From NCBI RefSeq assembly GCF_001434475.1, contig NZ_AZGF01000015.1, positions 1-54,637 of the forward strand: a stretch of 54,637 nucleotides of DNA, read 5' to 3'. Positions 1-54,637 of the stretch are shown piece after piece. The translations under genes were made by a program, and so were the position numbers. The first letter of the stretch is position 1. Each line of letters starts with the position of its first letter. The stretch is from Paucilactobacillus suebicus DSM 5007 = KCTC 3549 (GTDB taxonomy: Bacteria; Bacillota; Bacilli; Lactobacillales; Lactobacillaceae). The notes beneath the pieces were generated by a model. That model did not search any database. It was not told the DNA's origin and saw only the letters and a list, made by a program, of their open reading frames with translations.

Positions 1-1188
1 ACAGATGATGTGACGGGCGCAAGCTACGCGAATGCTGAATCAACTGGTTATCCAGCGGTTACGTCACCAACGGTGACCGGCTACACACCAAGTGCAAGTG
101 AAGTGGACTATAGTTATCCAGCTCCAACTGCGACGGCGAACGTTAAGGACGCCACGGAAACAATCAATTACACACCAGATGCGGAAACCGCGACAGTAAC
201 TTATGTGGATGATGTAACGGGTGAAACGGTGAAGACAGCCACGATTAATGGTGTAACAGATGAAAGCGGCACGTATTCAGTTGATTTGAGTGGTATCAAT
301 AGTGGCTATCGACTAGCTGCCGGTCAAAACAGTAATGTAGCTTACACAATTACTCCTGATGATAGTGGTAACATTACAATTCATCTGACTCATAGTATTG
401 TTGATGGAACTGCAACAACGACAAGAACTATTACGTACGTCATTGCAGACGGTGATAAGAGTAAGACACCTAAGACTGTCACTCAAACCATGAGTTGGAA
501 AACGGTGACTGACGAAGTTACTGGCACAAGTTACGCAACAGCACAAAATGCATATGAAGCAGTAACAACACCAACAATTGCTGGTTACACTGCCGATAAA
601 GCAAGCATTGCTGAAGTAACGGAAGGCAATTTACCAACTAATGAACTGACTAACACCTCAGAAACGGTTACGTACACGGCAGATGAACAGTCTGTAACAA
701 TCACATACGTTGACTCGCAAACGGGTAAGGTAGTTAAGACGATTACGATAACTGGCAAGACGGATTCTACACTGACTGTGCCAGAGTTGGCAGGTTACAC
801 AATTGACAGTACTAATTTACCAACTTCGTTTGAAGCTGGAGTGGATAGCCTGAGTGTATTAGTTACACCAGTTAACAATGGTAATAATTCTGGTAATGGT
901 GGTTCAACAATCACAACACCAGGAAACAATCACCAATCCACTGGTTCAACAAACTCAGGTACAAACTCATCAAGTGATGGTGAAAATGGCAACTCTAATG
1001 AGAATACCAATGTCATTAGCAAGGCTAATGACAAACAACCATCTAAGACAAAACAACAACCGAACCAAAACAAATTGCCACAAACTGGTGATGAAGCAGG
1101 TCAAGAAGTTGGTTTAACCATTCTTGGTTTAATGACAGGAATGCTTGGACTAATTGGTTTGAAACGTCGCAAGCGCGATGATGATTAA
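1..1188 (+). CDS. MucBP/Mub-type LPXTG surface protein, C-terminal part (5' end outside window)
   Basis: The reading frame is open from base 1, so this is the C-terminal part of a larger cell-wall protein. It contains MucBP-like repeats marked by TVTYVDDVTGETVKT, SVTITYVDSQTGKVVKT and I(H)LTHSIVDGT blocks. A Ser/Asn/Gly-rich wall-spanning linker follows, then LPQTGDE 37 residues from the end, a hydrophobic segment and a KRRKR tail: a complete sortase A sorting signal. MucBP domains bind mucin glycans in intestinal lactobacilli; binding by this protein is inferred. It is clearly paralogous to the adhesin at 3337-6201, sharing the repeat blocks and the anchor. A terminator follows the stop codon directly. 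Confidence 0.9.
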   Translation, partial: TDDVTGASYANAESTGYPAVTSPTVTGYTPSASEVDYSYPAPTATANVKDATETINYTPDAETATVTYVDDVTGETVKTATINGVTDESGTYSVDLSGINSGYRLAAGQNSNVAYTITPDDSGNITIHLTHSIVDGTATTTRTITYVIADGDKSKTPKTVTQTMSWKTVTDEVTGTSYATAQNAYEAVTTPTIAGYTADKASIAEVTEGNLPTNELTNTSETVTYTADEQSVTITYVDSQTGKVVKTITITGKTDSTLTVPELAGYTIDSTNLPTSFEAGVDSLSVLVTPVNNGNNSGNGGSTITTPGNNHQSTGSTNSGTNSSSDGENGNSNENTNVISKANDKQPSKTKQQPNQNKLPQTGDEAGQEVGLTILGLMTGMLGLIGLKRRKRDDD

Positions 1189-1198
1189 GTTTGAAGTC

Positions 1199-1230
1199 AA
1201 AAAGACACCTAACATGAGGTGTCTTTTTTA
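1199..1230. terminator. Bidirectional terminator between adhesin gene and degV-family gene
   Basis: Perfect stem AAAAAGACACCT / AGGTGTCTTTTT around the loop AACATG. The A-run and T-run allow it to stop both the plus-strand adhesin transcript and the minus-strand DegV transcript. Confidence 0.85.
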
Positions 1231-1254
1231 TATTATTTGAATTAATAATTGCAG

Positions 1255-2118
1255 TTAAGCCTTTTGCCAATCGTATGCCCACACGAGTCCCATCGTTTTT
1301 TCACCAGTGTGAACACTTATGACGGGGCCAAGATGTGACGTATCAACTGGAATATTTGGAAACTCATCTTTAAATTGTGCCAACCAATTTTCACTAACCT
1401 TTTCGTCGTTCGCATCAATAATAGTTGCTCGAATGGGATAATCTGCTCCATCAATAGAGGAAGCAAAATTATCGAGAATTTTACGAAATGCTCGTTTAAC
1501 GGTTCGTTCCTTACCGTCAACAATGATTTGACCTTTGTCGTTAAAAGTTAATAACGGTTTGATTTTAAGTAGATTGCCGATAATTGCTGAACTATTTGAA
1601 ATACGGCCAGTGCGTAATAAATGATGCAAATCATCAACCATGAAATTAACGCCGGTAGTTTGAAGCTCACGTTCAAGCAATGGCATAATTTCATCTGCGT
1701 TCTTACCCTCTGATGCGAGTTTGCCGGCCAACAGTGCCATGTTGGCTTCACCAGCGCTAGCAATTTTAGAATCAAATAGGTGAACTGTTATACGATGATA
1801 GTCACTGACTAATGCTTCTAAATTTTCAAAAAAGCCAGTGATCCCGGATGAAAGGTGGATAGATATTACTTCATCATATCCTTCATTTGCCAAGTGATCA
1901 TACGTGGATTGCATTTGACCCATTGTAATTTGAGCAGTGCTGGGGAGTTTTTCTTCAGTTCTTAATTTTTCAAAGAAAGTCTTTGAATCAATGTCAACAT
2001 TTTCCAGATATGGATGCTGGTTAAAAATCACTGTGATCGGCACGACGGTAATGTTATATTGTGCCACAAGTTTTGGATCAATGTACGCAGCACTATCAGT
2101 CACAACTGCTGTTTTCAT
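1255..2118 (-). CDS. DegV family fatty-acid-binding protein
   Basis: The 287-residue length and the opening MKTAVVTDSAAYIDP are typical of DegV proteins. So are the SSGITGFFENLE segment and the DDLHHLLRTGRIS segment in the middle. DegV proteins (FakB-like) bind a fatty acid in a cleft and can present it to the kinase FakA. No kinase is nearby, so the specific role is inferred. On the minus strand an AAAGGAG ribosome site sits just before the ATG, inside the palindrome AGGAGTACTCCT. A promoter-like TTGTGT-16-TATAAT lies in the divergent gap shared with the gene at 2250. Confidence 0.85.
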   Translation of the reverse strand: MKTAVVTDSAAYIDPKLVAQYNITVVPITVIFNQHPYLENVDIDSKTFFEKLRTEEKLPSTAQITMGQMQSTYDHLANEGYDEVISIHLSSGITGFFENLEALVSDYHRITVHLFDSKIASAGEANMALLAGKLASEGKNADEIMPLLERELQTTGVNFMVDDLHHLLRTGRISNSSAIIGNLLKIKPLLTFNDKGQIIVDGKERTVKRAFRKILDNFASSIDGADYPIRATIIDANDEKVSENWLAQFKDEFPNIPVDTSHLGPVISVHTGEKTMGLVWAYDWQKA

Positions 2119-2210
2119 AGGAGTACTCCTTTACTTCATCAGAATAGTACGCTAATTATACTCGACTACTGGTTAAACACAATAATAACGACACCTAGTT
2201 ACACAAAACT

Positions 2211-2219
2211 TGCTATAAT
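2211..2219 (+). promoter_or_regulatory. Extended -10 promoter for the 2250-3070 gene pair
   Basis: TGCTATAAT is a perfect extended -10 element 30 bases before the start codon. No good -35 is visible, which is normal for extended -10 promoters. The minus-strand DegV promoter lies about 50 bases to the left in the same gap. Confidence 0.6.
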
Positions 2220-2249
2220 GTGAATAATGATATTCAAGGAGGACTATTA

Positions 2250-2576
2250 ATGAGTATTGAAGTTCCTGAAAATATGGAAGAAGTTGCAATGCGGACAGCA
2301 CTACTGAAAACTCGCGGGCAAGATATTAGTGAGAACCAGGTCATTAAGAAGGCTGTATTTGATGCCTTACAAATGTTTGTTGACCAAGAATTGGATGGTC
2401 ACTACGATGAGGTCCAATTCGACGGGGAAGAGTTAGTAATTTTTGACCTAATGCACAATGAAATTGAACGAGTATCACCAGATGAAGAAAACTTTGAAGC
2501 AGATTTTAAGAAAAACGCTGATAAAACACTGACAAAGATTGAAGCAGCCGCACATCATGCAGTAGGATCAAGATAG
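2250..2576 (+). CDS. Small acidic hypothetical protein
   Basis: The start is the ATG at 2250, preceded by AAGGAGG with 7-base spacing; an upstream in-frame ATG at 2220 has no ribosome site and overlaps the promoter. The 108-residue product is strongly acidic, has no signal peptide or membrane segment, and I do not recognise its family. It contains a likely helical stretch (VIKKAVFDALQMFVDQEL) and an Asp/Glu-rich middle. It is followed after 8 bases by an acetyltransferase gene, so the two are co-transcribed. Confidence 0.7.
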   Translation: MSIEVPENMEEVAMRTALLKTRGQDISENQVIKKAVFDALQMFVDQELDGHYDEVQFDGEELVIFDLMHNEIERVSPDEENFEADFKKNADKTLTKIEAAAHHAVGSR

Positions 2577-2584
2577 GAGACGCA

Positions 2585-3070
2585 ATGCAAATTACACACG
2601 CCAACATTACAGATTTAGCACAATTAATGTTAATCGAACAAGCAGGATTTACAACTGCTGAAGCTGCCAGTGAAGAAGCCATGCTTGAAAGAATTAAGAC
2701 AATTCCGGATACTTTTTTAGTTTCTCGAGACAAAGATGGAAACGTTACTGGCTTTATAATGGGACCAGTGATTAACCAGCGCTACCTGACTGATGATTTA
2801 TTCGAGCACGTGACTGAAAATTCGGTTGCGGGCGGATTTCAAAGTGTTTTAAGCCTGGCAGTTAGTCCAGATTATCGCGGCCAAGGAATTGCAGGTCAGC
2901 TATTAAACGAACTAGCAGATGTTGCCAAAAAAGCAAAACGAAAAGCAGTTACGTTAACATGTTTGGATCGGTTAGTAGCATTTTATGATCAACACGGATA
3001 TACAGATGAGGGTATTTCGTCCTCTAACCATGGAGGAGAAACTTGGCATAATATGGTATTAGGAATATAA
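2585..3070 (+). CDS. GNAT family N-acetyltransferase
   Basis: The 161-residue protein has the GNAT fold signature. The acetyl-CoA-binding motif A is LAVSPDYRGQGIAGQLL with the R/Q-x-x-G-x-A loop at residues 98-104, and the C-terminal FYDQHGYTDEG motif B strand is present. The arrangement, with FIMGP in the middle and a late Tyr/His segment, resembles arylalkylamine-type GNATs. The substrate cannot be read from sequence. A GGAG ribosome site precedes the ATG, and the gene shares a transcript with the small gene upstream. Confidence 0.85.
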   Translation: MQITHANITDLAQLMLIEQAGFTTAEAASEEAMLERIKTIPDTFLVSRDKDGNVTGFIMGPVINQRYLTDDLFEHVTENSVAGGFQSVLSLAVSPDYRGQGIAGQLLNELADVAKKAKRKAVTLTCLDRLVAFYDQHGYTDEGISSSNHGGETWHNMVLGI

Positions 3071-3096
3071 ATTTATTTTTTTGATAGTCGCTTTAA

Positions 3097-3136
3097 GAAG
3101 GCCTGAATGATCATTGTTCAGACCTGTTTTTTTTGT
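3097..3136 (+). terminator. Intrinsic terminator after the acetyltransferase gene
   Basis: Stem AGGCCTGAA / TTCAGACCT with one G.U pair, followed by a run of eight T. Ends the 2250-3070 transcription unit. The rest of the gap up to 3336 is AT-rich and holds only the upstream region of the next gene. Confidence 0.8.
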
Positions 3137-3336
3137 CTTTTAAAGATAAAATGATAATGAAAAAACCATATACGTATATAAGTGATAAATTAAATTTTAT
3201 ATAATAAAATACCGCGTTCATCTATCATTCAGTAAATTACTATAATAAAATGTATTTGAAAAGGCATCTACTCTTTTGAAAAATAAATATCGTTAGATAA
3301 ATGATGTTTAGTTTAAAATGCATAGGAGGATTTACA

Positions 3337-6201
3337 ATGGGAGACATGAAAAACTCTAATCATAAGTTAGCTGAAGAAGATGAAACAGTGCGCTTTAAAC
3401 TGTATAAAGCTGGCAAGCTATGGCTTGTTTCAGGAATTACGACTTTGTCGGTCGGATTATTATGGGGTGGCAGTGCTATTAATGCTCACGCTGATACTAC
3501 TACCGCAACGACGCCTACTAGTGCAGCCGTAACCAATTCTCAATCCACTAGCACTGCTAGCGAATCATCAGCAACATCTAGTGCTGCTTCACTAGCGCAG
3601 ACCTCAGCTGCTGTTGCATCAACATCCACAAACAGTCAGTCAGCAGCTAGTGCATCGACTGCGACTAGTGCTGCAAGTACTAAAGCTAGCGCTGCTACTA
3701 GGGTAATGGCACCAGCAGTTGCTGCTGCCAGCTCAGCCACATCAGGTTCGCCTGAGGCAGCATCTAGTGCGGATTATGTAACATCAACTGATAGTAATGG
3801 TAATTACTCGGTTAACCCTGATCAGACTGGATTATCCGGTAGTGCTGCATTGGTTGCCGTTAGTGATCAAAACATGAGCGACTACTTTACAGCTGTTGAT
3901 GGATCGGGAGACACCTTACCAATTAACGGTAACACAGCTCAATTGACTAATGGATATAAGCCTGTTGATGAAAATAATTATTCAGCAGGGACAGGATTCG
4001 TTGTTTCCGACCAACAAGTTGATTTTACGACTGACTTTAATTTGGACGTTTCAATTAGTGCCACGTGGGATCCTAATATGGGTTCCTGGCTAGGTGGTGA
4101 TGGTGCGGCCGTCTTCTTTGAAAAGGTTAGTCCAGATCAAGTTGCCACCAACTTTGCTAGCGGTAGTGGTTTTGGTATTAGTAACAATGTTGATAACGAT
4201 GATGTCATCAGTTTCAATGTTTCCACTAATGCGCTGGGAATATCCCCAACTGGCGAAACACAAAATCAATGGGTTCTTTATGAATCGCAAAAAGATACCA
4301 CTACGCCATTAACTGGTACAACACCAATTGAGACCGGCATTGGTATTTCTAATGATGAAAGTGGTTCAATTACTTACACATTTAATATTGCTTACAATGC
4401 AAGTACTAAAGTTATTACGACAACAGTTTATGACCAAAATGGTAATGAATTAACACAGTGGGAATACAATGTTCCTGATTCATGGATTGGCCAAGGGTAT
4501 ACGTTAGCTGCAACTGGTAACACAGCTGCCTCTGTTGCAACCTATACAGCAACTATTAACAGTTACTCATATGAACCTGCTAAAACAACCCTTAACATCA
4601 CTTCTAGTGGTTTCCCAGCTGGTGTAACAGGCCCAAGTCAAAGTAGTGTTGCTGGTATTGCTGGATCAGTAATTGCATTTTACCCAGCAGGTACAACCGC
4701 TCCAACTACTGATGCAGATGGTAATGCAGTGACTACTGCAATTGCCGTTGCTAGTGTTGGCGACTATCATTTAGCTGCAGATCAGTTCATTACCTTGGAT
4801 GCTAATAGTGCTAATAATGATGTTGTTCTAGCATACACTCCAACACTGACTATCACTTATGTCGATGATGAAACTGGGGAGACTGTAAAAACAACGACTG
4901 ATGACGCCGTTAACAATGAAGTTGATTGGACTGCAGATGCACCCACAGGATATCAGTTAGCTGAAAATCAAGCGGCGAGTGGCATTTATACCTTTACATC
5001 GACAGATGGTAATGGTTTAACGATTCATTTAACTCATGCACACACGCAAACCACTGTTACTTCAACTAATACGGTTCACTATACTGGTTTGCCAGATAGT
5101 GTTGCAGCAGCAAATGACGTTACTGATAGTGTTACTACCGTCGACTGGATTAAAGATGTTGATGATGTAACTGGAGATACTACGTACAATACTGCTAATA
5201 AGACCACGTCAGTTACTTCTCCTACGGTTCCTGGATATACCGCTAGCTCATCGGTTGTCACCTTTACTAATGGTGGTACGACCGACACTCCACAAAATAA
5301 ATCAGAGACTGTCACATACACAGCCGACCCTCAAACGGCCACGGTTGAATATGTCGATGATGATAACAATGGTGCAATCGTTGGTACACCAACAACTATC
5401 AGTGGTGTAACTGATGGTACGGCAACTTGGAATACTAATAACAAGCCCGCTGGCTACGTATTATCTGCTGGCCAGGATGCTAGTGGCACTTACACATTTA
5501 CCAGTGATGGCAGTCAAGTAATTAAGATCCACTTGAGTCATCACATTGTGGATACTACTAAGACAACGACCAGAACAATCAAGTACGTTGTTGATGGGGA
5601 TGCAACAGCTCCTGCTGAAGTCGTTCAAACAGCGGTTTGGAAGATTGAAACCGATGAAGCAACCGGTCAGAGCGTAGCAACGATGCAAAATGAATACTCA
5701 TCTGTTGTTTCACCAACGCTTGATGGCTATACACCTGACATTGCGACTGTTAAGTCACAGTACAACGCACCAACCAGTGATTTAAGCTCATTAACTAATA
5801 GTGAGGTAACTGTCACATATAGTGCCAATAAGGGTAGCGATACAGGATCAGGAACTGGTAACAACAGCGGTTCACAAACACCAGGTAATGGTGGCAATGG
5901 ATCTCAAGGCTCGTCAAACGCTGGTACAACCGGGACGACTGGCTCGAATGGTGGATCATCATCTACTGGCACAGGTAGCTCAACAACTAAGTTAGATCCA
6001 GTAACCACTGGAGTAACAAGTGCAAGTTCTACATCAAGTAAAACAATCACACCGAACAAGACGACAGCTAAGCAGACTAAATCTAATCAAAAATTACCAC
6101 AAACTGGTGACGATGCTTCAGCAGCTGCAGCATTGTCAACAATGGGAATTGTGATGGGAATGTTTGGGGTTACTGGTTTAAGAAGACGTAAACGTCAGTA
6201 A
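3337..6201 (+). CDS. KxYKxGKxW-signal, lectin-like, MucBP-repeat LPXTG adhesin
   Basis: The start is the ATG at 3337 behind AGGAGG; the in-frame ATG at 3301 has no ribosome site. The 954-residue precursor has a KLYKAGKLW signal motif at residues 21-29 and probable cleavage near AHA-D, residue 51. A long Ser/Ala/Thr-rich segment follows. Next comes a domain resembling bacterial L-type (legume-like) lectin modules, with WLGGDGAAVFFEK and GFGISNN. MucBP/Mub-type repeats (TLTITYVDDETGETVKT, TATVEYVDDDNNG, IHLSHHIVDTT), a Gly/Ser/Asn linker and LPQTGDD 35 residues from the end complete it. It should be exported and linked to peptidoglycan by sortase. It is probably a glycan or mucin adhesin, and is a paralogue of the protein ending at 1188. 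Confidence 0.9.
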   Translation: MGDMKNSNHKLAEEDETVRFKLYKAGKLWLVSGITTLSVGLLWGGSAINAHADTTTATTPTSAAVTNSQSTSTASESSATSSAASLAQTSAAVASTSTNSQSAASASTATSAASTKASAATRVMAPAVAAASSATSGSPEAASSADYVTSTDSNGNYSVNPDQTGLSGSAALVAVSDQNMSDYFTAVDGSGDTLPINGNTAQLTNGYKPVDENNYSAGTGFVVSDQQVDFTTDFNLDVSISATWDPNMGSWLGGDGAAVFFEKVSPDQVATNFASGSGFGISNNVDNDDVISFNVSTNALGISPTGETQNQWVLYESQKDTTTPLTGTTPIETGIGISNDESGSITYTFNIAYNASTKVITTTVYDQNGNELTQWEYNVPDSWIGQGYTLAATGNTAASVATYTATINSYSYEPAKTTLNITSSGFPAGVTGPSQSSVAGIAGSVIAFYPAGTTAPTTDADGNAVTTAIAVASVGDYHLAADQFITLDANSANNDVVLAYTPTLTITYVDDETGETVKTTTDDAVNNEVDWTADAPTGYQLAENQAASGIYTFTSTDGNGLTIHLTHAHTQTTVTSTNTVHYTGLPDSVAAANDVTDSVTTVDWIKDVDDVTGDTTYNTANKTTSVTSPTVPGYTASSSVVTFTNGGTTDTPQNKSETVTYTADPQTATVEYVDDDNNGAIVGTPTTISGVTDGTATWNTNNKPAGYVLSAGQDASGTYTFTSDGSQVIKIHLSHHIVDTTKTTTRTIKYVVDGDATAPAEVVQTAVWKIETDEATGQSVATMQNEYSSVVSPTLDGYTPDIATVKSQYNAPTSDLSSLTNSEVTVTYSANKGSDTGSGTGNNSGSQTPGNGGNGSQGSSNAGTTGTTGSNGGSSSTGTGSSTTKLDPVTTGVTSASSTSSKTITPNKTTAKQTKSNQKLPQTGDDASAAAALSTMGIVMGMFGVTGLRRRKRQ

Positions 6202-6219
6202 ATTTAATTAATAGTTTCA

Positions 6220-6262
6220 TTTGAAGCTGGACAGAGATAAAACTTTGCCCAGTTTTTTTGTT
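6220..6262 (+). terminator. Probable terminator after the adhesin gene
   Basis: A 7-bp stem AAGCTGG / CCAGTTT (one G.U pair) with an 18-base loop, followed by a run of T. Weaker than the others in the window because of the large loop. Confidence 0.55.
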
Positions 6263-6414
6263 TATTAGGCGCAGCTTTTTCATATCGATAAAACACTCTA
6301 AATTTTACTAAAAGTAAGTGATTAAGAATGTGTTTTGCTAACAAACATGGTATCATTTCAGTGTGTGCGTTAAATGCGCCGTATATCAGCGTGTCATTTT
6401 AGGAGGACGTATCA

Positions 6415-7215
6415 ATGAATAAGTGGTTTAAACGAATTGGTTTAGTAACGATGGGATTATTGGTAGCTTTAACACTAACTGCTTGTGGTAAAAGCTCAAG
6501 TGATAAAGCTACATTAAAGACGCCAGGAACACTGACAGTTGGACTGGAAGGAACTTTTGCACCGTATTCTTACCGTCAAAATGGTAAGTTAACAGGTTAC
6601 GAAGTTGAACTAGCACGTGACATTGCAAAGAAAGAAAACTGGAAAGTCAAATTTGTACCAACACAGTGGGATTCACTAATTGCTGGTGTCGGCGACAAGA
6701 AGTTTGATGTTGTGATGAACGACGTGACAATTACGAAGGCGCGTCAAAAGAAGTACGCATTTTCAACGCCATATCTCTATTCGCGTGAAGTACTGATTAC
6801 CAAAAAGAGTGATACTGAAATTAACTCGATAACGGATATTAAGGGAAAGAAAATTGCAGTTGGCACAGGTACAGATAATGAAACAATTGCGCAGAAATAC
6901 GGTGCAACCATTGTTCCAAACAGTGAATTTTCATCAACACTTTCTCTTATTGAACAGGGAAGAGCAGAAGGCACGTTGAATACTCGTGAAGCCTATTTAT
7001 CATATTTAAAGGATAAGCCATCAGCTAAAAATGAATTTAAGTATACGGTGATCCCAGAAAATAAGGTAGCTACTGCGAAAGTGGCCGTTTTGATGGCTAA
7101 GAATAATCCTGGTTTGAAGAAAAAGATTAACAAGGCACTTAAGGAACTTAAACAAGATGGCACGATGAAGAAATTATCTGAAAAGTACTTTACAGAAGAT
7201 ATTTCGCACAAGTAA
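6415..7215 (+). CDS. Polar amino acid (probably cystine) ABC transporter substrate-binding lipoprotein
   Basis: The 266-residue protein has a lipoprotein signal: a KR-containing N-terminus, a hydrophobic core and the lipobox LTAC with Cys24 as the lipidation site. The mature part is a family 3 solute-binding protein: GTLTVGLEGTFAPYSYR, then LTGYEVELARDIAKKE and DVVMNDVTITKARQKKYAFS. Such proteins bind polar amino acids; the closest pattern to me is the cystine/cysteine binders of lactobacilli. It heads a three-gene importer operon with a permease 38 bases downstream and an ATPase. AGGAGG precedes the ATG. The roughly 150-base leader contains GTGCGTTAAATGCGC, a small dyad of unknown role. Confidence 0.88.
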   Translation: MNKWFKRIGLVTMGLLVALTLTACGKSSSDKATLKTPGTLTVGLEGTFAPYSYRQNGKLTGYEVELARDIAKKENWKVKFVPTQWDSLIAGVGDKKFDVVMNDVTITKARQKKYAFSTPYLYSREVLITKKSDTEINSITDIKGKKIAVGTGTDNETIAQKYGATIVPNSEFSSTLSLIEQGRAEGTLNTREAYLSYLKDKPSAKNEFKYTVIPENKVATAKVAVLMAKNNPGLKKKINKALKELKQDGTMKKLSEKYFTEDISHK

Positions 7216-7253
7216 TGTGGTCTAATTATTACTAATGAAGAAGGGAGCCCAGT

Positions 7254-7949
7254 ATGTGGCATATAATTGTTACCTCAACACCCCAAATATTTTGGGCAGG
7301 TATTAAATTCACAATTCCATTAGCCGTCATTTCCTTTGTTATCGGATTTATTATTGCTGTGGGAACAGCATTGGTCCGTATTTCTACACCCAAAGGAAAT
7401 TCAGTGACTCGTAGCCTATGGCGCCTATTAAAATGGTTCCTGAGCTTCTACGTCTGGTTGTTTAGATCTACACCATTGTTGGTTCAACTGTTTATAATAT
7501 TCTTTGGTTTGCCAAACGCTGGTATTCAATTCAGTGCATTTACGGCTGGAATTATCACGTTTTCTTTGAACACAGGCGCTTACTGTTCAGAGACAATTCG
7601 TGGTGCCATTTCGTCGATTCCAGAAAGTCAGTGGGAAGCGGCCTATTCGATTGGCATGACCTATCGTCAAGTCCTGTTCCGAATTATATTCCCGCAAGCG
7701 CTAAGGGTGGCGTTACCACCGTTGTCAAATTCGTTTATTGGACTAGTAAAGGACACCTCACTGGCTAGTTCAATTACAATTTTGGAAATGTTTATGGTCA
7801 GCCAACAAATTACGGCCAAGAATTACGAACCGTTACTTATGTATACAATTGTGGCTGTCATCTATGCTCTGTTTTGCTCAGTCCTCACAATCCTGCAACA
7901 CTATTTGGAGAAGAGAACTTCACGATATGTCAAAGTTGCGGGGGAATAG
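7254..7949 (+). CDS. Polar amino acid ABC transporter permease
   Basis: The 231-residue membrane protein of the His/Glu/Gln/Arg/Cys permease family begins with SxPQIFWAGIKFTIPLAVISF, a typical first membrane helix. It has LFRSTPLLVQLFIIFFGLP, the signature of this family. The cytoplasmic EAA loop for the ATPase is EAAYSIGMTYRQVLFRIIFP, at about residues 123-142. It sits between its binding protein and its ATPase, whose ATG follows 3 bases after the stop. The start behind AAGGGAG is clear. Confidence 0.92.
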   Translation: MWHIIVTSTPQIFWAGIKFTIPLAVISFVIGFIIAVGTALVRISTPKGNSVTRSLWRLLKWFLSFYVWLFRSTPLLVQLFIIFFGLPNAGIQFSAFTAGIITFSLNTGAYCSETIRGAISSIPESQWEAAYSIGMTYRQVLFRIIFPQALRVALPPLSNSFIGLVKDTSLASSITILEMFMVSQQITAKNYEPLLMYTIVAVIYALFCSVLTILQHYLEKRTSRYVKVAGE

Positions 7950-7952
7950 TGT

Positions 7953-8687
7953 ATGATTCGATTAGATCATGTAGATAAACAATATATGGATCACCACGCT
8001 CTTGATGATATCAATGTGACTTTTGAAGACAACCAAACTACGGTAATTTTAGGACCGTCTGGTGCTGGTAAATCAACGTTACTGAGATCATTGAATTTAC
8101 TAGAACAGCCGCAAAGCGGTATTTACCAAATTGGTGACGAAAAAATCGATTTTTCTAAAGAATTATCGACAAAATTGGTTTTGAGAGTTCGTCAGTTGAC
8201 GGGGATGGTATTTCAAAGTTGGAATCTGTTTCCACATTTGACGATCATGCAAAATATTACAGAAGGCCCGATCTATGTTCTGAAACAGTCCAAAAAGTTG
8301 GCTGAAGCAAGAGCATTGCAACTGCTACAGCAGGTGGGATTGGAAGAGGCCAAAGATCGCTATCCAAGCCAATTGTCAGGTGGTCAACAGCAACGCATTT
8401 CAATTTGTCGAGCACTAGCAATGGATCCGGAGTACATTTTATTTGATGAACCAACCAGCGCATTGGACCCAGAACTAGAGGCACAGGTATTGCGTGTGCT
8501 ACTAGATTTGGCAAAAATGAAGCAGTCAATGGTTGTTGTGACCCATAACATTGAATTTGCTCGCAGGGTAGCGGATAAAATAGTTTTCTTAGAAAACGGC
8601 AAAATCGAATTTGACGGAACGGTGGATGAGTTTTTCAACCACCCTACGGATAGAATTCATGAGTTTTTGACTGGAATGCAATTCTAG
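7953..8687 (+). CDS. Polar amino acid ABC transporter ATP-binding protein
   Basis: The 244-residue ATPase has Walker A GPSGAGKST (residues 34-42), the signature LSGGQQQR, Walker B ILFDEPTSALD and the switch His in VVVTHN. The QSWNLFPHLTIMQNI segment is typical of amino acid importers of the GlnQ/TcyC type. It energises the permease encoded directly upstream. The start codon could be ATG at 7953, four bases after the permease stop; the gene then probably uses translational coupling. It is the last gene of the operon and is followed within 7 bases by a long hairpin element. Confidence 0.93.
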   Translation: MIRLDHVDKQYMDHHALDDINVTFEDNQTTVILGPSGAGKSTLLRSLNLLEQPQSGIYQIGDEKIDFSKELSTKLVLRVRQLTGMVFQSWNLFPHLTIMQNITEGPIYVLKQSKKLAEARALQLLQQVGLEEAKDRYPSQLSGGQQQRISICRALAMDPEYILFDEPTSALDPELEAQVLRVLLDLAKMKQSMVVVTHNIEFARRVADKIVFLENGKIEFDGTVDEFFNHPTDRIHEFLTGMQF

Positions 8688-8693
8688 ACTAGA

Positions 8694-8832
8694 GCGCGGA
8701 GCAACACGGGTTGAGGCTGATATTTAAGGGACGCCAACGGATTAATCGCGGTTTTTGCGATTGATTTGTTGGCGTCCCTTAAATATTGAGCCTCAGTGTT
8801 GCGGAGCGCATTTCGGCTATAAAGAAGCGAGA
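8694..8832 (+). repeat. 3'-UTR hairpin element, copy A1
   Basis: Begins 7 bases after the ATPase stop. Outer arms GCGC-GGA-GCAACAC (from 8694) and GTGTTGC-GGA-GCGC (to 8809) face each other. The bulge GGGTT at 8708-8712 lies opposite a single A, followed by GAGGC / GCCTC. The inner stem ATTTAAGGGACGCCAAC / GTTGGCGTCCCTTAAAT is perfect. The apex is GATTAATCGC / GCGATTGAT. A tail ATTTCGGCTATAAAGAAGCG follows. There is no U-tract. Confidence 0.8.
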
Positions 8833-8945
8833 CAGAGGGACGCCAACGGATTAATCGCGGTTTATGCGATTGATTTGTTGGTGTCCCTTAAATATTGAGC
8901 CACAGTGTTGCGGAGCGCATTTCGACAATAAAGAAGCGAGAGGGA
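8833..8945 (+). repeat. 3'-UTR hairpin element, partial tandem copy A2
   Basis: A 109-bp offset tandem duplication of A1 that lacks the 5' outer arm. The GGGACGCCAAC apex and GTTGGTGTCCC arm are kept, with one T for C change giving a G.U pair, as are GTGTTGCGGAGCGC and the ATTTCGACAATAAAGAAGCG tail. A shorter remnant CCTCAGTATTG follows at 8949. Confidence 0.8.
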
Positions 8946-8965
8946 GAACCTCAGTATTGAAAAAA

Positions 8966-9026
8966 TAGTTTCAACAAAAAAAGCGTTCAAGAACTCAATT
9001 CCAAATTGAGCTTTTGAACGCTATTT
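8966..9026 (-). terminator. Terminator for the minus-strand MFS gene
   Basis: AGCGTTCAA...TTGAACGCT with an inner CTCAATT / AATTGAG stem. On the minus strand the hairpin is followed by a T-run, so it mainly ends the MFS transcript. Confidence 0.75.
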
Positions 9027-9034
9027 AAATTATC

Positions 9035-10225
9035 CTATCTACGCAATGCACTAATCTTCTCCAAGCGCATCAAACCAAACACAAGAATCAAAGCAAGCAA
9101 CGCCATCACAACGCCACCAATAGGAGTGATCATCAGACCGGCATGGGTTGCAATCTGGCCACCCGCAGAAGACCCAATCATAATTCCGATGTTAAATGCG
9201 GAAATATTGAGTGCGGAAGACATTTGAACATCGGCAGGTAAGTATTTTTCAGTCGCTTGCATTGTGTAAAGCTGTAGGCCAGGAACATTCATGAAGGCCA
9301 GAAGGCCCATTAAAATAATTAGTAGCAGTCCCATTACGTGATTATTTAACATGAACAACATTGCAATCATGATAATCATCAGGGTAAAGAACATCATAAA
9401 TAGTGCACGAAGAGTGTGGGTATCAGCCAGTCGACCACCAAGCGTATTTCCAATTGCGACAGCAACGCCATATACAATTAGTAAAATGACAACTAGCGAA
9501 GTATCCCATCCCTGCTTATTAAGAATGGTGGTTAAGAAAGTGTAGACTGGAAAACTGGCGCCATAGCCAATCGCAGTTAGAAGTAACGACATTAAAATGG
9601 CGGGTTGTCTAAATATTCTAACTAAGCTGCCACGCCTGGTTGGCGCGGGCATTGGTAATTCTTTTGGCACTAATAAGATATCGGCAATTAGACCGATAAT
9701 TCCAATTATCACAATGGTAACAAATGACATCCGCCAACTAGCATGATCACCAATAAATGTTCCTAAAGGTACGCCGGTCACAGTTGCCACGGTTAGACCG
9801 GTAAACATGGTTGCAATAGCAGAAGCTCGCTTATCCATTGGCACAACGCTAGCGGCAATTACGGTTGCAACGGTCATAAATAATCCATGAGCAAGTGCTG
9901 CAATTACCCGTCCAGCCAATAAAACTTGAAAGGTTGGAGCAACTGCCGTGACAAAGTTACCAAAAATAAAAATCATCATAATCATCATAATTAATTTTTT
10001 TCTTTCGATTTTGGCGGTTATTGTCGTAAGCAAAGGAGCACCAATCATTACACCGGCGGCATACATTGAGACTGTCAATCCAGCAGTAGATAATGAAATA
10101 CCAAATGCTTTGATGATCAGGGGCATTACACCAACACTGATGAATTCTGTTGAACCAATTGCAAATGCACTGATTGCTAACGCTAGTAGGGTTAGTGAGG
10201 GCGCAATTGTTGTTTCTCTAGTCAT
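9035..10225 (-). CDS. MFS transporter, DHA1 (AraJ/PbuE-like) efflux family
   Basis: The 396-residue protein has about 12 hydrophobic segments. Family features near the N-terminus are FAIGSTEFISVGVMPLI and the loop GAPLLTTITAKIERKK between helices 2 and 3. ALAHGLFMTVATVIAAS and GVPLGTFIGDHASWRMSF follow, as in sugar, nucleoside or drug efflux proteins such as AraJ, NepI and PbuE. The substrate is unknown. It is divergent from an HxlR regulator and shares its promoter region, so the regulator probably controls it. The ribosome site on the minus strand is AAGGAG, 8 bases before the ATG. Confidence 0.87.
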   Translation of the reverse strand: MTRETTIAPSLTLLALAISAFAIGSTEFISVGVMPLIIKAFGISLSTAGLTVSMYAAGVMIGAPLLTTITAKIERKKLIMMIMMIFIFGNFVTAVAPTFQVLLAGRVIAALAHGLFMTVATVIAASVVPMDKRASAIATMFTGLTVATVTGVPLGTFIGDHASWRMSFVTIVIIGIIGLIADILLVPKELPMPAPTRRGSLVRIFRQPAILMSLLLTAIGYGASFPVYTFLTTILNKQGWDTSLVVILLIVYGVAVAIGNTLGGRLADTHTLRALFMMFFTLMIIMIAMLFMLNNHVMGLLLIILMGLLAFMNVPGLQLYTMQATEKYLPADVQMSSALNISAFNIGIMIGSSAGGQIATHAGLMITPIGGVVMALLALILVFGLMRLEKISALRR

Positions 10226-10250
10226 AATTAATCTCCTTACAATAAGTTAG

Positions 10251-10305
10251 TTGAATTGTCGACAAGAATTAATTATACTAAGTACATTCAAAAAGACAAT
10301 TACGC
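10251..10305. promoter_or_regulatory. Back-to-back promoters of the MFS and HxlR genes with palindrome
   Basis: Plus strand: TTGAAT (10251-10256), 17 bases, TATACT (10274-10279). Minus strand: TTGTCT, 16 bases, TATAAT, whose -10 covers 10272-10277. The two -10 boxes overlap, so only one direction can be open at a time. The 10-bp palindrome TTGTCGACAA (10256-10265) lies in the spacer of the plus promoter and is a candidate HxlR operator. Confidence 0.6.
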
Positions 10306-10351
10306 ACTAAAAAGTGCTGTAGTTACCAAAAAGTTCCTATGGAGGACCACA

Positions 10352-10729
10352 ATGACTAAAACATACAATATTGGTGTTGAAGCAACGATGGAAGTAATTG
10401 GTGGTAAGTGGAAGTCAATCATTCTGTGTCATTTACGTCACGACACAATGCGTACCGGTGAGTTAAGACGGGCAATTCCACAAATTACTCAAAAAATGCT
10501 TACTCAACAGCTTAGAGAACTAGAATCTGATGGCATCGTTTGCCGTCATGTGTATAATCAGGTTCCACCAAAGGTTGAATATTCGTTATCAGAACGCGGT
10601 GAAAGTCTAAATCTGATTTTGAATAAATTATGTAAGTGGGGCGAACAACAGATTGATGATCGTCGTGCAAATGGTGAAGAAATTACTTTACTGCATCGCG
10701 ATGATGTTAAATTACAATCAACTAAGTAA
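10352..10729 (+). CDS. HxlR family transcriptional regulator
   Basis: The start is ATG 10352 behind TGGAGG; the longer frame from 10256 runs through the promoter and has no ribosome site. The 125-residue winged-helix protein has the HxlR pattern: a helix with VIGGKWKSIILCHL, then TGELRRAIPQITQKMLTQQLRELESDGIV as the DNA-reading helices and wing. Two cysteines (in LCHL and GIVCRH) could sense redox or electrophiles as in HypR and YodB, which is a guess. It is divergent from the MFS exporter, its likely target. A terminator follows. Confidence 0.88.
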   Translation: MTKTYNIGVEATMEVIGGKWKSIILCHLRHDTMRTGELRRAIPQITQKMLTQQLRELESDGIVCRHVYNQVPPKVEYSLSERGESLNLILNKLCKWGEQQIDDRRANGEEITLLHRDDVKLQSTK

Positions 10730-10734
10730 GCTAA

Positions 10735-10781
10735 AAGTGCTGTGATATCAGTATTTGATAGTCATGGCATATTTTTTAAAA
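10735..10781 (+). terminator. Terminator after the HxlR gene
   Basis: TGCTGTGA-TATCA pairs with TGATA-G-TCATGGCA (two G.U pairs, one bulge), followed by TATTTTTT. Confidence 0.6.
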
Positions 10782-10797
10782 ATATAGTTAGTTTTTA

Positions 10798-10845
10798 TTG
10801 ACATTATCTAACTAACTGATTATACTATGCATTGTTAGTTAGATA
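10798..10845 (+). promoter_or_regulatory. Promoter P1 with inverted-repeat operator upstream of the marR gene
   Basis: TTGACA (10798-10803), 17 bases, TATACT (10821-10826). A perfect 12-bp inverted repeat TATCTAACTAAC (10805-10816) / GTTAGTTAGATA (10834-10845) surrounds the -10 box. Further single GTTAGTT half-sites lie on both sides. This is the arrangement of a MarR autorepressor site. Confidence 0.75.
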
Positions 10846-10938
10846 AGATGCAAACTAACTAAATCATAATAGGTTCAAGGAGATGTTTTATACTAGGTTG
10901 ATCAATGAACCAAATTAAAGATATTCTTTGAATTAATG

Positions 10939-10982
10939 GTTAGTTTTAATTGACAACAACTAACTAACTAACGAATTATACT
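10939..10982 (+). promoter_or_regulatory. Second operator and possible promoter P2 next to the marR gene
   Basis: GTTAGTT (10939-10945) and AACTAAC (10958-10964) form a second dyad of the same half-sites, overlapping TTGACA (10950-10955). A TATACT lies at 10977-10982, but the 21-base spacing is too long for a normal promoter. P2 may be weak, or this may act only as an operator. Between P1 and P2 I see no convincing gene. Confidence 0.5.
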
Positions 10983-11020
10983 AACGACACTTTAAATTAA
11001 AAACAAGAGAGGTAATTAAT

Positions 11021-11698
11021 ATGACAACATATAATTCACAAGATTTACTTAATGAATTTGGACGCTTAATGAGAACATTCCGCAATCGTGGCTTTTCTGC
11101 CGTATCTAGTCAAACACGTCAATTTTGGGCAAAGCAACCGCAAAAAGGTCAAATGAGAGTTCTGTTTCTTCTGGACAAACATGATAAATTGACGAACTCA
11201 CAGATTGTTGATGAACTCGACATCCGTCCAAGCTCAGTCAGTGTGATGGTTAAAAAACTTGAAGATGATGGTCTAGTTGAGCGTCATGATTCAGCCGAGG
11301 ATAAGCGGGTTAGCTTTATTTCACTGAGTGACAAGGGCCATGAATTATTGCAGAGTTCCCACGACTTCAAAGCAGAGTTTTCTGATTCATTGTTTGATGG
11401 CTTAAACGATGAGGAGAAAGAAGAGTTTGGCAAGTTGCTGGCTAAGCTGACAGATAGCCTGGATGAAAAATTTGCCAAGTGGGATGACGGTGAAGAACGA
11501 CCAGACTTCTTTGATAATGCACCATATCAATTCTTTGGTGGTCATGGAGACCAACACGGATTCAATATGAATGGTCATCCACGCGGCCACGGACGTGGTC
11601 AATTTGGCGGATCGCGTAATGGATTTGGTTTTGGTCGTGGCGGATTTGGTGATGGATTTGATTCGTCCGAAGGTGGATTTGAGGATCCACGCAGATAG
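11021..11698 (+). CDS. MarR family regulator with Gly/His/Arg-rich C-terminal tail
   Basis: Residues 1-150 are a MarR winged-helix protein: LTNSQIVDELDIRPSSVSVM is the recognition helix region and LVERHDSAEDKRVSFISLS the wing with the conserved D-x-R. From about residue 165 a tail rich in Gly, His, Phe, Asn and Arg follows (for example GGHGDQHGFN and RGGFGDGFDSSEGG). Ordinary MarR proteins are about 140-160 residues, so the tail is an addition of about 60. It heads an operon with an ABC exporter and a monooxygenase, and the operators upstream suggest autorepression. The tail could bind metal or nucleic acid; that is inference. Confidence 0.88.
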   Translation: MTTYNSQDLLNEFGRLMRTFRNRGFSAVSSQTRQFWAKQPQKGQMRVLFLLDKHDKLTNSQIVDELDIRPSSVSVMVKKLEDDGLVERHDSAEDKRVSFISLSDKGHELLQSSHDFKAEFSDSLFDGLNDEEKEEFGKLLAKLTDSLDEKFAKWDDGEERPDFFDNAPYQFFGGHGDQHGFNMNGHPRGHGRGQFGGSRNGFGFGRGGFGDGFDSSEGGFEDPRR

Positions 11699-11726
11699 AA
11701 ATTTTGGCATGAGGAGATAAAGAACA

Positions 11727-13511
11727 ATGCAAAGAGCACAAGCAGCACCACGGACCGGCGCACGTCAGCCCTATGAATTTAAAAAACAAAAATTTAACTT
11801 TAAGGATTTTGCTAAATTAATTGGTAGAATCAAACCACATTTTTGGCAATTAGGCGTTGGATTAACGTTGGGTTTGGTGGCAACGGGGATGCAGTTGGCA
11901 GTACCGCAATTTGCCAAGAATTTGATTAACCAGCTTGGTCATTCAATGAATCCATCGTTGATTGCACTTGTGATTGGATTCTTTGTCTTTAGTGCATTGA
12001 TTAGTGCATTTTCAGGCAGTATTTTAGGATTCTTTGGTGAGGATGTAGTTCAAAAATTACGTCAATTTCTGTGGAATAAGATTTTAAAATTACCTGTCTC
12101 CTACTTTGACGAGACTCGTTCGGGTGAAATATCATCACGTTTGATCAATGATACTTCACAAGTTAAAGATCTACTGGCAAATTCAATGCCAAGCATGGTA
12201 ACTTCCATTTTACAATTGGTCGGTGCATTAGTATTGATGCTACTAATGGACTGGAAGATGACAATTGTCATGTTTGTTGCAGTACCGCTGGTTTTGATGT
12301 TGATGATGCCAGTTATCAATCAGTCACATAAGATTTCGATTGCTCGTCAGGATGCATTGGCAGATTTTAACGGTCAATCAAGTGAAATCTTGAGTGATAT
12401 TCGGCTAGTAAAATCTTCAACTGCTGAAGACTTGGAACGAGAAGATGGTCACAGTAAAATTGACCGTCTTTACAAGATTGGCTTAAAGGAAGCCGTTTAT
12501 GACTCTATTGCTAGCCCACTGATGCAGATGATGATGATGGGCATGATGGTTGGTATGTTAATTTACGGCGCTAATCGGGTAGCTAACGGGACTATGACTT
12601 TTGGTACACTGATCTCATTTTTGATGTATCTAACACAAATGATTGGACCATTTACGCAGTTAAGCCAGTTCTTTAATGATATGGCTAAGGCTAGTGGTTC
12701 AACTGCTAGAATTCAGGAACTATTAAGAGCAACTGAAGAAGACCAGGAGACTGGTGATAGCCTTGATATGGATGGACAAGAATTATCAGTGAATCATGTT
12801 GATTTTTCATACGATAAAGATCACCAAGTTTTACATGATGTCTCATTTTCTGCAAAGCCAAACACGGTTGTTGCGTTTGCCGGACCTTCTGGCGGTGGTA
12901 AATCAACAATTTTCGGCCTATTGGAACGTTATTACGATCCAGATAAGGGCCAAATCAAAATTGGTAATACCGAGATTGATGATGTTAACTTAAACAACTG
13001 GCGTAGTCAAATTGGGATGGTTAGTCAAGATGCGGCTATTATGGCTGGCACAATTCGCTACAATTTGACTTATGGATTAGATGGTGAATACACCGATGAA
13101 CAGTTGTGGAATGTACTAGATATGGCATATGCTAAAGGATTTGTCGAAGAGATGCCTGACGGATTAGATACAGAAGTTGGCGAACGCGGAATTAAAGTTT
13201 CCGGTGGGCAACGCCAGCGTTTAGCAATTGCTCGTGCGTTCTTGCGAGATCCAAAGATTTTAATGCTTGATGAAGCAACTGCTAGTTTGGATTCAGAATC
13301 AGAAATGATGGTCCAAAAGGCTCTTGAAAAATTGATGCGTGGACGAACAACTCTAGTGATTGCTCACCGTCTGAGCACAATTGTAGATGCTAATCAGATT
13401 TACTTTATTGAAGACGATCATGTCAGTGGTCACGGTACTCACAAGGAGTTAATTGATGAATTGCCACTCTATAAAGAGTATGTTGAAAATCAAATGACGG
13501 CTGCTGCCTAA
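11727..13511 (+). CDS. ABC multidrug-type exporter, fused permease-ATPase
   Basis: The 594-residue half-transporter has six membrane helices in residues 30-330, with the type I exporter segment ETRSGEISSRLINDTSQVKDLL. The ATPase follows, with Walker A GPSGGGKST at residues 386-394, signature SGGQRQR, Walker B ILMLDEATASLD and switch His in VIAHRLS. It resembles BmrA/LmrA-type homodimeric exporters. It lies 28 bases after the marR gene under the same operators, so it is probably derepressed by the ligand it exports. AGGAG is 10 bases before the ATG. The N-terminal 30 residues are basic and Ala/Arg-rich. Confidence 0.92.
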   Translation: MQRAQAAPRTGARQPYEFKKQKFNFKDFAKLIGRIKPHFWQLGVGLTLGLVATGMQLAVPQFAKNLINQLGHSMNPSLIALVIGFFVFSALISAFSGSILGFFGEDVVQKLRQFLWNKILKLPVSYFDETRSGEISSRLINDTSQVKDLLANSMPSMVTSILQLVGALVLMLLMDWKMTIVMFVAVPLVLMLMMPVINQSHKISIARQDALADFNGQSSEILSDIRLVKSSTAEDLEREDGHSKIDRLYKIGLKEAVYDSIASPLMQMMMMGMMVGMLIYGANRVANGTMTFGTLISFLMYLTQMIGPFTQLSQFFNDMAKASGSTARIQELLRATEEDQETGDSLDMDGQELSVNHVDFSYDKDHQVLHDVSFSAKPNTVVAFAGPSGGGKSTIFGLLERYYDPDKGQIKIGNTEIDDVNLNNWRSQIGMVSQDAAIMAGTIRYNLTYGLDGEYTDEQLWNVLDMAYAKGFVEEMPDGLDTEVGERGIKVSGGQRQRLAIARAFLRDPKILMLDEATASLDSESEMMVQKALEKLMRGRTTLVIAHRLSTIVDANQIYFIEDDHVSGHGTHKELIDELPLYKEYVENQMTAAA

Positions 13512-13527
13512 AGAGAATTGGATAGTG

Positions 13528-13827
13528 ATGAACATGAATGAAGCAACAATTAAAGTAGTTGTTAGGTTGAAAACAACAGAAAAAGATTTAGCTGAGGCTA
13601 CTAGAATTTTAACTGATCTCGTGAAACCAACAAGGTCAAATCCAGGTAATATTGAATTTCGCGTTCTTCAAGACACAAATGATGCAACACAGTTTACGTT
13701 GATTGAAAATTGGAAGAGCATGGCAGCTGTTGATTCACACGCTAAGGAAGATTACATGGCTGAATTTACAGCGAAGAAAGATCAACTTTTTCCAATTTCG
13801 ACAGGTGAAATTGTACGAGAGTTTTAG
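13528..13827 (+). CDS. Antibiotic biosynthesis monooxygenase (ABM) domain protein
   Basis: The product is about 99 residues, a dimeric ferredoxin-like ABM-fold protein. TIKVVVRLKTTEKDLAEATR opens it, with IEFRVLQDTNDATQFTLIENW as the central strand-Trp motif and a late FTAKKDQLF helix. Such proteins oxidise quinone-like molecules or act as stress-related small monooxygenases; the substrate here is unknown. It follows the ABC exporter by 13 bases and ends the operon, so it may detoxify the exported compound. The start may instead be GTG 13525 or ATG 13534; the ribosome site AAGAG is weak and suggests translational coupling. Confidence 0.78.
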   Translation: MNMNEATIKVVVRLKTTEKDLAEATRILTDLVKPTRSNPGNIEFRVLQDTNDATQFTLIENWKSMAAVDSHAKEDYMAEFTAKKDQLFPISTGEIVREF

Positions 13828-13829
13828 AC

Positions 13830-13865
13830 TAAAAAAGCCATTCCGATTTGGAATGGCTTTTTCTT
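13830..13865. terminator. Bidirectional terminator between convergent operons
   Basis: AAAAAAGCCATTCC / GGAATGGCTTTTT around GATTT. Serves both the plus-strand monooxygenase operon and the minus-strand gene ending at 13864. Confidence 0.88.
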
Positions 13866-14091
13866 ACAATCTTTTCTGTACCTTGTATTCTTTTGGATGC
13901 TTGTCGTGATCTTTAGGTAACGCATCGTTAGCGTAAAAAATAGCATATTCTTCATCATCTGGACCCTTAGCGATGACTAATTCATCAGCCCTTTTTTCAC
14001 TCTTGTAGATTTGGCCCTTTCGAACTGCTTCGTTGTAGTCATGAATATTGGCGATTGAATCACCAGGGTTAAAGAAAATACGATCTGCCAT
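13864..14091 (-). CDS. Small hypothetical protein, 75 residues
   Basis: AAAGGAG lies 8 bases before the minus-strand ATG, which supports real translation. The product is highly charged (MADRIFFNPGDSIANIHDY... ending EYKVQKRL), has no signal peptide or membrane helix, and I do not recognise its family. It lies 21 bases after the PEBP-family gene, in the same direction, so the two likely form one transcript that ends at the terminator at 13830-13865. Confidence 0.7.
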   Translation of the reverse strand: MADRIFFNPGDSIANIHDYNEAVRKGQIYKSEKRADELVIAKGPDDEEYAIFYANDALPKDHDKHPKEYKVQKRL

Positions 14092-14112
14092 TTTACTCAG
14101 CTCCTTTGCAGT

Positions 14113-14622
14113 TTACTTACGACTGATCACATCTTGACTGACAGAGTCAATGATGTGACCTTCACTAGCGTGATAAAACTCGTTTAACCAGTAGCCCTCG
14201 TGTAGAGGTAGCTCGGTATCTAGTGCGTAGACAGTTAGCGTGTACGCATGATCACTATTTGGGGGAGTTGGTCCAGTATAGCCTTGGCTTGATTTTGGAT
14301 CAGTTTCTCCGACAAGGTGCCCTGCGGAACTATTTTTACCTTGGGTCATATCGAAATCATGATGACGACTGGCATCAGCTGGAAATTCGGTAATCGATGG
14401 ATCAATGTTAACGGCGGTCCAATGAATCCAAGTGAAGCCGGCCACTGGAATAGAATCATGATCGATAAAACGAATTGCTAATGTTTTAGTGCCGGCCGGG
14501 ACGTCACTGATCGAAAATGGAAATGAAACAACAGGACGGCCGTTATATCGGTCCGCCTCATCCGCATATTTACCATAGCGATCAGGTAATAAATTATTTT
14601 CGGTAGGAATATTAACTTGCAT
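14113..14622 (-). CDS. YbhB/YbcL-type phosphatidylethanolamine-binding family protein
   Basis: The start is the ATG at 14622 (minus) behind AAGGAGG; a longer frame to 14658 has no ribosome site. The 169-residue product shows the PEBP pattern: SFPFSISDVPAGTKTLAIRF, the ligand-pocket D-H-D in RFIDHDSIPVAGFTWIHW, and the second motif YTGPTPPNSDHAYTLTVYAL. Bacterial members are cytosolic with no firmly established ligand. It is followed by a small unknown gene. Confidence 0.88.
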   Translation of the reverse strand: MQVNIPTENNLLPDRYGKYADEADRYNGRPVVSFPFSISDVPAGTKTLAIRFIDHDSIPVAGFTWIHWTAVNIDPSITEFPADASRHHDFDMTQGKNSSAGHLVGETDPKSSQGYTGPTPPNSDHAYTLTVYALDTELPLHEGYWLNEFYHASEGHIIDSVSQDVISRK

Positions 14623-14705
14623 GAAATGGCCTCCTTGATACGATTTTGTTAATTTCATTATACCTTTTTTTACTTGTTAAGTGATAGTGATTCAAAATTA
14701 AGTGC

Positions 14706-14734
14706 TTGACTTTTATAATCGCACGATATATTCT
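14706..14734 (+). promoter_or_regulatory. Promoter of the trpEG transcription unit
   Basis: TTGACT (14706-14711), 17 bases, TATTCT (14729-14734), just before the first T-box leader. Confidence 0.6.
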
Positions 14735-14896
14735 ATTGCTAATTTAATATTCGTCCACATTAAACCAATGAAGTGGAGATCAAGGTAGTTGTGCACGCAC
14801 AGAGAGTTGACGCAGCTGAGAGTTCAATCGAACGCAGACTACTAAATGGACCACGGAGGGAGTGACGAAAAGATTAGGTGATTTGCCAGGTGATGA

Positions 14897-14991
14897 ACAG
14901 AGCGTTTTGACATTGAGGACTAACGTTGATTACGGGACGGTCGCGAAGCGATCGTTTCGGAATCAGTGTTAGCAGCAGATGTCAGCTCTGT
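14897..14991 (+). other. Inserted hairpin in T-box leader 1, with GTTT bulge
   Basis: ACAGAGC (14897-14903), a GTTT bulge (14904-14907), TGACAT (14908-14913), then ATGTCA (14979-14984) and GCTCTGT (14985-14991). The bulge has nothing opposite it. The interior has CTAACGTTGATT facing AATCAGTGTTAG, and CGATCG stems. The fold is the same as in the intergenic hairpin elements of this window. Confidence 0.65.
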
Positions 14992-15256
14992 GAATCCAGT
15001 TATGATTACCTAATCCGATTACCTCACTACGTTAAGCACGCGTCAGTTGCTAGGAATGTGTTTGCATTTCGTTAATGGAGAGTAGAAGAGTTTGAGGCTG
15101 AATGGCCGAAACGTGTTCGATGAACGTGATCCCTATCGGATAAGGAAATTAAATATCAATCGCCAAGAGCGCGATCAATATTCAATCTCCTTATCCCACG
15201 GGATCAGCCCCGTTCATCTCACACTCTTTTAAAATAAGGTGGCACCGCGGAAAAAT

Positions 15257-15304
15257 AATCCGTCCTTATAACAAGCATTGTTTGTTATGTGGACGGATTT
15301 TTTG
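15257..15304 (+). terminator. T-box 1 regulated terminator
   Basis: ATCCGTCC-TTATAACAA / TTGTTAT-GTGGACGGAT followed by a T-run. The 5' half overlaps the region needed for the antiterminator formed with the T-box sequence. Confidence 0.88.
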
Positions 15305-15334
15305 TTACCTACAATTTGAAAAGAGGTTATCGCG

Positions 15335-16774
15335 ATGCAACCAGCTATTAAAGATTTACGCAAATATGCTAAAGATTATCAGTATGTGCCAGTTAAAATT
15401 GAAGCCGAAATACCTGACTTTGATGTATATCAAATCACCGACTATTTGGACCAGTATTATGATACGTGTTGTCAATTAACGATTAATAATCATGATCAGA
15501 AAAAAGTTACCTATTTGGCGGTTAATCCTAGTCAAGAAATTATTGTGGAAGAAGACCAGGTATTAGTTAATGGTGAACCGCAACAATTTAGCTCTCACGA
15601 CTATATTACTGGCCTATTGCAGCAATATAAAACACCAAAATTAAAGGGGATGCCACCATTTAGTGGTGGGCTAATTGGCTACTTTGCATACGAATATATT
15701 AAGTTAGCTGTAACCAAATTACAGAAGCTTCGTCGTTTACCAGATCATCAACCATTAGCACGCTTGTTACTTGCGGATACTGTGATTGCTTACGATCATG
15801 AACGTCAGGTGTGTGAGTTCATCAAGGTAATTAACACGGAAGATTTAGATGATAGTTACGAACAAGCTGAAAAACAGCTGACGGTTTTGAAAAATACCCT
15901 GACTCAAATTCCACATCATGAACTTCAAAATTTCAACCTGCTAACTGATTTTCAACCAAGGTTTACGCTTTCCCAATATAGCAAAGGTGTTGAAGAAATT
16001 CGTAAAGAAATTGAACAAGGTGAGGTCTTTCAACTCATCTATTCAAATCCTCAACATGCACGACTAACCGGCAATTTGGTTCGCGTTGCACAACAATTAG
16101 CAAAGGATAATCCTTCACCATATGAGTTTTATTTTCATCAGGGAGACTACCAAGCTGCGGTTGCCTCACCAGAAACATTGGTCAGGCGAGAAAACGATAA
16201 ATTGCTGACTTATCCTCTAGCTGGAACACGGCGCCGTGGTAAGACTAAAGAAGAGGATGAAGCATTCGAAAAGGAATTAACCACTAGTACCAAGGAACTA
16301 TCAGAACACAATATGTTGGTTGATTTAGGACGAAATGATTTGGGACAAGTCAGCAAAATCGGGACAGTCAACGTGACTAGTCATGCCCAAATTCTCAAGT
16401 TTTCACAGGTCATGCATCTTGGTTCAACGGTTGAATCAACAGCGTTGGATGACTTGAATGCCATTGATTTATTGGATTCTGTCTTTCCTGCAGGTACTCT
16501 ATCAGGCGCACCTAAGGTTCATGCAATCGAATTAATTTATCAACATGAACGGATTACGCGAGGACTTTATGGCGGATGTTTTGGATATTTTGATTTCAAC
16601 GGGGATGTCGATATGGCGATAGGTATTCGTCTAATTTACACCCAGCGGGATCAGGCAACTATTCATTCAGGAGCTGGAATTGTTGCCGATAGTGACGACA
16701 AGCATGAATTCCAAGAATGCTTTAATAAAGCACGTGCTGTCAATTTAGCAGTTACCAAAGCCGAGGAGGGATAA
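15335..16774 (+). CDS. trpE: Anthranilate synthase component I
   Basis: The 479-residue enzyme makes anthranilate from chorismate with ammonia supplied by TrpG. Chorismate-binding enzyme motifs are present: FSGGLIGYFAYEYIK, SPETLVRREND, the magnesium and chorismate site LAGTRRRGKTKEEDEAFEKE, VDLGRNDLGQVSK, PAGTLSGAPKVHAIELI and SGAGIVADSD. It is shorter than enteric TrpE (about 520) but normal for lactobacilli. AAGAGG precedes the ATG. Its stop is 2 bases before the trpG start, so the two subunits are made together. The 5' context GCGATG...CCAGCTA is partly repeated downstream at 18011-18035. Confidence 0.95.
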   Translation: MQPAIKDLRKYAKDYQYVPVKIEAEIPDFDVYQITDYLDQYYDTCCQLTINNHDQKKVTYLAVNPSQEIIVEEDQVLVNGEPQQFSSHDYITGLLQQYKTPKLKGMPPFSGGLIGYFAYEYIKLAVTKLQKLRRLPDHQPLARLLLADTVIAYDHERQVCEFIKVINTEDLDDSYEQAEKQLTVLKNTLTQIPHHELQNFNLLTDFQPRFTLSQYSKGVEEIRKEIEQGEVFQLIYSNPQHARLTGNLVRVAQQLAKDNPSPYEFYFHQGDYQAAVASPETLVRRENDKLLTYPLAGTRRRGKTKEEDEAFEKELTTSTKELSEHNMLVDLGRNDLGQVSKIGTVNVTSHAQILKFSQVMHLGSTVESTALDDLNAIDLLDSVFPAGTLSGAPKVHAIELIYQHERITRGLYGGCFGYFDFNGDVDMAIGIRLIYTQRDQATIHSGAGIVADSDDKHEFQECFNKARAVNLAVTKAEEG

Positions 16775-16776
16775 CC

Positions 16777-17367
16777 ATGAAAGTTTTAATCGATAATTAC
16801 GACAGTTTTACCTACAATTTGTATCAGTTGATCGGGTCATTTGACCCTGACATTGTGGTCGTGAAAAACGATGAAATTACTCTAGATGAGTTAAAAAAGA
16901 TGAACCCCACTCATTTGATTTTATCACCAGGTCCCGGTCGTCCTGAAGATTCAGGTATCAGTTTGGCAGCGGCTCGTTACTACGCTAATAGAATCCCCAT
17001 TTTAGGCGTTTGCATGGGACTGGAAGTGTTAGCAGACGCATTAGGTGGTCGATTGAAGTTAGCCAATACATTAATGCATGGTAAATCAGACAAGATTACT
17101 TTAGATACCAGTGATCCATTATTTGATGGATGCGAAAAGACGGCAACGGTGGCTCGTTATCATTCACTTGTTGCTGATTTAGATACGCTGCCGGGCATCT
17201 TCGACGTGCCGGCTCTATCGAGTGATGGTGATATTATGGCTTTAACCATTCCATCGATGAATATCTACAGTGTTCAATTTCATCCTGAATCAGTCATGAC
17301 TGATCCAAAACTGGGCAGTCAGATTATAAAGAATTTTTTGAAGTGCAATGCTACTGTGACAGCATAA
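16777..17367 (+). CDS. trpG: Anthranilate synthase component II (glutamine amidotransferase)
   Basis: The 196-residue class I glutamine amidotransferase has the catalytic triad visible: Cys in GVCMGLEVL, and His and Glu in VQFHPESV. The oxyanion segment LSPGPGRPEDSG is present. It passes ammonia to TrpE. GGAGGG lies in the trpE end, 7 bases before the ATG. Unlike many trp operons, trpD does not follow directly: a promoter and a second T-box leader of about 590 bases intervene. Confidence 0.95.
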   Translation: MKVLIDNYDSFTYNLYQLIGSFDPDIVVVKNDEITLDELKKMNPTHLILSPGPGRPEDSGISLAAARYYANRIPILGVCMGLEVLADALGGRLKLANTLMHGKSDKITLDTSDPLFDGCEKTATVARYHSLVADLDTLPGIFDVPALSSDGDIMALTIPSMNIYSVQFHPESVMTDPKLGSQIIKNFLKCNATVTA

Positions 17368-17402
17368 CTAACAGTTTATAAAATAAAAATGAAATTAAAG
17401 TG

Positions 17403-17431
17403 TTGACAGATTTCTAATTATGCTCTAACAT
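17403..17431 (+). promoter_or_regulatory. Internal promoter of the trpDCFBA unit
   Basis: TTGACA (17403-17408), 17 bases, TAACAT (17426-17431). It lies 36 bases after the trpG stop and immediately before the second T-box. No terminator is visible between trpG and this promoter. Confidence 0.6.
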
Positions 17432-17584
17432 TCATAACAACTTAATATTCGTCCACAGGAAACCGATGAAGTGGAGATCAAGATAGCCGTGCACGCACAG
17501 AGAGTTGACGCAGCTGGGAGTTCAATCGAACGCAGACTATTAAATGGACCACGGAGGGTTTCGCCGAAAGCTTTAAGGTGATGA

Positions 17585-17689
17585 GTGAGACGGGTTGTTG
17601 TTGAGGATTAACGTTGATGACGGGATGATTGCGAAGCAATCGTTTCGGCATCAGGGTTAACCGGAAACAACAGTCTCACGGATCCAGTC
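17585..17689 (+). other. Inserted hairpin in T-box leader 2, with GGGTT/A loop
   Basis: GTGAGAC (17585-17591), bulge GGGTT (17592-17596), GTTGTT (17597-17602), then AACAAC (17676-17681), single A (17682), GTCTCAC (17683-17689). The GGGTT versus A asymmetry is identical to that in the intergenic hairpins A1, B1 and C1. Confidence 0.65.
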
Positions 17690-17940
17690 ACCAAACCCAA
17701 GTACGCGAAAACGTAAAAGCATACGTCAGTTGCAAGGAATGTGTTGGCATTTCGTTAATGGAGAGTAGAAGAGTTTGAGGCTGAATGGCCGAAACGTGTT
17801 CGGCGGGTCTGATCCCTACTGGATAAACTGAATAAATACCGATCGCCAAGTACGCGATCAATATTTATCCAGCTTATCCAACGGGATCAAAGCAACCCGC
17901 CTCACACTCTTCTAAAATAAGGTGGCACCGCGGAATATGA

Positions 17941-17988
17941 TATCCGTCCTTATAACAAACTAGTTTTGTTATGTGGACGGATTTTTTT
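17941..17988 (+). terminator. T-box 2 regulated terminator
   Basis: ATCCGTCC-TTATAACAAA / TTTGTTAT-GTGGACGGAT, loop CTAG, followed by seven T. Confidence 0.88.
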
Positions 17989-18014
17989 GTATCTAGACTT
18001 GAGGAGGTCTCGCG

Positions 18015-18059
18015 ATGTTACTTAGAAAACCAGCTAAACGATGGTGTTTGCCCGCTTAA
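18015..18059 (+). CDS. Possible 14-residue leader peptide with one Trp codon
   Basis: ATG TTA CTT AGA AAA CCA GCT AAA CGA TGG TGT TTG CCC GCT TAA, reading MLLRKPAKRWCLPA. It has a near-perfect GAGGAGG ribosome site with 7-base spacing and lies between the T-box 2 terminator and trpD. The surrounding bases (CGCGATG, AACCAGCTA) match the start of trpE, so it may be a leftover of a duplicated trpE 5' end rather than a functional leader. No terminator hairpin lies between it and trpD. Confidence 0.4.
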   Translation: MLLRKPAKRWCLPA

Positions 18060-18104
18060 TACTTTGACTAAATCACACACAAAAAAGAAACGGGGAAATT
18101 AACC

Positions 18105-19121
18105 ATGATCGAAACAGCAATTAAAAAAGTCGCAAACAACGAAAACTTAACGTTTGATGAAGCGCAACAGGTAATGGACGAAATCTTTAACGGCAAGACA
18201 AATGATATCCAAATTTCATCTTACCTGACCGCATTGAGCATGAAACATGAAACGGTTGAAGAAATTGCCGGTAGCGCTAAATCAATGAGAGATCACGCTT
18301 TACCATTCCATGCCGATGAACAAGTTCTTGAAATTGTTGGAACCGGTGGTGACCATGCTAATACATTCAATATTTCATCAACGTCAGCCATTGTCGTTGC
18401 CGCTGCTGGAACACCGGTTGCCAAACACGGTAACCGAGCAGCTTCGTCAAAGAGTGGTGCCGCAGATGTTCTTGAAGCTTTAGGAATTAACATCAATCTA
18501 GCTCCGGAACAAAGCGAACAACTTTTACAACAAGTTGGTTTCAGTTTCATGTTTGCGCAGGAATATCACAAAGCAATGCGCTTCGTGATGCCAACCCGCA
18601 AGACTTTAGGAATTCGCACCGTCTTCAATATCCTGGGACCGCTGACAAACCCAGCACACGCTTCACGTCAATTACTTGGCGTATACGACAAGAGCTTGCT
18701 CGAACCATTAGCTAACGTATTAGTTCAGTTGGGTGTTACGGATGCTATGGCAGTTAATGGTCAAGATGGCCTGGATGAAATCACGTTAACTGCACCGACG
18801 GACGCGATTGAAGTTCGCAACGGCAAGCTAACTAAGCTAACTATTGATCCTCGAGATTACGGCTTTGAACTTTGTGAAAAACAAGATCTGGTTGGTGGCA
18901 CACCTGAGGAAAACGCACAAATTACTCGTGATATCCTTGCAGGTAAAAAAGGACCAAAGCGTGACGTTGTTTTACTTAACGCTGGTGCAGCTCTTCATGT
19001 TGCTAATCCAGATGTCAGCTTAGCACAAGGGATTAAGGAAGCGGCTAAAGTTATCGATAACGGTCAGGCATTAAATAAATTAAACGAAATTATCACATTT
19101 ACTAAGGGAGCGGTCGCATGA
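18105..19121 (+). CDS. trpD: Anthranilate phosphoribosyltransferase
   Basis: The 338-residue enzyme joins anthranilate to PRPP. The PRPP/magnesium loop [17 protein letters not shown] at about residues 81-97 is typical, as are [21 protein letters not shown] and [11 protein letters not shown]. The ribosome site GGGGAAA is weak compared with neighbours. The coding region overlaps trpC by 4 bases (ATGA type), giving coupled translation. First structural gene after T-box 2. Confidence 0.95.
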
Positions 19122-19915
19122 TTTTAGACGATTTGGTTGCAGCCACCAAACAACGGGTTGCGCAAAGTAAATTGAATACCCCGTTGGCAGTCGTTAAGCA
19201 ACAAGCCCTAGCGTTACCAGTTAGTGATGAGAGACAGTTTGAAGATCATCTTCGTGCTGAAGGATTTCACATCATCGCGGAGGTAAAAAAAGCTTCGCCA
19301 TCTAAGGGTTTGATTGCTAAAGACTTTCCATACTTGAAGATCGCACAAGAATATGATCAAGCAGGGGCTGACGCCATTTCGGTCTTGACCGAACCAAAAT
19401 ACTTCCAAGGCTCAATTGATTACTTAGCAGAAATTGCAGCAAACGCTGAAACACCAGTATTACGCAAGGATTTTACGATTGACGAGTACATGATATATGA
19501 GGCAAAAATTGCCGGTGCGTCAGCAATTTTACTAATTGTCAGCATTCTTACCGATCAACAGTTGAAAGATTACCTGCAACTAGCAGATCAATTAGGAATG
19601 TCAGCGCTGGTTGAGGCACACGACGAACACGAAATTGATCGTGCGCTCAAGGTTGGAGCAAAAATTATCGGCACTAATAATCGTAACCTTAAAAACTTCA
19701 CCGTTGATTTTAGTAACAGTGAACGACTACGAAAGTTGGTACCAAACGATAAAGTGTTTATTGCAGAAAGCGGCGTAAAAAAGCCAGCTGATGTGGTGGA
19801 ACTTCAGGCACACAATATTCACGTTTCCCTCATTGGTGAAACATTAATGAGAGCAAATAATAAGACAAAGATGATTCATGAACTAAAGGGGATGACTGAG
19901 GTTGACCAAAGTTAA
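19118..19915 (+). CDS. trpC: Indole-3-glycerol-phosphate synthase
   Basis: The 265-residue TIM-barrel enzyme converts carboxyphenylaminodeoxyribulose phosphate to indoleglycerol phosphate. The signature [17 protein letters not shown] holds the active-site Glu-x-Lys and [21 protein letters not shown] and IGTNNRNLK follow, with the phosphate loop at AESGV near the end. It overlaps trpD at its start and trpF at its end. Confidence 0.95.
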
Positions 19916-20501
19916 AATTTGCGGATTATCCACGATGGATGCAGTTCAAGCAGTCAATCAAGTTCATGCGGATCTGGCTGGATTTGTCTTTGCGAAAAGC
20001 AGACGGCAGGTCTCAATTGATCAAGCAAGACATTTGAGACAATCGTTGGACGGTCAAATTCCAACCGTTGGAGTGTTCATCGAACCTGACTTAGAACTGA
20101 TTCAACAACTTGCTGATCAGCATATTATCAACATTGTCCAAATTCATGGTGAACAAAATCAATCAACCATTAATAGCATTCATGAGATGCACTTAAAAGT
20201 TACTCAAGTTCTTCACCCAGGTCAGACATTACTGACCGAACCAGACTACGTGATGTATGACGGTATCAATCCTGGCAGTGGGCACCAGATTGATTGGGAT
20301 AACATCGCACAAGTCAGACAACCATTTTTCCTTGCCGGCGGGTTAGATCCGGCAAATGTAGAAAATGCAATTAATCAAGTTCACCCAGACTTTGTTGACG
20401 TTAGTTCAGGAGTTGAAACGGATGGACATAAAGATCCAGCAAAAATAATCGAATTTACACGGAGGGCACATTATGCAAGAAATGAAGCTAGAAACAAATA
20501 A
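19902..20501 (+). CDS. trpF: Phosphoribosylanthranilate isomerase
   Basis: The 199-residue TIM barrel isomerises phosphoribosylanthranilate. It begins TKVKICGL with the catalytic Cys, followed by [11 protein letters not shown], and ends with [11 protein letters not shown] and DVSSGVET, the phosphate-binding and catalytic Asp strands. The start is TTG 19902, overlapping the last 14 bases of trpC; no ATG fits the conserved N-terminus. It overlaps trpB by 29 bases. Confidence 0.94.
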
Positions 20502-21684
20502 CAAAACTGGTCGTTTCGGCGACTTTGGTGGTCAATACATTCCAGAAACATTGATGAGTGAAATCGAACGACTAACTAAGGCTTACAATCATTATAAGGA
20601 TGATCCGGAATTTAAGTCAGAATTGCACGACTTACTGGTCAATTATGCGGGTCGTCCATCACTGCTCTATCATGCCAAGCGCATGTCAGATGATTTGGGT
20701 GGTGCTCAGATCTATCTAAAGCGCGAAGATTTAAATCATACCGGTTCACATAAGATTAACAACGCTCTCGGTCAAGCACTACTTGCTAAGAAGATGGGTA
20801 AAACTCGGTTGATTGCTGAAACTGGAGCAGGTCAACATGGGGTGGCAACGGCTACTGTTGCTGCACTTTTGGGGATGGAATGCGAGGTCTTCATGGGTAA
20901 GTTGGATACTGAGCGTCAAGCATTGAACGTTTACCGAATGGAAATGCTGGGTGCCAAGGTTCATCCAATTAGTTCAGGAACTGGAACTTTGAAGGATGCT
21001 GTTAATGCGGCCCTACAGGAATGGACTAGACGGGTTGATGATACCCACTATCTGATTGGCTCAACTATGGGCCCGCATCCATTTCCAACCATGGTTCGTG
21101 ACTTCCAGTCTGTTATTAGTAAGGAAATCAAAGAACAAATCGTTAAAGAAGCCGGTAAGTTACCAGATGCAGTTGTTGCTTGTGTGGGTGGTGGTAGTAA
21201 CGCCATGGGTGCTTTCTATAACTTTATTGATGACAAAGATGTTCGCTTAATTGGCGCAGAGGCTGCAGGCAAGGGCCTTAACACTGAACAAAACGCAGCG
21301 ACTCTTGAAAAGGGCCGTCCGGGTGTTTTCCACGGCATGAAATCAATTTTCTGCCAAGATGACGATGGTGATATCAAGGAAGTTTACTCAATTTCTGCCG
21401 GGCTGGACTACCCTGGTATCGGACCAGAACATGCATTCTTGCAAGATATTAAGCGCGCTGAATATGTGGGTATTACCGATGACGAAGCAGTTAAAGCATT
21501 TGACTACATCGCCAAAGAAGAAGGGATTGTGGCAGCCATTGAAAGTTGTCACGCTGTCGCTTACGTAATGAAATTAGCACCAAAAATGAAAAAAGATCAA
21601 ATTATTGTTTGCAACTTATCAGGTCGTGGTGACAAAGACGTTGCCGCAATTGCGCGTTACAAGGGGGTAGATCTTCATGACTAG
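20473..21684 (+). CDS. trpB: Tryptophan synthase beta chain
   Basis: The 403-residue PLP enzyme makes tryptophan from indole and serine. The PLP lysine is in [14 protein letters not shown], the Glu-containing loop is ETGAGQHG, and the phosphate-binding glycine loop is [26 protein letters not shown] at the start is diagnostic. CGGAGGG precedes ATG 20473 inside trpF. It forms the alpha2-beta2 complex with TrpA, whose gene overlaps by 8 bases. Confidence 0.96.
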
Positions 21685-22444
21685 TTTAAAAGAAGCATTT
21701 AGCAAGGAAAAAACATTCGTGGCTTTCACAGTGGCTGGAGATCCGAATATCGATAAGAGTATTGAATACACAGTGGCATTGGCCAATGCTGGTGCTGATG
21801 TGATTGAATTAGGAATTCCATTTAGTGATCCAATTGCGGATGGACCGGTGATTCAAAAGGCTGGATTGCGTGCCTTTGATGCTGGAATTGATACTGATAA
21901 AATTTTTGACATGGTGAGTCGCATTCGTGAACAAACCGATGTACCATTGGTCTTCTTATCATACTTAAATAAACTATACGATTACGGGTATGAAGAATTC
22001 TTTACAGAATGTGAAAATCGCGGAGTGAGTGGCGTGGTTATTCCAGACTTACCGTTTGAAGAACGTGGTGAAGTAGACGAACAAGCAACGGCACACAATG
22101 TTTCAATTATTCCATTGGTTGCACCAACCTCTGGTGATCGAGTTCAAAAAATTGTGGAAGACAGTACTGGATTTATCTACCTAGTATCTTCACTAGGAAT
22201 TACCGGTGTGCGTGATAATAATCAGATGGCCGGTGATTTGAGTGAAACGGTTGCTAAGATTCGTGAGTACACGGATACACCAGTTGCGGTTGGTTTCGGT
22301 ATTCATACACCAGAACAGGTAACAGAAATGAATCGAATCGCAGATGGCGCTATTATTGGTTCCGGCATTGTGAAGTTGATTGAAGCAGATCCTGATAATG
22401 CTACGGATAGTATTGAGGAGTATGTGAGGAATATTAAGGCATAG
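21677..22444 (+). CDS. trpA: Tryptophan synthase alpha chain
   Basis: The 255-residue subunit releases indole from indoleglycerol phosphate and channels it to TrpB. Diagnostic motifs are the active-site Glu in [17 protein letters not shown], the second catalytic Asp in VIPDLPFEE, and the phosphate loop GFGIHTPEQ. It is last in the trp locus. A long hairpin element starts 3 bases after its stop. Confidence 0.96.
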
Positions 22445-22446
22445 AC

Positions 22447-22590
22447 AGCGAAGTAAGTACGGGTTGAGGCCGGTGTCCAAGGGGGCTAGCATAGATTAAT
22501 CGTGAACTTTACGATTGATGTATGCTAGCCCCCTTAGACGTTAGGCCTCAGTACTTACGGGGCTGATTTCAGAAAAATTTAAAGAGAACG
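22447..22590 (+). repeat. 3'-UTR hairpin element, copy B1
   Basis: Starts 3 bases after the trpA stop. AGC-GAA-GTAAGTAC pairs with GTACTTAC-GGG-GCT. The bulge GGGTT (from 22461) faces one A, then GAGGCC / GGCCTC. The inner stem is AAGGGGGCTAGCATA / TATGCTAGCCCCCTT, and the apex AGATTAATCG / CGATTGAT. The tail is GATTTCAGAAAAATTTAAAGAG. No U-tract. Confidence 0.8.
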
Positions 22591-22712
22591 AAACCAAACG
22601 AATTAACCTATGAGCATGAACTAAATAATCGGCATGATTCCCCAAAAAAGTTTTGGAGATCGTGCTGACTATTTAGTTAAGCGGAGTAGTCAGCTTGGAG
22701 GAATTCATTTTT
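22591..22712 (+). repeat. 3'-UTR hairpin element, degenerate second copy B2
   Basis: A 28-bp stem at 22619-22678: AACTAAATAATCGGCATG... pairs with ...CGTGCTGACTATTTAGTT. Nearly every difference between the arms is a G.U pair. It is flanked by AAACCAAACGAATTAACC and by CTTGGAGGAATTCATTT, which correspond to the start and tail of copy C2. Confidence 0.6.
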
Positions 22713-22889
22713 TCAAAATGGTAGGGAAAATTTGATGAACTAATATATTTAGGCACACCGAATAAATTAAGTAAATTAATTAATAAAATAAAATTAAATA
22801 ACAAATTAATTGAAAATTTTTGTTAATAAATCAATACAGGAATAATGACTGTTGTAGCAACAATGTATTCCCTTCCAAACATCTTTTAT

Positions 22890-22911
22890 AAAGTTCGGTC
22901 TGCCAAACTTT
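22890..22911 (+). promoter_or_regulatory. Candidate MntR-type operator upstream of mntH
   Basis: AAAGTTCGG-TCTG-CCAAACTTT, a 9+9 dyad with one mismatch, directly before a TATATT -10-like sequence and 70 bases upstream of mntH. DtxR/MntR-family sites have this size and position. No mntR gene is in the window. Confidence 0.5.
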
Positions 22912-22980
22912 ATATTTACATAAATAAAATAAAGCGTATTATGAAGCCGTAACAAAAAACAGAATAAGGAGAAGTTAAGG

Positions 22981-24582
22981 ATGGAAGATATAGGAAAGAC
23001 GAACAAACGTCATCATTTGATCGAGTACGCTAACGGACCTTCACTAGAGGAAATTAACGGGACAGTGAAGGTACCTAAAGGAAAAGGTTTTGCCAGAACG
23101 TTATTGGCTTATTCAGGTCCCGGAGCCTTGGTCGCAGTTGGTTACATGGATCCAGGAAACTGGTCAACCTCAATCACCGGCGGTCAGAATTTTGAATATT
23201 TGTTGATGTCAGTAATCCTCATGTCAAGTTTGATTGCGATGTTGTTGCAGTACATGGCCGCTAAACTTGGTATTGTCGGACAGATGGATTTGGCTCAAGC
23301 CATTCGAGCGAGAACTAGTAAATCCTTAGGGTACGTGTTATGGATTCTGACAGAGTTGGCAATTATGGCGACCGATATCGCGGAAGTTATTGGTGCAGCA
23401 ATTGCACTGTATCTGTTGTTCAATATTCCTTTGGTCGTAGCGGTCTTTATTACCGTGTTTGATGTGTTGTTATTGCTATTATTGACCAAAATTGGATTTA
23501 GAAAGATCGAAGCAATTGTTGTTTGCTTAATTTTAGTTATTTTAATTGTATTTGCGTATGAAGTTGCACTATCAAAGCCTGAATGGGGCGCGGTATTTGG
23601 CGGATTAATTCCAACTGGCAAAACATTCTCAAGCTCCGTTCATGTCGGAGGTGACACTCCACTTTCAGGTGCATTAGGTATTATTGGTGCAACAGTTATG
23701 CCACATAACTTGTATTTGCACTCTGCGATTTCTCAAACTCGGGCAATTGATCACAACAATGAAGATGAAGTTGCACAAGCAGTTCGTTTCTCGGGCTGGG
23801 ATTCAAATATTCAGTTGAGTTTGGCATTCGTTGTCAATTCATTACTATTGATAATGGGTGTTGCGGTCTTCAAGTCTGGCGCCGTTAAGGATCCGTCATT
23901 CTTTGGCCTATACCAAGCACTGTCAAATTCGTCAATGCTTAGTAACGGAACGTTAGTGGGAATTGCCCACACCGGGATTTTATCAATTCTCTTTGCTGTC
24001 GCATTACTTGCTTCAGGTCAAAATTCGACCATCACCGGTACTTTGACCGGACAGGTAATCATGGAAGGATTTATTCACATGCGCATGCCACTCTGGTTAC
24101 GACGCTTAGTGACTCGGTTGATTTCAGTGATTCCCGTGTTGATCTGTGTTACTGCGAATGCAGGTAAGAGTGATATTCAAGAACACATTGCGTTGAATAA
24201 TTTAATGAACAACTCACAAGTCTTTCTAGCATTTGCATTACCATTTTCAATGTTACCGTTGCTCATGATGACTGACAGCAAGGCTGAAATGGGAGCGCAT
24301 TTAAAGAACTCACTCTGGTTGAAGGCTTTAGGTTGGGTTTCAGTTATTGGATTAACTTATTTGAATATGATCGGTTTACCAGGTTCAATTCAAGGATTTT
24401 TTGGTAGTAACATTACAACTGCTCAAACGCATCTGGCCAATGGAATTGCGTACGTATTAATTGCAGGTGTATTGGCGCTACTAGTCTGGACAACCTTTGA
24501 TTTGTACCGTGGTAATAAACGCTTAGAACAAATGAATGCTGAAAATAGTGTTATGAGTACCAACAGAGAAGGGGAGGCATAA
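22981..24582 (+). CDS. mntH: Nramp family manganese transporter
   Basis: The 533-residue protein has about 11 membrane helices. The helix 1 metal site is in [15 protein letters not shown] (Asp and Asn ligands), and the helix 6 site in [15 protein letters not shown]. Both are essentially diagnostic of Nramp proton-coupled Mn/Fe uptake. A second conserved loop is [26 protein letters not shown] precedes the ATG. The universal stress protein gene follows after 3 bases in the same operon. Lactobacilli usually carry several mntH genes linked to manganese accumulation. Confidence 0.95.
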
Positions 24583-24585
24583 ATT

Positions 24586-25047
24586 ATGACAATCAAAATT
24601 ACAGTACCAAAATTTAACAAGCTTTTAGTCGGGGTTGATGATGCGCCAGATTCCAAAATGGCATTTGATTACGCAGTTGGTAAGGCCAAACATGATGGAT
24701 CTGAATTAGGCATCGTGTCAGTGCTTGAAACCAATGACGTTAATGTATACGAGGCACTAGATAAGGATTATATCCATGGAACCTATGATCAACTGGAAAA
24801 TCGAATAGAAGAATACATTAAGGCTGCAATTGATTTCGGTGTTGATCCTAAGAAGATTACTAAAATTGTTGATGAGGGTAGTAAGCCTGCGGAGAGAATT
24901 ATTAATCACGTTTTGCCACAATTTAATGCTGATCTACTTGTAATTGGATCAACGGGCAAAGAGGATAGTCATAAAATTTTTGGTGCACAAGCTGCCTACA
25001 TGGCAAAAAATGCTGGGATTTCGGTTTTTGTTATTAGAAAAGACTAG
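24586..25047 (+). CDS. Universal stress protein (UspA family)
   Basis: The 153-residue Rossmann-like Usp has LLVGVDDAPDSKMAFDYAV at the N-terminus and the ATP-binding motif LLVIGSTGKEDSHKIFGAQA near the end (G-2x-G-9x-G pattern), then VFVIRKD. ATP-binding Usp proteins respond to starvation and acid stress. It starts 3 bases after the mntH stop (ATTATG), so it is co-translated with the Mn transporter. This mntH-usp pairing suggests an Mn or oxidative stress role, by inference. Confidence 0.9.
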   Translation: MTIKITVPKFNKLLVGVDDAPDSKMAFDYAVGKAKHDGSELGIVSVLETNDVNVYEALDKDYIHGTYDQLENRIEEYIKAAIDFGVDPKKITKIVDEGSKPAERIINHVLPQFNADLLVIGSTGKEDSHKIFGAQAAYMAKNAGISVFVIRKD

Positions 25048-25059
25048 CTTATAGAATTA

Positions 25060-25128
25060 GGCATGACACATCTAGTGATTACACAATCCGATAAAAGTTG
25101 GTGTGTAAGATGGATGTGTCTTTTTTAC
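25060..25128 (+). terminator. Terminator after the mntH-usp operon
   Basis: GACACATCT / AGATGGATGTGTC with a bulge and a large loop, followed by TTTTTT. Confidence 0.65.
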
Positions 25129-25185
25129 TTTAATATATAATATATGTGGCATATAATATATAAAATAATGAAGGAGAGTATTGGG

Positions 25186-25749
25186 ATGAATTATTGGATT
25201 TTAACATTGACGTTTATCAGCGTGAATTTAGACTTTTTCTTTATGTTGATTTTTCTATTGAAGAAATATCGAGTGGTGAAAGTCATGATTGGCTACTTGT
25301 TGGGAAATATTATTTTACTAACACTAAGCTATTTCGTAGGTAAAGCATTGACGGTGTTTTTCCCTGAATGGATTTTAGGAATACTTGGTTTTCTTCCTAT
25401 ACATATGGCGCTACACGATGACGACGATGATGACAGTGACAAAAAGCATCAATCACAAGTTTGGAGCGTACTGGTAACGTATCTATCTGTGTGTGCAGGA
25501 TGCAATCTCTCCATTTTTCTACCGGTGTTGGTGGGGGAAACAATGGTTCAATTTTTTATGACTCTTGTGTTTATTGGAATTCTTACAATTATTGTCGTTC
25601 TGATTATTAACCTAGTATCAGATATCCCCGCCGTTGCCATGGCCATGGAGAAGTACGGCGAGAAGTTAATGAAGTTTTGTTATATCATTATTGGATTGTA
25701 TGTATTTTGGGATAGTGGTCTAATTAGTCATATTTTGAACTTGTTGTAA
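25186..25749 (+). CDS. CadD-like cadmium resistance transporter family protein
   Basis: The start is ATG 25186 behind AAGGAG; an upstream frame from 25144 lacks a ribosome site. The 187-residue product has about five membrane helices and a cytoplasmic loop with six consecutive Asp and a DKKH stretch. The FISVNLDFFFMLIFLL helix and GNIILLTLSYFVG pattern fit the CadD family (Cad domain), which exports cadmium or related cations. The Asp-rich loop may bind metal. CVCAGCNLSIFLP carries two Cys in a helix. The family call is moderate; the substrate is not shown. Confidence 0.75.
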   Translation: MNYWILTLTFISVNLDFFFMLIFLLKKYRVVKVMIGYLLGNIILLTLSYFVGKALTVFFPEWILGILGFLPIHMALHDDDDDDSDKKHQSQVWSVLVTYLSVCAGCNLSIFLPVLVGETMVQFFMTLVFIGILTIIVVLIINLVSDIPAVAMAMEKYGEKLMKFCYIIIGLYVFWDSGLISHILNLL

Positions 25750-25751
25750 AA

Positions 25752-25795
25752 TTGACAAAACCAAGTCGAATTTCAAATTTGACTTGGTTTTTTGA
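25752..25795 (+). terminator. Terminator after the CadD-like gene
   Basis: AAAACCAAGTC / GACTTGGTTTT with loop GAATTTCAAATTT, then more T. Confidence 0.85.
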
Positions 25796-25980
25796 GACTG
25801 TCAGTTACTAATGAAAAACAATTAAATATTGGTGCCAATTACTTTTATAAATCGTTCGATTATTACTATTTATTCAACGTGCCGAGTACTTTGGTGAATA
25901 GATCTTCAATCGTTCTGTTTTTACTTGAATATTATCTAAGGATAATTATTGAAGGAAATGTGAATGACAATTTGGTCTAA

Positions 25981-26017
25981 ATAGTCTGATAGTTGCCTAC
26001 TATCAGACTATTTTTAA
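25981..26017 (+). terminator. Isolated terminator with no clear upstream gene
   Basis: TAGTCTGATAG / CTATCAGACTA is a perfect 11-bp stem with T-tail. Between the preceding terminator at 25752-25795 and this one lie about 185 AT-rich bases, with a TTG-initiated 62-codon frame but no ribosome site. The region 26018-26146 before the sulfoquinovosidase gene contains its ribosome site GGAGGA; I could not define a promoter confidently. Confidence 0.7.
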
Positions 26018-26146
26018 ATTACACAAAGAAATCGAACAAAAATTCGTTGGATGTTTACATATTACTCACAATTTGTGCGCTGGCTCAATAAATTTCTCCG
26101 TTAATGTACTTGTCAGACATTCAGATATGGAAACGGAGGAGTGCTT

Positions 26147-28168
26147 ATGAGTCTAATCAAGCAAAATAATAAGCTGACCATTCATGATCAGACAGTGACA
26201 TTTAACAACCGCATTTTGTTTCAGCAAACTAATGAATCACCAATCTTATTTTTGGGACACGGTGAAGAAAATATCAAAATGTATCGCGGTAATTTTGATA
26301 TTCATGATCATGTTGAGGAACGAATTCCGCTAACCATGATGGATATCACGGAGGAAAATGAGTTTTTAGAAATTAATTTTGGTTTTCAGGAGCAGCAGTA
26401 TGTCACCTTAAAGTTACAACTGGACGATGTTGGACGATTACGGATTCAGCCAACAATCGACTTTGGTGAATGGAACCGACTGTGGATTCGAATTAAAGCG
26501 GATGAGAATGAAAATGTATACGGCGCTGGTGAACAAATGTCTCATTTCAATTTGCGTGGCAGACATTTTCCACTCTGGACCTCCGAACCTGGTATCGGCC
26601 GTAATAAAAAAAATATGACCACTTTTTTGGCGGATGCCAAGGATCATGCCGGCGGCGACTACTACACGACCAACTATCCTGAAACAACGTTTGTTTCAAC
26701 AAATCATTATTACTGTCACACAGATTCATACTACTATGCTGATTTCGATTTTTCTAACAATGAATATCACGAGTTGCAGTATTGGGGTATTCCCGATGAA
26801 TGGATTTTTGAAACTGCTGAGACCTACGTTGATTTAATCGGTAAATTGAGTAATTTACTGGGACGTCAGTTTGGCCTGCCAGATTGGACTAATGATGGCA
26901 TTAATGTTGGTCTCCAAGGTGGGACAGAACGCATCAATACAATCATTAAGACGATGAAAAATCGGGATGTTCAAATTGCAGGAATTTGGGCTCAAGACTG
27001 GGAAGGTACACAAACGACTAGTTTCGGTAAACGAAATTACTGGAATTGGCATTATGACGATCAGTTGTATCCAGGTCTACCTAGTCAAATTAAAACTTGG
27101 CATGAGCAGGGAATGAAGTTTCTTGGGTACATTAATCCATACGTTGTTAATGGGTCCCCAATGTTTGAGGATGGTCGCAACGGTGGCTACTTTGCCAAAA
27201 ATCAGGATGGCCGAAATTACCTCGTTGATTTTGGAGAATTTGAATGTGCTGTGGTTGATTTCACGAACCCAGAAGCATTTATCTGGTTTAAAACCGTCAT
27301 TAAAGTGAACTTAATTGATGCTGGACTAGATGGTTGGATGGCAGACTTTGGTGAATATCTGCCAACGGATGTTGTGTTGCACGATCACTCTGATCCAATG
27401 GTCATGCATAATAAATGGCCAGTGCTATGGGCTAAATGTAACTACGAGGCAGTGCATGAAGCTGGTAAACAGGATGACATTGTTTACTTCATGCGTGCTG
27501 GGGCAGCTGGCAGCCAAACGTATAACCAATTGCTATGGGCCGGCGATCAAAGTGTGAACTGGAGCTTAGATGATGGCCTGGCTTCTACAATTCCAGCGGC
27601 CCTATCAGCCGGCATGACAGGCAATACGCTGACACATAGCGATATTGGTGGCTATACCAGTATGTACGGTAATGTTCGTGATAAGGAATTATTTATGCGT
27701 TGGGCGGAAATGGCCGCATTTACACCATTCATGCGTAGTCACGAAGGCAACCGACCAGCATCTAACTTTCAAGTCTATAACGATGATGGTGCACTTGATC
27801 ATCTCGCCAAGTTCACCAAGATTTTTCAGCAATTGAAGCCGTATCGACAGACGGTGATTGATGAAGCAGTTAACCAAGGACTACCTGCTCAGCGGCCACT
27901 ATTTATGCATTACGAAGATGACGTGAATGCTTACGATATTCAGTATGAATATCTTTTCGGCCGTGATTTGTTAGTTGCGCCGGTTTATGAGGCGGATCAG
28001 GTCAGTCGTCATGTCTACTTGCCAAATGATGAATGGATCAATTTATGGTCAGGCGAACAATTAACTGGTGGTGATTACGATGTTGAAGCTCAAATTGGTC
28101 GTATCCCAGTATTTTATCGACGGGATTCGCCGTTGAAACCATTATTTGAAAAACTAAAATCATCATAA
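26147..28168 (+). CDS. yihQ: Sulfoquinovosidase, GH31 family (YihQ type)
   Basis: The start is ATG 26147 behind ACGGAGGA; GTG 26141 overlaps the spacing. The 673-residue protein matches E. coli YihQ along its length with a constant offset of 5. The nucleophile Asp400 is in GWMADFGEYLPTD, the acid/base Asp467 in WAGDQ. The sulfonate-binding trio Arg296 and Trp299 (in KRNYWNW) and Tyr503 (in SDIGGYT) corresponds to R301, W304 and Y508 of YihQ, and Gln283 is conserved in QDW. These residues separate sulfoquinovosidases from ordinary GH31 alpha-glucosidases. It should release sulfoquinovose from sulfoquinovosyl glycerol or SQDG-derived glycosides in the cytoplasm. First gene of the sulfoglycolysis cassette. 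Confidence 0.93.
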   Translation: MSLIKQNNKLTIHDQTVTFNNRILFQQTNESPILFLGHGEENIKMYRGNFDIHDHVEERIPLTMMDITEENEFLEINFGFQEQQYVTLKLQLDDVGRLRIQPTIDFGEWNRLWIRIKADENENVYGAGEQMSHFNLRGRHFPLWTSEPGIGRNKKNMTTFLADAKDHAGGDYYTTNYPETTFVSTNHYYCHTDSYYYADFDFSNNEYHELQYWGIPDEWIFETAETYVDLIGKLSNLLGRQFGLPDWTNDGINVGLQGGTERINTIIKTMKNRDVQIAGIWAQDWEGTQTTSFGKRNYWNWHYDDQLYPGLPSQIKTWHEQGMKFLGYINPYVVNGSPMFEDGRNGGYFAKNQDGRNYLVDFGEFECAVVDFTNPEAFIWFKTVIKVNLIDAGLDGWMADFGEYLPTDVVLHDHSDPMVMHNKWPVLWAKCNYEAVHEAGKQDDIVYFMRAGAAGSQTYNQLLWAGDQSVNWSLDDGLASTIPAALSAGMTGNTLTHSDIGGYTSMYGNVRDKELFMRWAEMAAFTPFMRSHEGNRPASNFQVYNDDGALDHLAKFTKIFQQLKPYRQTVIDEAVNQGLPAQRPLFMHYEDDVNAYDIQYEYLFGRDLLVAPVYEADQVSRHVYLPNDEWINLWSGEQLTGGDYDVEAQIGRIPVFYRRDSPLKPLFEKLKSS

Positions 28169-28315
28169 ATTTCATAGAATCACCACATAATTCTTATTTT
28201 ATTATTATTTAATCGCAAATTTTTCTTATGCAAAGCATCAACGTTCCACACCTGTTTAGTAAAACTATATAGGTGATATATACGAATGACACGAGAATTG
28301 GAAAGAGGTTTGCTT

Positions 28316-29719
28316 ATGACATATCAAGTAATTAATCCATTAACTGGGAATCAAGAAACTGAATTTGATAAGACAACCGATGAACAAGTTGAACAAGCAC
28401 TCCAGCGTGGGCATCAATACTATGTTGAACAAGCACTCCAGCGTGGGCATCAATACTATGTTGATCAACGGCAAGTTGGTTTTGTAACTAGAGCGAAACA
28501 ATTAGCTATGATCGCAGATTCATTTCGACAAAATGTTGAGCTACTCGCCAAGATGGCGGCTTCTAATATGGGCAAGCTGTATCAAGAAGGTTTAGGCGAA
28601 GCCAACGCAGCCGCTAATATTGCTCAGTACTACGCTGATAATGGTCCGCAGGCATTGGTGGACAAACCATATACCTATTTAGACAATCAAAAAGCGGTGT
28701 TGCGATACGAATCAACAGGAATTGTTTTGGCGGTCGAACCATGGAATTTTCCATACACGCAAGTCATGCGCGTCTTTGCACCAAACTTTTTATTAGGAAA
28801 TCCCGTGATCTTAAAACATTCTCACTTAGTCGCTGGTTGCGCAGACCTTTTTCAAGAATTAGTTTGGGCAACTGATGTCGATCGCGGAGCATTCCAAAAC
28901 TTGTTTATCGACAGCCAACAGGTTGGCAAAATGATTGCAGATATGCGGGTTCAAGGTGTAGCTCTCACTGGCTCGGCGAATGCTGGTAGTGCGGTGGCCG
29001 CTGAAGCCGGTAAGGCAATGACTAAATCAACCCTCGAACTGGGTGGCAATGATGCGTTTGTTGTTCTGAGTGATGCTGATGTTGGACAAGCCGTCAAGGA
29101 TGGTGCAACGTCACGTCTACGAAACGCCGGTCAAGTTTGTACATCCGCTAAACGGTTTATTGTTCACCAAGATGTTGCAGATCAATTCATTGATGGCATG
29201 GTCCAAGAATTTGAGAGTCGATACCCAGGATCGCCACTCGATCAATCAACGACCTTAGCACCGCTTGCTTCAAAAGATGCACAAATGCACTTACAGCGAC
29301 AAGTGGATCTTGCAGTTGAAGATGGGGCCAAGGTGTTGGTTGATGGTGGAGCGATTGAATCAGAACCAGGTAATTTCTTCAAACCAGTCTTGTTGAAGAT
29401 GACACCTAGCAATTCAATGTATGACGAAGAGTTTTTTGGCCCTGTTGGTCAAATCTACGTTGTTAAAGATGACGAAGAAGCCGTTGCATTAGCGAATTTA
29501 TCACAGTTTGGCTTGGCAGGAGCAGTGTACTCACAATCACCAAAACATGCACGCACGGTTGCTAACCAAATGGAGACCGGTCAAATATTTATTAATCAAC
29601 CATCAAACGGATATCCACAATTACCATTTGGCGGCATTAAAAACTCAGGTTATGGTCGCGAAATGAGCGATTTAGCTTTATATGAATTTGCCAATCAAAA
29701 AATGATTGCGCTTGGATAG
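28316..29719 (+). CDS. NAD(P)-dependent aldehyde dehydrogenase, probable sulfolactaldehyde dehydrogenase
   Basis: The start is ATG 28316 behind AAAGAGG. The 467-residue protein belongs to the succinate-semialdehyde-type ALDHs: VEPWNFPY, ALTGSANAGSAVAAEA, the catalytic Glu in ELGGNDAF and the catalytic Cys in RNAGQVCTSAKRF. By its position in a transaldolase-type sulfoquinovose cluster it probably oxidises 3-sulfolactaldehyde to sulfolactate; the substrate is inferred. A 36-bp exact tandem duplication at 28388-28459 repeats 12 residues (VEQALQRGHQYY) near residues 25-48, so the protein has 12 extra residues in an N-terminal helix. The GPH transporter gene starts 16 bases after its stop. Confidence 0.9.
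   Translation: MTYQVINPLTGNQETEFDKTTDEQVEQALQRGHQYYVEQALQRGHQYYVDQRQVGFVTRAKQLAMIADSFRQNVELLAKMAASNMGKLYQEGLGEANAAANIAQYYADNGPQALVDKPYTYLDNQKAVLRYESTGIVLAVEPWNFPYTQVMRVFAPNFLLGNPVILKHSHLVAGCADLFQELVWATDVDRGAFQNLFIDSQQVGKMIADMRVQGVALTGSANAGSAVAAEAGKAMTKSTLELGGNDAFVVLSDADVGQAVKDGATSRLRNAGQVCTSAKRFIVHQDVADQFIDGMVQEFESRYPGSPLDQSTTLAPLASKDAQMHLQRQVDLAVEDGAKVLVDGGAIESEPGNFFKPVLLKMTPSNSMYDEEFFGPVGQIYVVKDDEEAVALANLSQFGLAGAVYSQSPKHARTVANQMETGQIFINQPSNGYPQLPFGGIKNSGYGREMSDLALYEFANQKMIALG
28388..28459 (+). repeat. Exact 36-bp in-frame tandem duplication in the aldehyde dehydrogenase gene
   Basis: Two identical 36-bp units (28388-28423 and 28424-28459), followed by a partial third start GTTGATCAA. The units have no substitution between them, which implies a recent event. 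Confidence 0.97.
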
Positions 29720-29735
29720 AGAGGGGATTTTTACA

Positions 29736-31175
29736 ATGGAAAATACAGAGGTGGCCGCGGCGACGGCTAAAAATAACTTAGAACCACGAACTTTAACGTT
29801 TAGAAATAAAATTGGATACGCGATCGGGGATGTCGGTAATAACTTCCTGTTCGATATGGGTCAATTGTATTTACTGAATTACTTTACTGATCAAGTTGGA
29901 TTGCCAAGTGCAGCAGCATCGATGGTGTTCTTAATCGCTAAAATTTGGGATGCCTTCGCTGATATTTCGGTTGGTACTTGGATAGATAATCGTCGTAATA
30001 TCGGCAAACGAGGGAAGTTCCGACCATTTATTCTGTGGGCTGCCATTCCGTTAGCACTGTTGTTAATTGCGAACTTCTCAACGCCCAATTTCTCAGTGAC
30101 AGGTAAGTTAATTTGGGCTTACATTGCTTACATGCTGTTTGGTACTTGTTACAGTATCTCGAACGTGCCTTTTGGGTCAATGATTCCAACAATGACACGT
30201 AACAGTCAGGAACGATCGGAACTTGCTTCTTATCGTGCAGCTGGATCGAACTTTGGCTTGATGATGGCTACGATTGCCTTTATGCCAATTGTGACTTCAT
30301 TTTCAACTAAAGGAATGGGCTACACAGTGGCCGTTTTAATCTTTGCAGTCTGTGGAGTTGCTTGCCAATGGATTTCCTACGCCAATATCAAGGAAGTCTA
30401 TAAGGCCCCAGCACCAAAGAAGTTCAGCAAAACTGAATTGAAAAAATCATACAAAGCATTATTGAAAAACAAACCACTGGTTGCTCTTAGTATCGTTAAC
30501 GTCTTTACGTTCTCCGCATTTAATCTTAAGTTAGCTGTTCAGGTTTATTACTGTGAGTATATTTTGAAGAACACGACCGCTGAATCTTGGTTAGGATTTT
30601 TCAGTATCGGCATGGTCTTTGTTTCCGTTGCCATTACTCCATGGCTGACAAAGCATTTTGATAAAAAGGTTGTGTATATGATGGGTTGTGCAATCTGGGC
30701 AGCTGCTGATATTGCGGGATTCTTCATGGCAAACAGTACCTTCATGCTAGTGTTCTTAACTAGTATCGCTTATTTAGGGGATGGCTTTACTAGCTCATTG
30801 AACTGGGCTTTGATCTCTGATTGCGTGGAATACGGTGAATGGCAAAGCGGCATTCGTTCAGAAGGACTTGTTTACTCAGCATTTACCTACTTCCGTAAGT
30901 TATCACAAGCAATTGCCGGCTTTATTCCAGGAATTGTTTTAGCAATGGTTGGTTACGTGCCTAACCAAACTCAGACCGCTAGTGCCTTACTGGGGATTCG
31001 CGGTTTGATGTTTATCTATTCGGCTGTCATGGCGGTTGCCACAATCGGTGTCATGTTCTGGCTCTACCCATTAACTGAGAAACGTTACAAGAACATTGTT
31101 TCTGACTTAACCGCACGCCGCCAAAAGAAGGCAGCACAGCAACTCCAACCAGAATATGCCAGGATCTCTGACTAG
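29736..31175 (+). CDS. GPH-family (MelB-like) transporter, probable sulfoquinovose/sulfoquinovoside importer
   Basis: The start is ATG 29736 behind GAGGGGA. The 479-residue protein has about 12 membrane helices and the glycoside-pentoside-hexuronide family pattern: RNKIGYAIGDVGNNFLFDMG, the helix 2-3 loop DAFADISVGTWIDNR, and GKFRPFILW. E. coli YihO, in the sulfoquinovose cluster, is a member. Import of sulfoquinovose or its glycosides is inferred from context. It lies between aldehyde dehydrogenase and transaldolase with gaps of 15-20 bases, so it belongs to the same transcript. Confidence 0.88.
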   Translation: MENTEVAAATAKNNLEPRTLTFRNKIGYAIGDVGNNFLFDMGQLYLLNYFTDQVGLPSAAASMVFLIAKIWDAFADISVGTWIDNRRNIGKRGKFRPFILWAAIPLALLLIANFSTPNFSVTGKLIWAYIAYMLFGTCYSISNVPFGSMIPTMTRNSQERSELASYRAAGSNFGLMMATIAFMPIVTSFSTKGMGYTVAVLIFAVCGVACQWISYANIKEVYKAPAPKKFSKTELKKSYKALLKNKPLVALSIVNVFTFSAFNLKLAVQVYYCEYILKNTTAESWLGFFSIGMVFVSVAITPWLTKHFDKKVVYMMGCAIWAAADIAGFFMANSTFMLVFLTSIAYLGDGFTSSLNWALISDCVEYGEWQSGIRSEGLVYSAFTYFRKLSQAIAGFIPGIVLAMVGYVPNQTQTASALLGIRGLMFIYSAVMAVATIGVMFWLYPLTEKRYKNIVSDLTARRQKKAAQQLQPEYARISD

Positions 31176-31190
31176 AAACGGGGAATTAAA

Positions 31191-31856
31191 ATGAAATATT
31201 TTTTAGATAGCGCCAAATTAGATGAAATTAAAATTGCTTACGAACAATACGGATTTGACGGTGTTACAACTAATCCAAAACACATTATGAATAGTGGCAA
31301 GTCATTCAAACAGGCAATTACAGACATTGCTGAATATGTAGCAGATAAGCCGGATTTCCCAGTTTCAGTTGAAATTAATCCGCATTTAGAAACGGCTGGT
31401 GAAATGGAAAAAATGGCTAAAGAGATTAGTTCAATTTCATCCAACTTTGTGATTAAAATTCCAACTAATAAGCAAGGTGTGATCGCTGCTCGACGTTTGG
31501 AACAACAAGGTGTTCGTACCAATATGACTTTAGTTTTTTCACCAGCACAGTCGATCATGCCTGGTAAACTGCACGCCAAGTATGTCTCACCGTTTGTGGG
31601 ATGGAAGGAAGATTACGGGGATGATGGCCTCGATTACGTCAAAGACATTGTCGATATCTATCATAAATATGATTTTGACACAGAAATTATTGTGGCGGCA
31701 ATTAGAACTGCTAGTCAACTGCAGCAGGCGGCAATTGATGGCGCAGATATTGTGACCTGCGCATTATCAGTATACGAAACCAGCTTTACCAATCCATACA
31801 CGGATCTTGGCTTAAAAACTTTTCAGGATGCATGGGATAACACAAAACAAGACTAG
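31191..31856 (+). CDS. sftT: 6-deoxy-6-sulfofructose transaldolase (SftT type)
   Basis: The 221-residue protein of the short transaldolase/fructose-6-phosphate aldolase class begins MKYFLDSAKLDEIK. GFDGVTTNPK follows, and the Schiff-base Lys89 is in NFVIKIPTN. In the SFT pathway this enzyme cleaves sulfofructose, releasing sulfolactaldehyde and passing the three-carbon unit to glyceraldehyde 3-phosphate to give fructose 6-phosphate. The neighbours (sulfoquinovosidase, isomerase, DUF4867) favour this over an ordinary transaldolase. CGGGGAA precedes the ATG. Confidence 0.88.
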   Translation: MKYFLDSAKLDEIKIAYEQYGFDGVTTNPKHIMNSGKSFKQAITDIAEYVADKPDFPVSVEINPHLETAGEMEKMAKEISSISSNFVIKIPTNKQGVIAARRLEQQGVRTNMTLVFSPAQSIMPGKLHAKYVSPFVGWKEDYGDDGLDYVKDIVDIYHKYDFDTEIIVAAIRTASQLQQAAIDGADIVTCALSVYETSFTNPYTDLGLKTFQDAWDNTKQD

Positions 31857-31866
31857 GAGGTAGCTA

Positions 31867-32550
31867 ATGACAACTTTAAAATCAATTCAAGAAGCCAATC
31901 CTTCAATCGAAATAAAGTCGGTGAATGATGCAGAGTTCGCATTGTATGGGAGAGTTGTTGATTTACCTAACCAAGATTTGCTTGAAGAATCACTGAACAC
32001 TCAAACATCAATTCCAGATAAAAAAAATCAATATGTGCGTGACGATCCTCGTTTAGTCGATGAAGCCACAAATGAAAAAATTGCTCGTGAATTTTATGGC
32101 GAACAAGAAATTGAGATCGGTTATTGCAACGGTCACAGCCACCAGTTAAATGCCTTCGAATATCACAACTGCTCAGAAATTAATTTGGCAGCAACCGATT
32201 TAATCCTGTTCATGGCTCTGCAAAAAGATTTGGCCGGCCAGTCAATTAATACAGACAAGGCGCAAGCATTCTTTGTGCCAAAGGGGACAGCAATTGAAGT
32301 CTACCCGATGGTAATGCACTTTGCACCGAACCAAGTTACAACTGATGGATTTAAATGCCTAGTTATTTTGACTGCGGACACTAACACAGATTTGCTGGGT
32401 GGCCGTACAAATGACGAAATGTTGTTTCAACACAATAAGTGGTTGATTACTCACAAGGAAAATGAGCGCATGGTGAATAATGGTGCTTTGATCGGTGTTA
32501 TTGGTGATAACACAACGATTACACCGGTTCAAGAGGAGGTAGTAAGATGA
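31867..32550 (+). CDS. DUF4867 family protein of the sulfoquinovose cluster
   Basis: The 227-residue protein has no signal peptide. The middle has a histidine-rich cupin-like motif, CNGHSHQLNAFEYHNCSEIN, with His, His, Glu and His that could bind a metal, and later VYPMVMHFAP. To my knowledge DUF4867 proteins recur in Firmicutes SFT clusters without an established activity. A sugar-handling role such as mutarotation or isomerisation is conceivable, but it is inference. It starts 10 bases after sftT and overlaps the isomerase gene by 4 bases (ATGA), so translation of the two is coupled. Confidence 0.8.
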   Translation: MTTLKSIQEANPSIEIKSVNDAEFALYGRVVDLPNQDLLEESLNTQTSIPDKKNQYVRDDPRLVDEATNEKIAREFYGEQEIEIGYCNGHSHQLNAFEYHNCSEINLAATDLILFMALQKDLAGQSINTDKAQAFFVPKGTAIEVYPMVMHFAPNQVTTDGFKCLVILTADTNTDLLGGRTNDEMLFQHNKWLITHKENERMVNNGALIGVIGDNTTITPVQEEVVR

Positions 32551-33875
32551 GTAAGATTTTATACTTGCCGGTAGTCAGACGGAAGTTTGATGCCGACACG
32601 GCAGAAAAAATAATGCAGACAACATTGGATCAACTAAAGGAATACGATTTAGTGGCACCCAAGTCTGCGTTGGGTGATCCAACCGAACTAGGTGAATTTC
32701 TCAGTAGTATTCAAAACACATCAGTGGCGGGAATTATTTTCCACAATACCACATTTACGGACGCTGAATTTATCCAAATGGTTCACCGCTACTACCCAAC
32801 GACACCGATCCTGTTGCTGGCGCCCAGAGAACCTAGCATTCATGGTTGGTTAAGATTAAATGCGCTGACTGGAATTATCAGTTCTGGTAACTATCTAGTC
32901 AGTCAGCATCATGATTTCGAACACATTTATGGTAATCCTGAAGAACCGGTTGTTCAGGATAAAGTTGCCTCCTTTGTTAAATCCGTGCAGGTTAAGGATG
33001 ATTTAGCTCATTTAAATATTGGTGTTGTGGGTACTTATCCGCCAGGCTTCTTTTTCTCAGATGCCGATGCCGCAGAACTAAAAAGCCACTTTGGGACAAC
33101 GTTGAAGCATTATGAAATCGATACGGCCTTTGACAAGGCCTACAATTTGCCGAAGAGTGAGTATCAAGATCAACTTGAATACGCAATCAATCACTTCACT
33201 GGATTAGATGCTGACGGTGACGAAACGATTCGGTTCGTTAAATTCGTGGCACTAATGAAACAATATCAGGTAAAAGACGATTTGGGGGCACTCGCATCGC
33301 GGTGCTGGCCTGATTTCTTTGATAAATATCACAGTGCGCCGGGCGCCGTATGGTCACAGCTAAGTGATCAACAACTGCCAACAGCGATGGAATGCGATAT
33401 TCACGGTGCGTTGTCGATGTATATTCTGCAACAAATGACCACGAAACATGACGCGATTTTCTTAGGTGACCTATCAAGCATGGATCCTGAAGATAACACA
33501 CTGACTACTTGGCACGATTATGGTGCTTACTCACTGGCTAATCCAAAGTATGGTGTGGAAGCCAGTGTGCATCCTAACCGTAAAGTACCTGTTAGCCCCC
33601 AAATGGTCTTAAAACCAGGTGAAGTAACTTTCTTACGAGTTCACTATAATCAAGATGGCTACCAGTTCATTATCACCAAAGGCAACGTTCAAGACACTGA
33701 GGCACAGTTCAATGGTGCTTCAGGTAGGGTGAAGATGGACCAACCCGTCGATCAATTGGTCGATCAATTTGTGGAACATGGATATGAATCACACTTTGCT
33801 CTCGTGTATGGCGATTATGTGGATGACTTGGTAAATCTAGCCAGGTTACTGAAGATTGAGAGTGTTGTTTACTAG
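32547..33875 (+). CDS. sftI: Sulfoquinovose isomerase, L-fucose/L-arabinose isomerase-like (SftI type)
   Basis: The 442-residue protein resembles L-fucose isomerases. It has an N-terminal Rossmann-like domain (SVAGIIFHNTTFTDAEF), the metal/active-site strand CWPDFFDKY...PTAMECDIHGALSMYIL, and DLSSMD...WHDYGA. The overlap with the DUF4867 gene and its place in the cassette point to conversion of sulfoquinovose to 6-deoxy-6-sulfofructose. It is the last cassette gene; a strong terminator follows. No dedicated repressor gene is next to the cassette, unlike many sulfoglycolysis clusters. Confidence 0.87.
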   Translation: MSKILYLPVVRRKFDADTAEKIMQTTLDQLKEYDLVAPKSALGDPTELGEFLSSIQNTSVAGIIFHNTTFTDAEFIQMVHRYYPTTPILLLAPREPSIHGWLRLNALTGIISSGNYLVSQHHDFEHIYGNPEEPVVQDKVASFVKSVQVKDDLAHLNIGVVGTYPPGFFFSDADAAELKSHFGTTLKHYEIDTAFDKAYNLPKSEYQDQLEYAINHFTGLDADGDETIRFVKFVALMKQYQVKDDLGALASRCWPDFFDKYHSAPGAVWSQLSDQQLPTAMECDIHGALSMYILQQMTTKHDAIFLGDLSSMDPEDNTLTTWHDYGAYSLANPKYGVEASVHPNRKVPVSPQMVLKPGEVTFLRVHYNQDGYQFIITKGNVQDTEAQFNGASGRVKMDQPVDQLVDQFVEHGYESHFALVYGDYVDDLVNLARLLKIESVVY

Positions 33876-33895
33876 GAATCAGACGGTTAAATCAA

Positions 33896-33941
33896 ACAAT
33901 CATCGATGTTACCCATAAAGGTCAGCATCGATGATTTTTTG
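33896..33941 (+). terminator. Terminator ending the sulfoquinovose operon
   Basis: AATCATCGATGTT / AGCATCGATGATT with loop ACCCATAAAGGTC, followed by TTTTTT. Confidence 0.85.
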
Positions 33942-33948
33942 AAGTAGT

Positions 33949-34062
33949 TGAACAAAAATCGTGGGCGTGATAGCATAAATGTCAGAAGTGACAGGGTGCG
34001 CACAATATAGGTGTTAGCGCCGGCTTTATCAAAAGATGAGGCTGGTGCTAGCACCTTTTTTC
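33949..34062 (+). promoter_or_regulatory. Promoter and terminator-hairpin leader of the DHA2-type MFS gene
   Basis: TTGAAC-17-TAGCAT (33949-33977) is a possible promoter. Downstream are a small TGTCA-GAAG-TGACA hairpin and a 21-bp stem at 34010-34055, GGTGTTAGCGCCGGC... / ...GCTGGTGCTAGCACC. Its four arm differences are all G.U pairs, and TTTTTT follows. The terminator lies 35 bases before the start codon, so the gene is reached only by read-through. Confidence 0.6.
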
Positions 34063-34095
34063 GTGGCACTAAAAACTACAAACGGAGACTTTAAA

Positions 34096-35499
34096 ATGGC
34101 AAAAAATCAGGTACCTCTAAAAGTTAAATTAACGATTATCTGTTGTGCTACACTTGCGTTTTGCGGGGTGATGCTTGAAACTGCGATGAATGTGACCTTT
34201 CCAACGTTAATGAGCCAATTTTCTCTGCCATTATCAGTGATTCAATGGGTTGCTACAGGATACTTATTGGCGGTTGCCATCACAATGTCCTTGGCCGCTT
34301 ACATTCAGCGTAGATTCTCTTTCAGACTAATTATGAGTGTGGCGGTTATTTTGTTTATTGGTGGGGGATTGTTGTGCGCTGGTGCTTCCCAGTTTTGGAT
34401 GTTATTTGCAGGCCGGATGATTCAGGGTGTTTTAACTGGAATGATTATGCCATTGCTGTTCACCATAATTATGGTGAAAATTCCGCATCAGATTCAAGGA
34501 CAGTATGTTGGTACTGCGGGAATGGTAGTGGCTTTGGCACCTTCCGTGGGGCCATCATATGGTGGCTTTGTTACACAAACTTTTAGTTGGCGCTTAATGT
34601 TTTGGCTAGTTATACCAATTGGATTGCTAGCCGGTTTGATGGCAGTGATAGTGACTGAAAAGTCAAAATCTTCGCAAAGTGACAGACTAACATTTCCGAT
34701 TTTCCAATTTATTTGTCTAGCATTAATGTTGACTGGTTTTATTATCGGGTTCAATCAGATTGGTTCTGCGGGAATAAAAGCACCAATCACGTGGGGCAGC
34801 CTGGTAATTGGACTAATTGGCTTAGTTATGTTTTTAATTCTAAGCCGAAAATCTAGGCATCCACTGATTAATTTACATATTTTTTTATATGCTGGATATC
34901 GTAATGCACTGGGCTTGTACTTTTTAATGATGTTCATGCAAGTTAGCCAAACTTTCTTGGTACCAAGCTTTGCTCAAATTGTTTTGAAAACAGATACGTT
35001 TGTGGCGGGAGCCTTGTTACTTGCAGGTAGCTTTTCAAGTGTGTTTTTGGCGCCGCTTGCAGGCAAATTACTTGATCGCCATCCGTTTAAGTTTTCATTA
35101 TTGATTGGAATTTTGTTCGTTACATTCTCGTCACTATTTTTGCTTGGCCTTTCGCATCGACTGACATCATTAATAATCGTGGTGGGCTTTTTAGCATTTA
35201 TGATTGGCTTTTCGTTTATTTTTAATAACGCGATGACCTATGGTTTACAACAATTACCCGAAAAATTGGTCGGGGATGGGAACGCCACGTTTAACACATT
35301 ACAACAGTATGCGGGATCGCTTAGTACTGCCGTTGTGGGGATGATTATTACTATTATTGGTGGAAGCCATACAAGTGCGATTGACATGATTCATTCCGCA
35401 ACTGCAGTTTATTTAATGTTGCTATTACTAAGTCTTGCTCTAATTTGGTTGGGATATAATGTAATTTACGCTGAAAAGAAAAACAACAAAAAAGACTGA
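34096..35499 (+). CDS. MFS transporter, DHA2-like (14-helix) drug efflux type
   Basis: The start is ATG 34096 behind CGGAGA; the frame from 34036 runs through the leader terminator. The 467-residue protein has many membrane helices. MNVTFPTLMSQFSLPLSVIQWVATGYLLA and the helix 4-5 motif GRMIQGVLTGMIMPLLF, plus ALAPSVGPSYGGFV, are typical of the EmrB/QacA (DHA2) family. The substrate is unknown; it might export a drug or, given its place after the sulfoquinovose genes, a sulfonate product, but it is a separate transcription unit. The stop overlaps the terminator of the convergent phosphatase gene. Confidence 0.87.
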   Translation: MAKNQVPLKVKLTIICCATLAFCGVMLETAMNVTFPTLMSQFSLPLSVIQWVATGYLLAVAITMSLAAYIQRRFSFRLIMSVAVILFIGGGLLCAGASQFWMLFAGRMIQGVLTGMIMPLLFTIIMVKIPHQIQGQYVGTAGMVVALAPSVGPSYGGFVTQTFSWRLMFWLVIPIGLLAGLMAVIVTEKSKSSQSDRLTFPIFQFICLALMLTGFIIGFNQIGSAGIKAPITWGSLVIGLIGLVMFLILSRKSRHPLINLHIFLYAGYRNALGLYFLMMFMQVSQTFLVPSFAQIVLKTDTFVAGALLLAGSFSSVFLAPLAGKLLDRHPFKFSLLIGILFVTFSSLFLLGLSHRLTSLIIVVGFLAFMIGFSFIFNNAMTYGLQQLPEKLVGDGNATFNTLQQYAGSLSTAVVGMIITIIGGSHTSAIDMIHSATAVYLMLLLLSLALIWLGYNVIYAEKKNNKKD

Positions 35500-35513
35500 T
35501 TGCTCAGCCTTTT
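35490..35513 (-). terminator. Terminator for the minus-strand phosphatase gene
   Basis: On the minus strand GGCTGA-GCAA-TCAGTC (one G.U pair), followed by six T. It overlaps the stop codon of the convergent MFS gene. Confidence 0.55.
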
Positions 35514-36302
35514 TTACTCTGTAAATAATTTTTGTAAATCTTTCATATTTTGATCCGTGATTTGTAAATATTGATTTAGGTAGTTGCGGATACTGCCATA
35601 TTCTTTGTCAATAATTTTTAGGGCGTTGTTAATGTAGTCTGGGGAAACACTCATTAAGGCCTTAGTGTTTTGAGCATACGCTTCGGCCTTGCCGGCAGCT
35701 CTAATTTTACTAGTCACATCTTCTAACATTTGTTGATTAATTTGGTTGGTTAACAAATAATCATTCACGGAAATTTGACGATCAACGTTTAAAGCAGACA
35801 ACAGTAAAATGGCGCCCATCCCAGTTCGGTCCTTACCGGCCGTACAGTGAAATAAGATGGCACTGTTTGGATCGCTGTTGAGCAGTAAATCAAAAAATTG
35901 TTGATAGGATTGCTTGGCCTGTGGTGTTGTAACCATATCGCGATAGACGTCTAGCATGTGTCGATAACCAGCGGTTGGATCGTCAGAAAATTCAGCCTCA
36001 ATTTGTTCTCTGCTGTGTGATGCATCGGTCCGATCCGTTTGAAAAACTGGCAGTGAATGATAGACCGCGGTTGCTGGCACCTTGTCTGGTTGAACATCTG
36101 ACTCCCCTGGAGCTCGAAAATCGAGATCAAGCTTTACATTTAGACTGGTTAAAACTTGTAGATCTGTTTCATCTAGGGTATTGAGATGGCCCGAACGGAT
36201 CAAACGATGCCATTTGATGGTTTTACCGTCCTTAGTCTGATATCCACCAAGATCGCGGAAGTTACGTCCGTGTTTGATTGGAAGAAGCCGATTGGTTGTC
36301 AT
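35514..36302 (-). CDS. Protein tyrosine/serine phosphatase (Y_phosphatase3 family)
   Basis: The 262-residue protein carries the P-loop HCTAGKDRTG at residues 152-161 with the nucleophile Cys153 and phosphate-binding Arg159. The N-terminal block GRNFRDLGGYQTKDGK is typical of this family of dual-specificity or phosphoinositide-type phosphatases. It has no signal peptide. The minus-strand start is preceded by AAGGGTGG. The substrate is unknown. It lies downstream of an SGNH hydrolase in the same direction with a gap of 58 bases. Confidence 0.9.
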   Translation of the reverse strand: MTTNRLLPIKHGRNFRDLGGYQTKDGKTIKWHRLIRSGHLNTLDETDLQVLTSLNVKLDLDFRAPGESDVQPDKVPATAVYHSLPVFQTDRTDASHSREQIEAEFSDDPTAGYRHMLDVYRDMVTTPQAKQSYQQFFDLLLNSDPNSAILFHCTAGKDRTGMGAILLLSALNVDRQISVNDYLLTNQINQQMLEDVTSKIRAAGKAEAYAQNTKALMSVSPDYINNALKIIDKEYGSIRNYLNQYLQITDQNMKDLQKLFTE

Positions 36303-36360
36303 TGTAATACCACCCTTTTTTAATTTCTACTACCATTGTAAATGGTTAACCTAGTAATTA

Positions 36361-37317
36361 CTAGATCATGGACTTTAGTACCGACGCTAATTTGGTACCT
36401 GCTGTGATGGACCCTGCTGCGTTTGGGTGTAGTTGATCAGTATAGGAAATTCGCCAACCTTCAGTTTCAACAAGTTGCACATCCATTGACTTAACAACTT
36501 GTCGAAAGGTCTCTGCGTTAGTTTGAGCAAACGGGATCATCACGATTAGCGGGGCGTTGAAGCTTATTTGTACCCGTTTTAAAAAATTGTTTAGCGCTAC
36601 TTCAAAATCTTTTACACTAAATTGACGGTCATTGACGCCAATGTTTACGACAACGGCATCCGTGGAATCTGGTTGCCACGGTGTGTCATTGTCAATATTA
36701 TTGATGAAGTCAGGCGCTGCAGGCACATTACCGGTACCTGGTCTGATAATACCAGCAGCAGAGTAGGCAATGCGACAGACGTCAAGATTCAATAAATCAG
36801 CACAAATAGCCGTGTAATTAGCGTCAGCGGCATAGTCTTGAGATGCCTTATGACCGTTAACCCAGCATCCTGCGGTGATTGAATCACCAATGAATGTAAC
36901 ATTTTTTCGAGTCTCTGTAGGAGAAATGCGACCACTTGAATCAAGGCTGAGGCTAATCAGTGCAAACCCTTGTTGTTCATTCCAGACATCGTCAAGATCG
37001 GAATTACCAACTAACATGATTTCCACAAGGTGACTTTGTGTGGATATTTGAAATGATTTTGGCATTTTATTTGTTTGAAAATGGTGCCAGACACCATTAT
37101 CAATGCGGATGCCAATTGTTTGAGCCGGTCCAAATGGATTTGCATTGTTAAAAAAATTGATGCCAATCATCGTTGTGTCTTTGACATTAAAGCGCAGTAA
37201 GCTACCTAGGTTGGTAGAATAGAGAGTCTCTACGCCATGAATTGATTTAAGGACCCATCGACCAATGCTTGTTGTCTTGCCCATAATTTCTTCAGCAGAT
37301 ATTATTTGTTCTTTCAT
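36361..37317 (-). CDS. SGNH/GDSL-family hydrolase
   Basis: The 318-residue protein has an N-terminal beta-rich domain (residues 1-130) and a C-terminal SGNH domain. Nucleophile Ser146 is in TFIGDSITAG, block III in VVNIGVND (Asn229), and Asp294 and His297 in DQLHPNAAG. There is no signal peptide, so it acts inside the cell. The two-domain form resembles carbohydrate or acyl esterases. AAGGAG precedes the minus-strand ATG. It is divergent from the secreted DUF1002 gene. A role in removing acyl groups from an imported glycolipid would fit the sulfoquinovose cluster nearby, but nothing shows this. Confidence 0.85.
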   Translation of the reverse strand: MKEQIISAEEIMGKTTSIGRWVLKSIHGVETLYSTNLGSLLRFNVKDTTMIGINFFNNANPFGPAQTIGIRIDNGVWHHFQTNKMPKSFQISTQSHLVEIMLVGNSDLDDVWNEQQGFALISLSLDSSGRISPTETRKNVTFIGDSITAGCWVNGHKASQDYAADANYTAICADLLNLDVCRIAYSAAGIIRPGTGNVPAAPDFINNIDNDTPWQPDSTDAVVVNIGVNDRQFSVKDFEVALNNFLKRVQISFNAPLIVMIPFAQTNAETFRQVVKSMDVQLVETEGWRISYTDQLHPNAAGSITAGTKLASVLKSMI

Positions 37318-37430
37318 TTGTGCTCCTTATGATGGTAAAGATCTGGTATCAACACTTAATTTTTGGTAAACGGCGTCATTCCTGAAAGCTGTCATGGTAA
37401 AATAGAGACATCATTTAGGAGGAAGATCTC

Positions 37431-38435
37431 ATGAAATTCATTAAGCGGATTACGTTAGTGATGGTGACGATTTTATTAGCGGCAGTTTTTGGTTCAGCAG
37501 CCAACGTTAAGGCTGATACTACTGATGAATCGAGTAGTAGTCAAGCAGTTCAAACACAGGCACTTTCAAATTCTTACGTTGTGTATGGAGCTGGGGTGTC
37601 ATCGACTGACCAATCTTCAGTAGGAGAAGCGTTGGGAGTGACTGACAGTTATAAGACATTGACTTCAACAGCTAGTGATTATAGTCAGTATATTGGTGGT
37701 ACGACTACCGATTCAGCGATGATCAGTTCTGTGGCTATTGCACCGGCAAGTTCTGGTACAGGAGTTAAGGTCAATATTATGAAGTATAACGGCAATAGCA
37801 ATATTACTGAAGTTACCGCGCAACAGTATGCGATGGTGGCGACAATGGCTGGTGTTAATAACGTTATTATCACAGTTACCGCCAATAAGGCTGTGTCTGG
37901 ACAAGCTGCTCTGGCTGGCGTCTATAAGGCACTCGCTGCTGATGGCATTCAACTAAGTTCCGAAAATACAACGGCCGCAAACAGTGTGCTTACAGCAACT
38001 CAGTCGGCGATTGACGACAACAGCAATAATAGCAAGTATCCTGGAAAACTAATGGCAGCTGTTGGCTCGGTTTCAGGGAAATTAGCTAAGGAACGGCAAA
38101 ACAATGGCGATTATGCCACAACCTCTGAAGTTGAAACGATGCTTAATACCGCATTAACAAAATATGGCGTTAATGATGATACATCGTCGAGTGCCAAGAC
38201 AGAGATTGTTAACGCATTGATTAAGGTACAAAAAGCACCTGTATCTTCATCCAAGACCTATGTAAGTAACGTAACTAATGTTACGAACAACATCAAAAAC
38301 AGTGCCGGTAATGCAATGGCAAAGCTAAGCGATTTTGCCAACAGCTCTGATGGCAAGGCATTAATGGCAAAATACGGCAACATTTTCCAACGTGTATGGG
38401 CCAGAATTGTGGCGTTTGTGGGACAGTATATATAG
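37431..38435 (+). CDS. Secreted DUF1002 domain protein
   Basis: The 334-residue protein has a clear signal peptide (MKFIKR followed by a hydrophobic stretch and VKA-DT) and no anchor motif, so it is probably released. The DUF1002 region is seen in VVYGAGVSSTDQ, VNIMKYNGNSNITEVTAQQYA and the Thr/Val-rich stretch before AALAGVYKALAADG. The function of this family is unknown. AGGAGGAAG precedes the ATG. A cluster of long hairpin elements begins 10 bases after the stop. Confidence 0.85.
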   Translation: MKFIKRITLVMVTILLAAVFGSAANVKADTTDESSSSQAVQTQALSNSYVVYGAGVSSTDQSSVGEALGVTDSYKTLTSTASDYSQYIGGTTTDSAMISSVAIAPASSGTGVKVNIMKYNGNSNITEVTAQQYAMVATMAGVNNVIITVTANKAVSGQAALAGVYKALAADGIQLSSENTTAANSVLTATQSAIDDNSNNSKYPGKLMAAVGSVSGKLAKERQNNGDYATTSEVETMLNTALTKYGVNDDTSSSAKTEIVNALIKVQKAPVSSSKTYVSNVTNVTNNIKNSAGNAMAKLSDFANSSDGKALMAKYGNIFQRVWARIVAFVGQYI

Positions 38436-38444
38436 AGAACGTAA

Positions 38445-38570
38445 CAAGCACGGGTTGAGGCTGTTGTGTAAGGCACTATCACAGATTAATCGTGTGTTTT
38501 CGATTGATTTGTGATAGTGCCTTACACGTTAAGCCTCAGTGCTTGTGGAGCTGATTTCAAATAGAGAGAG
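38445..38570 (+). repeat. 3'-UTR hairpin element, copy C1
   Basis: CAAGCAC (38445-38451), GGGTT bulge (38452-38456), GAGGCT, then AGCCTC, single A, GTGCTTG (38539-38545). The inner stem is TGTGTAAGGCACTATCACA / TGTGATAGTGCCTTACACG, and the apex GATTAATCG / CGATTGATT. The tail is TGGAGCTGATTTCAAATAGAG. No U-tract. Starts 10 bases after the DUF1002 gene. Confidence 0.8.
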
Positions 38571-38575
38571 CGGAA

Positions 38576-38712
38576 CCAAGCGTTTAGGTGTTGTAATATA
38601 AGTGAAAGAAACGGTTAATCGTTCGCTCTATGACGATTGGCCGTTTCTTTCACTTATATTATGAACACCTGCTTGGTGGAGCTCATTTCAGCAATAAAGC
38701 AGTAAAGAGTAT
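38576..38712 (+). repeat. 3'-UTR hairpin element, copy C2
   Basis: CCAAGC (38576-38581), GTTT bulge (38582-38585), AGGTGTT, then AACACCT (38664-38670) directly joined to GCTTGG (38671-38676). The inner stem is AATATAAGTGAAAGAAACGG / CCGTTTCTTTCACTTATATT, and the apex TTAATCG...CGATTGG. The tail is AGCTCATTTCAGCAATAAAG. Confidence 0.8.
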
Positions 38713-38905
38713 GGTTAATCGTTCGCTCTATGAACGGTTGGCCGTTTCTTTCGCTTATATTATGAACACCTGCTTGGAGGAGCTCATTTCAGCAATAAAA
38801 CAGTAAAGAGTATGTTTAATCGTTCGGTCTATGAACGATTGGCCGTTTCTTTCGCTTATATTATGAACACCTGCTTGGAGGAGCTCATTTCAGCAATAGA
38901 ACATC
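38713..38905 (+). repeat. Two further 100-bp tandem units derived from C2 (C3, C4)
   Basis: Offsets of exactly 100 and then 101 bases relative to C2. Each unit repeats the apex, the right inner arm (CCGTTTCTTTCGCTTATATT), AACACCTGCTTGGAGGAGCTC and the ATTTCAGCAATA tail, but lacks the left arms. Changes include ACGATTGG to ACGGTTGG and GGTTAATC to GTTTAATC. From 38906 to 39011 I see only the upstream region of the next gene. Confidence 0.85.
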
Positions 38906-39011
38906 TAACACCTTAAAAAAATTAACAGATCTTGAATGAACCAAACGTTTCACCCAAAACATAAGTAGTTAGTGCTAAACTTAACGAAAAAAGCAGTCGG
39001 AGGAAGAAATA

Positions 39012-40022
39012 ATGAAAGCAATTGGTGTGTACCAAGGCACGGATATTAAATCACAGGAATTCACCACTGCAGATGTGGCACAGCCAGTACCCACAAATTT
39101 AGATGTATTAGTTAAGATTAACGCTGTGTCTGTTAATCCAGTTGATACCAAGGTGCGTCAAACAACTAAGCAACGCTCATTGAAGGTTCTAGGATACGAT
39201 GCGGTTGGAACAGTCGAAGCACTTGGTGAGCAGGTGACGGATTTTACAGTTGGTGACCGCGTTTTTTATGCTGGCTCAAATCAGCGCGCTGGTTCGAATC
39301 AAGAATATCAGTTAGTTGATAGCAGAATTATTGCAAAGGCCCCGACCAAGCTCGTTGATGAAGATGCTGCAGCAATGCCGTTAACAACGTTAACTGCGGC
39401 AGAACTGTTATTTGAAAAGTTTAACAATCCATTTGAAAAAGATGCTAACGAAGGTAAGACGGTGCTCATCATTAACGGTGCGGGCGGCGTTGGTTCTTCT
39501 GCAATTCAATTAGCTAAGTGGTCCGGATTTAGAGTAATTGCAACCGCTAGTCGTACTGAAACCGTTGAGTGGGTAGAAAAAATGGGTGCGGATCAAGTTA
39601 TTAATCACCATCATGATTTGATTAAGCAATTACCGGATGATCTTAATCAAATTGACGACATTATGATTTTAAATCGTACGGAATCCTACTTTGCAACGGC
39701 CGCTAAATTAGTGGCACCATTGGGCCATGTAGGATCGATTGTTGAGTCGAGTCAGCCATTGCCGTTGGGGTTATTAAAAGATAAAGCTGCCAGCTTTGAT
39801 TGGGAGTTTATGTTTACAAAACCAAAGTATGGGGTGAAAGAAGCTAGTCAAGGACAACTATTGACGAAAATTGCAGCGCTTCTTGATAGTGGAGACATTA
39901 TTAGTACAAGGACTAAAACATTGTCCAATATTAATGCCAACAATTTGAAAAAGGGACATCAAATTGTTGAATCAGGCAAAATGCTTGGTAAATTAGTAAT
40001 TGACGGGCCATTTACTGATTAA
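39012..40022 (+). CDS. Zinc-type alcohol dehydrogenase / quinone oxidoreductase family protein
   Basis: The 336-residue medium-chain dehydrogenase/reductase is of the quinone oxidoreductase-like branch: VKINAVSVNPVDTKVR, VLGYDAVGTVEALG, and the nucleotide-binding loop INGAGGVGSSAIQLAKWSG. The zinc-ligand Cys/His cluster of true alcohol dehydrogenases is missing (the protein lacks the four structural Cys), so it is probably a zinc-free NADPH enzyme acting on quinones or enones. CGGAGGAAG precedes the ATG. It is a single-gene unit before galK. Confidence 0.88.
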   Translation: MKAIGVYQGTDIKSQEFTTADVAQPVPTNLDVLVKINAVSVNPVDTKVRQTTKQRSLKVLGYDAVGTVEALGEQVTDFTVGDRVFYAGSNQRAGSNQEYQLVDSRIIAKAPTKLVDEDAAAMPLTTLTAAELLFEKFNNPFEKDANEGKTVLIINGAGGVGSSAIQLAKWSGFRVIATASRTETVEWVEKMGADQVINHHHDLIKQLPDDLNQIDDIMILNRTESYFATAAKLVAPLGHVGSIVESSQPLPLGLLKDKAASFDWEFMFTKPKYGVKEASQGQLLTKIAALLDSGDIISTRTKTLSNINANNLKKGHQIVESGKMLGKLVIDGPFTD

Positions 40023-40037
40023 AATGATTAGTTCGGC

Positions 40038-40076
40038 TTGACAATATTAAATTGTTTTAGTAAAATTTTACTAAAA
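40038..40076 (+). promoter_or_regulatory. galK promoter with perfect 22-bp palindromic operator
   Basis: TTGACA (40038-40043), 17 bases, TAAAAT (40061-40066). A perfect 22-bp palindrome at 40055-40076 with half-site TTTTAGTAAAA covers the -10 box. The galR gene lies downstream in the same locus. LacI-family repressors use such symmetric sites, so this is the likely GalR operator. Confidence 0.75.
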
Positions 40077-40090
40077 TGTAAACGCTTTAT
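40077..40090 (+). promoter_or_regulatory. Catabolite-responsive element (cre) upstream of galK
   Basis: TGTAAACGCTTTAT matches the cre consensus TGWAARCGYTWNCW at 13 of 14 positions (A for C near the end). It lies at about the transcription start, the usual place for repression by CcpA with HPr-Ser-P. It abuts the GalR palindrome. Confidence 0.7.
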
Positions 40091-40108
40091 TTATTGGAGG
40101 CCACACTA

Positions 40109-41278
40109 ATGGAAAAAGAACAGTTATTACAGGAATATCAACAAGTTTTCAGCGAAGTTGGCAAATCGGTTTACTTTTCGCCAGGCCGAATCAATTTGAT
40201 TGGTGAATATACAGACTTTAATGGCGGCCATGTTTTTCCTTGTGCAATCAGTCTTGGAACTTATGGTGTCTTTTCTCCGCGTTCAGATAACAAAGTTCGC
40301 CTTTCATCAGCAAACATGGCAGATAGTCCAGTTGTTGAATTTGATATTAATGAGTCGGAACCAGAAACAGCCAAGGAAAATACGTGGGCAAACTATTTTA
40401 AGGGTATGATTGTTCAACTACGTCAGAATGGCTATTCGTTTGACCATGGCTTTAACCTGCTGGTTCATGGTAACCTGCCATACGGAGCCGGATTATCATC
40501 TTCCGCATCAATTGAATTATTGATGGGCGATATTTTGAAGGAAGAATACGGACTTGATGTTGAGCAATTGACTCTCGTAAAGCTTGGTCAAAAAGTGGAA
40601 AATGACTATATTGGTCTGAATTCTGGCATTATGGATCAGTTTGCTGTGGGGATGGGCAAAAAAGATAATGCAATTCTACTTGATGCCAACACGTTGGAAT
40701 ATCATTACTACCCATTGGAGTTAGGCGATTATATCGTTGTGATTATGAATACTAATAAGAAACATGCATTAGCAGATTCAAAATACAATGAACGCCGTGC
40801 ACAAAACGAAGAAGCAGTTAGGCGACTTCAAGCTAAACTCGATATCAAGTACTTAGGCGAATTAACAACAGATCAGATTGACCAGTACTCATATTTGATT
40901 AACGATGATATTTTGATTCGTCGTGCTCGCCACGTGGTAATTGAAAATCAACGGACATTGCAGGCTCGTGATGCATTATTAAAGGGTGATTTAGAGTTGT
41001 TAGGTCGCTTGATTAATGCATCACACGTCTCATTGGAATACGATTATGAAGTATCAGGAGTTGAATTAGATACTTTAGCTGAGACAGCCTGGAAACAACC
41101 TGGTGTCTTAGGAGCCCGTATGATTGGCGGCGGATTCGGTGGCAGTGGTATTGCCATCGTGAAGAAGGACCAAGTGGAAAACTTCAAGAAAAATGTTGGT
41201 CAAGCATATGTTGACAAGATTGGATACGAAGCAGATTTCTACGACACAGAAATTGCGGATGGACCGAAAAAGTTATAG
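40109..41278 (+). CDS. galK: Galactokinase
   Basis: The start is ATG 40109 behind TTGGAGG; the in-frame start 40094 overlaps the ribosome site. The 389-residue GHMP kinase phosphorylates galactose at O1 with ATP. The galactokinase signature is SPGRINLIGEYTDFNGGHVFP, the ATP loop is PYGAGLSSSASIELL, and MIGGGFGGSGI is motif 3. First gene of the Leloir pathway here; galT and galR follow. No galE or galM is in the window. A hairpin element begins 2 bases after its stop. Confidence 0.96.
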   Translation: MEKEQLLQEYQQVFSEVGKSVYFSPGRINLIGEYTDFNGGHVFPCAISLGTYGVFSPRSDNKVRLSSANMADSPVVEFDINESEPETAKENTWANYFKGMIVQLRQNGYSFDHGFNLLVHGNLPYGAGLSSSASIELLMGDILKEEYGLDVEQLTLVKLGQKVENDYIGLNSGIMDQFAVGMGKKDNAILLDANTLEYHYYPLELGDYIVVIMNTNKKHALADSKYNERRAQNEEAVRRLQAKLDIKYLGELTTDQIDQYSYLINDDILIRRARHVVIENQRTLQARDALLKGDLELLGRLINASHVSLEYDYEVSGVELDTLAETAWKQPGVLGARMIGGGFGGSGIAIVKKDQVENFKKNVGQAYVDKIGYEADFYDTEIADGPKKL

Positions 41279-41279
41279 A

Positions 41280-41421
41280 GTGCGTTATGTCGCGTTTAGA
41301 TGCCGGTGTGTAAGGTAACTTCATGCATTGATTGTCGGTCTGTGACAATTGATGTATGAAGTTACCTTACACGTTAGGCATCTGCGACATAAAAGCACGT
41401 TTCGGCAAGAAAGCCTAAGAG
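41280..41421 (+). repeat. 3'-UTR hairpin element, copy D1
   Basis: GTGC (41280-41283) and TATGTCGC (41286-41293), GTTT bulge (41294-41297), AGATGCC, then GGCATCT (41377-41383) joined directly to GCGACATA (41384-41391) and GCAC. The inner stem is GTGTAAGGTAACTTCAT / ATGAAGTTACCTTACAC, and the apex ATTGATTGTC / GACAATTGAT. The tail is GTTTCGGCAAGAAAG. Confidence 0.8.
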
Positions 41422-41439
41422 TGCAAATTGAAGCAGTAT

Positions 41440-41545
41440 AATTAATATCTATTGATTGTCGGTCTGTGACAATTAGTGTATGAAGTTAAGTTATTCGATA
41501 GACATCAGTGCCTGAAAAGCACGTTTTAATAAGTAATTACATTGG
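41440..41545 (+). repeat. 3'-UTR hairpin element, degraded tandem copy D2
   Basis: The apex CTATTGATTGTCGGTCTGTG is identical to D1. TATGAAGTTAAGTTATTCGA is a decayed inner arm, with a GACATCAGTGCC remnant and GCACGTTTTAATAAG tail. The 5' arm is missing. The rest up to 41611 shows nothing except GCTTCAC...GTGAAGC (about 41550-41573), a small stem before galT. Confidence 0.65.
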
Positions 41546-41611
41546 CTTCACAAGGCGCAAGTCCAGTGAAGCCAATATTGTTTTAGGGAAGAACATAAGG
41601 GAGTAATAGAT

Positions 41612-43063
41612 ATGAAGTTAATTGAGAAATTTGCAGATGTGGTCATCGATAGCGGAACATACGAGTCGCTTGATCGGTACTATGTGATAAATAAAGTGCG
41701 AGCATTAGTTGGTGATGCAGATACAAAAGTGACAGATGAAAAGTCAGTCAAAGATCAACTGATTGATTTAGCGGTGCTGAATCAAAAAATTGAGGATACA
41801 ATTACGAATCGTGAAATTTTAAACGATCAACTGATGGACTTGGTCACCCCAACACCAGCTAAATTGAATCGTGAATTTTGGGATCAGTATAAATCATCAC
41901 CAAATAATGCAACTAACTTTTTCTACGATTTCTGTAAACAAAATGACTATATCAAGGTTGCGGCAATTAAGAAGAATGTTGAGTTCAGTCGTCAAACTAA
42001 GTATGGTGATTTAGAAATCACAATTAATTTATCTAAACCTGAAAAAGATCCAAAAGCAATTGCTGCAGCAGCCAAATCAACCAGTGATGCCTATCCAAAA
42101 TGTCAATTGTGCATGGAAAATGAGGGGTACCTTGGTCGACTCGGTTATCCAGCTCGTAGCAACCATCGTATTATTCGTATGGAAGTTGGCGGGGCTGAAT
42201 GGGGCTTCCAGTACTCTCCTTATGCGTATTTTAATGAGCACTGTATTTTCCTAGATTCAAAGCACGAACCAATGAAGATTGATCGACAAACTATTAATAA
42301 TCTCATTCAAATTGAACAAACATTCCCTGAGTACTTTGTCGGTAGTAATGCTGATTTACCAATTGTTGGTGGTTCAATGCTGGCACACGAACATTATCAG
42401 GGCGGACGTCATGTCTTTCCAATGATGAAAGCAGATATTAAAACTCCATTATCATTTGATGAATTCCCAGCAGTAACGGCCGGAGTTGTCAATTGGCCAA
42501 TGACAGATCTCCGTCTGACCAGTAGCGATACACAGCAGCTAACCAATTTGGCAGAGAAAATTATGAATGCGTGGAAAAATTATAGTGATCAAAGTGTGGA
42601 GGTTGTTGCATACACTAAGGATGGAACTCGTCATCATACTGTCACACCAATCATGCATCGAGATGGTGACCAATATGTCTTAGACTTAGTGTTGCGGGAT
42701 AACAATACTTCGTCTAAGTATCCAAATGGAATCTTTCACCCCCACGATGAGGTTGCCCACATTAAGAAAGAAAATATTGGCTTAATTGAAGTCATGGGGC
42801 GTGCAATTTTGCCTGCCCGTCTTAAGACAGAGATGCAAGAAGTAAAACAGTACTGGTTGAAACAAGATAATCATATCGCTGACTATCACCGTCCTTGGGC
42901 CGATGAAGTCGCTGACCGTCGCTCAATTACGGCTGATAACGTTGATTCAGTGATGGAGTCTGAAGTGGCTGATGTGTTTGCTGAGGTTTTGGAAAATGCC
43001 GGTGTCTTTAAAAATGATGATAACGGGCAACAAGCATTGGCAAAATTCATCAAGACAATATAA
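41612..43063 (+). CDS. galT: UTP-hexose-1-phosphate uridylyltransferase (Gram-positive class II GalT)
   Basis: The 483-residue length and YPKCQLCMENEGYLGRLGYPARSNHRII identify the Lactobacillales-type GalT, distinct from the 350-residue enteric enzyme. GGSMLAHEHYQGG is the conserved His region. It exchanges UMP between UDP-glucose and galactose 1-phosphate. AGGGAG precedes the ATG. It is separated from galK by 333 bases containing the D hairpins. It may be reached by read-through from galK, since no terminator with U-tract lies between. Confidence 0.95.
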   Translation: MKLIEKFADVVIDSGTYESLDRYYVINKVRALVGDADTKVTDEKSVKDQLIDLAVLNQKIEDTITNREILNDQLMDLVTPTPAKLNREFWDQYKSSPNNATNFFYDFCKQNDYIKVAAIKKNVEFSRQTKYGDLEITINLSKPEKDPKAIAAAAKSTSDAYPKCQLCMENEGYLGRLGYPARSNHRIIRMEVGGAEWGFQYSPYAYFNEHCIFLDSKHEPMKIDRQTINNLIQIEQTFPEYFVGSNADLPIVGGSMLAHEHYQGGRHVFPMMKADIKTPLSFDEFPAVTAGVVNWPMTDLRLTSSDTQQLTNLAEKIMNAWKNYSDQSVEVVAYTKDGTRHHTVTPIMHRDGDQYVLDLVLRDNNTSSKYPNGIFHPHDEVAHIKKENIGLIEVMGRAILPARLKTEMQEVKQYWLKQDNHIADYHRPWADEVADRRSITADNVDSVMESEVADVFAEVLENAGVFKNDDNGQQALAKFIKTI

Positions 43064-43080
43064 AATAGAAGTAAATATAA

Positions 43081-44109
<1,029 letters not shown>

Positions 44110-44113
44110 ATCT

Positions 44114-44172
44114 GCGAATCTCTGTTAAATGATATGCATCAGCTATATCATGATGACAGAGATTTTTTTAAC
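44114..44172 (+). terminator. Terminator after galR
   Basis: AATCTCTGT / ACAGAGATT with an inner GATATGCATCAGCTATATC structure, followed by seven T. It separates the gal operon from the polyphosphate operon. Confidence 0.8.
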
Positions 44173-44192
44173 AATGGAGGGAGGAACAAACT

Positions 44193-45719
44193 ATGAGCCA
44201 ACCTAACTTAACTGCACAAATTGTAATTAACGCACAAAGCATTGATTTATGTATCACGGATCTGAAAAAAATGAAAATTATTGAGCAGGCTAGCGCACCC
44301 GTTACACTGGGTGACCACTTATTTATTTCAGGAGGAATCACCGCTGCCATTGTGGATGATGCGATTGATGTCTTAGTGAAATTCAAAATGGTTATGGCTG
44401 ATTACGGGGTGACTGATGCAAACTTGGTTGCAAGCCACGCTGTGTCGCAGGCCGAAAACATTAACTTCATTCAAGATCAGATATACATTCAAACTGGAAT
44501 GAGGCCGAAACTGCTGACAGTTAATGAAGAGCTAATGTACCGTGTACAGGCTTGTGCAGCTTTTCTGCCACATTTTAAAAAATTAATTCAAAAAGGAATT
44601 GTTATCATTCAAGTTGGTGCAAGCATGATGACACTGACAATTTTTCAAGATGGACAGATCACGCTAGCTCAAGAAGTTCCATTAGGGCCACTGCGTGTTG
44701 CACAAACATTGAAGAAACTGGAGCGGCAGGTGGTATCTTACGAGGATGTGCTGGATGAATATCTGTATTCTAAGCTATTAGAGGTCTGGAAAATGATCCC
44801 GGAGCAGTATTTCGACCGAGTAATCCTAATGGGATCAAAGTTGACGTTGTTAGAGAACCTAATTCCAAAAGGTGAACGCGCGGTTGAGCTGACACACCAA
44901 GATTTTGACCAACATTTCAATGACGTAATGAAATTATCGGATCAAGATTTAGATTCTCAGTTACCACAAATGGAAGCAGACGAGGTTGCCCCGCTGTTCT
45001 TGATGCTTGATCAGATTTTTGATCACCTGCAGGTTAAAGATATTAATTTAACTGATATTAAACTCACCGATGGATTGATTGCTAACTTGAATGCACAGGA
45101 CAAGCAAACTTCTAACGCGTGGAATTATGATCAAATGATTTTAGACGAAGCGCAAAATATTTCCAAACGATACTTGGTTGACCAAGATCATCAACAACAG
45201 GTACTGAAGTTTGCGATGCAGTTATTTGACAGATTGAAAAAATTTCATGGTCTCAGCAAACGGGATCGACTGTTACTTCAACTTTCAGCGATTTTAGCGG
45301 ATACGGGACTATATCTTAATTCACACCATCATTCGTTTCATTCCGAATACATTATTGAAGCCAGTGAAATTATTGGCATTAACGAAAATGAACAACAAAT
45401 TGTGGCGGCTGTTGCACGTTACCACAGTTCTTCATCGCCATCTTTGAATTTAAATAACCTAGTACAATTTCAAATTAACGATAAACTACGAATCGCTAAA
45501 TTAGCAGCAATTTTGAGACTTGCTGATGCACTTGATGACAGTCACTTAGCGAAAATCAAAAAAATAACATTGCACCTGGATAATGAGTCGCGTCAGATTG
45601 AGATTACTGCAAGTGCTGATAAAAATATTGCACTAGAGCAGCTAACGTTCCAGCAAAAGGCTGATTTTTTTCAGACCGTTTATGGGTTGAAGCCAATTCT
45701 GAAGAGTAGTCGCAAGTAG
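44193..45719 (+). CDS. Ppx/GppA-like protein with degenerate active site and C-terminal HD-like domain
   Basis: The 508-residue protein has two Ppx/GppA-type lobes (residues 1-300) and a helical HD-like region (about 310-500). The first phosphate loop, DLGSNS in active enzymes, reads INAQSID. The second, DxGGxS, reads IIQVGASMMTLTIF. The HD-like region keeps SHHHSFHSEYIIEASEIIG but lacks a clear HD pair (ILADTG in its place). It is therefore probably a regulatory or binding paralogue, not an enzyme. It starts the operon before ppk with a gap of 17 bases, and GGAGGGAGG precedes its ATG. Active Ppx is encoded two genes downstream. Confidence 0.78.
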   Translation: MSQPNLTAQIVINAQSIDLCITDLKKMKIIEQASAPVTLGDHLFISGGITAAIVDDAIDVLVKFKMVMADYGVTDANLVASHAVSQAENINFIQDQIYIQTGMRPKLLTVNEELMYRVQACAAFLPHFKKLIQKGIVIIQVGASMMTLTIFQDGQITLAQEVPLGPLRVAQTLKKLERQVVSYEDVLDEYLYSKLLEVWKMIPEQYFDRVILMGSKLTLLENLIPKGERAVELTHQDFDQHFNDVMKLSDQDLDSQLPQMEADEVAPLFLMLDQIFDHLQVKDINLTDIKLTDGLIANLNAQDKQTSNAWNYDQMILDEAQNISKRYLVDQDHQQQVLKFAMQLFDRLKKFHGLSKRDRLLLQLSAILADTGLYLNSHHHSFHSEYIIEASEIIGINENEQQIVAAVARYHSSSSPSLNLNNLVQFQINDKLRIAKLAAILRLADALDDSHLAKIKKITLHLDNESRQIEITASADKNIALEQLTFQQKADFFQTVYGLKPILKSSRK

Positions 45720-45736
45720 CGAATAGGAGGGATATT

Positions 45737-47881
45737 ATGAGTAGTAATTACGAACCGAATTATTTTACCAATCGCGAATTGAGCTGGATTGATTTTAACG
45801 ATCGAGTGCTGGATGAAGCTCGTGATAAACGTAATCCGTTACTTGAACGAGTGAAGTTTTTAGGCATCACTCAAAGCAACCTCGATGAATTCTTTATGGT
45901 ACGGGTGGCCTCACTTCGTAAAATGCTGGCTGTTGACTACAATGAACCGGATGCTTCGGGGATGTTGCCGGCAGAGCAACTTTCAGCGATCAGCAAAAAA
46001 GTGCATCAACAGTTAACTAAGCAATATTCAACGTTGACTAGATCGTTATTGCCACAATTAGAAGAAGTGGGCATTCAGTTATTGAAATACGATGGATTGT
46101 CGAAACGCCAGCGGCTATTTGTTAGCCAATATTTTCACCAGGATCTGTATCCAGTTTTGACACCACTGGCGGTGGATAGTTCTAGACCATTTCCTTTTAT
46201 TGGCAATAATTCACTGTACTTGGCGGTTCGCCTAGCTAAGTCAGAAAATGATGACTTACCTGATGGTGAAAAAAAAGAACGACGGTATGCCTTAGTACAG
46301 GTGCCGGACGTGTTTAATCGGGTGGTAAAACTGCCTGGAGACAATCAATTCATTTTGTTAGAAGATGCAATTAGACCGTTTGTTAATGAACTGTTTACCG
46401 GATTTAAGGTCAAAGAGGCTCAATCTTTCCGTGTGATCCGAGATATGGACTTTGACGTTTCCGAAAGTGATACATCTGATTTAATGAAAGAAATTGTCCA
46501 GCAATTATCAATGCGCGACCACACCAGCGTGATGCGCTTGGAAATTGAAAATGACACCAGCAAATCATTGCGAAAATGGCTGGTTAAAATGTTGAAGGCT
46601 AACGAAGAAGAGGTCTATGAAATTTCTGGGCCAATTGACCTGGGGATGTTAGGCGATTTAGCCAAATTGGTTACGGATCATAGTGACTTACTATTCCAGC
46701 CATATAAATCGTATACTCAACCCTCTTTACGAACCGATAACTTATTCTCGGCAATTGCTAGTCAGGATATTTTCCTGCACCACCCGTATGATAGCTTTTC
46801 TCCGGTCGTCAATTTTGTCAAAGAAGCAGCTGAAGATCCAGATACATTGGCCATTAAGATGACTTTGTACCGTGTATCGAGCCATTCACCGATCATTCAG
46901 TACTTAGGTGAAGCTGCGCAAAATGGTAAACAAGTCACCGTTTTAGTTGAATTGAAGGCGAGATTTGATGAAGAAAATAACGTTCATTGGGCGCATGAAC
47001 TTGAAAAACGTGGCTGTCACGTTATATATGGACTACAGGGACTTAAAACGCATTGTAAATTATTATTAGTTGTGAGGCGTGAGAGTGATGGCATTCGTCG
47101 CTATGTGCATATGGCCACTGGTAATTATAATGACGTCACGGCTAATTTTTACACTGATATGGGATTGTTTACGGCGGATGCGCGGATTGGGGTCGATGCT
47201 TCTAACATCTTCAATATGCTATCTGGATTTTCGGAGCCACGTCATTTTGAAGTATTAAACATTGCCCCATTAACGATGAGAAACTTTTTGAAGGATCGGA
47301 TTGATGATGAAATTAAAGCGGCGAAAGCAGGCCGACCAGCAAGAATCAAAATGAAGATGAATTCATTGTCTGATCCGCGGATGATTAGCAAATTATACGA
47401 TGCGTCGATAGCTGGAGTTAAGATTGATCTGATTGTACGTGGTATCTGCCGCCTGCAGCCAGGTATTAAAGGAATTAGTGAGAACATCACTGTCCATTCC
47501 ATTGTGGGAAGATTTCTTGAACACAGTAGAATATATAGCTTCTATTCTGAAGGCGAGGAAAAGGTATTTTTATCGAGTGCTGACCTGATGAACCGTAATC
47601 TTTCACGAAGGGTTGAACTACTTTTCCCAATTCTGCAGGAAAATATTAAACAAGAAATTTTGCGCATTTATGGTCTGATGTGGAATGATAACCTAAAAAC
47701 TCGTGTTTTGACAGCTGACGGAACTTATCAACGAGTGGATCGGCGTGGGCTGGAGCCATTAAGCGTACAGGATGCTTTAATGCATGAAAAGGAATTATTA
47801 TCTCATAAAAAAATTGATGATGACTTAAATAAGGTCAGTCAAATCTTTATTCCACTGACTAAACCTGACGAAGGATTGTAG
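45737..47881 (+). CDS. ppk: Polyphosphate kinase 1
   Basis: The 714-residue protein matches PPK1. The N-terminal domain has NRELSWIDFNDRVLDEA and GITQSNLDEFFMVRV. The catalytic, autophosphorylated His458 is in RRYVHMATGNYND. The second conserved histidine, His596, is in GRFLEHSRIYSF, and FLSSADLMNRNLSRRVE near the end binds ATP. It polymerises the gamma phosphate of ATP into polyphosphate reversibly. It lies between the Ppx-like gene and ppx, with gaps of 17 and 12 bases. GGAGGG precedes the ATG. Confidence 0.96.
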   Translation: MSSNYEPNYFTNRELSWIDFNDRVLDEARDKRNPLLERVKFLGITQSNLDEFFMVRVASLRKMLAVDYNEPDASGMLPAEQLSAISKKVHQQLTKQYSTLTRSLLPQLEEVGIQLLKYDGLSKRQRLFVSQYFHQDLYPVLTPLAVDSSRPFPFIGNNSLYLAVRLAKSENDDLPDGEKKERRYALVQVPDVFNRVVKLPGDNQFILLEDAIRPFVNELFTGFKVKEAQSFRVIRDMDFDVSESDTSDLMKEIVQQLSMRDHTSVMRLEIENDTSKSLRKWLVKMLKANEEEVYEISGPIDLGMLGDLAKLVTDHSDLLFQPYKSYTQPSLRTDNLFSAIASQDIFLHHPYDSFSPVVNFVKEAAEDPDTLAIKMTLYRVSSHSPIIQYLGEAAQNGKQVTVLVELKARFDEENNVHWAHELEKRGCHVIYGLQGLKTHCKLLLVVRRESDGIRRYVHMATGNYNDVTANFYTDMGLFTADARIGVDASNIFNMLSGFSEPRHFEVLNIAPLTMRNFLKDRIDDEIKAAKAGRPARIKMKMNSLSDPRMISKLYDASIAGVKIDLIVRGICRLQPGIKGISENITVHSIVGRFLEHSRIYSFYSEGEEKVFLSSADLMNRNLSRRVELLFPILQENIKQEILRIYGLMWNDNLKTRVLTADGTYQRVDRRGLEPLSVQDALMHEKELLSHKKIDDDLNKVSQIFIPLTKPDEGL

Positions 47882-47893
47882 GAGGTACTCATA

Positions 47894-48838
47894 ATGGAAA
47901 CATTAGCCGTAATTGACTTAGGTTCTAACTCGGCACGAATGACAATGACAGAAATTCATGATGATGGTAGTTATAAAGTGATTCAAAGGGTTAAACGAAT
48001 GGTTCGCCTGTCACAGGCGATGGGTGAAGAAGAAACTCTTAAGCAGCCAGCCATGGACCGAACTATTCAGGCACTAAAGGAATTTCAGGAGATATATCGG
48101 CAACAGGATGATATCACGTTACGAGCAGTCGGCACGGCAGCGATTAGAATGGCGAAGAATCAGGCCGAATTTCTTCAACGTGTTAAAGATGAGGTCGATG
48201 GGCTAGAAATCGAAGTCATTTCCGGTTCAATGGAGGCCCACTATGATTATTTAGGGGTGATCAATACTTTACCAGCCACTAATTGTGTCATCATGGATAC
48301 TGGTGGCGCCAGTTGCGAACTGATTTTAGTTCAAAATGGTAAGGCTCAAAACCTAATTAGTATTCCAATTGGTGCGGTTAACCTGTCTGAAAAATTCTTT
48401 AAGAATCGGACAGATGTGTTCAGAGCTGAAGATTTATTTTGGGAGACAACGTTTGTTAATCGACTATTTAACGGGGTATGGTGGCTTCATAAGGGCCAAA
48501 ACTTACCAGTAGTCGCCTTAGGTGGTAGTAACAGAACACTGGCTAAAATTTTTCGAAAGCAATCTGACATGATCAATTTCGAAGATATTCATGGCTATCG
48601 AATGTCAGTTGAGCAGGTTGAACAGGTCTATGCTGAAATAATTAGCAAAAATCTTGAAGAAAGAAAAAAGATCCCTGGGTTATCCAAGGATCGAGCAGAT
48701 ATCATTGCTGGAGGAATCACACCGATTGTAACGATATTACGATATTTAGATTCGGATCGAATTACGTTCTCACAAAACGGTGTGCGCGAAGGGATATTGT
48801 TTGAACATTTGACTGAACTACAAGAGAGTGAAAAATAA
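47894..48838 (+). CDS. ppx: Exopolyphosphatase (short Ppx/GppA form)
   Basis: The 314-residue protein is of the Ppx/GppA family with intact active-site motifs: VIDLGSNSARMTMTEI at the start (phosphate loop 1), AVGTAAIRMAKN (residues 79-90), and IMDTGGASCELILV (phosphate loop 2). The short form lacks the C-terminal domains of enteric Ppx. It releases phosphate from polyphosphate ends and so opposes Ppk in the same operon. The last codons and the stop are part of a long hairpin (48828-48938). Confidence 0.93.
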   Translation: METLAVIDLGSNSARMTMTEIHDDGSYKVIQRVKRMVRLSQAMGEEETLKQPAMDRTIQALKEFQEIYRQQDDITLRAVGTAAIRMAKNQAEFLQRVKDEVDGLEIEVISGSMEAHYDYLGVINTLPATNCVIMDTGGASCELILVQNGKAQNLISIPIGAVNLSEKFFKNRTDVFRAEDLFWETTFVNRLFNGVWWLHKGQNLPVVALGGSNRTLAKIFRKQSDMINFEDIHGYRMSVEQVEQVYAEIISKNLEERKKIPGLSKDRADIIAGGITPIVTILRYLDSDRITFSQNGVREGILFEHLTELQESEK

Positions 48839-48938
48839 ATCGTTAAGGTCCAGTTACATAAGCGGCCCCGGCGGATATTCAAGGGTTTAGAGTATCCGCC
48901 GGGGCCGCTTATGTTGCAGGACCTGACTTATTTTTCAC
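48828..48938 (+). repeat. Long hairpin E spanning the ppx stop codon
   Basis: GTGAAAAATAA (48828-48838, includes the TAA stop) pairs with TTATTTTTCAC (48928-48938). AGGTCC / GGACCT follows, then ACATAAGCGGCCCCGGCGGA / TCCGCCGGGGCCGCTTATGT (20 perfect bp), extended by ATATTC / GAGTAT. An AGTT / TGCA internal loop sits where other copies have GTTT. It is the most GC-rich stretch of the window. There is no shared tail, so membership of the family is uncertain. Confidence 0.7.
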
Positions 48939-48991
48939 GTTTAGACAAGGCTGCCCAAACGTGATCTATCTGAATTTTACTGTTGCTAAAC

Positions 48992-49654
48992 CTACAGCAT
49001 CTCCAGTGCTTCCTGGTCCACGATACAAATTTGCTTACTACCGGTCTGTTCAATCAAGCCATTTCGCTCTAATTCACCTAATTTACGACTGATGGTTTCA
49101 GGAGTTGTGCCGAGGTAAGTAGCCAAATCCTTTTTCTTCAGAGGTAGTTTAAAATCATTTTTACCAAACTGTGCTGATGTTTCAACTAAGTAATCAGCCA
49201 GTCTTGATTCAACGGAAGAGGTACTTGTTTGGGTAGTACGTTTTTCAAGCTCAGTCATGCGTCTGCCAAGCTCATTAAGAAGGTTAAGACTGATGGTCGG
49301 ATACTTCTGCATCAGTTGTTGAAATTCAGTACGATTGATTTGGCAGATCATGGTTGGCATCAAAGCTTCGGCGAATGAATTGTGTTTAGCTTGTGAGAAG
49401 AGTGCCGTTTCACCGTCAAAATCGCCAGCAGTTAACAAATGTAGTAGCTGTTCTTTGCCATTAGAAGCTAATTGAAATACCTTAGCTTGACCACTGGCGA
49501 TAATCATTAATGCATCCATTGAGTCACCGGCTGCAAAAATTGTTTCACCTGTTTGGTAGTGGTGCTGATGAACAATTGAGTTAACCGTATCTTGCTCTTG
49601 TTCTGAGAGCTGACTAAATAACGGAACTAACGAAACACAATTATGTTGATGCAT
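48992..49654 (-). CDS. Crp/Fnr family regulator, FLP-like
   Basis: The start is the ATG at 49654 (minus), following AAGGGAAGGG; a frame from 49675 lacks a ribosome site. The 220-residue protein has a cNMP-binding-type beta-roll (GETIFAAGDSMDALMIIASGQAKVF) and a C-terminal winged helix (KKDLATYLGTTPETISRKLGELERNGLI). An N-terminal Cys in MHQHNCVSLVPLF and a second in PTMICQI are arranged as in the FNR-like FLP proteins of lactobacilli. These use a thiol switch rather than an iron-sulfur cluster. Targets cannot be read from the window. Confidence 0.85.
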   Translation of the reverse strand: MHQHNCVSLVPLFSQLSEQEQDTVNSIVHQHHYQTGETIFAAGDSMDALMIIASGQAKVFQLASNGKEQLLHLLTAGDFDGETALFSQAKHNSFAEALMPTMICQINRTEFQQLMQKYPTISLNLLNELGRRMTELEKRTTQTSTSSVESRLADYLVETSAQFGKNDFKLPLKKKDLATYLGTTPETISRKLGELERNGLIEQTGSKQICIVDQEALEML

Positions 49655-49703
49655 AAATACCCTTCCCTTCATCATTAATCATGGCTAGCATATCACGTTT
49701 GAA

Positions 49704-49746
49704 AAAAAATAACGAATGATCCAATGGCGGGTCATTCGTTATTTTA
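49704..49746. terminator. Terminator between the alcohol dehydrogenase and FLP genes
   Basis: AATAACGAATGATCC / GGGTCATTCGTTATT with loop AATGGC, A-run on the left and T-rich right side. Acts mainly for the minus-strand alcohol dehydrogenase. Confidence 0.8.
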
Positions 49747-49763
49747 GTTTTATTTAATACTAA

Positions 49764-50930
49764 CTATTTGTTATAAGCTTCTTGGAATAATTTAACGATG
49801 TCTTCCTTTGAGCCTTTACGTGGGTTAGGACCGGCATTGCCATCCTTTAATGCATTTTCAGCCAGCAATTCAAAGTCCTCTGGCTTAGCACCCAATTCTT
49901 TGATGCTACGAATGCCAACTGACTTAGCCAAACGAGCAAGTGCATCAATAGCTTTTTGAGCGGCATCCCAAACGCTTAAGCCGTCAACATTCTCACCCAT
50001 GAAACGGGCGATGTCGGCGAAACGTTCCGGACAAGCAACGATGTTCCACTGTTCAACAGTTGGCATTAATGATGCGCAGCATTCGCCATGAGGTGCATCA
50101 TATTGACCACCAAGTTGGTGAGCCATAGCGTGGACGTAACCAAGGTCAGCGTTATTAAAGGCCATGCCGGCGATCAAAGCAGCTTCGGCCATCTTAGTAC
50201 GAGCTTCAATGTTGTGACCATCTGCGTAAGCCTGTGGCAAGTACTTACTGATCAGCTTGATACCTTGAATTGCTTGTGCATCAGTAATGTCGTTACGGTG
50301 TGTTGAAACGTATGATTCAACACAGTGAGTCATGGCATCCATACCCGTAGCAGCAGTTAAACTTTGTGGAATGTCTAACATCAGCATTGGGTCGTTGAAT
50401 GAAACTAAAGGTACGTTACGCCATGAAATAACAACGAACTTCAATTTTGTTTTTTCATTGGTAATAACAGCGTGACGAGTGATTTCACTGGCAGTTCCGG
50501 CGGTTGTATTAACAGCCATTAATGGAGGAAGTGGGTTTTCGAGGGTATCAATTCCAGCCAATTTAGTAATGTCGTCACCGTTAGTTAGGACGATTCCAAT
50601 TCCCTTAGCACAGTCATGTGATGAACCACCGCCAACAGAAATGATACTGTCACAGTTGTTATCAAGATATGCTTGCTTACCTTCAGCAACGTTTCTAGTC
50701 TTTGGGTTTGGTTCTACTTGGTCATAGAATGCATAGTCAACACCAGCGGCTTTTAATGAAGCCTCAGTCTGCTTGACGGCGCCGCCTTCTAAGTTCTTCA
50801 AGAATGGGCCAGTAACGATTAAAGGCTTCTTCATGTTCAAAAGCTTAGCACGATCACCAATTTTACTTATTACTCCAGGACCAAAGAAGTTGACGTTGGG
50901 CATCATGAAATCTGTGTTAGGTTCTACCAT
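49764..50930 (-). CDS. Iron-containing alcohol dehydrogenase (DhaT/FucO-type)
   Basis: The 388-residue type III alcohol dehydrogenase has FFGPGVISKIGDRAK at the N-terminus, the NAD loop SVGGGSSHDCAKG and NTTAGTASEITRHAV. The iron-ligand His residues are in YVHAMAHQLGGQYDAPHGECCASLMP. Related enzymes reduce 3-hydroxypropionaldehyde to 1,3-propanediol or lactaldehyde to 1,2-propanediol, recycling NADH. Which one applies here is not shown. CAGATTA...TGGAGGAA supplies the ribosome site on the minus strand. Rex-like dyads lie upstream. Confidence 0.9.
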   Translation of the reverse strand: MVEPNTDFMMPNVNFFGPGVISKIGDRAKLLNMKKPLIVTGPFLKNLEGGAVKQTEASLKAAGVDYAFYDQVEPNPKTRNVAEGKQAYLDNNCDSIISVGGGSSHDCAKGIGIVLTNGDDITKLAGIDTLENPLPPLMAVNTTAGTASEITRHAVITNEKTKLKFVVISWRNVPLVSFNDPMLMLDIPQSLTAATGMDAMTHCVESYVSTHRNDITDAQAIQGIKLISKYLPQAYADGHNIEARTKMAEAALIAGMAFNNADLGYVHAMAHQLGGQYDAPHGECCASLMPTVEQWNIVACPERFADIARFMGENVDGLSVWDAAQKAIDALARLAKSVGIRSIKELGAKPEDFELLAENALKDGNAGPNPRKGSKEDIVKLFQEAYNK

Positions 50931-50951
50931 TATAAAATTCCTCCAGATTAA

Positions 50952-50972
50952 TTTGAAAATTATTTCACAAAA
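50952..50972. promoter_or_regulatory. Candidate Rex-like operator upstream of the alcohol dehydrogenase
   Basis: Minus-strand TTGTGAAATAATTTTCAAA resembles the Rex (NADH sensor) site TTGTGAAN4TTCACAA in its first half and most of its second. A related dyad TTATGAAA-ATTT-TTTCATAA lies at 51084-51103. Other content of this 390-base gap is AT-rich, with CAACCGGTTG as a short palindrome near 51160, and the symporter ribosome site at 51308. Confidence 0.4.
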
Positions 50973-51321
50973 CTATGAAAAAATAAGTGGATTGTTATTT
51001 CAAATCCATTCATTATTTTCATCACACGAGTATTGTATTATTTAGAATTACATTTTGCAACCCTTATTTTACTTAAAATTATGAAAATTTTTTCATAATA
51101 AATCAAAATATTTGGTTTTAAATGATACACGTCGTTGATTGTTCACCTAAAAACTTACAACCGGTTGCACAGCCTTGGCCAATAAAAAAATATGTTAATT
51201 ATTAAAGAAAAATGATAATTTTTTAAATATAAAGCGGATTCAAAGGTCCACGTCATGTACGATTGTGCTAAACTGAAAATTGTTTAAAAAAATGCTGGTG
51301 TATATATAGGAGGATGCTCTC

Positions 51322-52611
51322 ATGCGTCGTTATCGGTCAATACGTCTTAGTTTGGGATGGCAGATTGTCATCGGGTTAATTTTAGGTATTATTGCAGGGG
51401 TTATTTTTTATAAGAACACGGCAGCGATTAAGGTAATGTCCAACCTAGGGACCATGTTTATCAGCATGATTCAAATGATTGTTCTACCAATTGTTGTTTC
51501 ATGTTTGACTGTCGGAATTGCCGGCATGGGTGATGTACATAAATTAGGTCGTGTTGGTGTCAAAACCCTAGTATATTTTGAAATTATGACTACCATTGCC
51601 ATTGTTATTGGTTTGATTGTCGGTAACGTAACTCAAATTGGGACGTTTATTGATATTCATCAGCTACATGCGACTGATATTTCGCAGTATATGTCGACGG
51701 CTAAATCAGCATCTTCTCATTCTGGAATCTGGGATACAATCATGAGCATTATCCCGACTAACTTCTTCAAGGCCCTGTCGACTGGCGACATGATGCCAGT
51801 CATTTTCTTCTCAGTCTTCTTTGGACTGGGAACTGCGGCTATTGGTGAGCGTGGTAAGATCATTGTTGATTTTTTACAAGCTGTTTCAGAAGTTATGTTC
51901 AAGGTAACTAACTGGGTCATGAAATTTGCTCCAATTGGTGTCTTTGGATTGATCGGGATGACATTAGCAGAAATGGGAATTAGTGCATTGCTGCCACTGG
52001 GACTATTTGTGCTGGTGACATATGCGACAATGGCATTTTTTATTGTGTTTGTTTTGGGAACCGTGGCCCGAATTTTCCATGTGAAGTTCTGGAAGCTGAT
52101 GAGTGTTGTTAAAGAAGAATTTATTATTGCCTTTTCAACAGCATCTTCTGAAGCAACCTTACCTCGTTTAATTGATAAGATGCATAAATTTGGCGTGAGC
52201 GAAGGAATTGTTTCATTTGTTATACCAACAGGATATACATTCAACCTTGATGGATCAGCAATTTACCAATCATTAGCTGCATTATTCTTGGCACAAGCCT
52301 ACGGGATCCACTTAACAATTGCCCATCAAATTACATTACTGGTTGTGTTAATGATTACTTCAAAGGGAATGGCTGGTGTTCCCGGTGCCTCGTTTGTTGT
52401 TCTATTAGCCACTGTGTCAACGATTGGTGTACCAATGTCTGGGTTGACTTTTATTGCCGGCATTGATCGTTTTGTTGATATGGCCAGAACTTCTGTTAAC
52501 GTTGTTGGTAACTCTGTTGCTACAATCGTAATTGGAAAATCTGAGCATGAATTTGATGACGAAAAGAACGCCAAGTATTTAGAAACTTTTGATAAACCGA
52601 AAAAGGCTTGA
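51322..52611 (+). CDS. Dicarboxylate/amino acid:cation symporter (DAACS family)
   Basis: The 429-residue protein has about eight membrane helices and two re-entrant hairpins: FSTASSEATLPRLIDK (serine-rich hairpin HP1), the substrate and sodium site VIPTGYTFNLDGSAIYQ, and MTSKGMAGVPGASFVVLLAT (hairpin HP2). The family imports glutamate, aspartate or C4 dicarboxylates with protons or sodium. AGGAGGATG precedes the ATG. It is followed after 14 bases by pepF, so both may share a transcript. Confidence 0.93.
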   Translation: MRRYRSIRLSLGWQIVIGLILGIIAGVIFYKNTAAIKVMSNLGTMFISMIQMIVLPIVVSCLTVGIAGMGDVHKLGRVGVKTLVYFEIMTTIAIVIGLIVGNVTQIGTFIDIHQLHATDISQYMSTAKSASSHSGIWDTIMSIIPTNFFKALSTGDMMPVIFFSVFFGLGTAAIGERGKIIVDFLQAVSEVMFKVTNWVMKFAPIGVFGLIGMTLAEMGISALLPLGLFVLVTYATMAFFIVFVLGTVARIFHVKFWKLMSVVKEEFIIAFSTASSEATLPRLIDKMHKFGVSEGIVSFVIPTGYTFNLDGSAIYQSLAALFLAQAYGIHLTIAHQITLLVVLMITSKGMAGVPGASFVVLLATVSTIGVPMSGLTFIAGIDRFVDMARTSVNVVGNSVATIVIGKSEHEFDDEKNAKYLETFDKPKKA

Positions 52612-52625
52612 GAGGAATGATTTAA

Positions 52626-54430
52626 TTGGCTGATAAACAACTACCCAGTAGAGATGAAGTTGCTGACAACCTGAAATGGAATCTGGCATTATTATTTGAC
52701 TCAGATGATCAAATGCGCCAAGCACTCAACCAGACTGCTGAATCCGTTCAGGAGTTTACCCAGTTAGAGGGACATGTGGGTGAGAATGCCACTAATTTAT
52801 TGACAGCATTACAAACATCAAAACGAATTGATGAACAGCTGGAGCGCGAGTATGTGTATGCGTTCATGCGTCGTGATAGTGATACTACAGACACTGAGGC
52901 TGTTGGTATCTATGGTGAAGCGGCTAACGCTCTCAGCAAAATTAGTGCGCAAATGGCGTTTTTGGATCCTGAAATTATTGCTATCGATGAAGATACGTTA
53001 AAAGAGTACCAAAGTACTGATCATGCATTTGATGAGTTTAAATTTGAACTTGAACAATTACGTAGTCAACGTGACCATATTTTATCTGATAAGGAAGAAA
53101 AACTTCTTAGTCGTGTTAATAAGGCGCTCGATGGTGCAGAAGAAATATATAACACCCTTAACGATGCAGATTTGTCTTTCGGTAAGGTACATGACGATAA
53201 TGGTGATTTGGTTGAATTAACTCATGGGAATCGTAGCCAATTCACTGAATCCCAGCATCGTGAAGTTCGCAAAGAGGCTACTTTGGCATATGAAAAGCCG
53301 TATTATGATTTACGTAACACGTTTGCACAGACTTTCAATAGTTTGTGGGATCTCAAAATACACAGGCGGAGATTCGACATTATGATAGTGCCCGTCAAGC
53401 TTCACTTTCAGGTAATCACATAGACGAGAGCGTCTATGATACATTGGTAAAGAGTGTTAATGACCATATGTCACTGTCACATCGTTGGTATGCAATGAAG
53501 AAAAAAAGCCTAGGTTTGGATACGATGTATAAGTATGACATTAACGTACCACTAGCGGGCGAAGATTTCTTAAAGACTAACTTTGAAGATGGCAAGAAGA
53601 TGACGTTAGATGCGTTAAATATTCTTGGATCTGAGTACATTGATGGATTAAAAAAGGAATTTGATAATCGCTGGATTGATGCTGCAGAAAACAAAGGAAA
53701 GCGTTCCGGCGGATATCAAATTAGCGTGTATGATGCCAATCCGTTTATTTTGTTGAATTGGACTGATAAGTTGTACAGTACTTATGTTTTGGCTCATGAA
53801 TCAGGACATGCCATGCATAGTTATTTTTCGTCGCAGAATCAGCCGTCGCAGTATGCGGATGCACCCATTTTCTTGGCAGAAGTAGCGTCAACTTTTAATG
53901 AAAATATTCTGACTGACTATTTGCTTGAAAAATATAGTGATAACAAGCAAATTTCAATTTTTATTTTGGAACAGTATATTACTGGTTTTATTGGTACAAT
54001 TTATCGCCAAACACAATTTGCAGAGTTTGAACACCAAGCCTATACGGCCGAACAGAATGGTACGACGTTGACTGCCGATTTCTTAGACAAATTGAGTGGC
54101 GACCTGGTAAACAAGTACTATGGGCCAGCAATTAAAGAAACGGGTACTAGAACGCAAAGCTGGGCGTATGTACCGCATTTCTATATGAACTACTATGTAT
54201 ATCAGTATGCAACGTCATGGGCCGTTTCTACGGCGCTATCTAATAGAGTATGGAATCGTGAAGACGGTGCGTTAGACAATTATTTCAACTTTTTAAAGGC
54301 GGGCGGATCAGACTATCCGGTTAACACCTTGAAAAAGGCAGGAGTAGATGTGACTGATGATGAGTATCTCAAACAGGCATTTGCGGTGTTTGAGAAACGA
54401 CTGGATCAGATGGAAGATTTACTAAAGTAA
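52626..54430 (+). pseudogene. pepF: Oligoendopeptidase F family gene, interrupted by a single-base frameshift
   Basis: Two overlapping frames (52626-53423 and from 53345) together encode about 601 residues of one M3-type metallopeptidase. The first frame reads through LRNTFAQTFNSL, then goes out of frame. The second resumes at VGSQNTQAEIRHYDSARQAS and contains the zinc motif HESGHAMHSYF (53795 onward). One base is missing near GTTTGTGGGA at about 53341-53350, or this is a sequencing error. The start is TTG 52626 behind GAGAGGAA. PepF cleaves oligopeptides of 7-17 residues in the cytoplasm. As read, no intact enzyme is made. Confidence 0.85.
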
Positions 54431-54438
54431 GATACGAA

Positions 54439-54566
54439 GGAAACACGGTTTGAGACCGATGTGTAAGGAGGCAATGATGGGTAAGCGCTGTGCTTGCACT
54501 TAGTCATCATTGCCTCCTTACACGTTAGGTCTCAGTGTTTCCGGATTTCAGTTAGCCTAAGAGATA
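54439..54566 (+). repeat. 3'-UTR hairpin element, copy F
   Basis: GGAAACAC (54439-54446), bulge GGTTT (54447-54451), GAGACC, then GGTCTC, single A, GTGTTTCC (54535-54542). The inner stem is GTGTAAGGAGGCAATGATG / CATCATTGCCTCCTTACAC. The tail is GGATTTCAGTTAGCC. It begins 9 bases after the pepF stop. From 54567 to the window end nothing else is recognised. Confidence 0.8.
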
Positions 54567-54637
54567 TATCCAGATAAAAAAGCATGTAAATAGGGCAAAT
54601 TACCTTTTTAGGTTCTTCGTCAAGAAGTACTGATATA

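Follow-up and report, generated by a model that had tools for sequence, protein, structure and literature searches.

A mobile, REP-like structured hairpin element found mostly behind stop codons in Lactobacillaceae

Introduction

What places long hairpins directly behind the stop codons of unrelated genes, and what keeps their arms complementary while the sequence of those arms changes? The question is raised by a stretch of the Paucilactobacillus suebicus genome (contig NZ_AZGF01000015.1, positions 1 to 54,637; hereafter the window), in which a first-pass annotation made from the sequence alone had described five such hairpins and proposed that selection on RNA shape, or arm-to-arm correction during replication, maintains them.

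Results

The five hairpins were found where they had been described, each on the strand of its gene. The stop codons preceding copies A, B, C, D and F end at positions 8687, 22444, 38435, 41278 and 54430, and the first conserved G of the respective units lies at 8692, 22444, 38435, 41278 and 54431. Predicted folding energies range from -69 to -82 kcal/mol where shuffled sequences average -30 to -36; the fold z-scores are -11.8 to -13.6, and none of 200 shuffles was as good for any copy. The bulge confined to the 5' arm, the variable yet complementary inner stem and the absence of a U-tract had been correctly noted for these five copies, and Pfam backed the names given to the adjoining genes (ABC ATPase, TrpA, DUF1002, galactokinase and the M3 peptidase half of oligopeptidase F). 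The window also holds copies that had been missed, both strong (38567-38701(+), 48827-48955(+), 15096-15225(-) and 17779-17908(-)) and weaker (14889-15015(+) and 17577-17703(+)). The units and their tandem derivatives are the following.

8692-8826, plus strand: copy A, a complete hairpin unit, a few nt past the ABC ATPase stop (Pfam ABC_tran); R2 125.7 bits, fold z -11.8
8836-8944, plus strand: incomplete tandem copy of A that spans the inner 5' arm, the loop, the 3' arm and the tail; direct repeat D4, 94%
14889-15015, plus strand: weaker, degenerate copy in the first T-box-like leader, from R2 (52.4 bits) and fold
15096-15225, minus strand: copy antisense in the T-box-like leader of a trpE-like gene; R2 96.9 bits, sub-threshold T-box matches on both sides
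17577-17703, plus strand: weaker, degenerate copy in the second T-box-like leader, from R2 (45.4 bits) and fold
17779-17908, minus strand: copy antisense in the paralogous T-box-like leader; R2 100.8 bits, spanned by a sub-threshold T-box match
22444-22582, plus strand: copy B, right at the trpA TAG stop; R2 109 bits, fold z -13.4; trpA ends compared in relatives
38435-38566, plus strand: copy C, right at the TAG that ends the DUF1002 gene; R2 105 bits, fold z -12.0
38567-38701, plus strand: copy C2, second full unit in tandem, with different stems; R2 108.8 bits
38734-38935, plus strand: the 3' part of C2 follows in two further incomplete tandem copies; direct repeat D1, 101-nt period, 94% and 74%
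41278-41415, plus strand: copy D, right at the galK TAG stop; R2 121.9 bits, fold z -13.6
41420-41539, plus strand: degenerate tandem copy of D; R2 23.6 bits, repeat D8
48827-48955, plus strand: further copy; R2 79.6 bits, fold z -10.8
54431-54566, plus strand: copy F, immediately after the TAA that ends the oligopeptidase F ORF; R2 94.9 bits, fold z -12.4

The ORF at 47894-48838 runs into the copy at 48827-48955, its stop falling within the 5' arm of that copy. Since both minus-strand copies and both weaker ones sit in T-box-like leaders, a stop codon on the unit's own strand does not lie upstream of every copy in the window.

The unit is a non-coding sequence of about 130 nt that folds on the gene strand into a single hairpin of about 50 bp; matched units average 134 nt and 49-50 pairs. 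Reading inward from a GAG(T/C)G start, it comprises a short base stem, often a purine-rich internal loop, a stem of 7-8 bp, a 4-nt bulge on the 5' arm only, a stem of 7 bp, a small internal loop, a stem of about 29 bp and a loop of about 7 nt. The 3' end resembles CACGTTTC and is followed by mixed sequence, and the 3' parts of units are often tandemly repeated. Stem sequence is almost unconstrained among units, and pairing is preserved. Double-sided changes are seen at 27 of 51 pairs already in the five-sequence alignment A1. In the 99-copy alignment they extend to 50 of 51 pairs, and 95.6% of pair cells pair, against 60.6% when shuffled; alignment A3 was made against the model and so leans to the model structure, for which the shuffled controls and the model-free A1 serve as a counterweight. 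The fold of the gene strand is more stable than that of the opposite strand in 110 of 111 copies, and G-U outnumbers A-C by 419 to 35 among its pairs, which, with the pairing across the 99 copies, argues that the gene-strand fold is under selection and speaks for the proposed selection on RNA shape. Changes between two pairs of sister-species copies comprised 6 double and 2 one-sided pair-keeping ones and no broken pair, while two further such pairs had no changes at paired sites. Likewise, the stems of the copy at 17779-17908(-) have changed in step with those of its leader paralogue, with 9 double, 7 one-sided pair-keeping and no broken changes over 47 pairs.

Placement of the units was assessed on 224 copies, of which 128 begin within 15 nt past a same-strand stop codon and 65 directly behind one, TAG in 64 of these 65 cases (cruder placement rules give 122 and 60 instead of 128 and 65), where 4.4% of random positions fall in a similar post-stop window. 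These context counts draw on 83 of 118 P. suebicus and 28 of 45 P. hokkaidonensis matches, mainly the higher-scoring ones, and on the top matches of other genomes, some of them mutually orthologous, with gene ends taken from open stretches of 60 or more codons rather than from annotation. The first-pass annotation had expected many copies with a conserved bulge next to stop codons, as was found. Other units have tRNAs, terminators or tandem partners upstream, classes that were assigned by simple patterns; 7 copies follow a terminator-like hairpin, and separate terminator-like sites occur within 300 nt downstream in 26 of 110 copies. For 19 of the 224 copies the rules used identified nothing of these kinds upstream, neither a gene end nor a tRNA, a terminator or a tandem partner, and some copies lie antisense in leaders, so that a stop codon is not required. 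The three bases preceding AGTG were TAG in 79, AAG in 30, CAG in 28, GAG in 9 and other in 10 cases (n = 156), and in almost every unit an A precedes the first G. TGA accounts for 2 of the 63 stops located 1-15 nt upstream, against a small and biased background of 26 in 194, a comparison on which we base no claim of TGA avoidance.

Comparison with relatives revealed empty sites at galK, at trpA and at four loci of genome G175, with the stop staying at the same codon; the galK site of copy D is empty in P. vaccinostercus, where the stop is TAA. Empty sites in sister species place the insertion either just behind the stop or between the second and third bases of the stop codon, in which case the first G of the unit completes a TAG stop. 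Together with the recent, near-identical dispersed copies described below, they bear out the earlier suggestion of mobility. Units have moved within genomes, inserting mostly on the sense strand at gene ends, and most commonly the insertion point separates the last base of a TAA or TAG stop from the first two, the unit's first G giving TAG. Insertion into the stop codon itself had been overlooked at first pass, as had the span of the family across the Lactobacillaceae. No clear target duplication was found at loci L277 and L337 and a possible one (AATTA) at L332, the right end being ambiguous by a few bases. A TA duplication, suggested by galK, was not upheld at other loci.

Recent movement was analyzed in genome G175 on 18 copies at least 96% identical. 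Eight of these are in tandem, and the other ten are all at gene ends, 0-10 nt from a stop, a range that covers 4.8% of strand-specific intergenic positions in the window. All 17 paired-site changes among the 18 copies are one-sided. Paired sites had 0.174 distinct changes per site and unpaired sites 0.303 (p 0.24); changes from Watson-Crick to G-U outnumbered those to A-C by 8 to 2 (p 0.11), or by 7 to 2 as distinct changes (p 0.18). These differences are not significant, and the recent copies by themselves give no proof of selection in place.

The P. suebicus genome contains 118 model matches, opposite-strand echoes included, and the family was matched in 150 of 301 sampled Lactobacillaceae genomes, with at most 11 candidates scored per genome, so that copy numbers in this survey are lower bounds. 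Outside that set, one of 249 genomes in a class sample was matched, a sample that includes at least one other Lactobacillaceae genome (G065) and for which kinship is mostly not listed. The family is thus almost restricted to the Lactobacillaceae in the genomes sampled, and many lactic acid bacteria carry copies, up to roughly one hundred per genome. No Rfam 15 model matched at gathering score across the window; on five loci Rfam yielded, besides an adjoining tRNA, sub-threshold matches alone, mostly to microRNA models, and ranking by E-value brought up no family either. Plasmid and phage searches by blastn with copy C, a weak probe on its own for so variable a family, matched nothing, and a pattern scan of IMG/VR gave two matches, neither confirmed by the model. 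Among the matches listed in the open-access PMC literature no description of this hairpin family was found; PMC2864571 names Lacto-int and other motifs and gives no Rfam number for them. The hairpin type seems undescribed. The first-pass annotation had named further copies, their placement relative to genes and membership in an Rfam family as tests, and the outcomes favor its proposal.

Candidate mobilizing enzymes were sought at E <= 1e-5 for the Y1 transposase (PF01797), which had no match in P. suebicus (G000) or in congeners G001, G002, G003, G005 and G006 and was found in G004, one of the six congeners, and in 90 of 301 genomes overall. The reverse transcriptase (PF00078) was matched once in the P. 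suebicus genome and in none of the six congeners. Neither enzyme qualifies as a general driver, Y1 being missing from P. suebicus and five of six congeners and reverse transcriptase from all six. A parent transposon, which the annotation had named as evidence against its own proposal, was looked for through these two gene families, both missing from P. hokkaidonensis (G001).

Discussion

Together, these results identify the units as a mobile, REP-like structured element. On balance, we lean towards non-autonomous mobile elements that act, once placed, as 3'-UTR hairpins, selection on this role keeping their arms paired. Such units would spread as non-autonomous elements, and a resident copy would form a 3'-UTR hairpin obstructing the terminating ribosome and 3'-to-5' exonucleases, as is reported of E. 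coli REPs; selection on the 3'-UTR role would preserve pairing while arm sequence drifts. If so, one RNA fold behind many unrelated genes would amount to a shared, movable 3'-end control. Food and gut bacteria are among the Lactobacillaceae, and roughly one in two of the family's sampled genomes has copies. The combination of near-perfect pairing and free sequence is also a natural experiment on the strength of selection on RNA shape. The terminating-ribosome step is suggested by analogy with REPs, which, according to PMC12306157, stall ribosomes when located within 15 nt of a stop.

An account in which the units are selfish DNA, mobilized by a transposase that recognizes a single-stranded DNA hairpin and leaves mispaired copies immobile, would explain pairing with no RNA role. 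It is compatible with the recent dispersal in G175, with the tandem and composite arrays and with the lack of significant constraint on paired sites after insertion; strand-specific G-T pairs would fit single-stranded DNA too, and GTAG REPs, ascribed to Y1-type transposases, often supply the TAG stop too, according to PMC3733652. Yet orthologous and paralogous copies keep their pairing long after insertion, with no broken pairs, and Y1 is missing from P. suebicus and P. hokkaidonensis; we regard this account as possible, if rather unlikely. Copying of one arm from the other during replication, with selection not involved, is far less probable still. Sister-species copies do carry double changes, some of them double transversions, and one pair lacks any one-sided change, while template switching occurs readily at hairpins and some units have incomplete tandem copies. 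Such correction should nevertheless handle G-T and A-C equally, contrary to the 419 to 35 observed, and the one-sided bulge endures; because all 17 recent paired-site changes are one-sided, arm-to-arm correction is not upheld as the main cause. The 3' position and very stable hairpin would suit structures passed down together with their genes, whether ordinary intrinsic terminators or processed 3' hairpins, an origin made very improbable by the lack of a U-tract, with units ending like CACGTTTC and then mixed sequence, by the separate terminator-like sites both downstream and, for seven copies, upstream, and by the empty sites and dispersed near-identical copies.

Targeted insertion accounts more readily for exact placement within the stop codon than does a combination of random insertion and later selection. 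Under the latter, units would insert at many A-preceded sites, sense copies beside stops being retained because their RNA function needs that position. The same placement data (128 of 224 copies near stops) fit this scheme, as do the near-constant A before the first G, which TAA and TAG stops always provide, and the units behind tRNAs and terminators. The ten recent non-tandem G175 copies, however, are already at stops, so removal elsewhere would need to be both fast and strong, and insertion deeper in the 3' UTR should do no harm; we consider selection without targeting unlikely. Similarly doubtful, and advanced tentatively, is the idea that the units target the termination codon itself, as the first mobile elements of bacteria to do so, by integration at RNA 3' ends involving neither Y1 nor a known reverse transcriptase. 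Integration would then occur on the sense strand where RNAs end (stop codons, and also the ends of tRNAs, terminators and the tails of units already in place), and the 5' G of the element would have evolved to heal the stop. If true, this would imply an RNA-end-guided or translation-coupled insertion route, a possible example being cleavage of an A-site stop codon between bases 2 and 3. An element that enters the stop codon and restores it has an unusual means of remaining harmless, and such insertion makes testable what marks gene ends as insertion targets.

Among known systems, the REP/BIME sequences associated with RAYT (Y1) in E. coli, Pseudomonas and others are described as dispersed imperfect extragenic palindromes, a share of which lie within 15 nt of a stop and often supply its TAG (PMC12306157, PMC3733652). 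In contrast to REPs, which are given as 20-40 bp (PMC3733652), the lactobacillus units are of about 130 nt, carry no GTAG/CGTC tag at the hairpin foot, vary, among the matches listed, in the base ahead of TAG and are almost free in stem sequence; they are nearly confined to the Lactobacillaceae in our samples, and the P. suebicus genome lacks a Y1 gene. As regards classical MITEs, the unit is one hairpin. The bcr1 element of the Bacillus cereus group, compared by description, is likewise a dispersed Firmicute element, comparable in length and predicted to have a conserved fold. It measures about 155 bp and has a TTTAT target duplication. We know of no stop-codon insertion by bcr1, nor of stop-codon targeting by the repetitive hairpin-forming elements of sponge mitochondria. 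The latter are described as hairpins invading intergenic regions, albeit in organelle genomes (PMC2800124). The pneumococcal BOX, RUP and SPRITE repeats, compared by description rather than by sequence and belonging to a different taxon, are similarly structured intergenic repeats that cluster and insert into each other, and potential T-box motifs are reported for BOX (PMC10969869).

A widespread family of long hairpins at gene ends

The five hairpins that the first-pass annotation had placed behind stop codons all refold, with free energies of -69 to -82 kcal/mol that lie 11.8 to 13.6 SD below those of dinucleotide shuffles. A second covariance model of the unit (R2) identified four further strong copies in the window.

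Hairpins and associated features of the window
Stop codon ending at 8687 (+): ABC ATPase, followed by hairpin A
Stop codon ending at 22444 (+): TrpA, followed by hairpin B
Stop codon ending at 38435 (+): DUF1002 protein, followed by hairpin C
Stop codon ending at 41278 (+): galactokinase, followed by hairpin D
Stop codon ending at 54430 (+): part of oligopeptidase F, followed by hairpin F
38567 (+): strong extra copy
48827 (+): strong extra copy; the upstream ORF terminates within the unit
15096 (-) and 17779 (-): strong extra copies
14741-15316 and 17439-18000 (+): paralogous T-box-like leaders, before trpE-like and trpD-like genes

The oligopeptidase F gene looks broken, or the sequence carries an indel, because two overlapping ORFs in different frames, 52626-53423 (Peptidase_M3_N) and 53345-54430 (Peptidase_M3), both on the plus strand, make up the gene. 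The galactokinases nearest to that of the window belong to Paucilactobacillus.

A first covariance model (R1), built on the five window hairpins, returned further copies in the P. suebicus genome, 118 matches at E<=0.01. Tandem units are included in this number, as are about a dozen matches that, by inspection, echo a stronger one on the opposite strand. At E<=1e-10, R2 matched 150 of 301 Lactobacillaceae genomes, in 23 of 40 genera. The family is real and widespread, and is apparently undescribed among the open-access PMC literature matches listed. Across the class sample, R2 matches were confined to one of 249 other genomes, from another family, as two identical 55-bit matches; these 125-nt hairpins (L348, L349) agree with the model in the bulge and in the stem letters next to it and are possible distant relatives.

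Copies have in common a GAG(T/C)G near the start, an end resembling CACGTTTC (in copy A a variant such as GCGCATTTC), ATAAG/CTTAT-like pairs, a loop of about 7 nt and, as annotated, a conserved one-sided bulge, which comprises 4 nt and is confined to the 5' arm. Close to the base, many have an internal loop rich in purines (GGA/GGA or GA/GA), which in some copies is replaced by pairs that yield a continuous 14-bp base stem. The remaining stem sequence differs from copy to copy with pairing retained. Many full units are followed by partial repeats that comprise the apical portion with the 3' arm and the tail, sometimes three times over, which could stem from hairpin slippage or from 5'-truncated insertions.

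Placement and insertion into the stop codon

The proposed association with stop codons was borne out in a set of 224 copies with flanking DNA, 128 of which begin no more than 15 nt past a stop codon on their own strand, against 4.4% of random positions in such stretches under a similar distance window. Cruder placement rules gave 122 copies within 15 nt and 60 directly after the stop.

Placement of 224 copies
Up to 15 nt past a same-strand stop codon: 128 (65 directly after it, 64 of these TAG)
Tandem followers: 32
ORF runs into the unit: 23
After small ORFs: 9
After a terminator-like hairpin: 7
16-60 nt: 4
After tRNAs: 2
None of the other classes: 19

Stop codons are not the only sites, since units at 462327 and 505794 of P. 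hokkaidonensis directly follow apparent tRNA genes; Rfam returned one tRNA match, in locus L126. Each T-box-like leader of the window harbors an antisense unit together with a weaker one in sense orientation, and the Rfam T-box matches fall below the gathering score in both leaders, one in two pieces flanking the units and one spanning them. At L287 (positions 800-1000), a unit begins directly where an apparent TPP riboswitch aptamer, judged by its motif, ends.

The units are mobile, insert mostly in sense orientation at gene ends and restore the stop codon, with the fold on the gene strand under selection. At galK (hyphens mark the junction), P. vaccinostercus has CTATAATAATC (TAA) without a unit and P. 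suebicus TTATA-GAGTG. Among the Limosilactobacillus galK loci listed, many have a plain TAA and two a plain TAG; five present TA-GAGTG, two TAA-GAGTG and L. frumenti TAATA-GAGTG. The gene ends in GCTTAA in Lactiplantibacillus mudanjiangensis and modestisalitolerans and in GCTTA-GAGTG in L. songbeiensis and dongliensis, with different ends in other Lactiplantibacillus. In Lactiplantibacillus plantarum EGD-AQ4, short ACGTTAATCGTC-like repeats, different from the unit, form a tandem array behind galK. TrpA has the same last residue in P. suebicus, with a unit, and in two unit-less genomes (G004, TAG; G005, TAA), and is longer in three other relatives. The stop-site match is inexact in places: compared with its P. 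vaccinostercus counterpart, the window's DUF1002 protein is shorter by one residue.

Four insertions in G175, a genome with recent near-identical copies, were set against sister genomes. At L277, the codon that in G175 is TAG, followed by the unit, reads TAA in all four listed relatives; at L282, where G175 reads AATTAG followed by the unit, six of 14 listed relatives end in GCTTAA, two in GCTTAG and six differently. L332 has TAG in two relatives and TAA in two, and at L337 the unit directly follows the TAA found in all four relatives. Of the 18 recent copies examined, a subset of those in G175, eight lie in tandem after another unit and the other ten all lie 0-10 nt from a stop, as do 4.8% of strand-specific intergenic positions of the window. 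Insertion may be guided to stop codons, or units may only be retained there. Two unit types alternate along several tandem arrays of G175 (L276, L278, L279, L281, L330, L336, L400 and L401), as though they had spread in combination.

Selection on the fold

The variable stems are complementary, as originally described: in an alignment of 99 copies from several genera, 95.6% of 4,895 cells are paired; shuffles reach 60.6% and slid controls 34-45%. Double-sided changes occur in 50 of the 51 pairs. For 110 of 111 copies the unit strand gives a better fold than the complementary strand. Selection acts on the fold of that strand, since G-U combinations number 419 in the alignment and A-C only 35, where independence predicts 743 and 429.

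The first-pass annotation had offered selection on RNA shape or arm-to-arm correction as the cause of the matching arms. The former is supported by the predominance of G-U over A-C combinations on the gene strand; the latter is not needed, although some double transversions in sister-species copies leave room for it. Same-site copies in two sister-species pairs differ by six double, two one-sided pair-keeping and no broken pair changes, and two further pairs show no paired changes. The two antisense leader copies are paralogues in which, over 47 pairs, 31 are unchanged, nine doubly changed, seven changed on one side with pairing kept and none broken; identity is 73% in the arms and 72% in unpaired parts, and over 60 nt on either side it is 97% next to the tail and 85% at the opposite end. 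In the 18 recent G175 copies, paired sites carry 17 changes (12 pair-keeping, five broken, no double) and unpaired sites 24. Young copies with one-sided changes only, and older ones with double changes, fit selection on pairing. The recent copies alone are no proof of selection in place, because their distinct changes (16 over 92 paired, 10 over 33 unpaired sites) do not differ significantly (p 0.24); that argument is carried by the older copies.

Relation to REP sequences

By analogy, the unit would act as a 3'-UTR hairpin encountered by the terminating ribosome and by exonucleases: REP sequences within 15 nt of a stop are reported to stall ribosomes (PMC12306157). REP termini are described as often providing a TAG stop (PMC3733652). 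REPs differ in their driver, the Y1 transposase, which was not found in the P. suebicus genome or in five of six congeners. Reverse transcriptase was not found in any of the six congeners, and the P. suebicus genome gave one match. The unit is REP-like in behavior but, by the tests made, not a REP.

Within an ORF elsewhere in the window, 28388-28459 (+) is a perfect 36-nt tandem duplication that repeats twelve codons.
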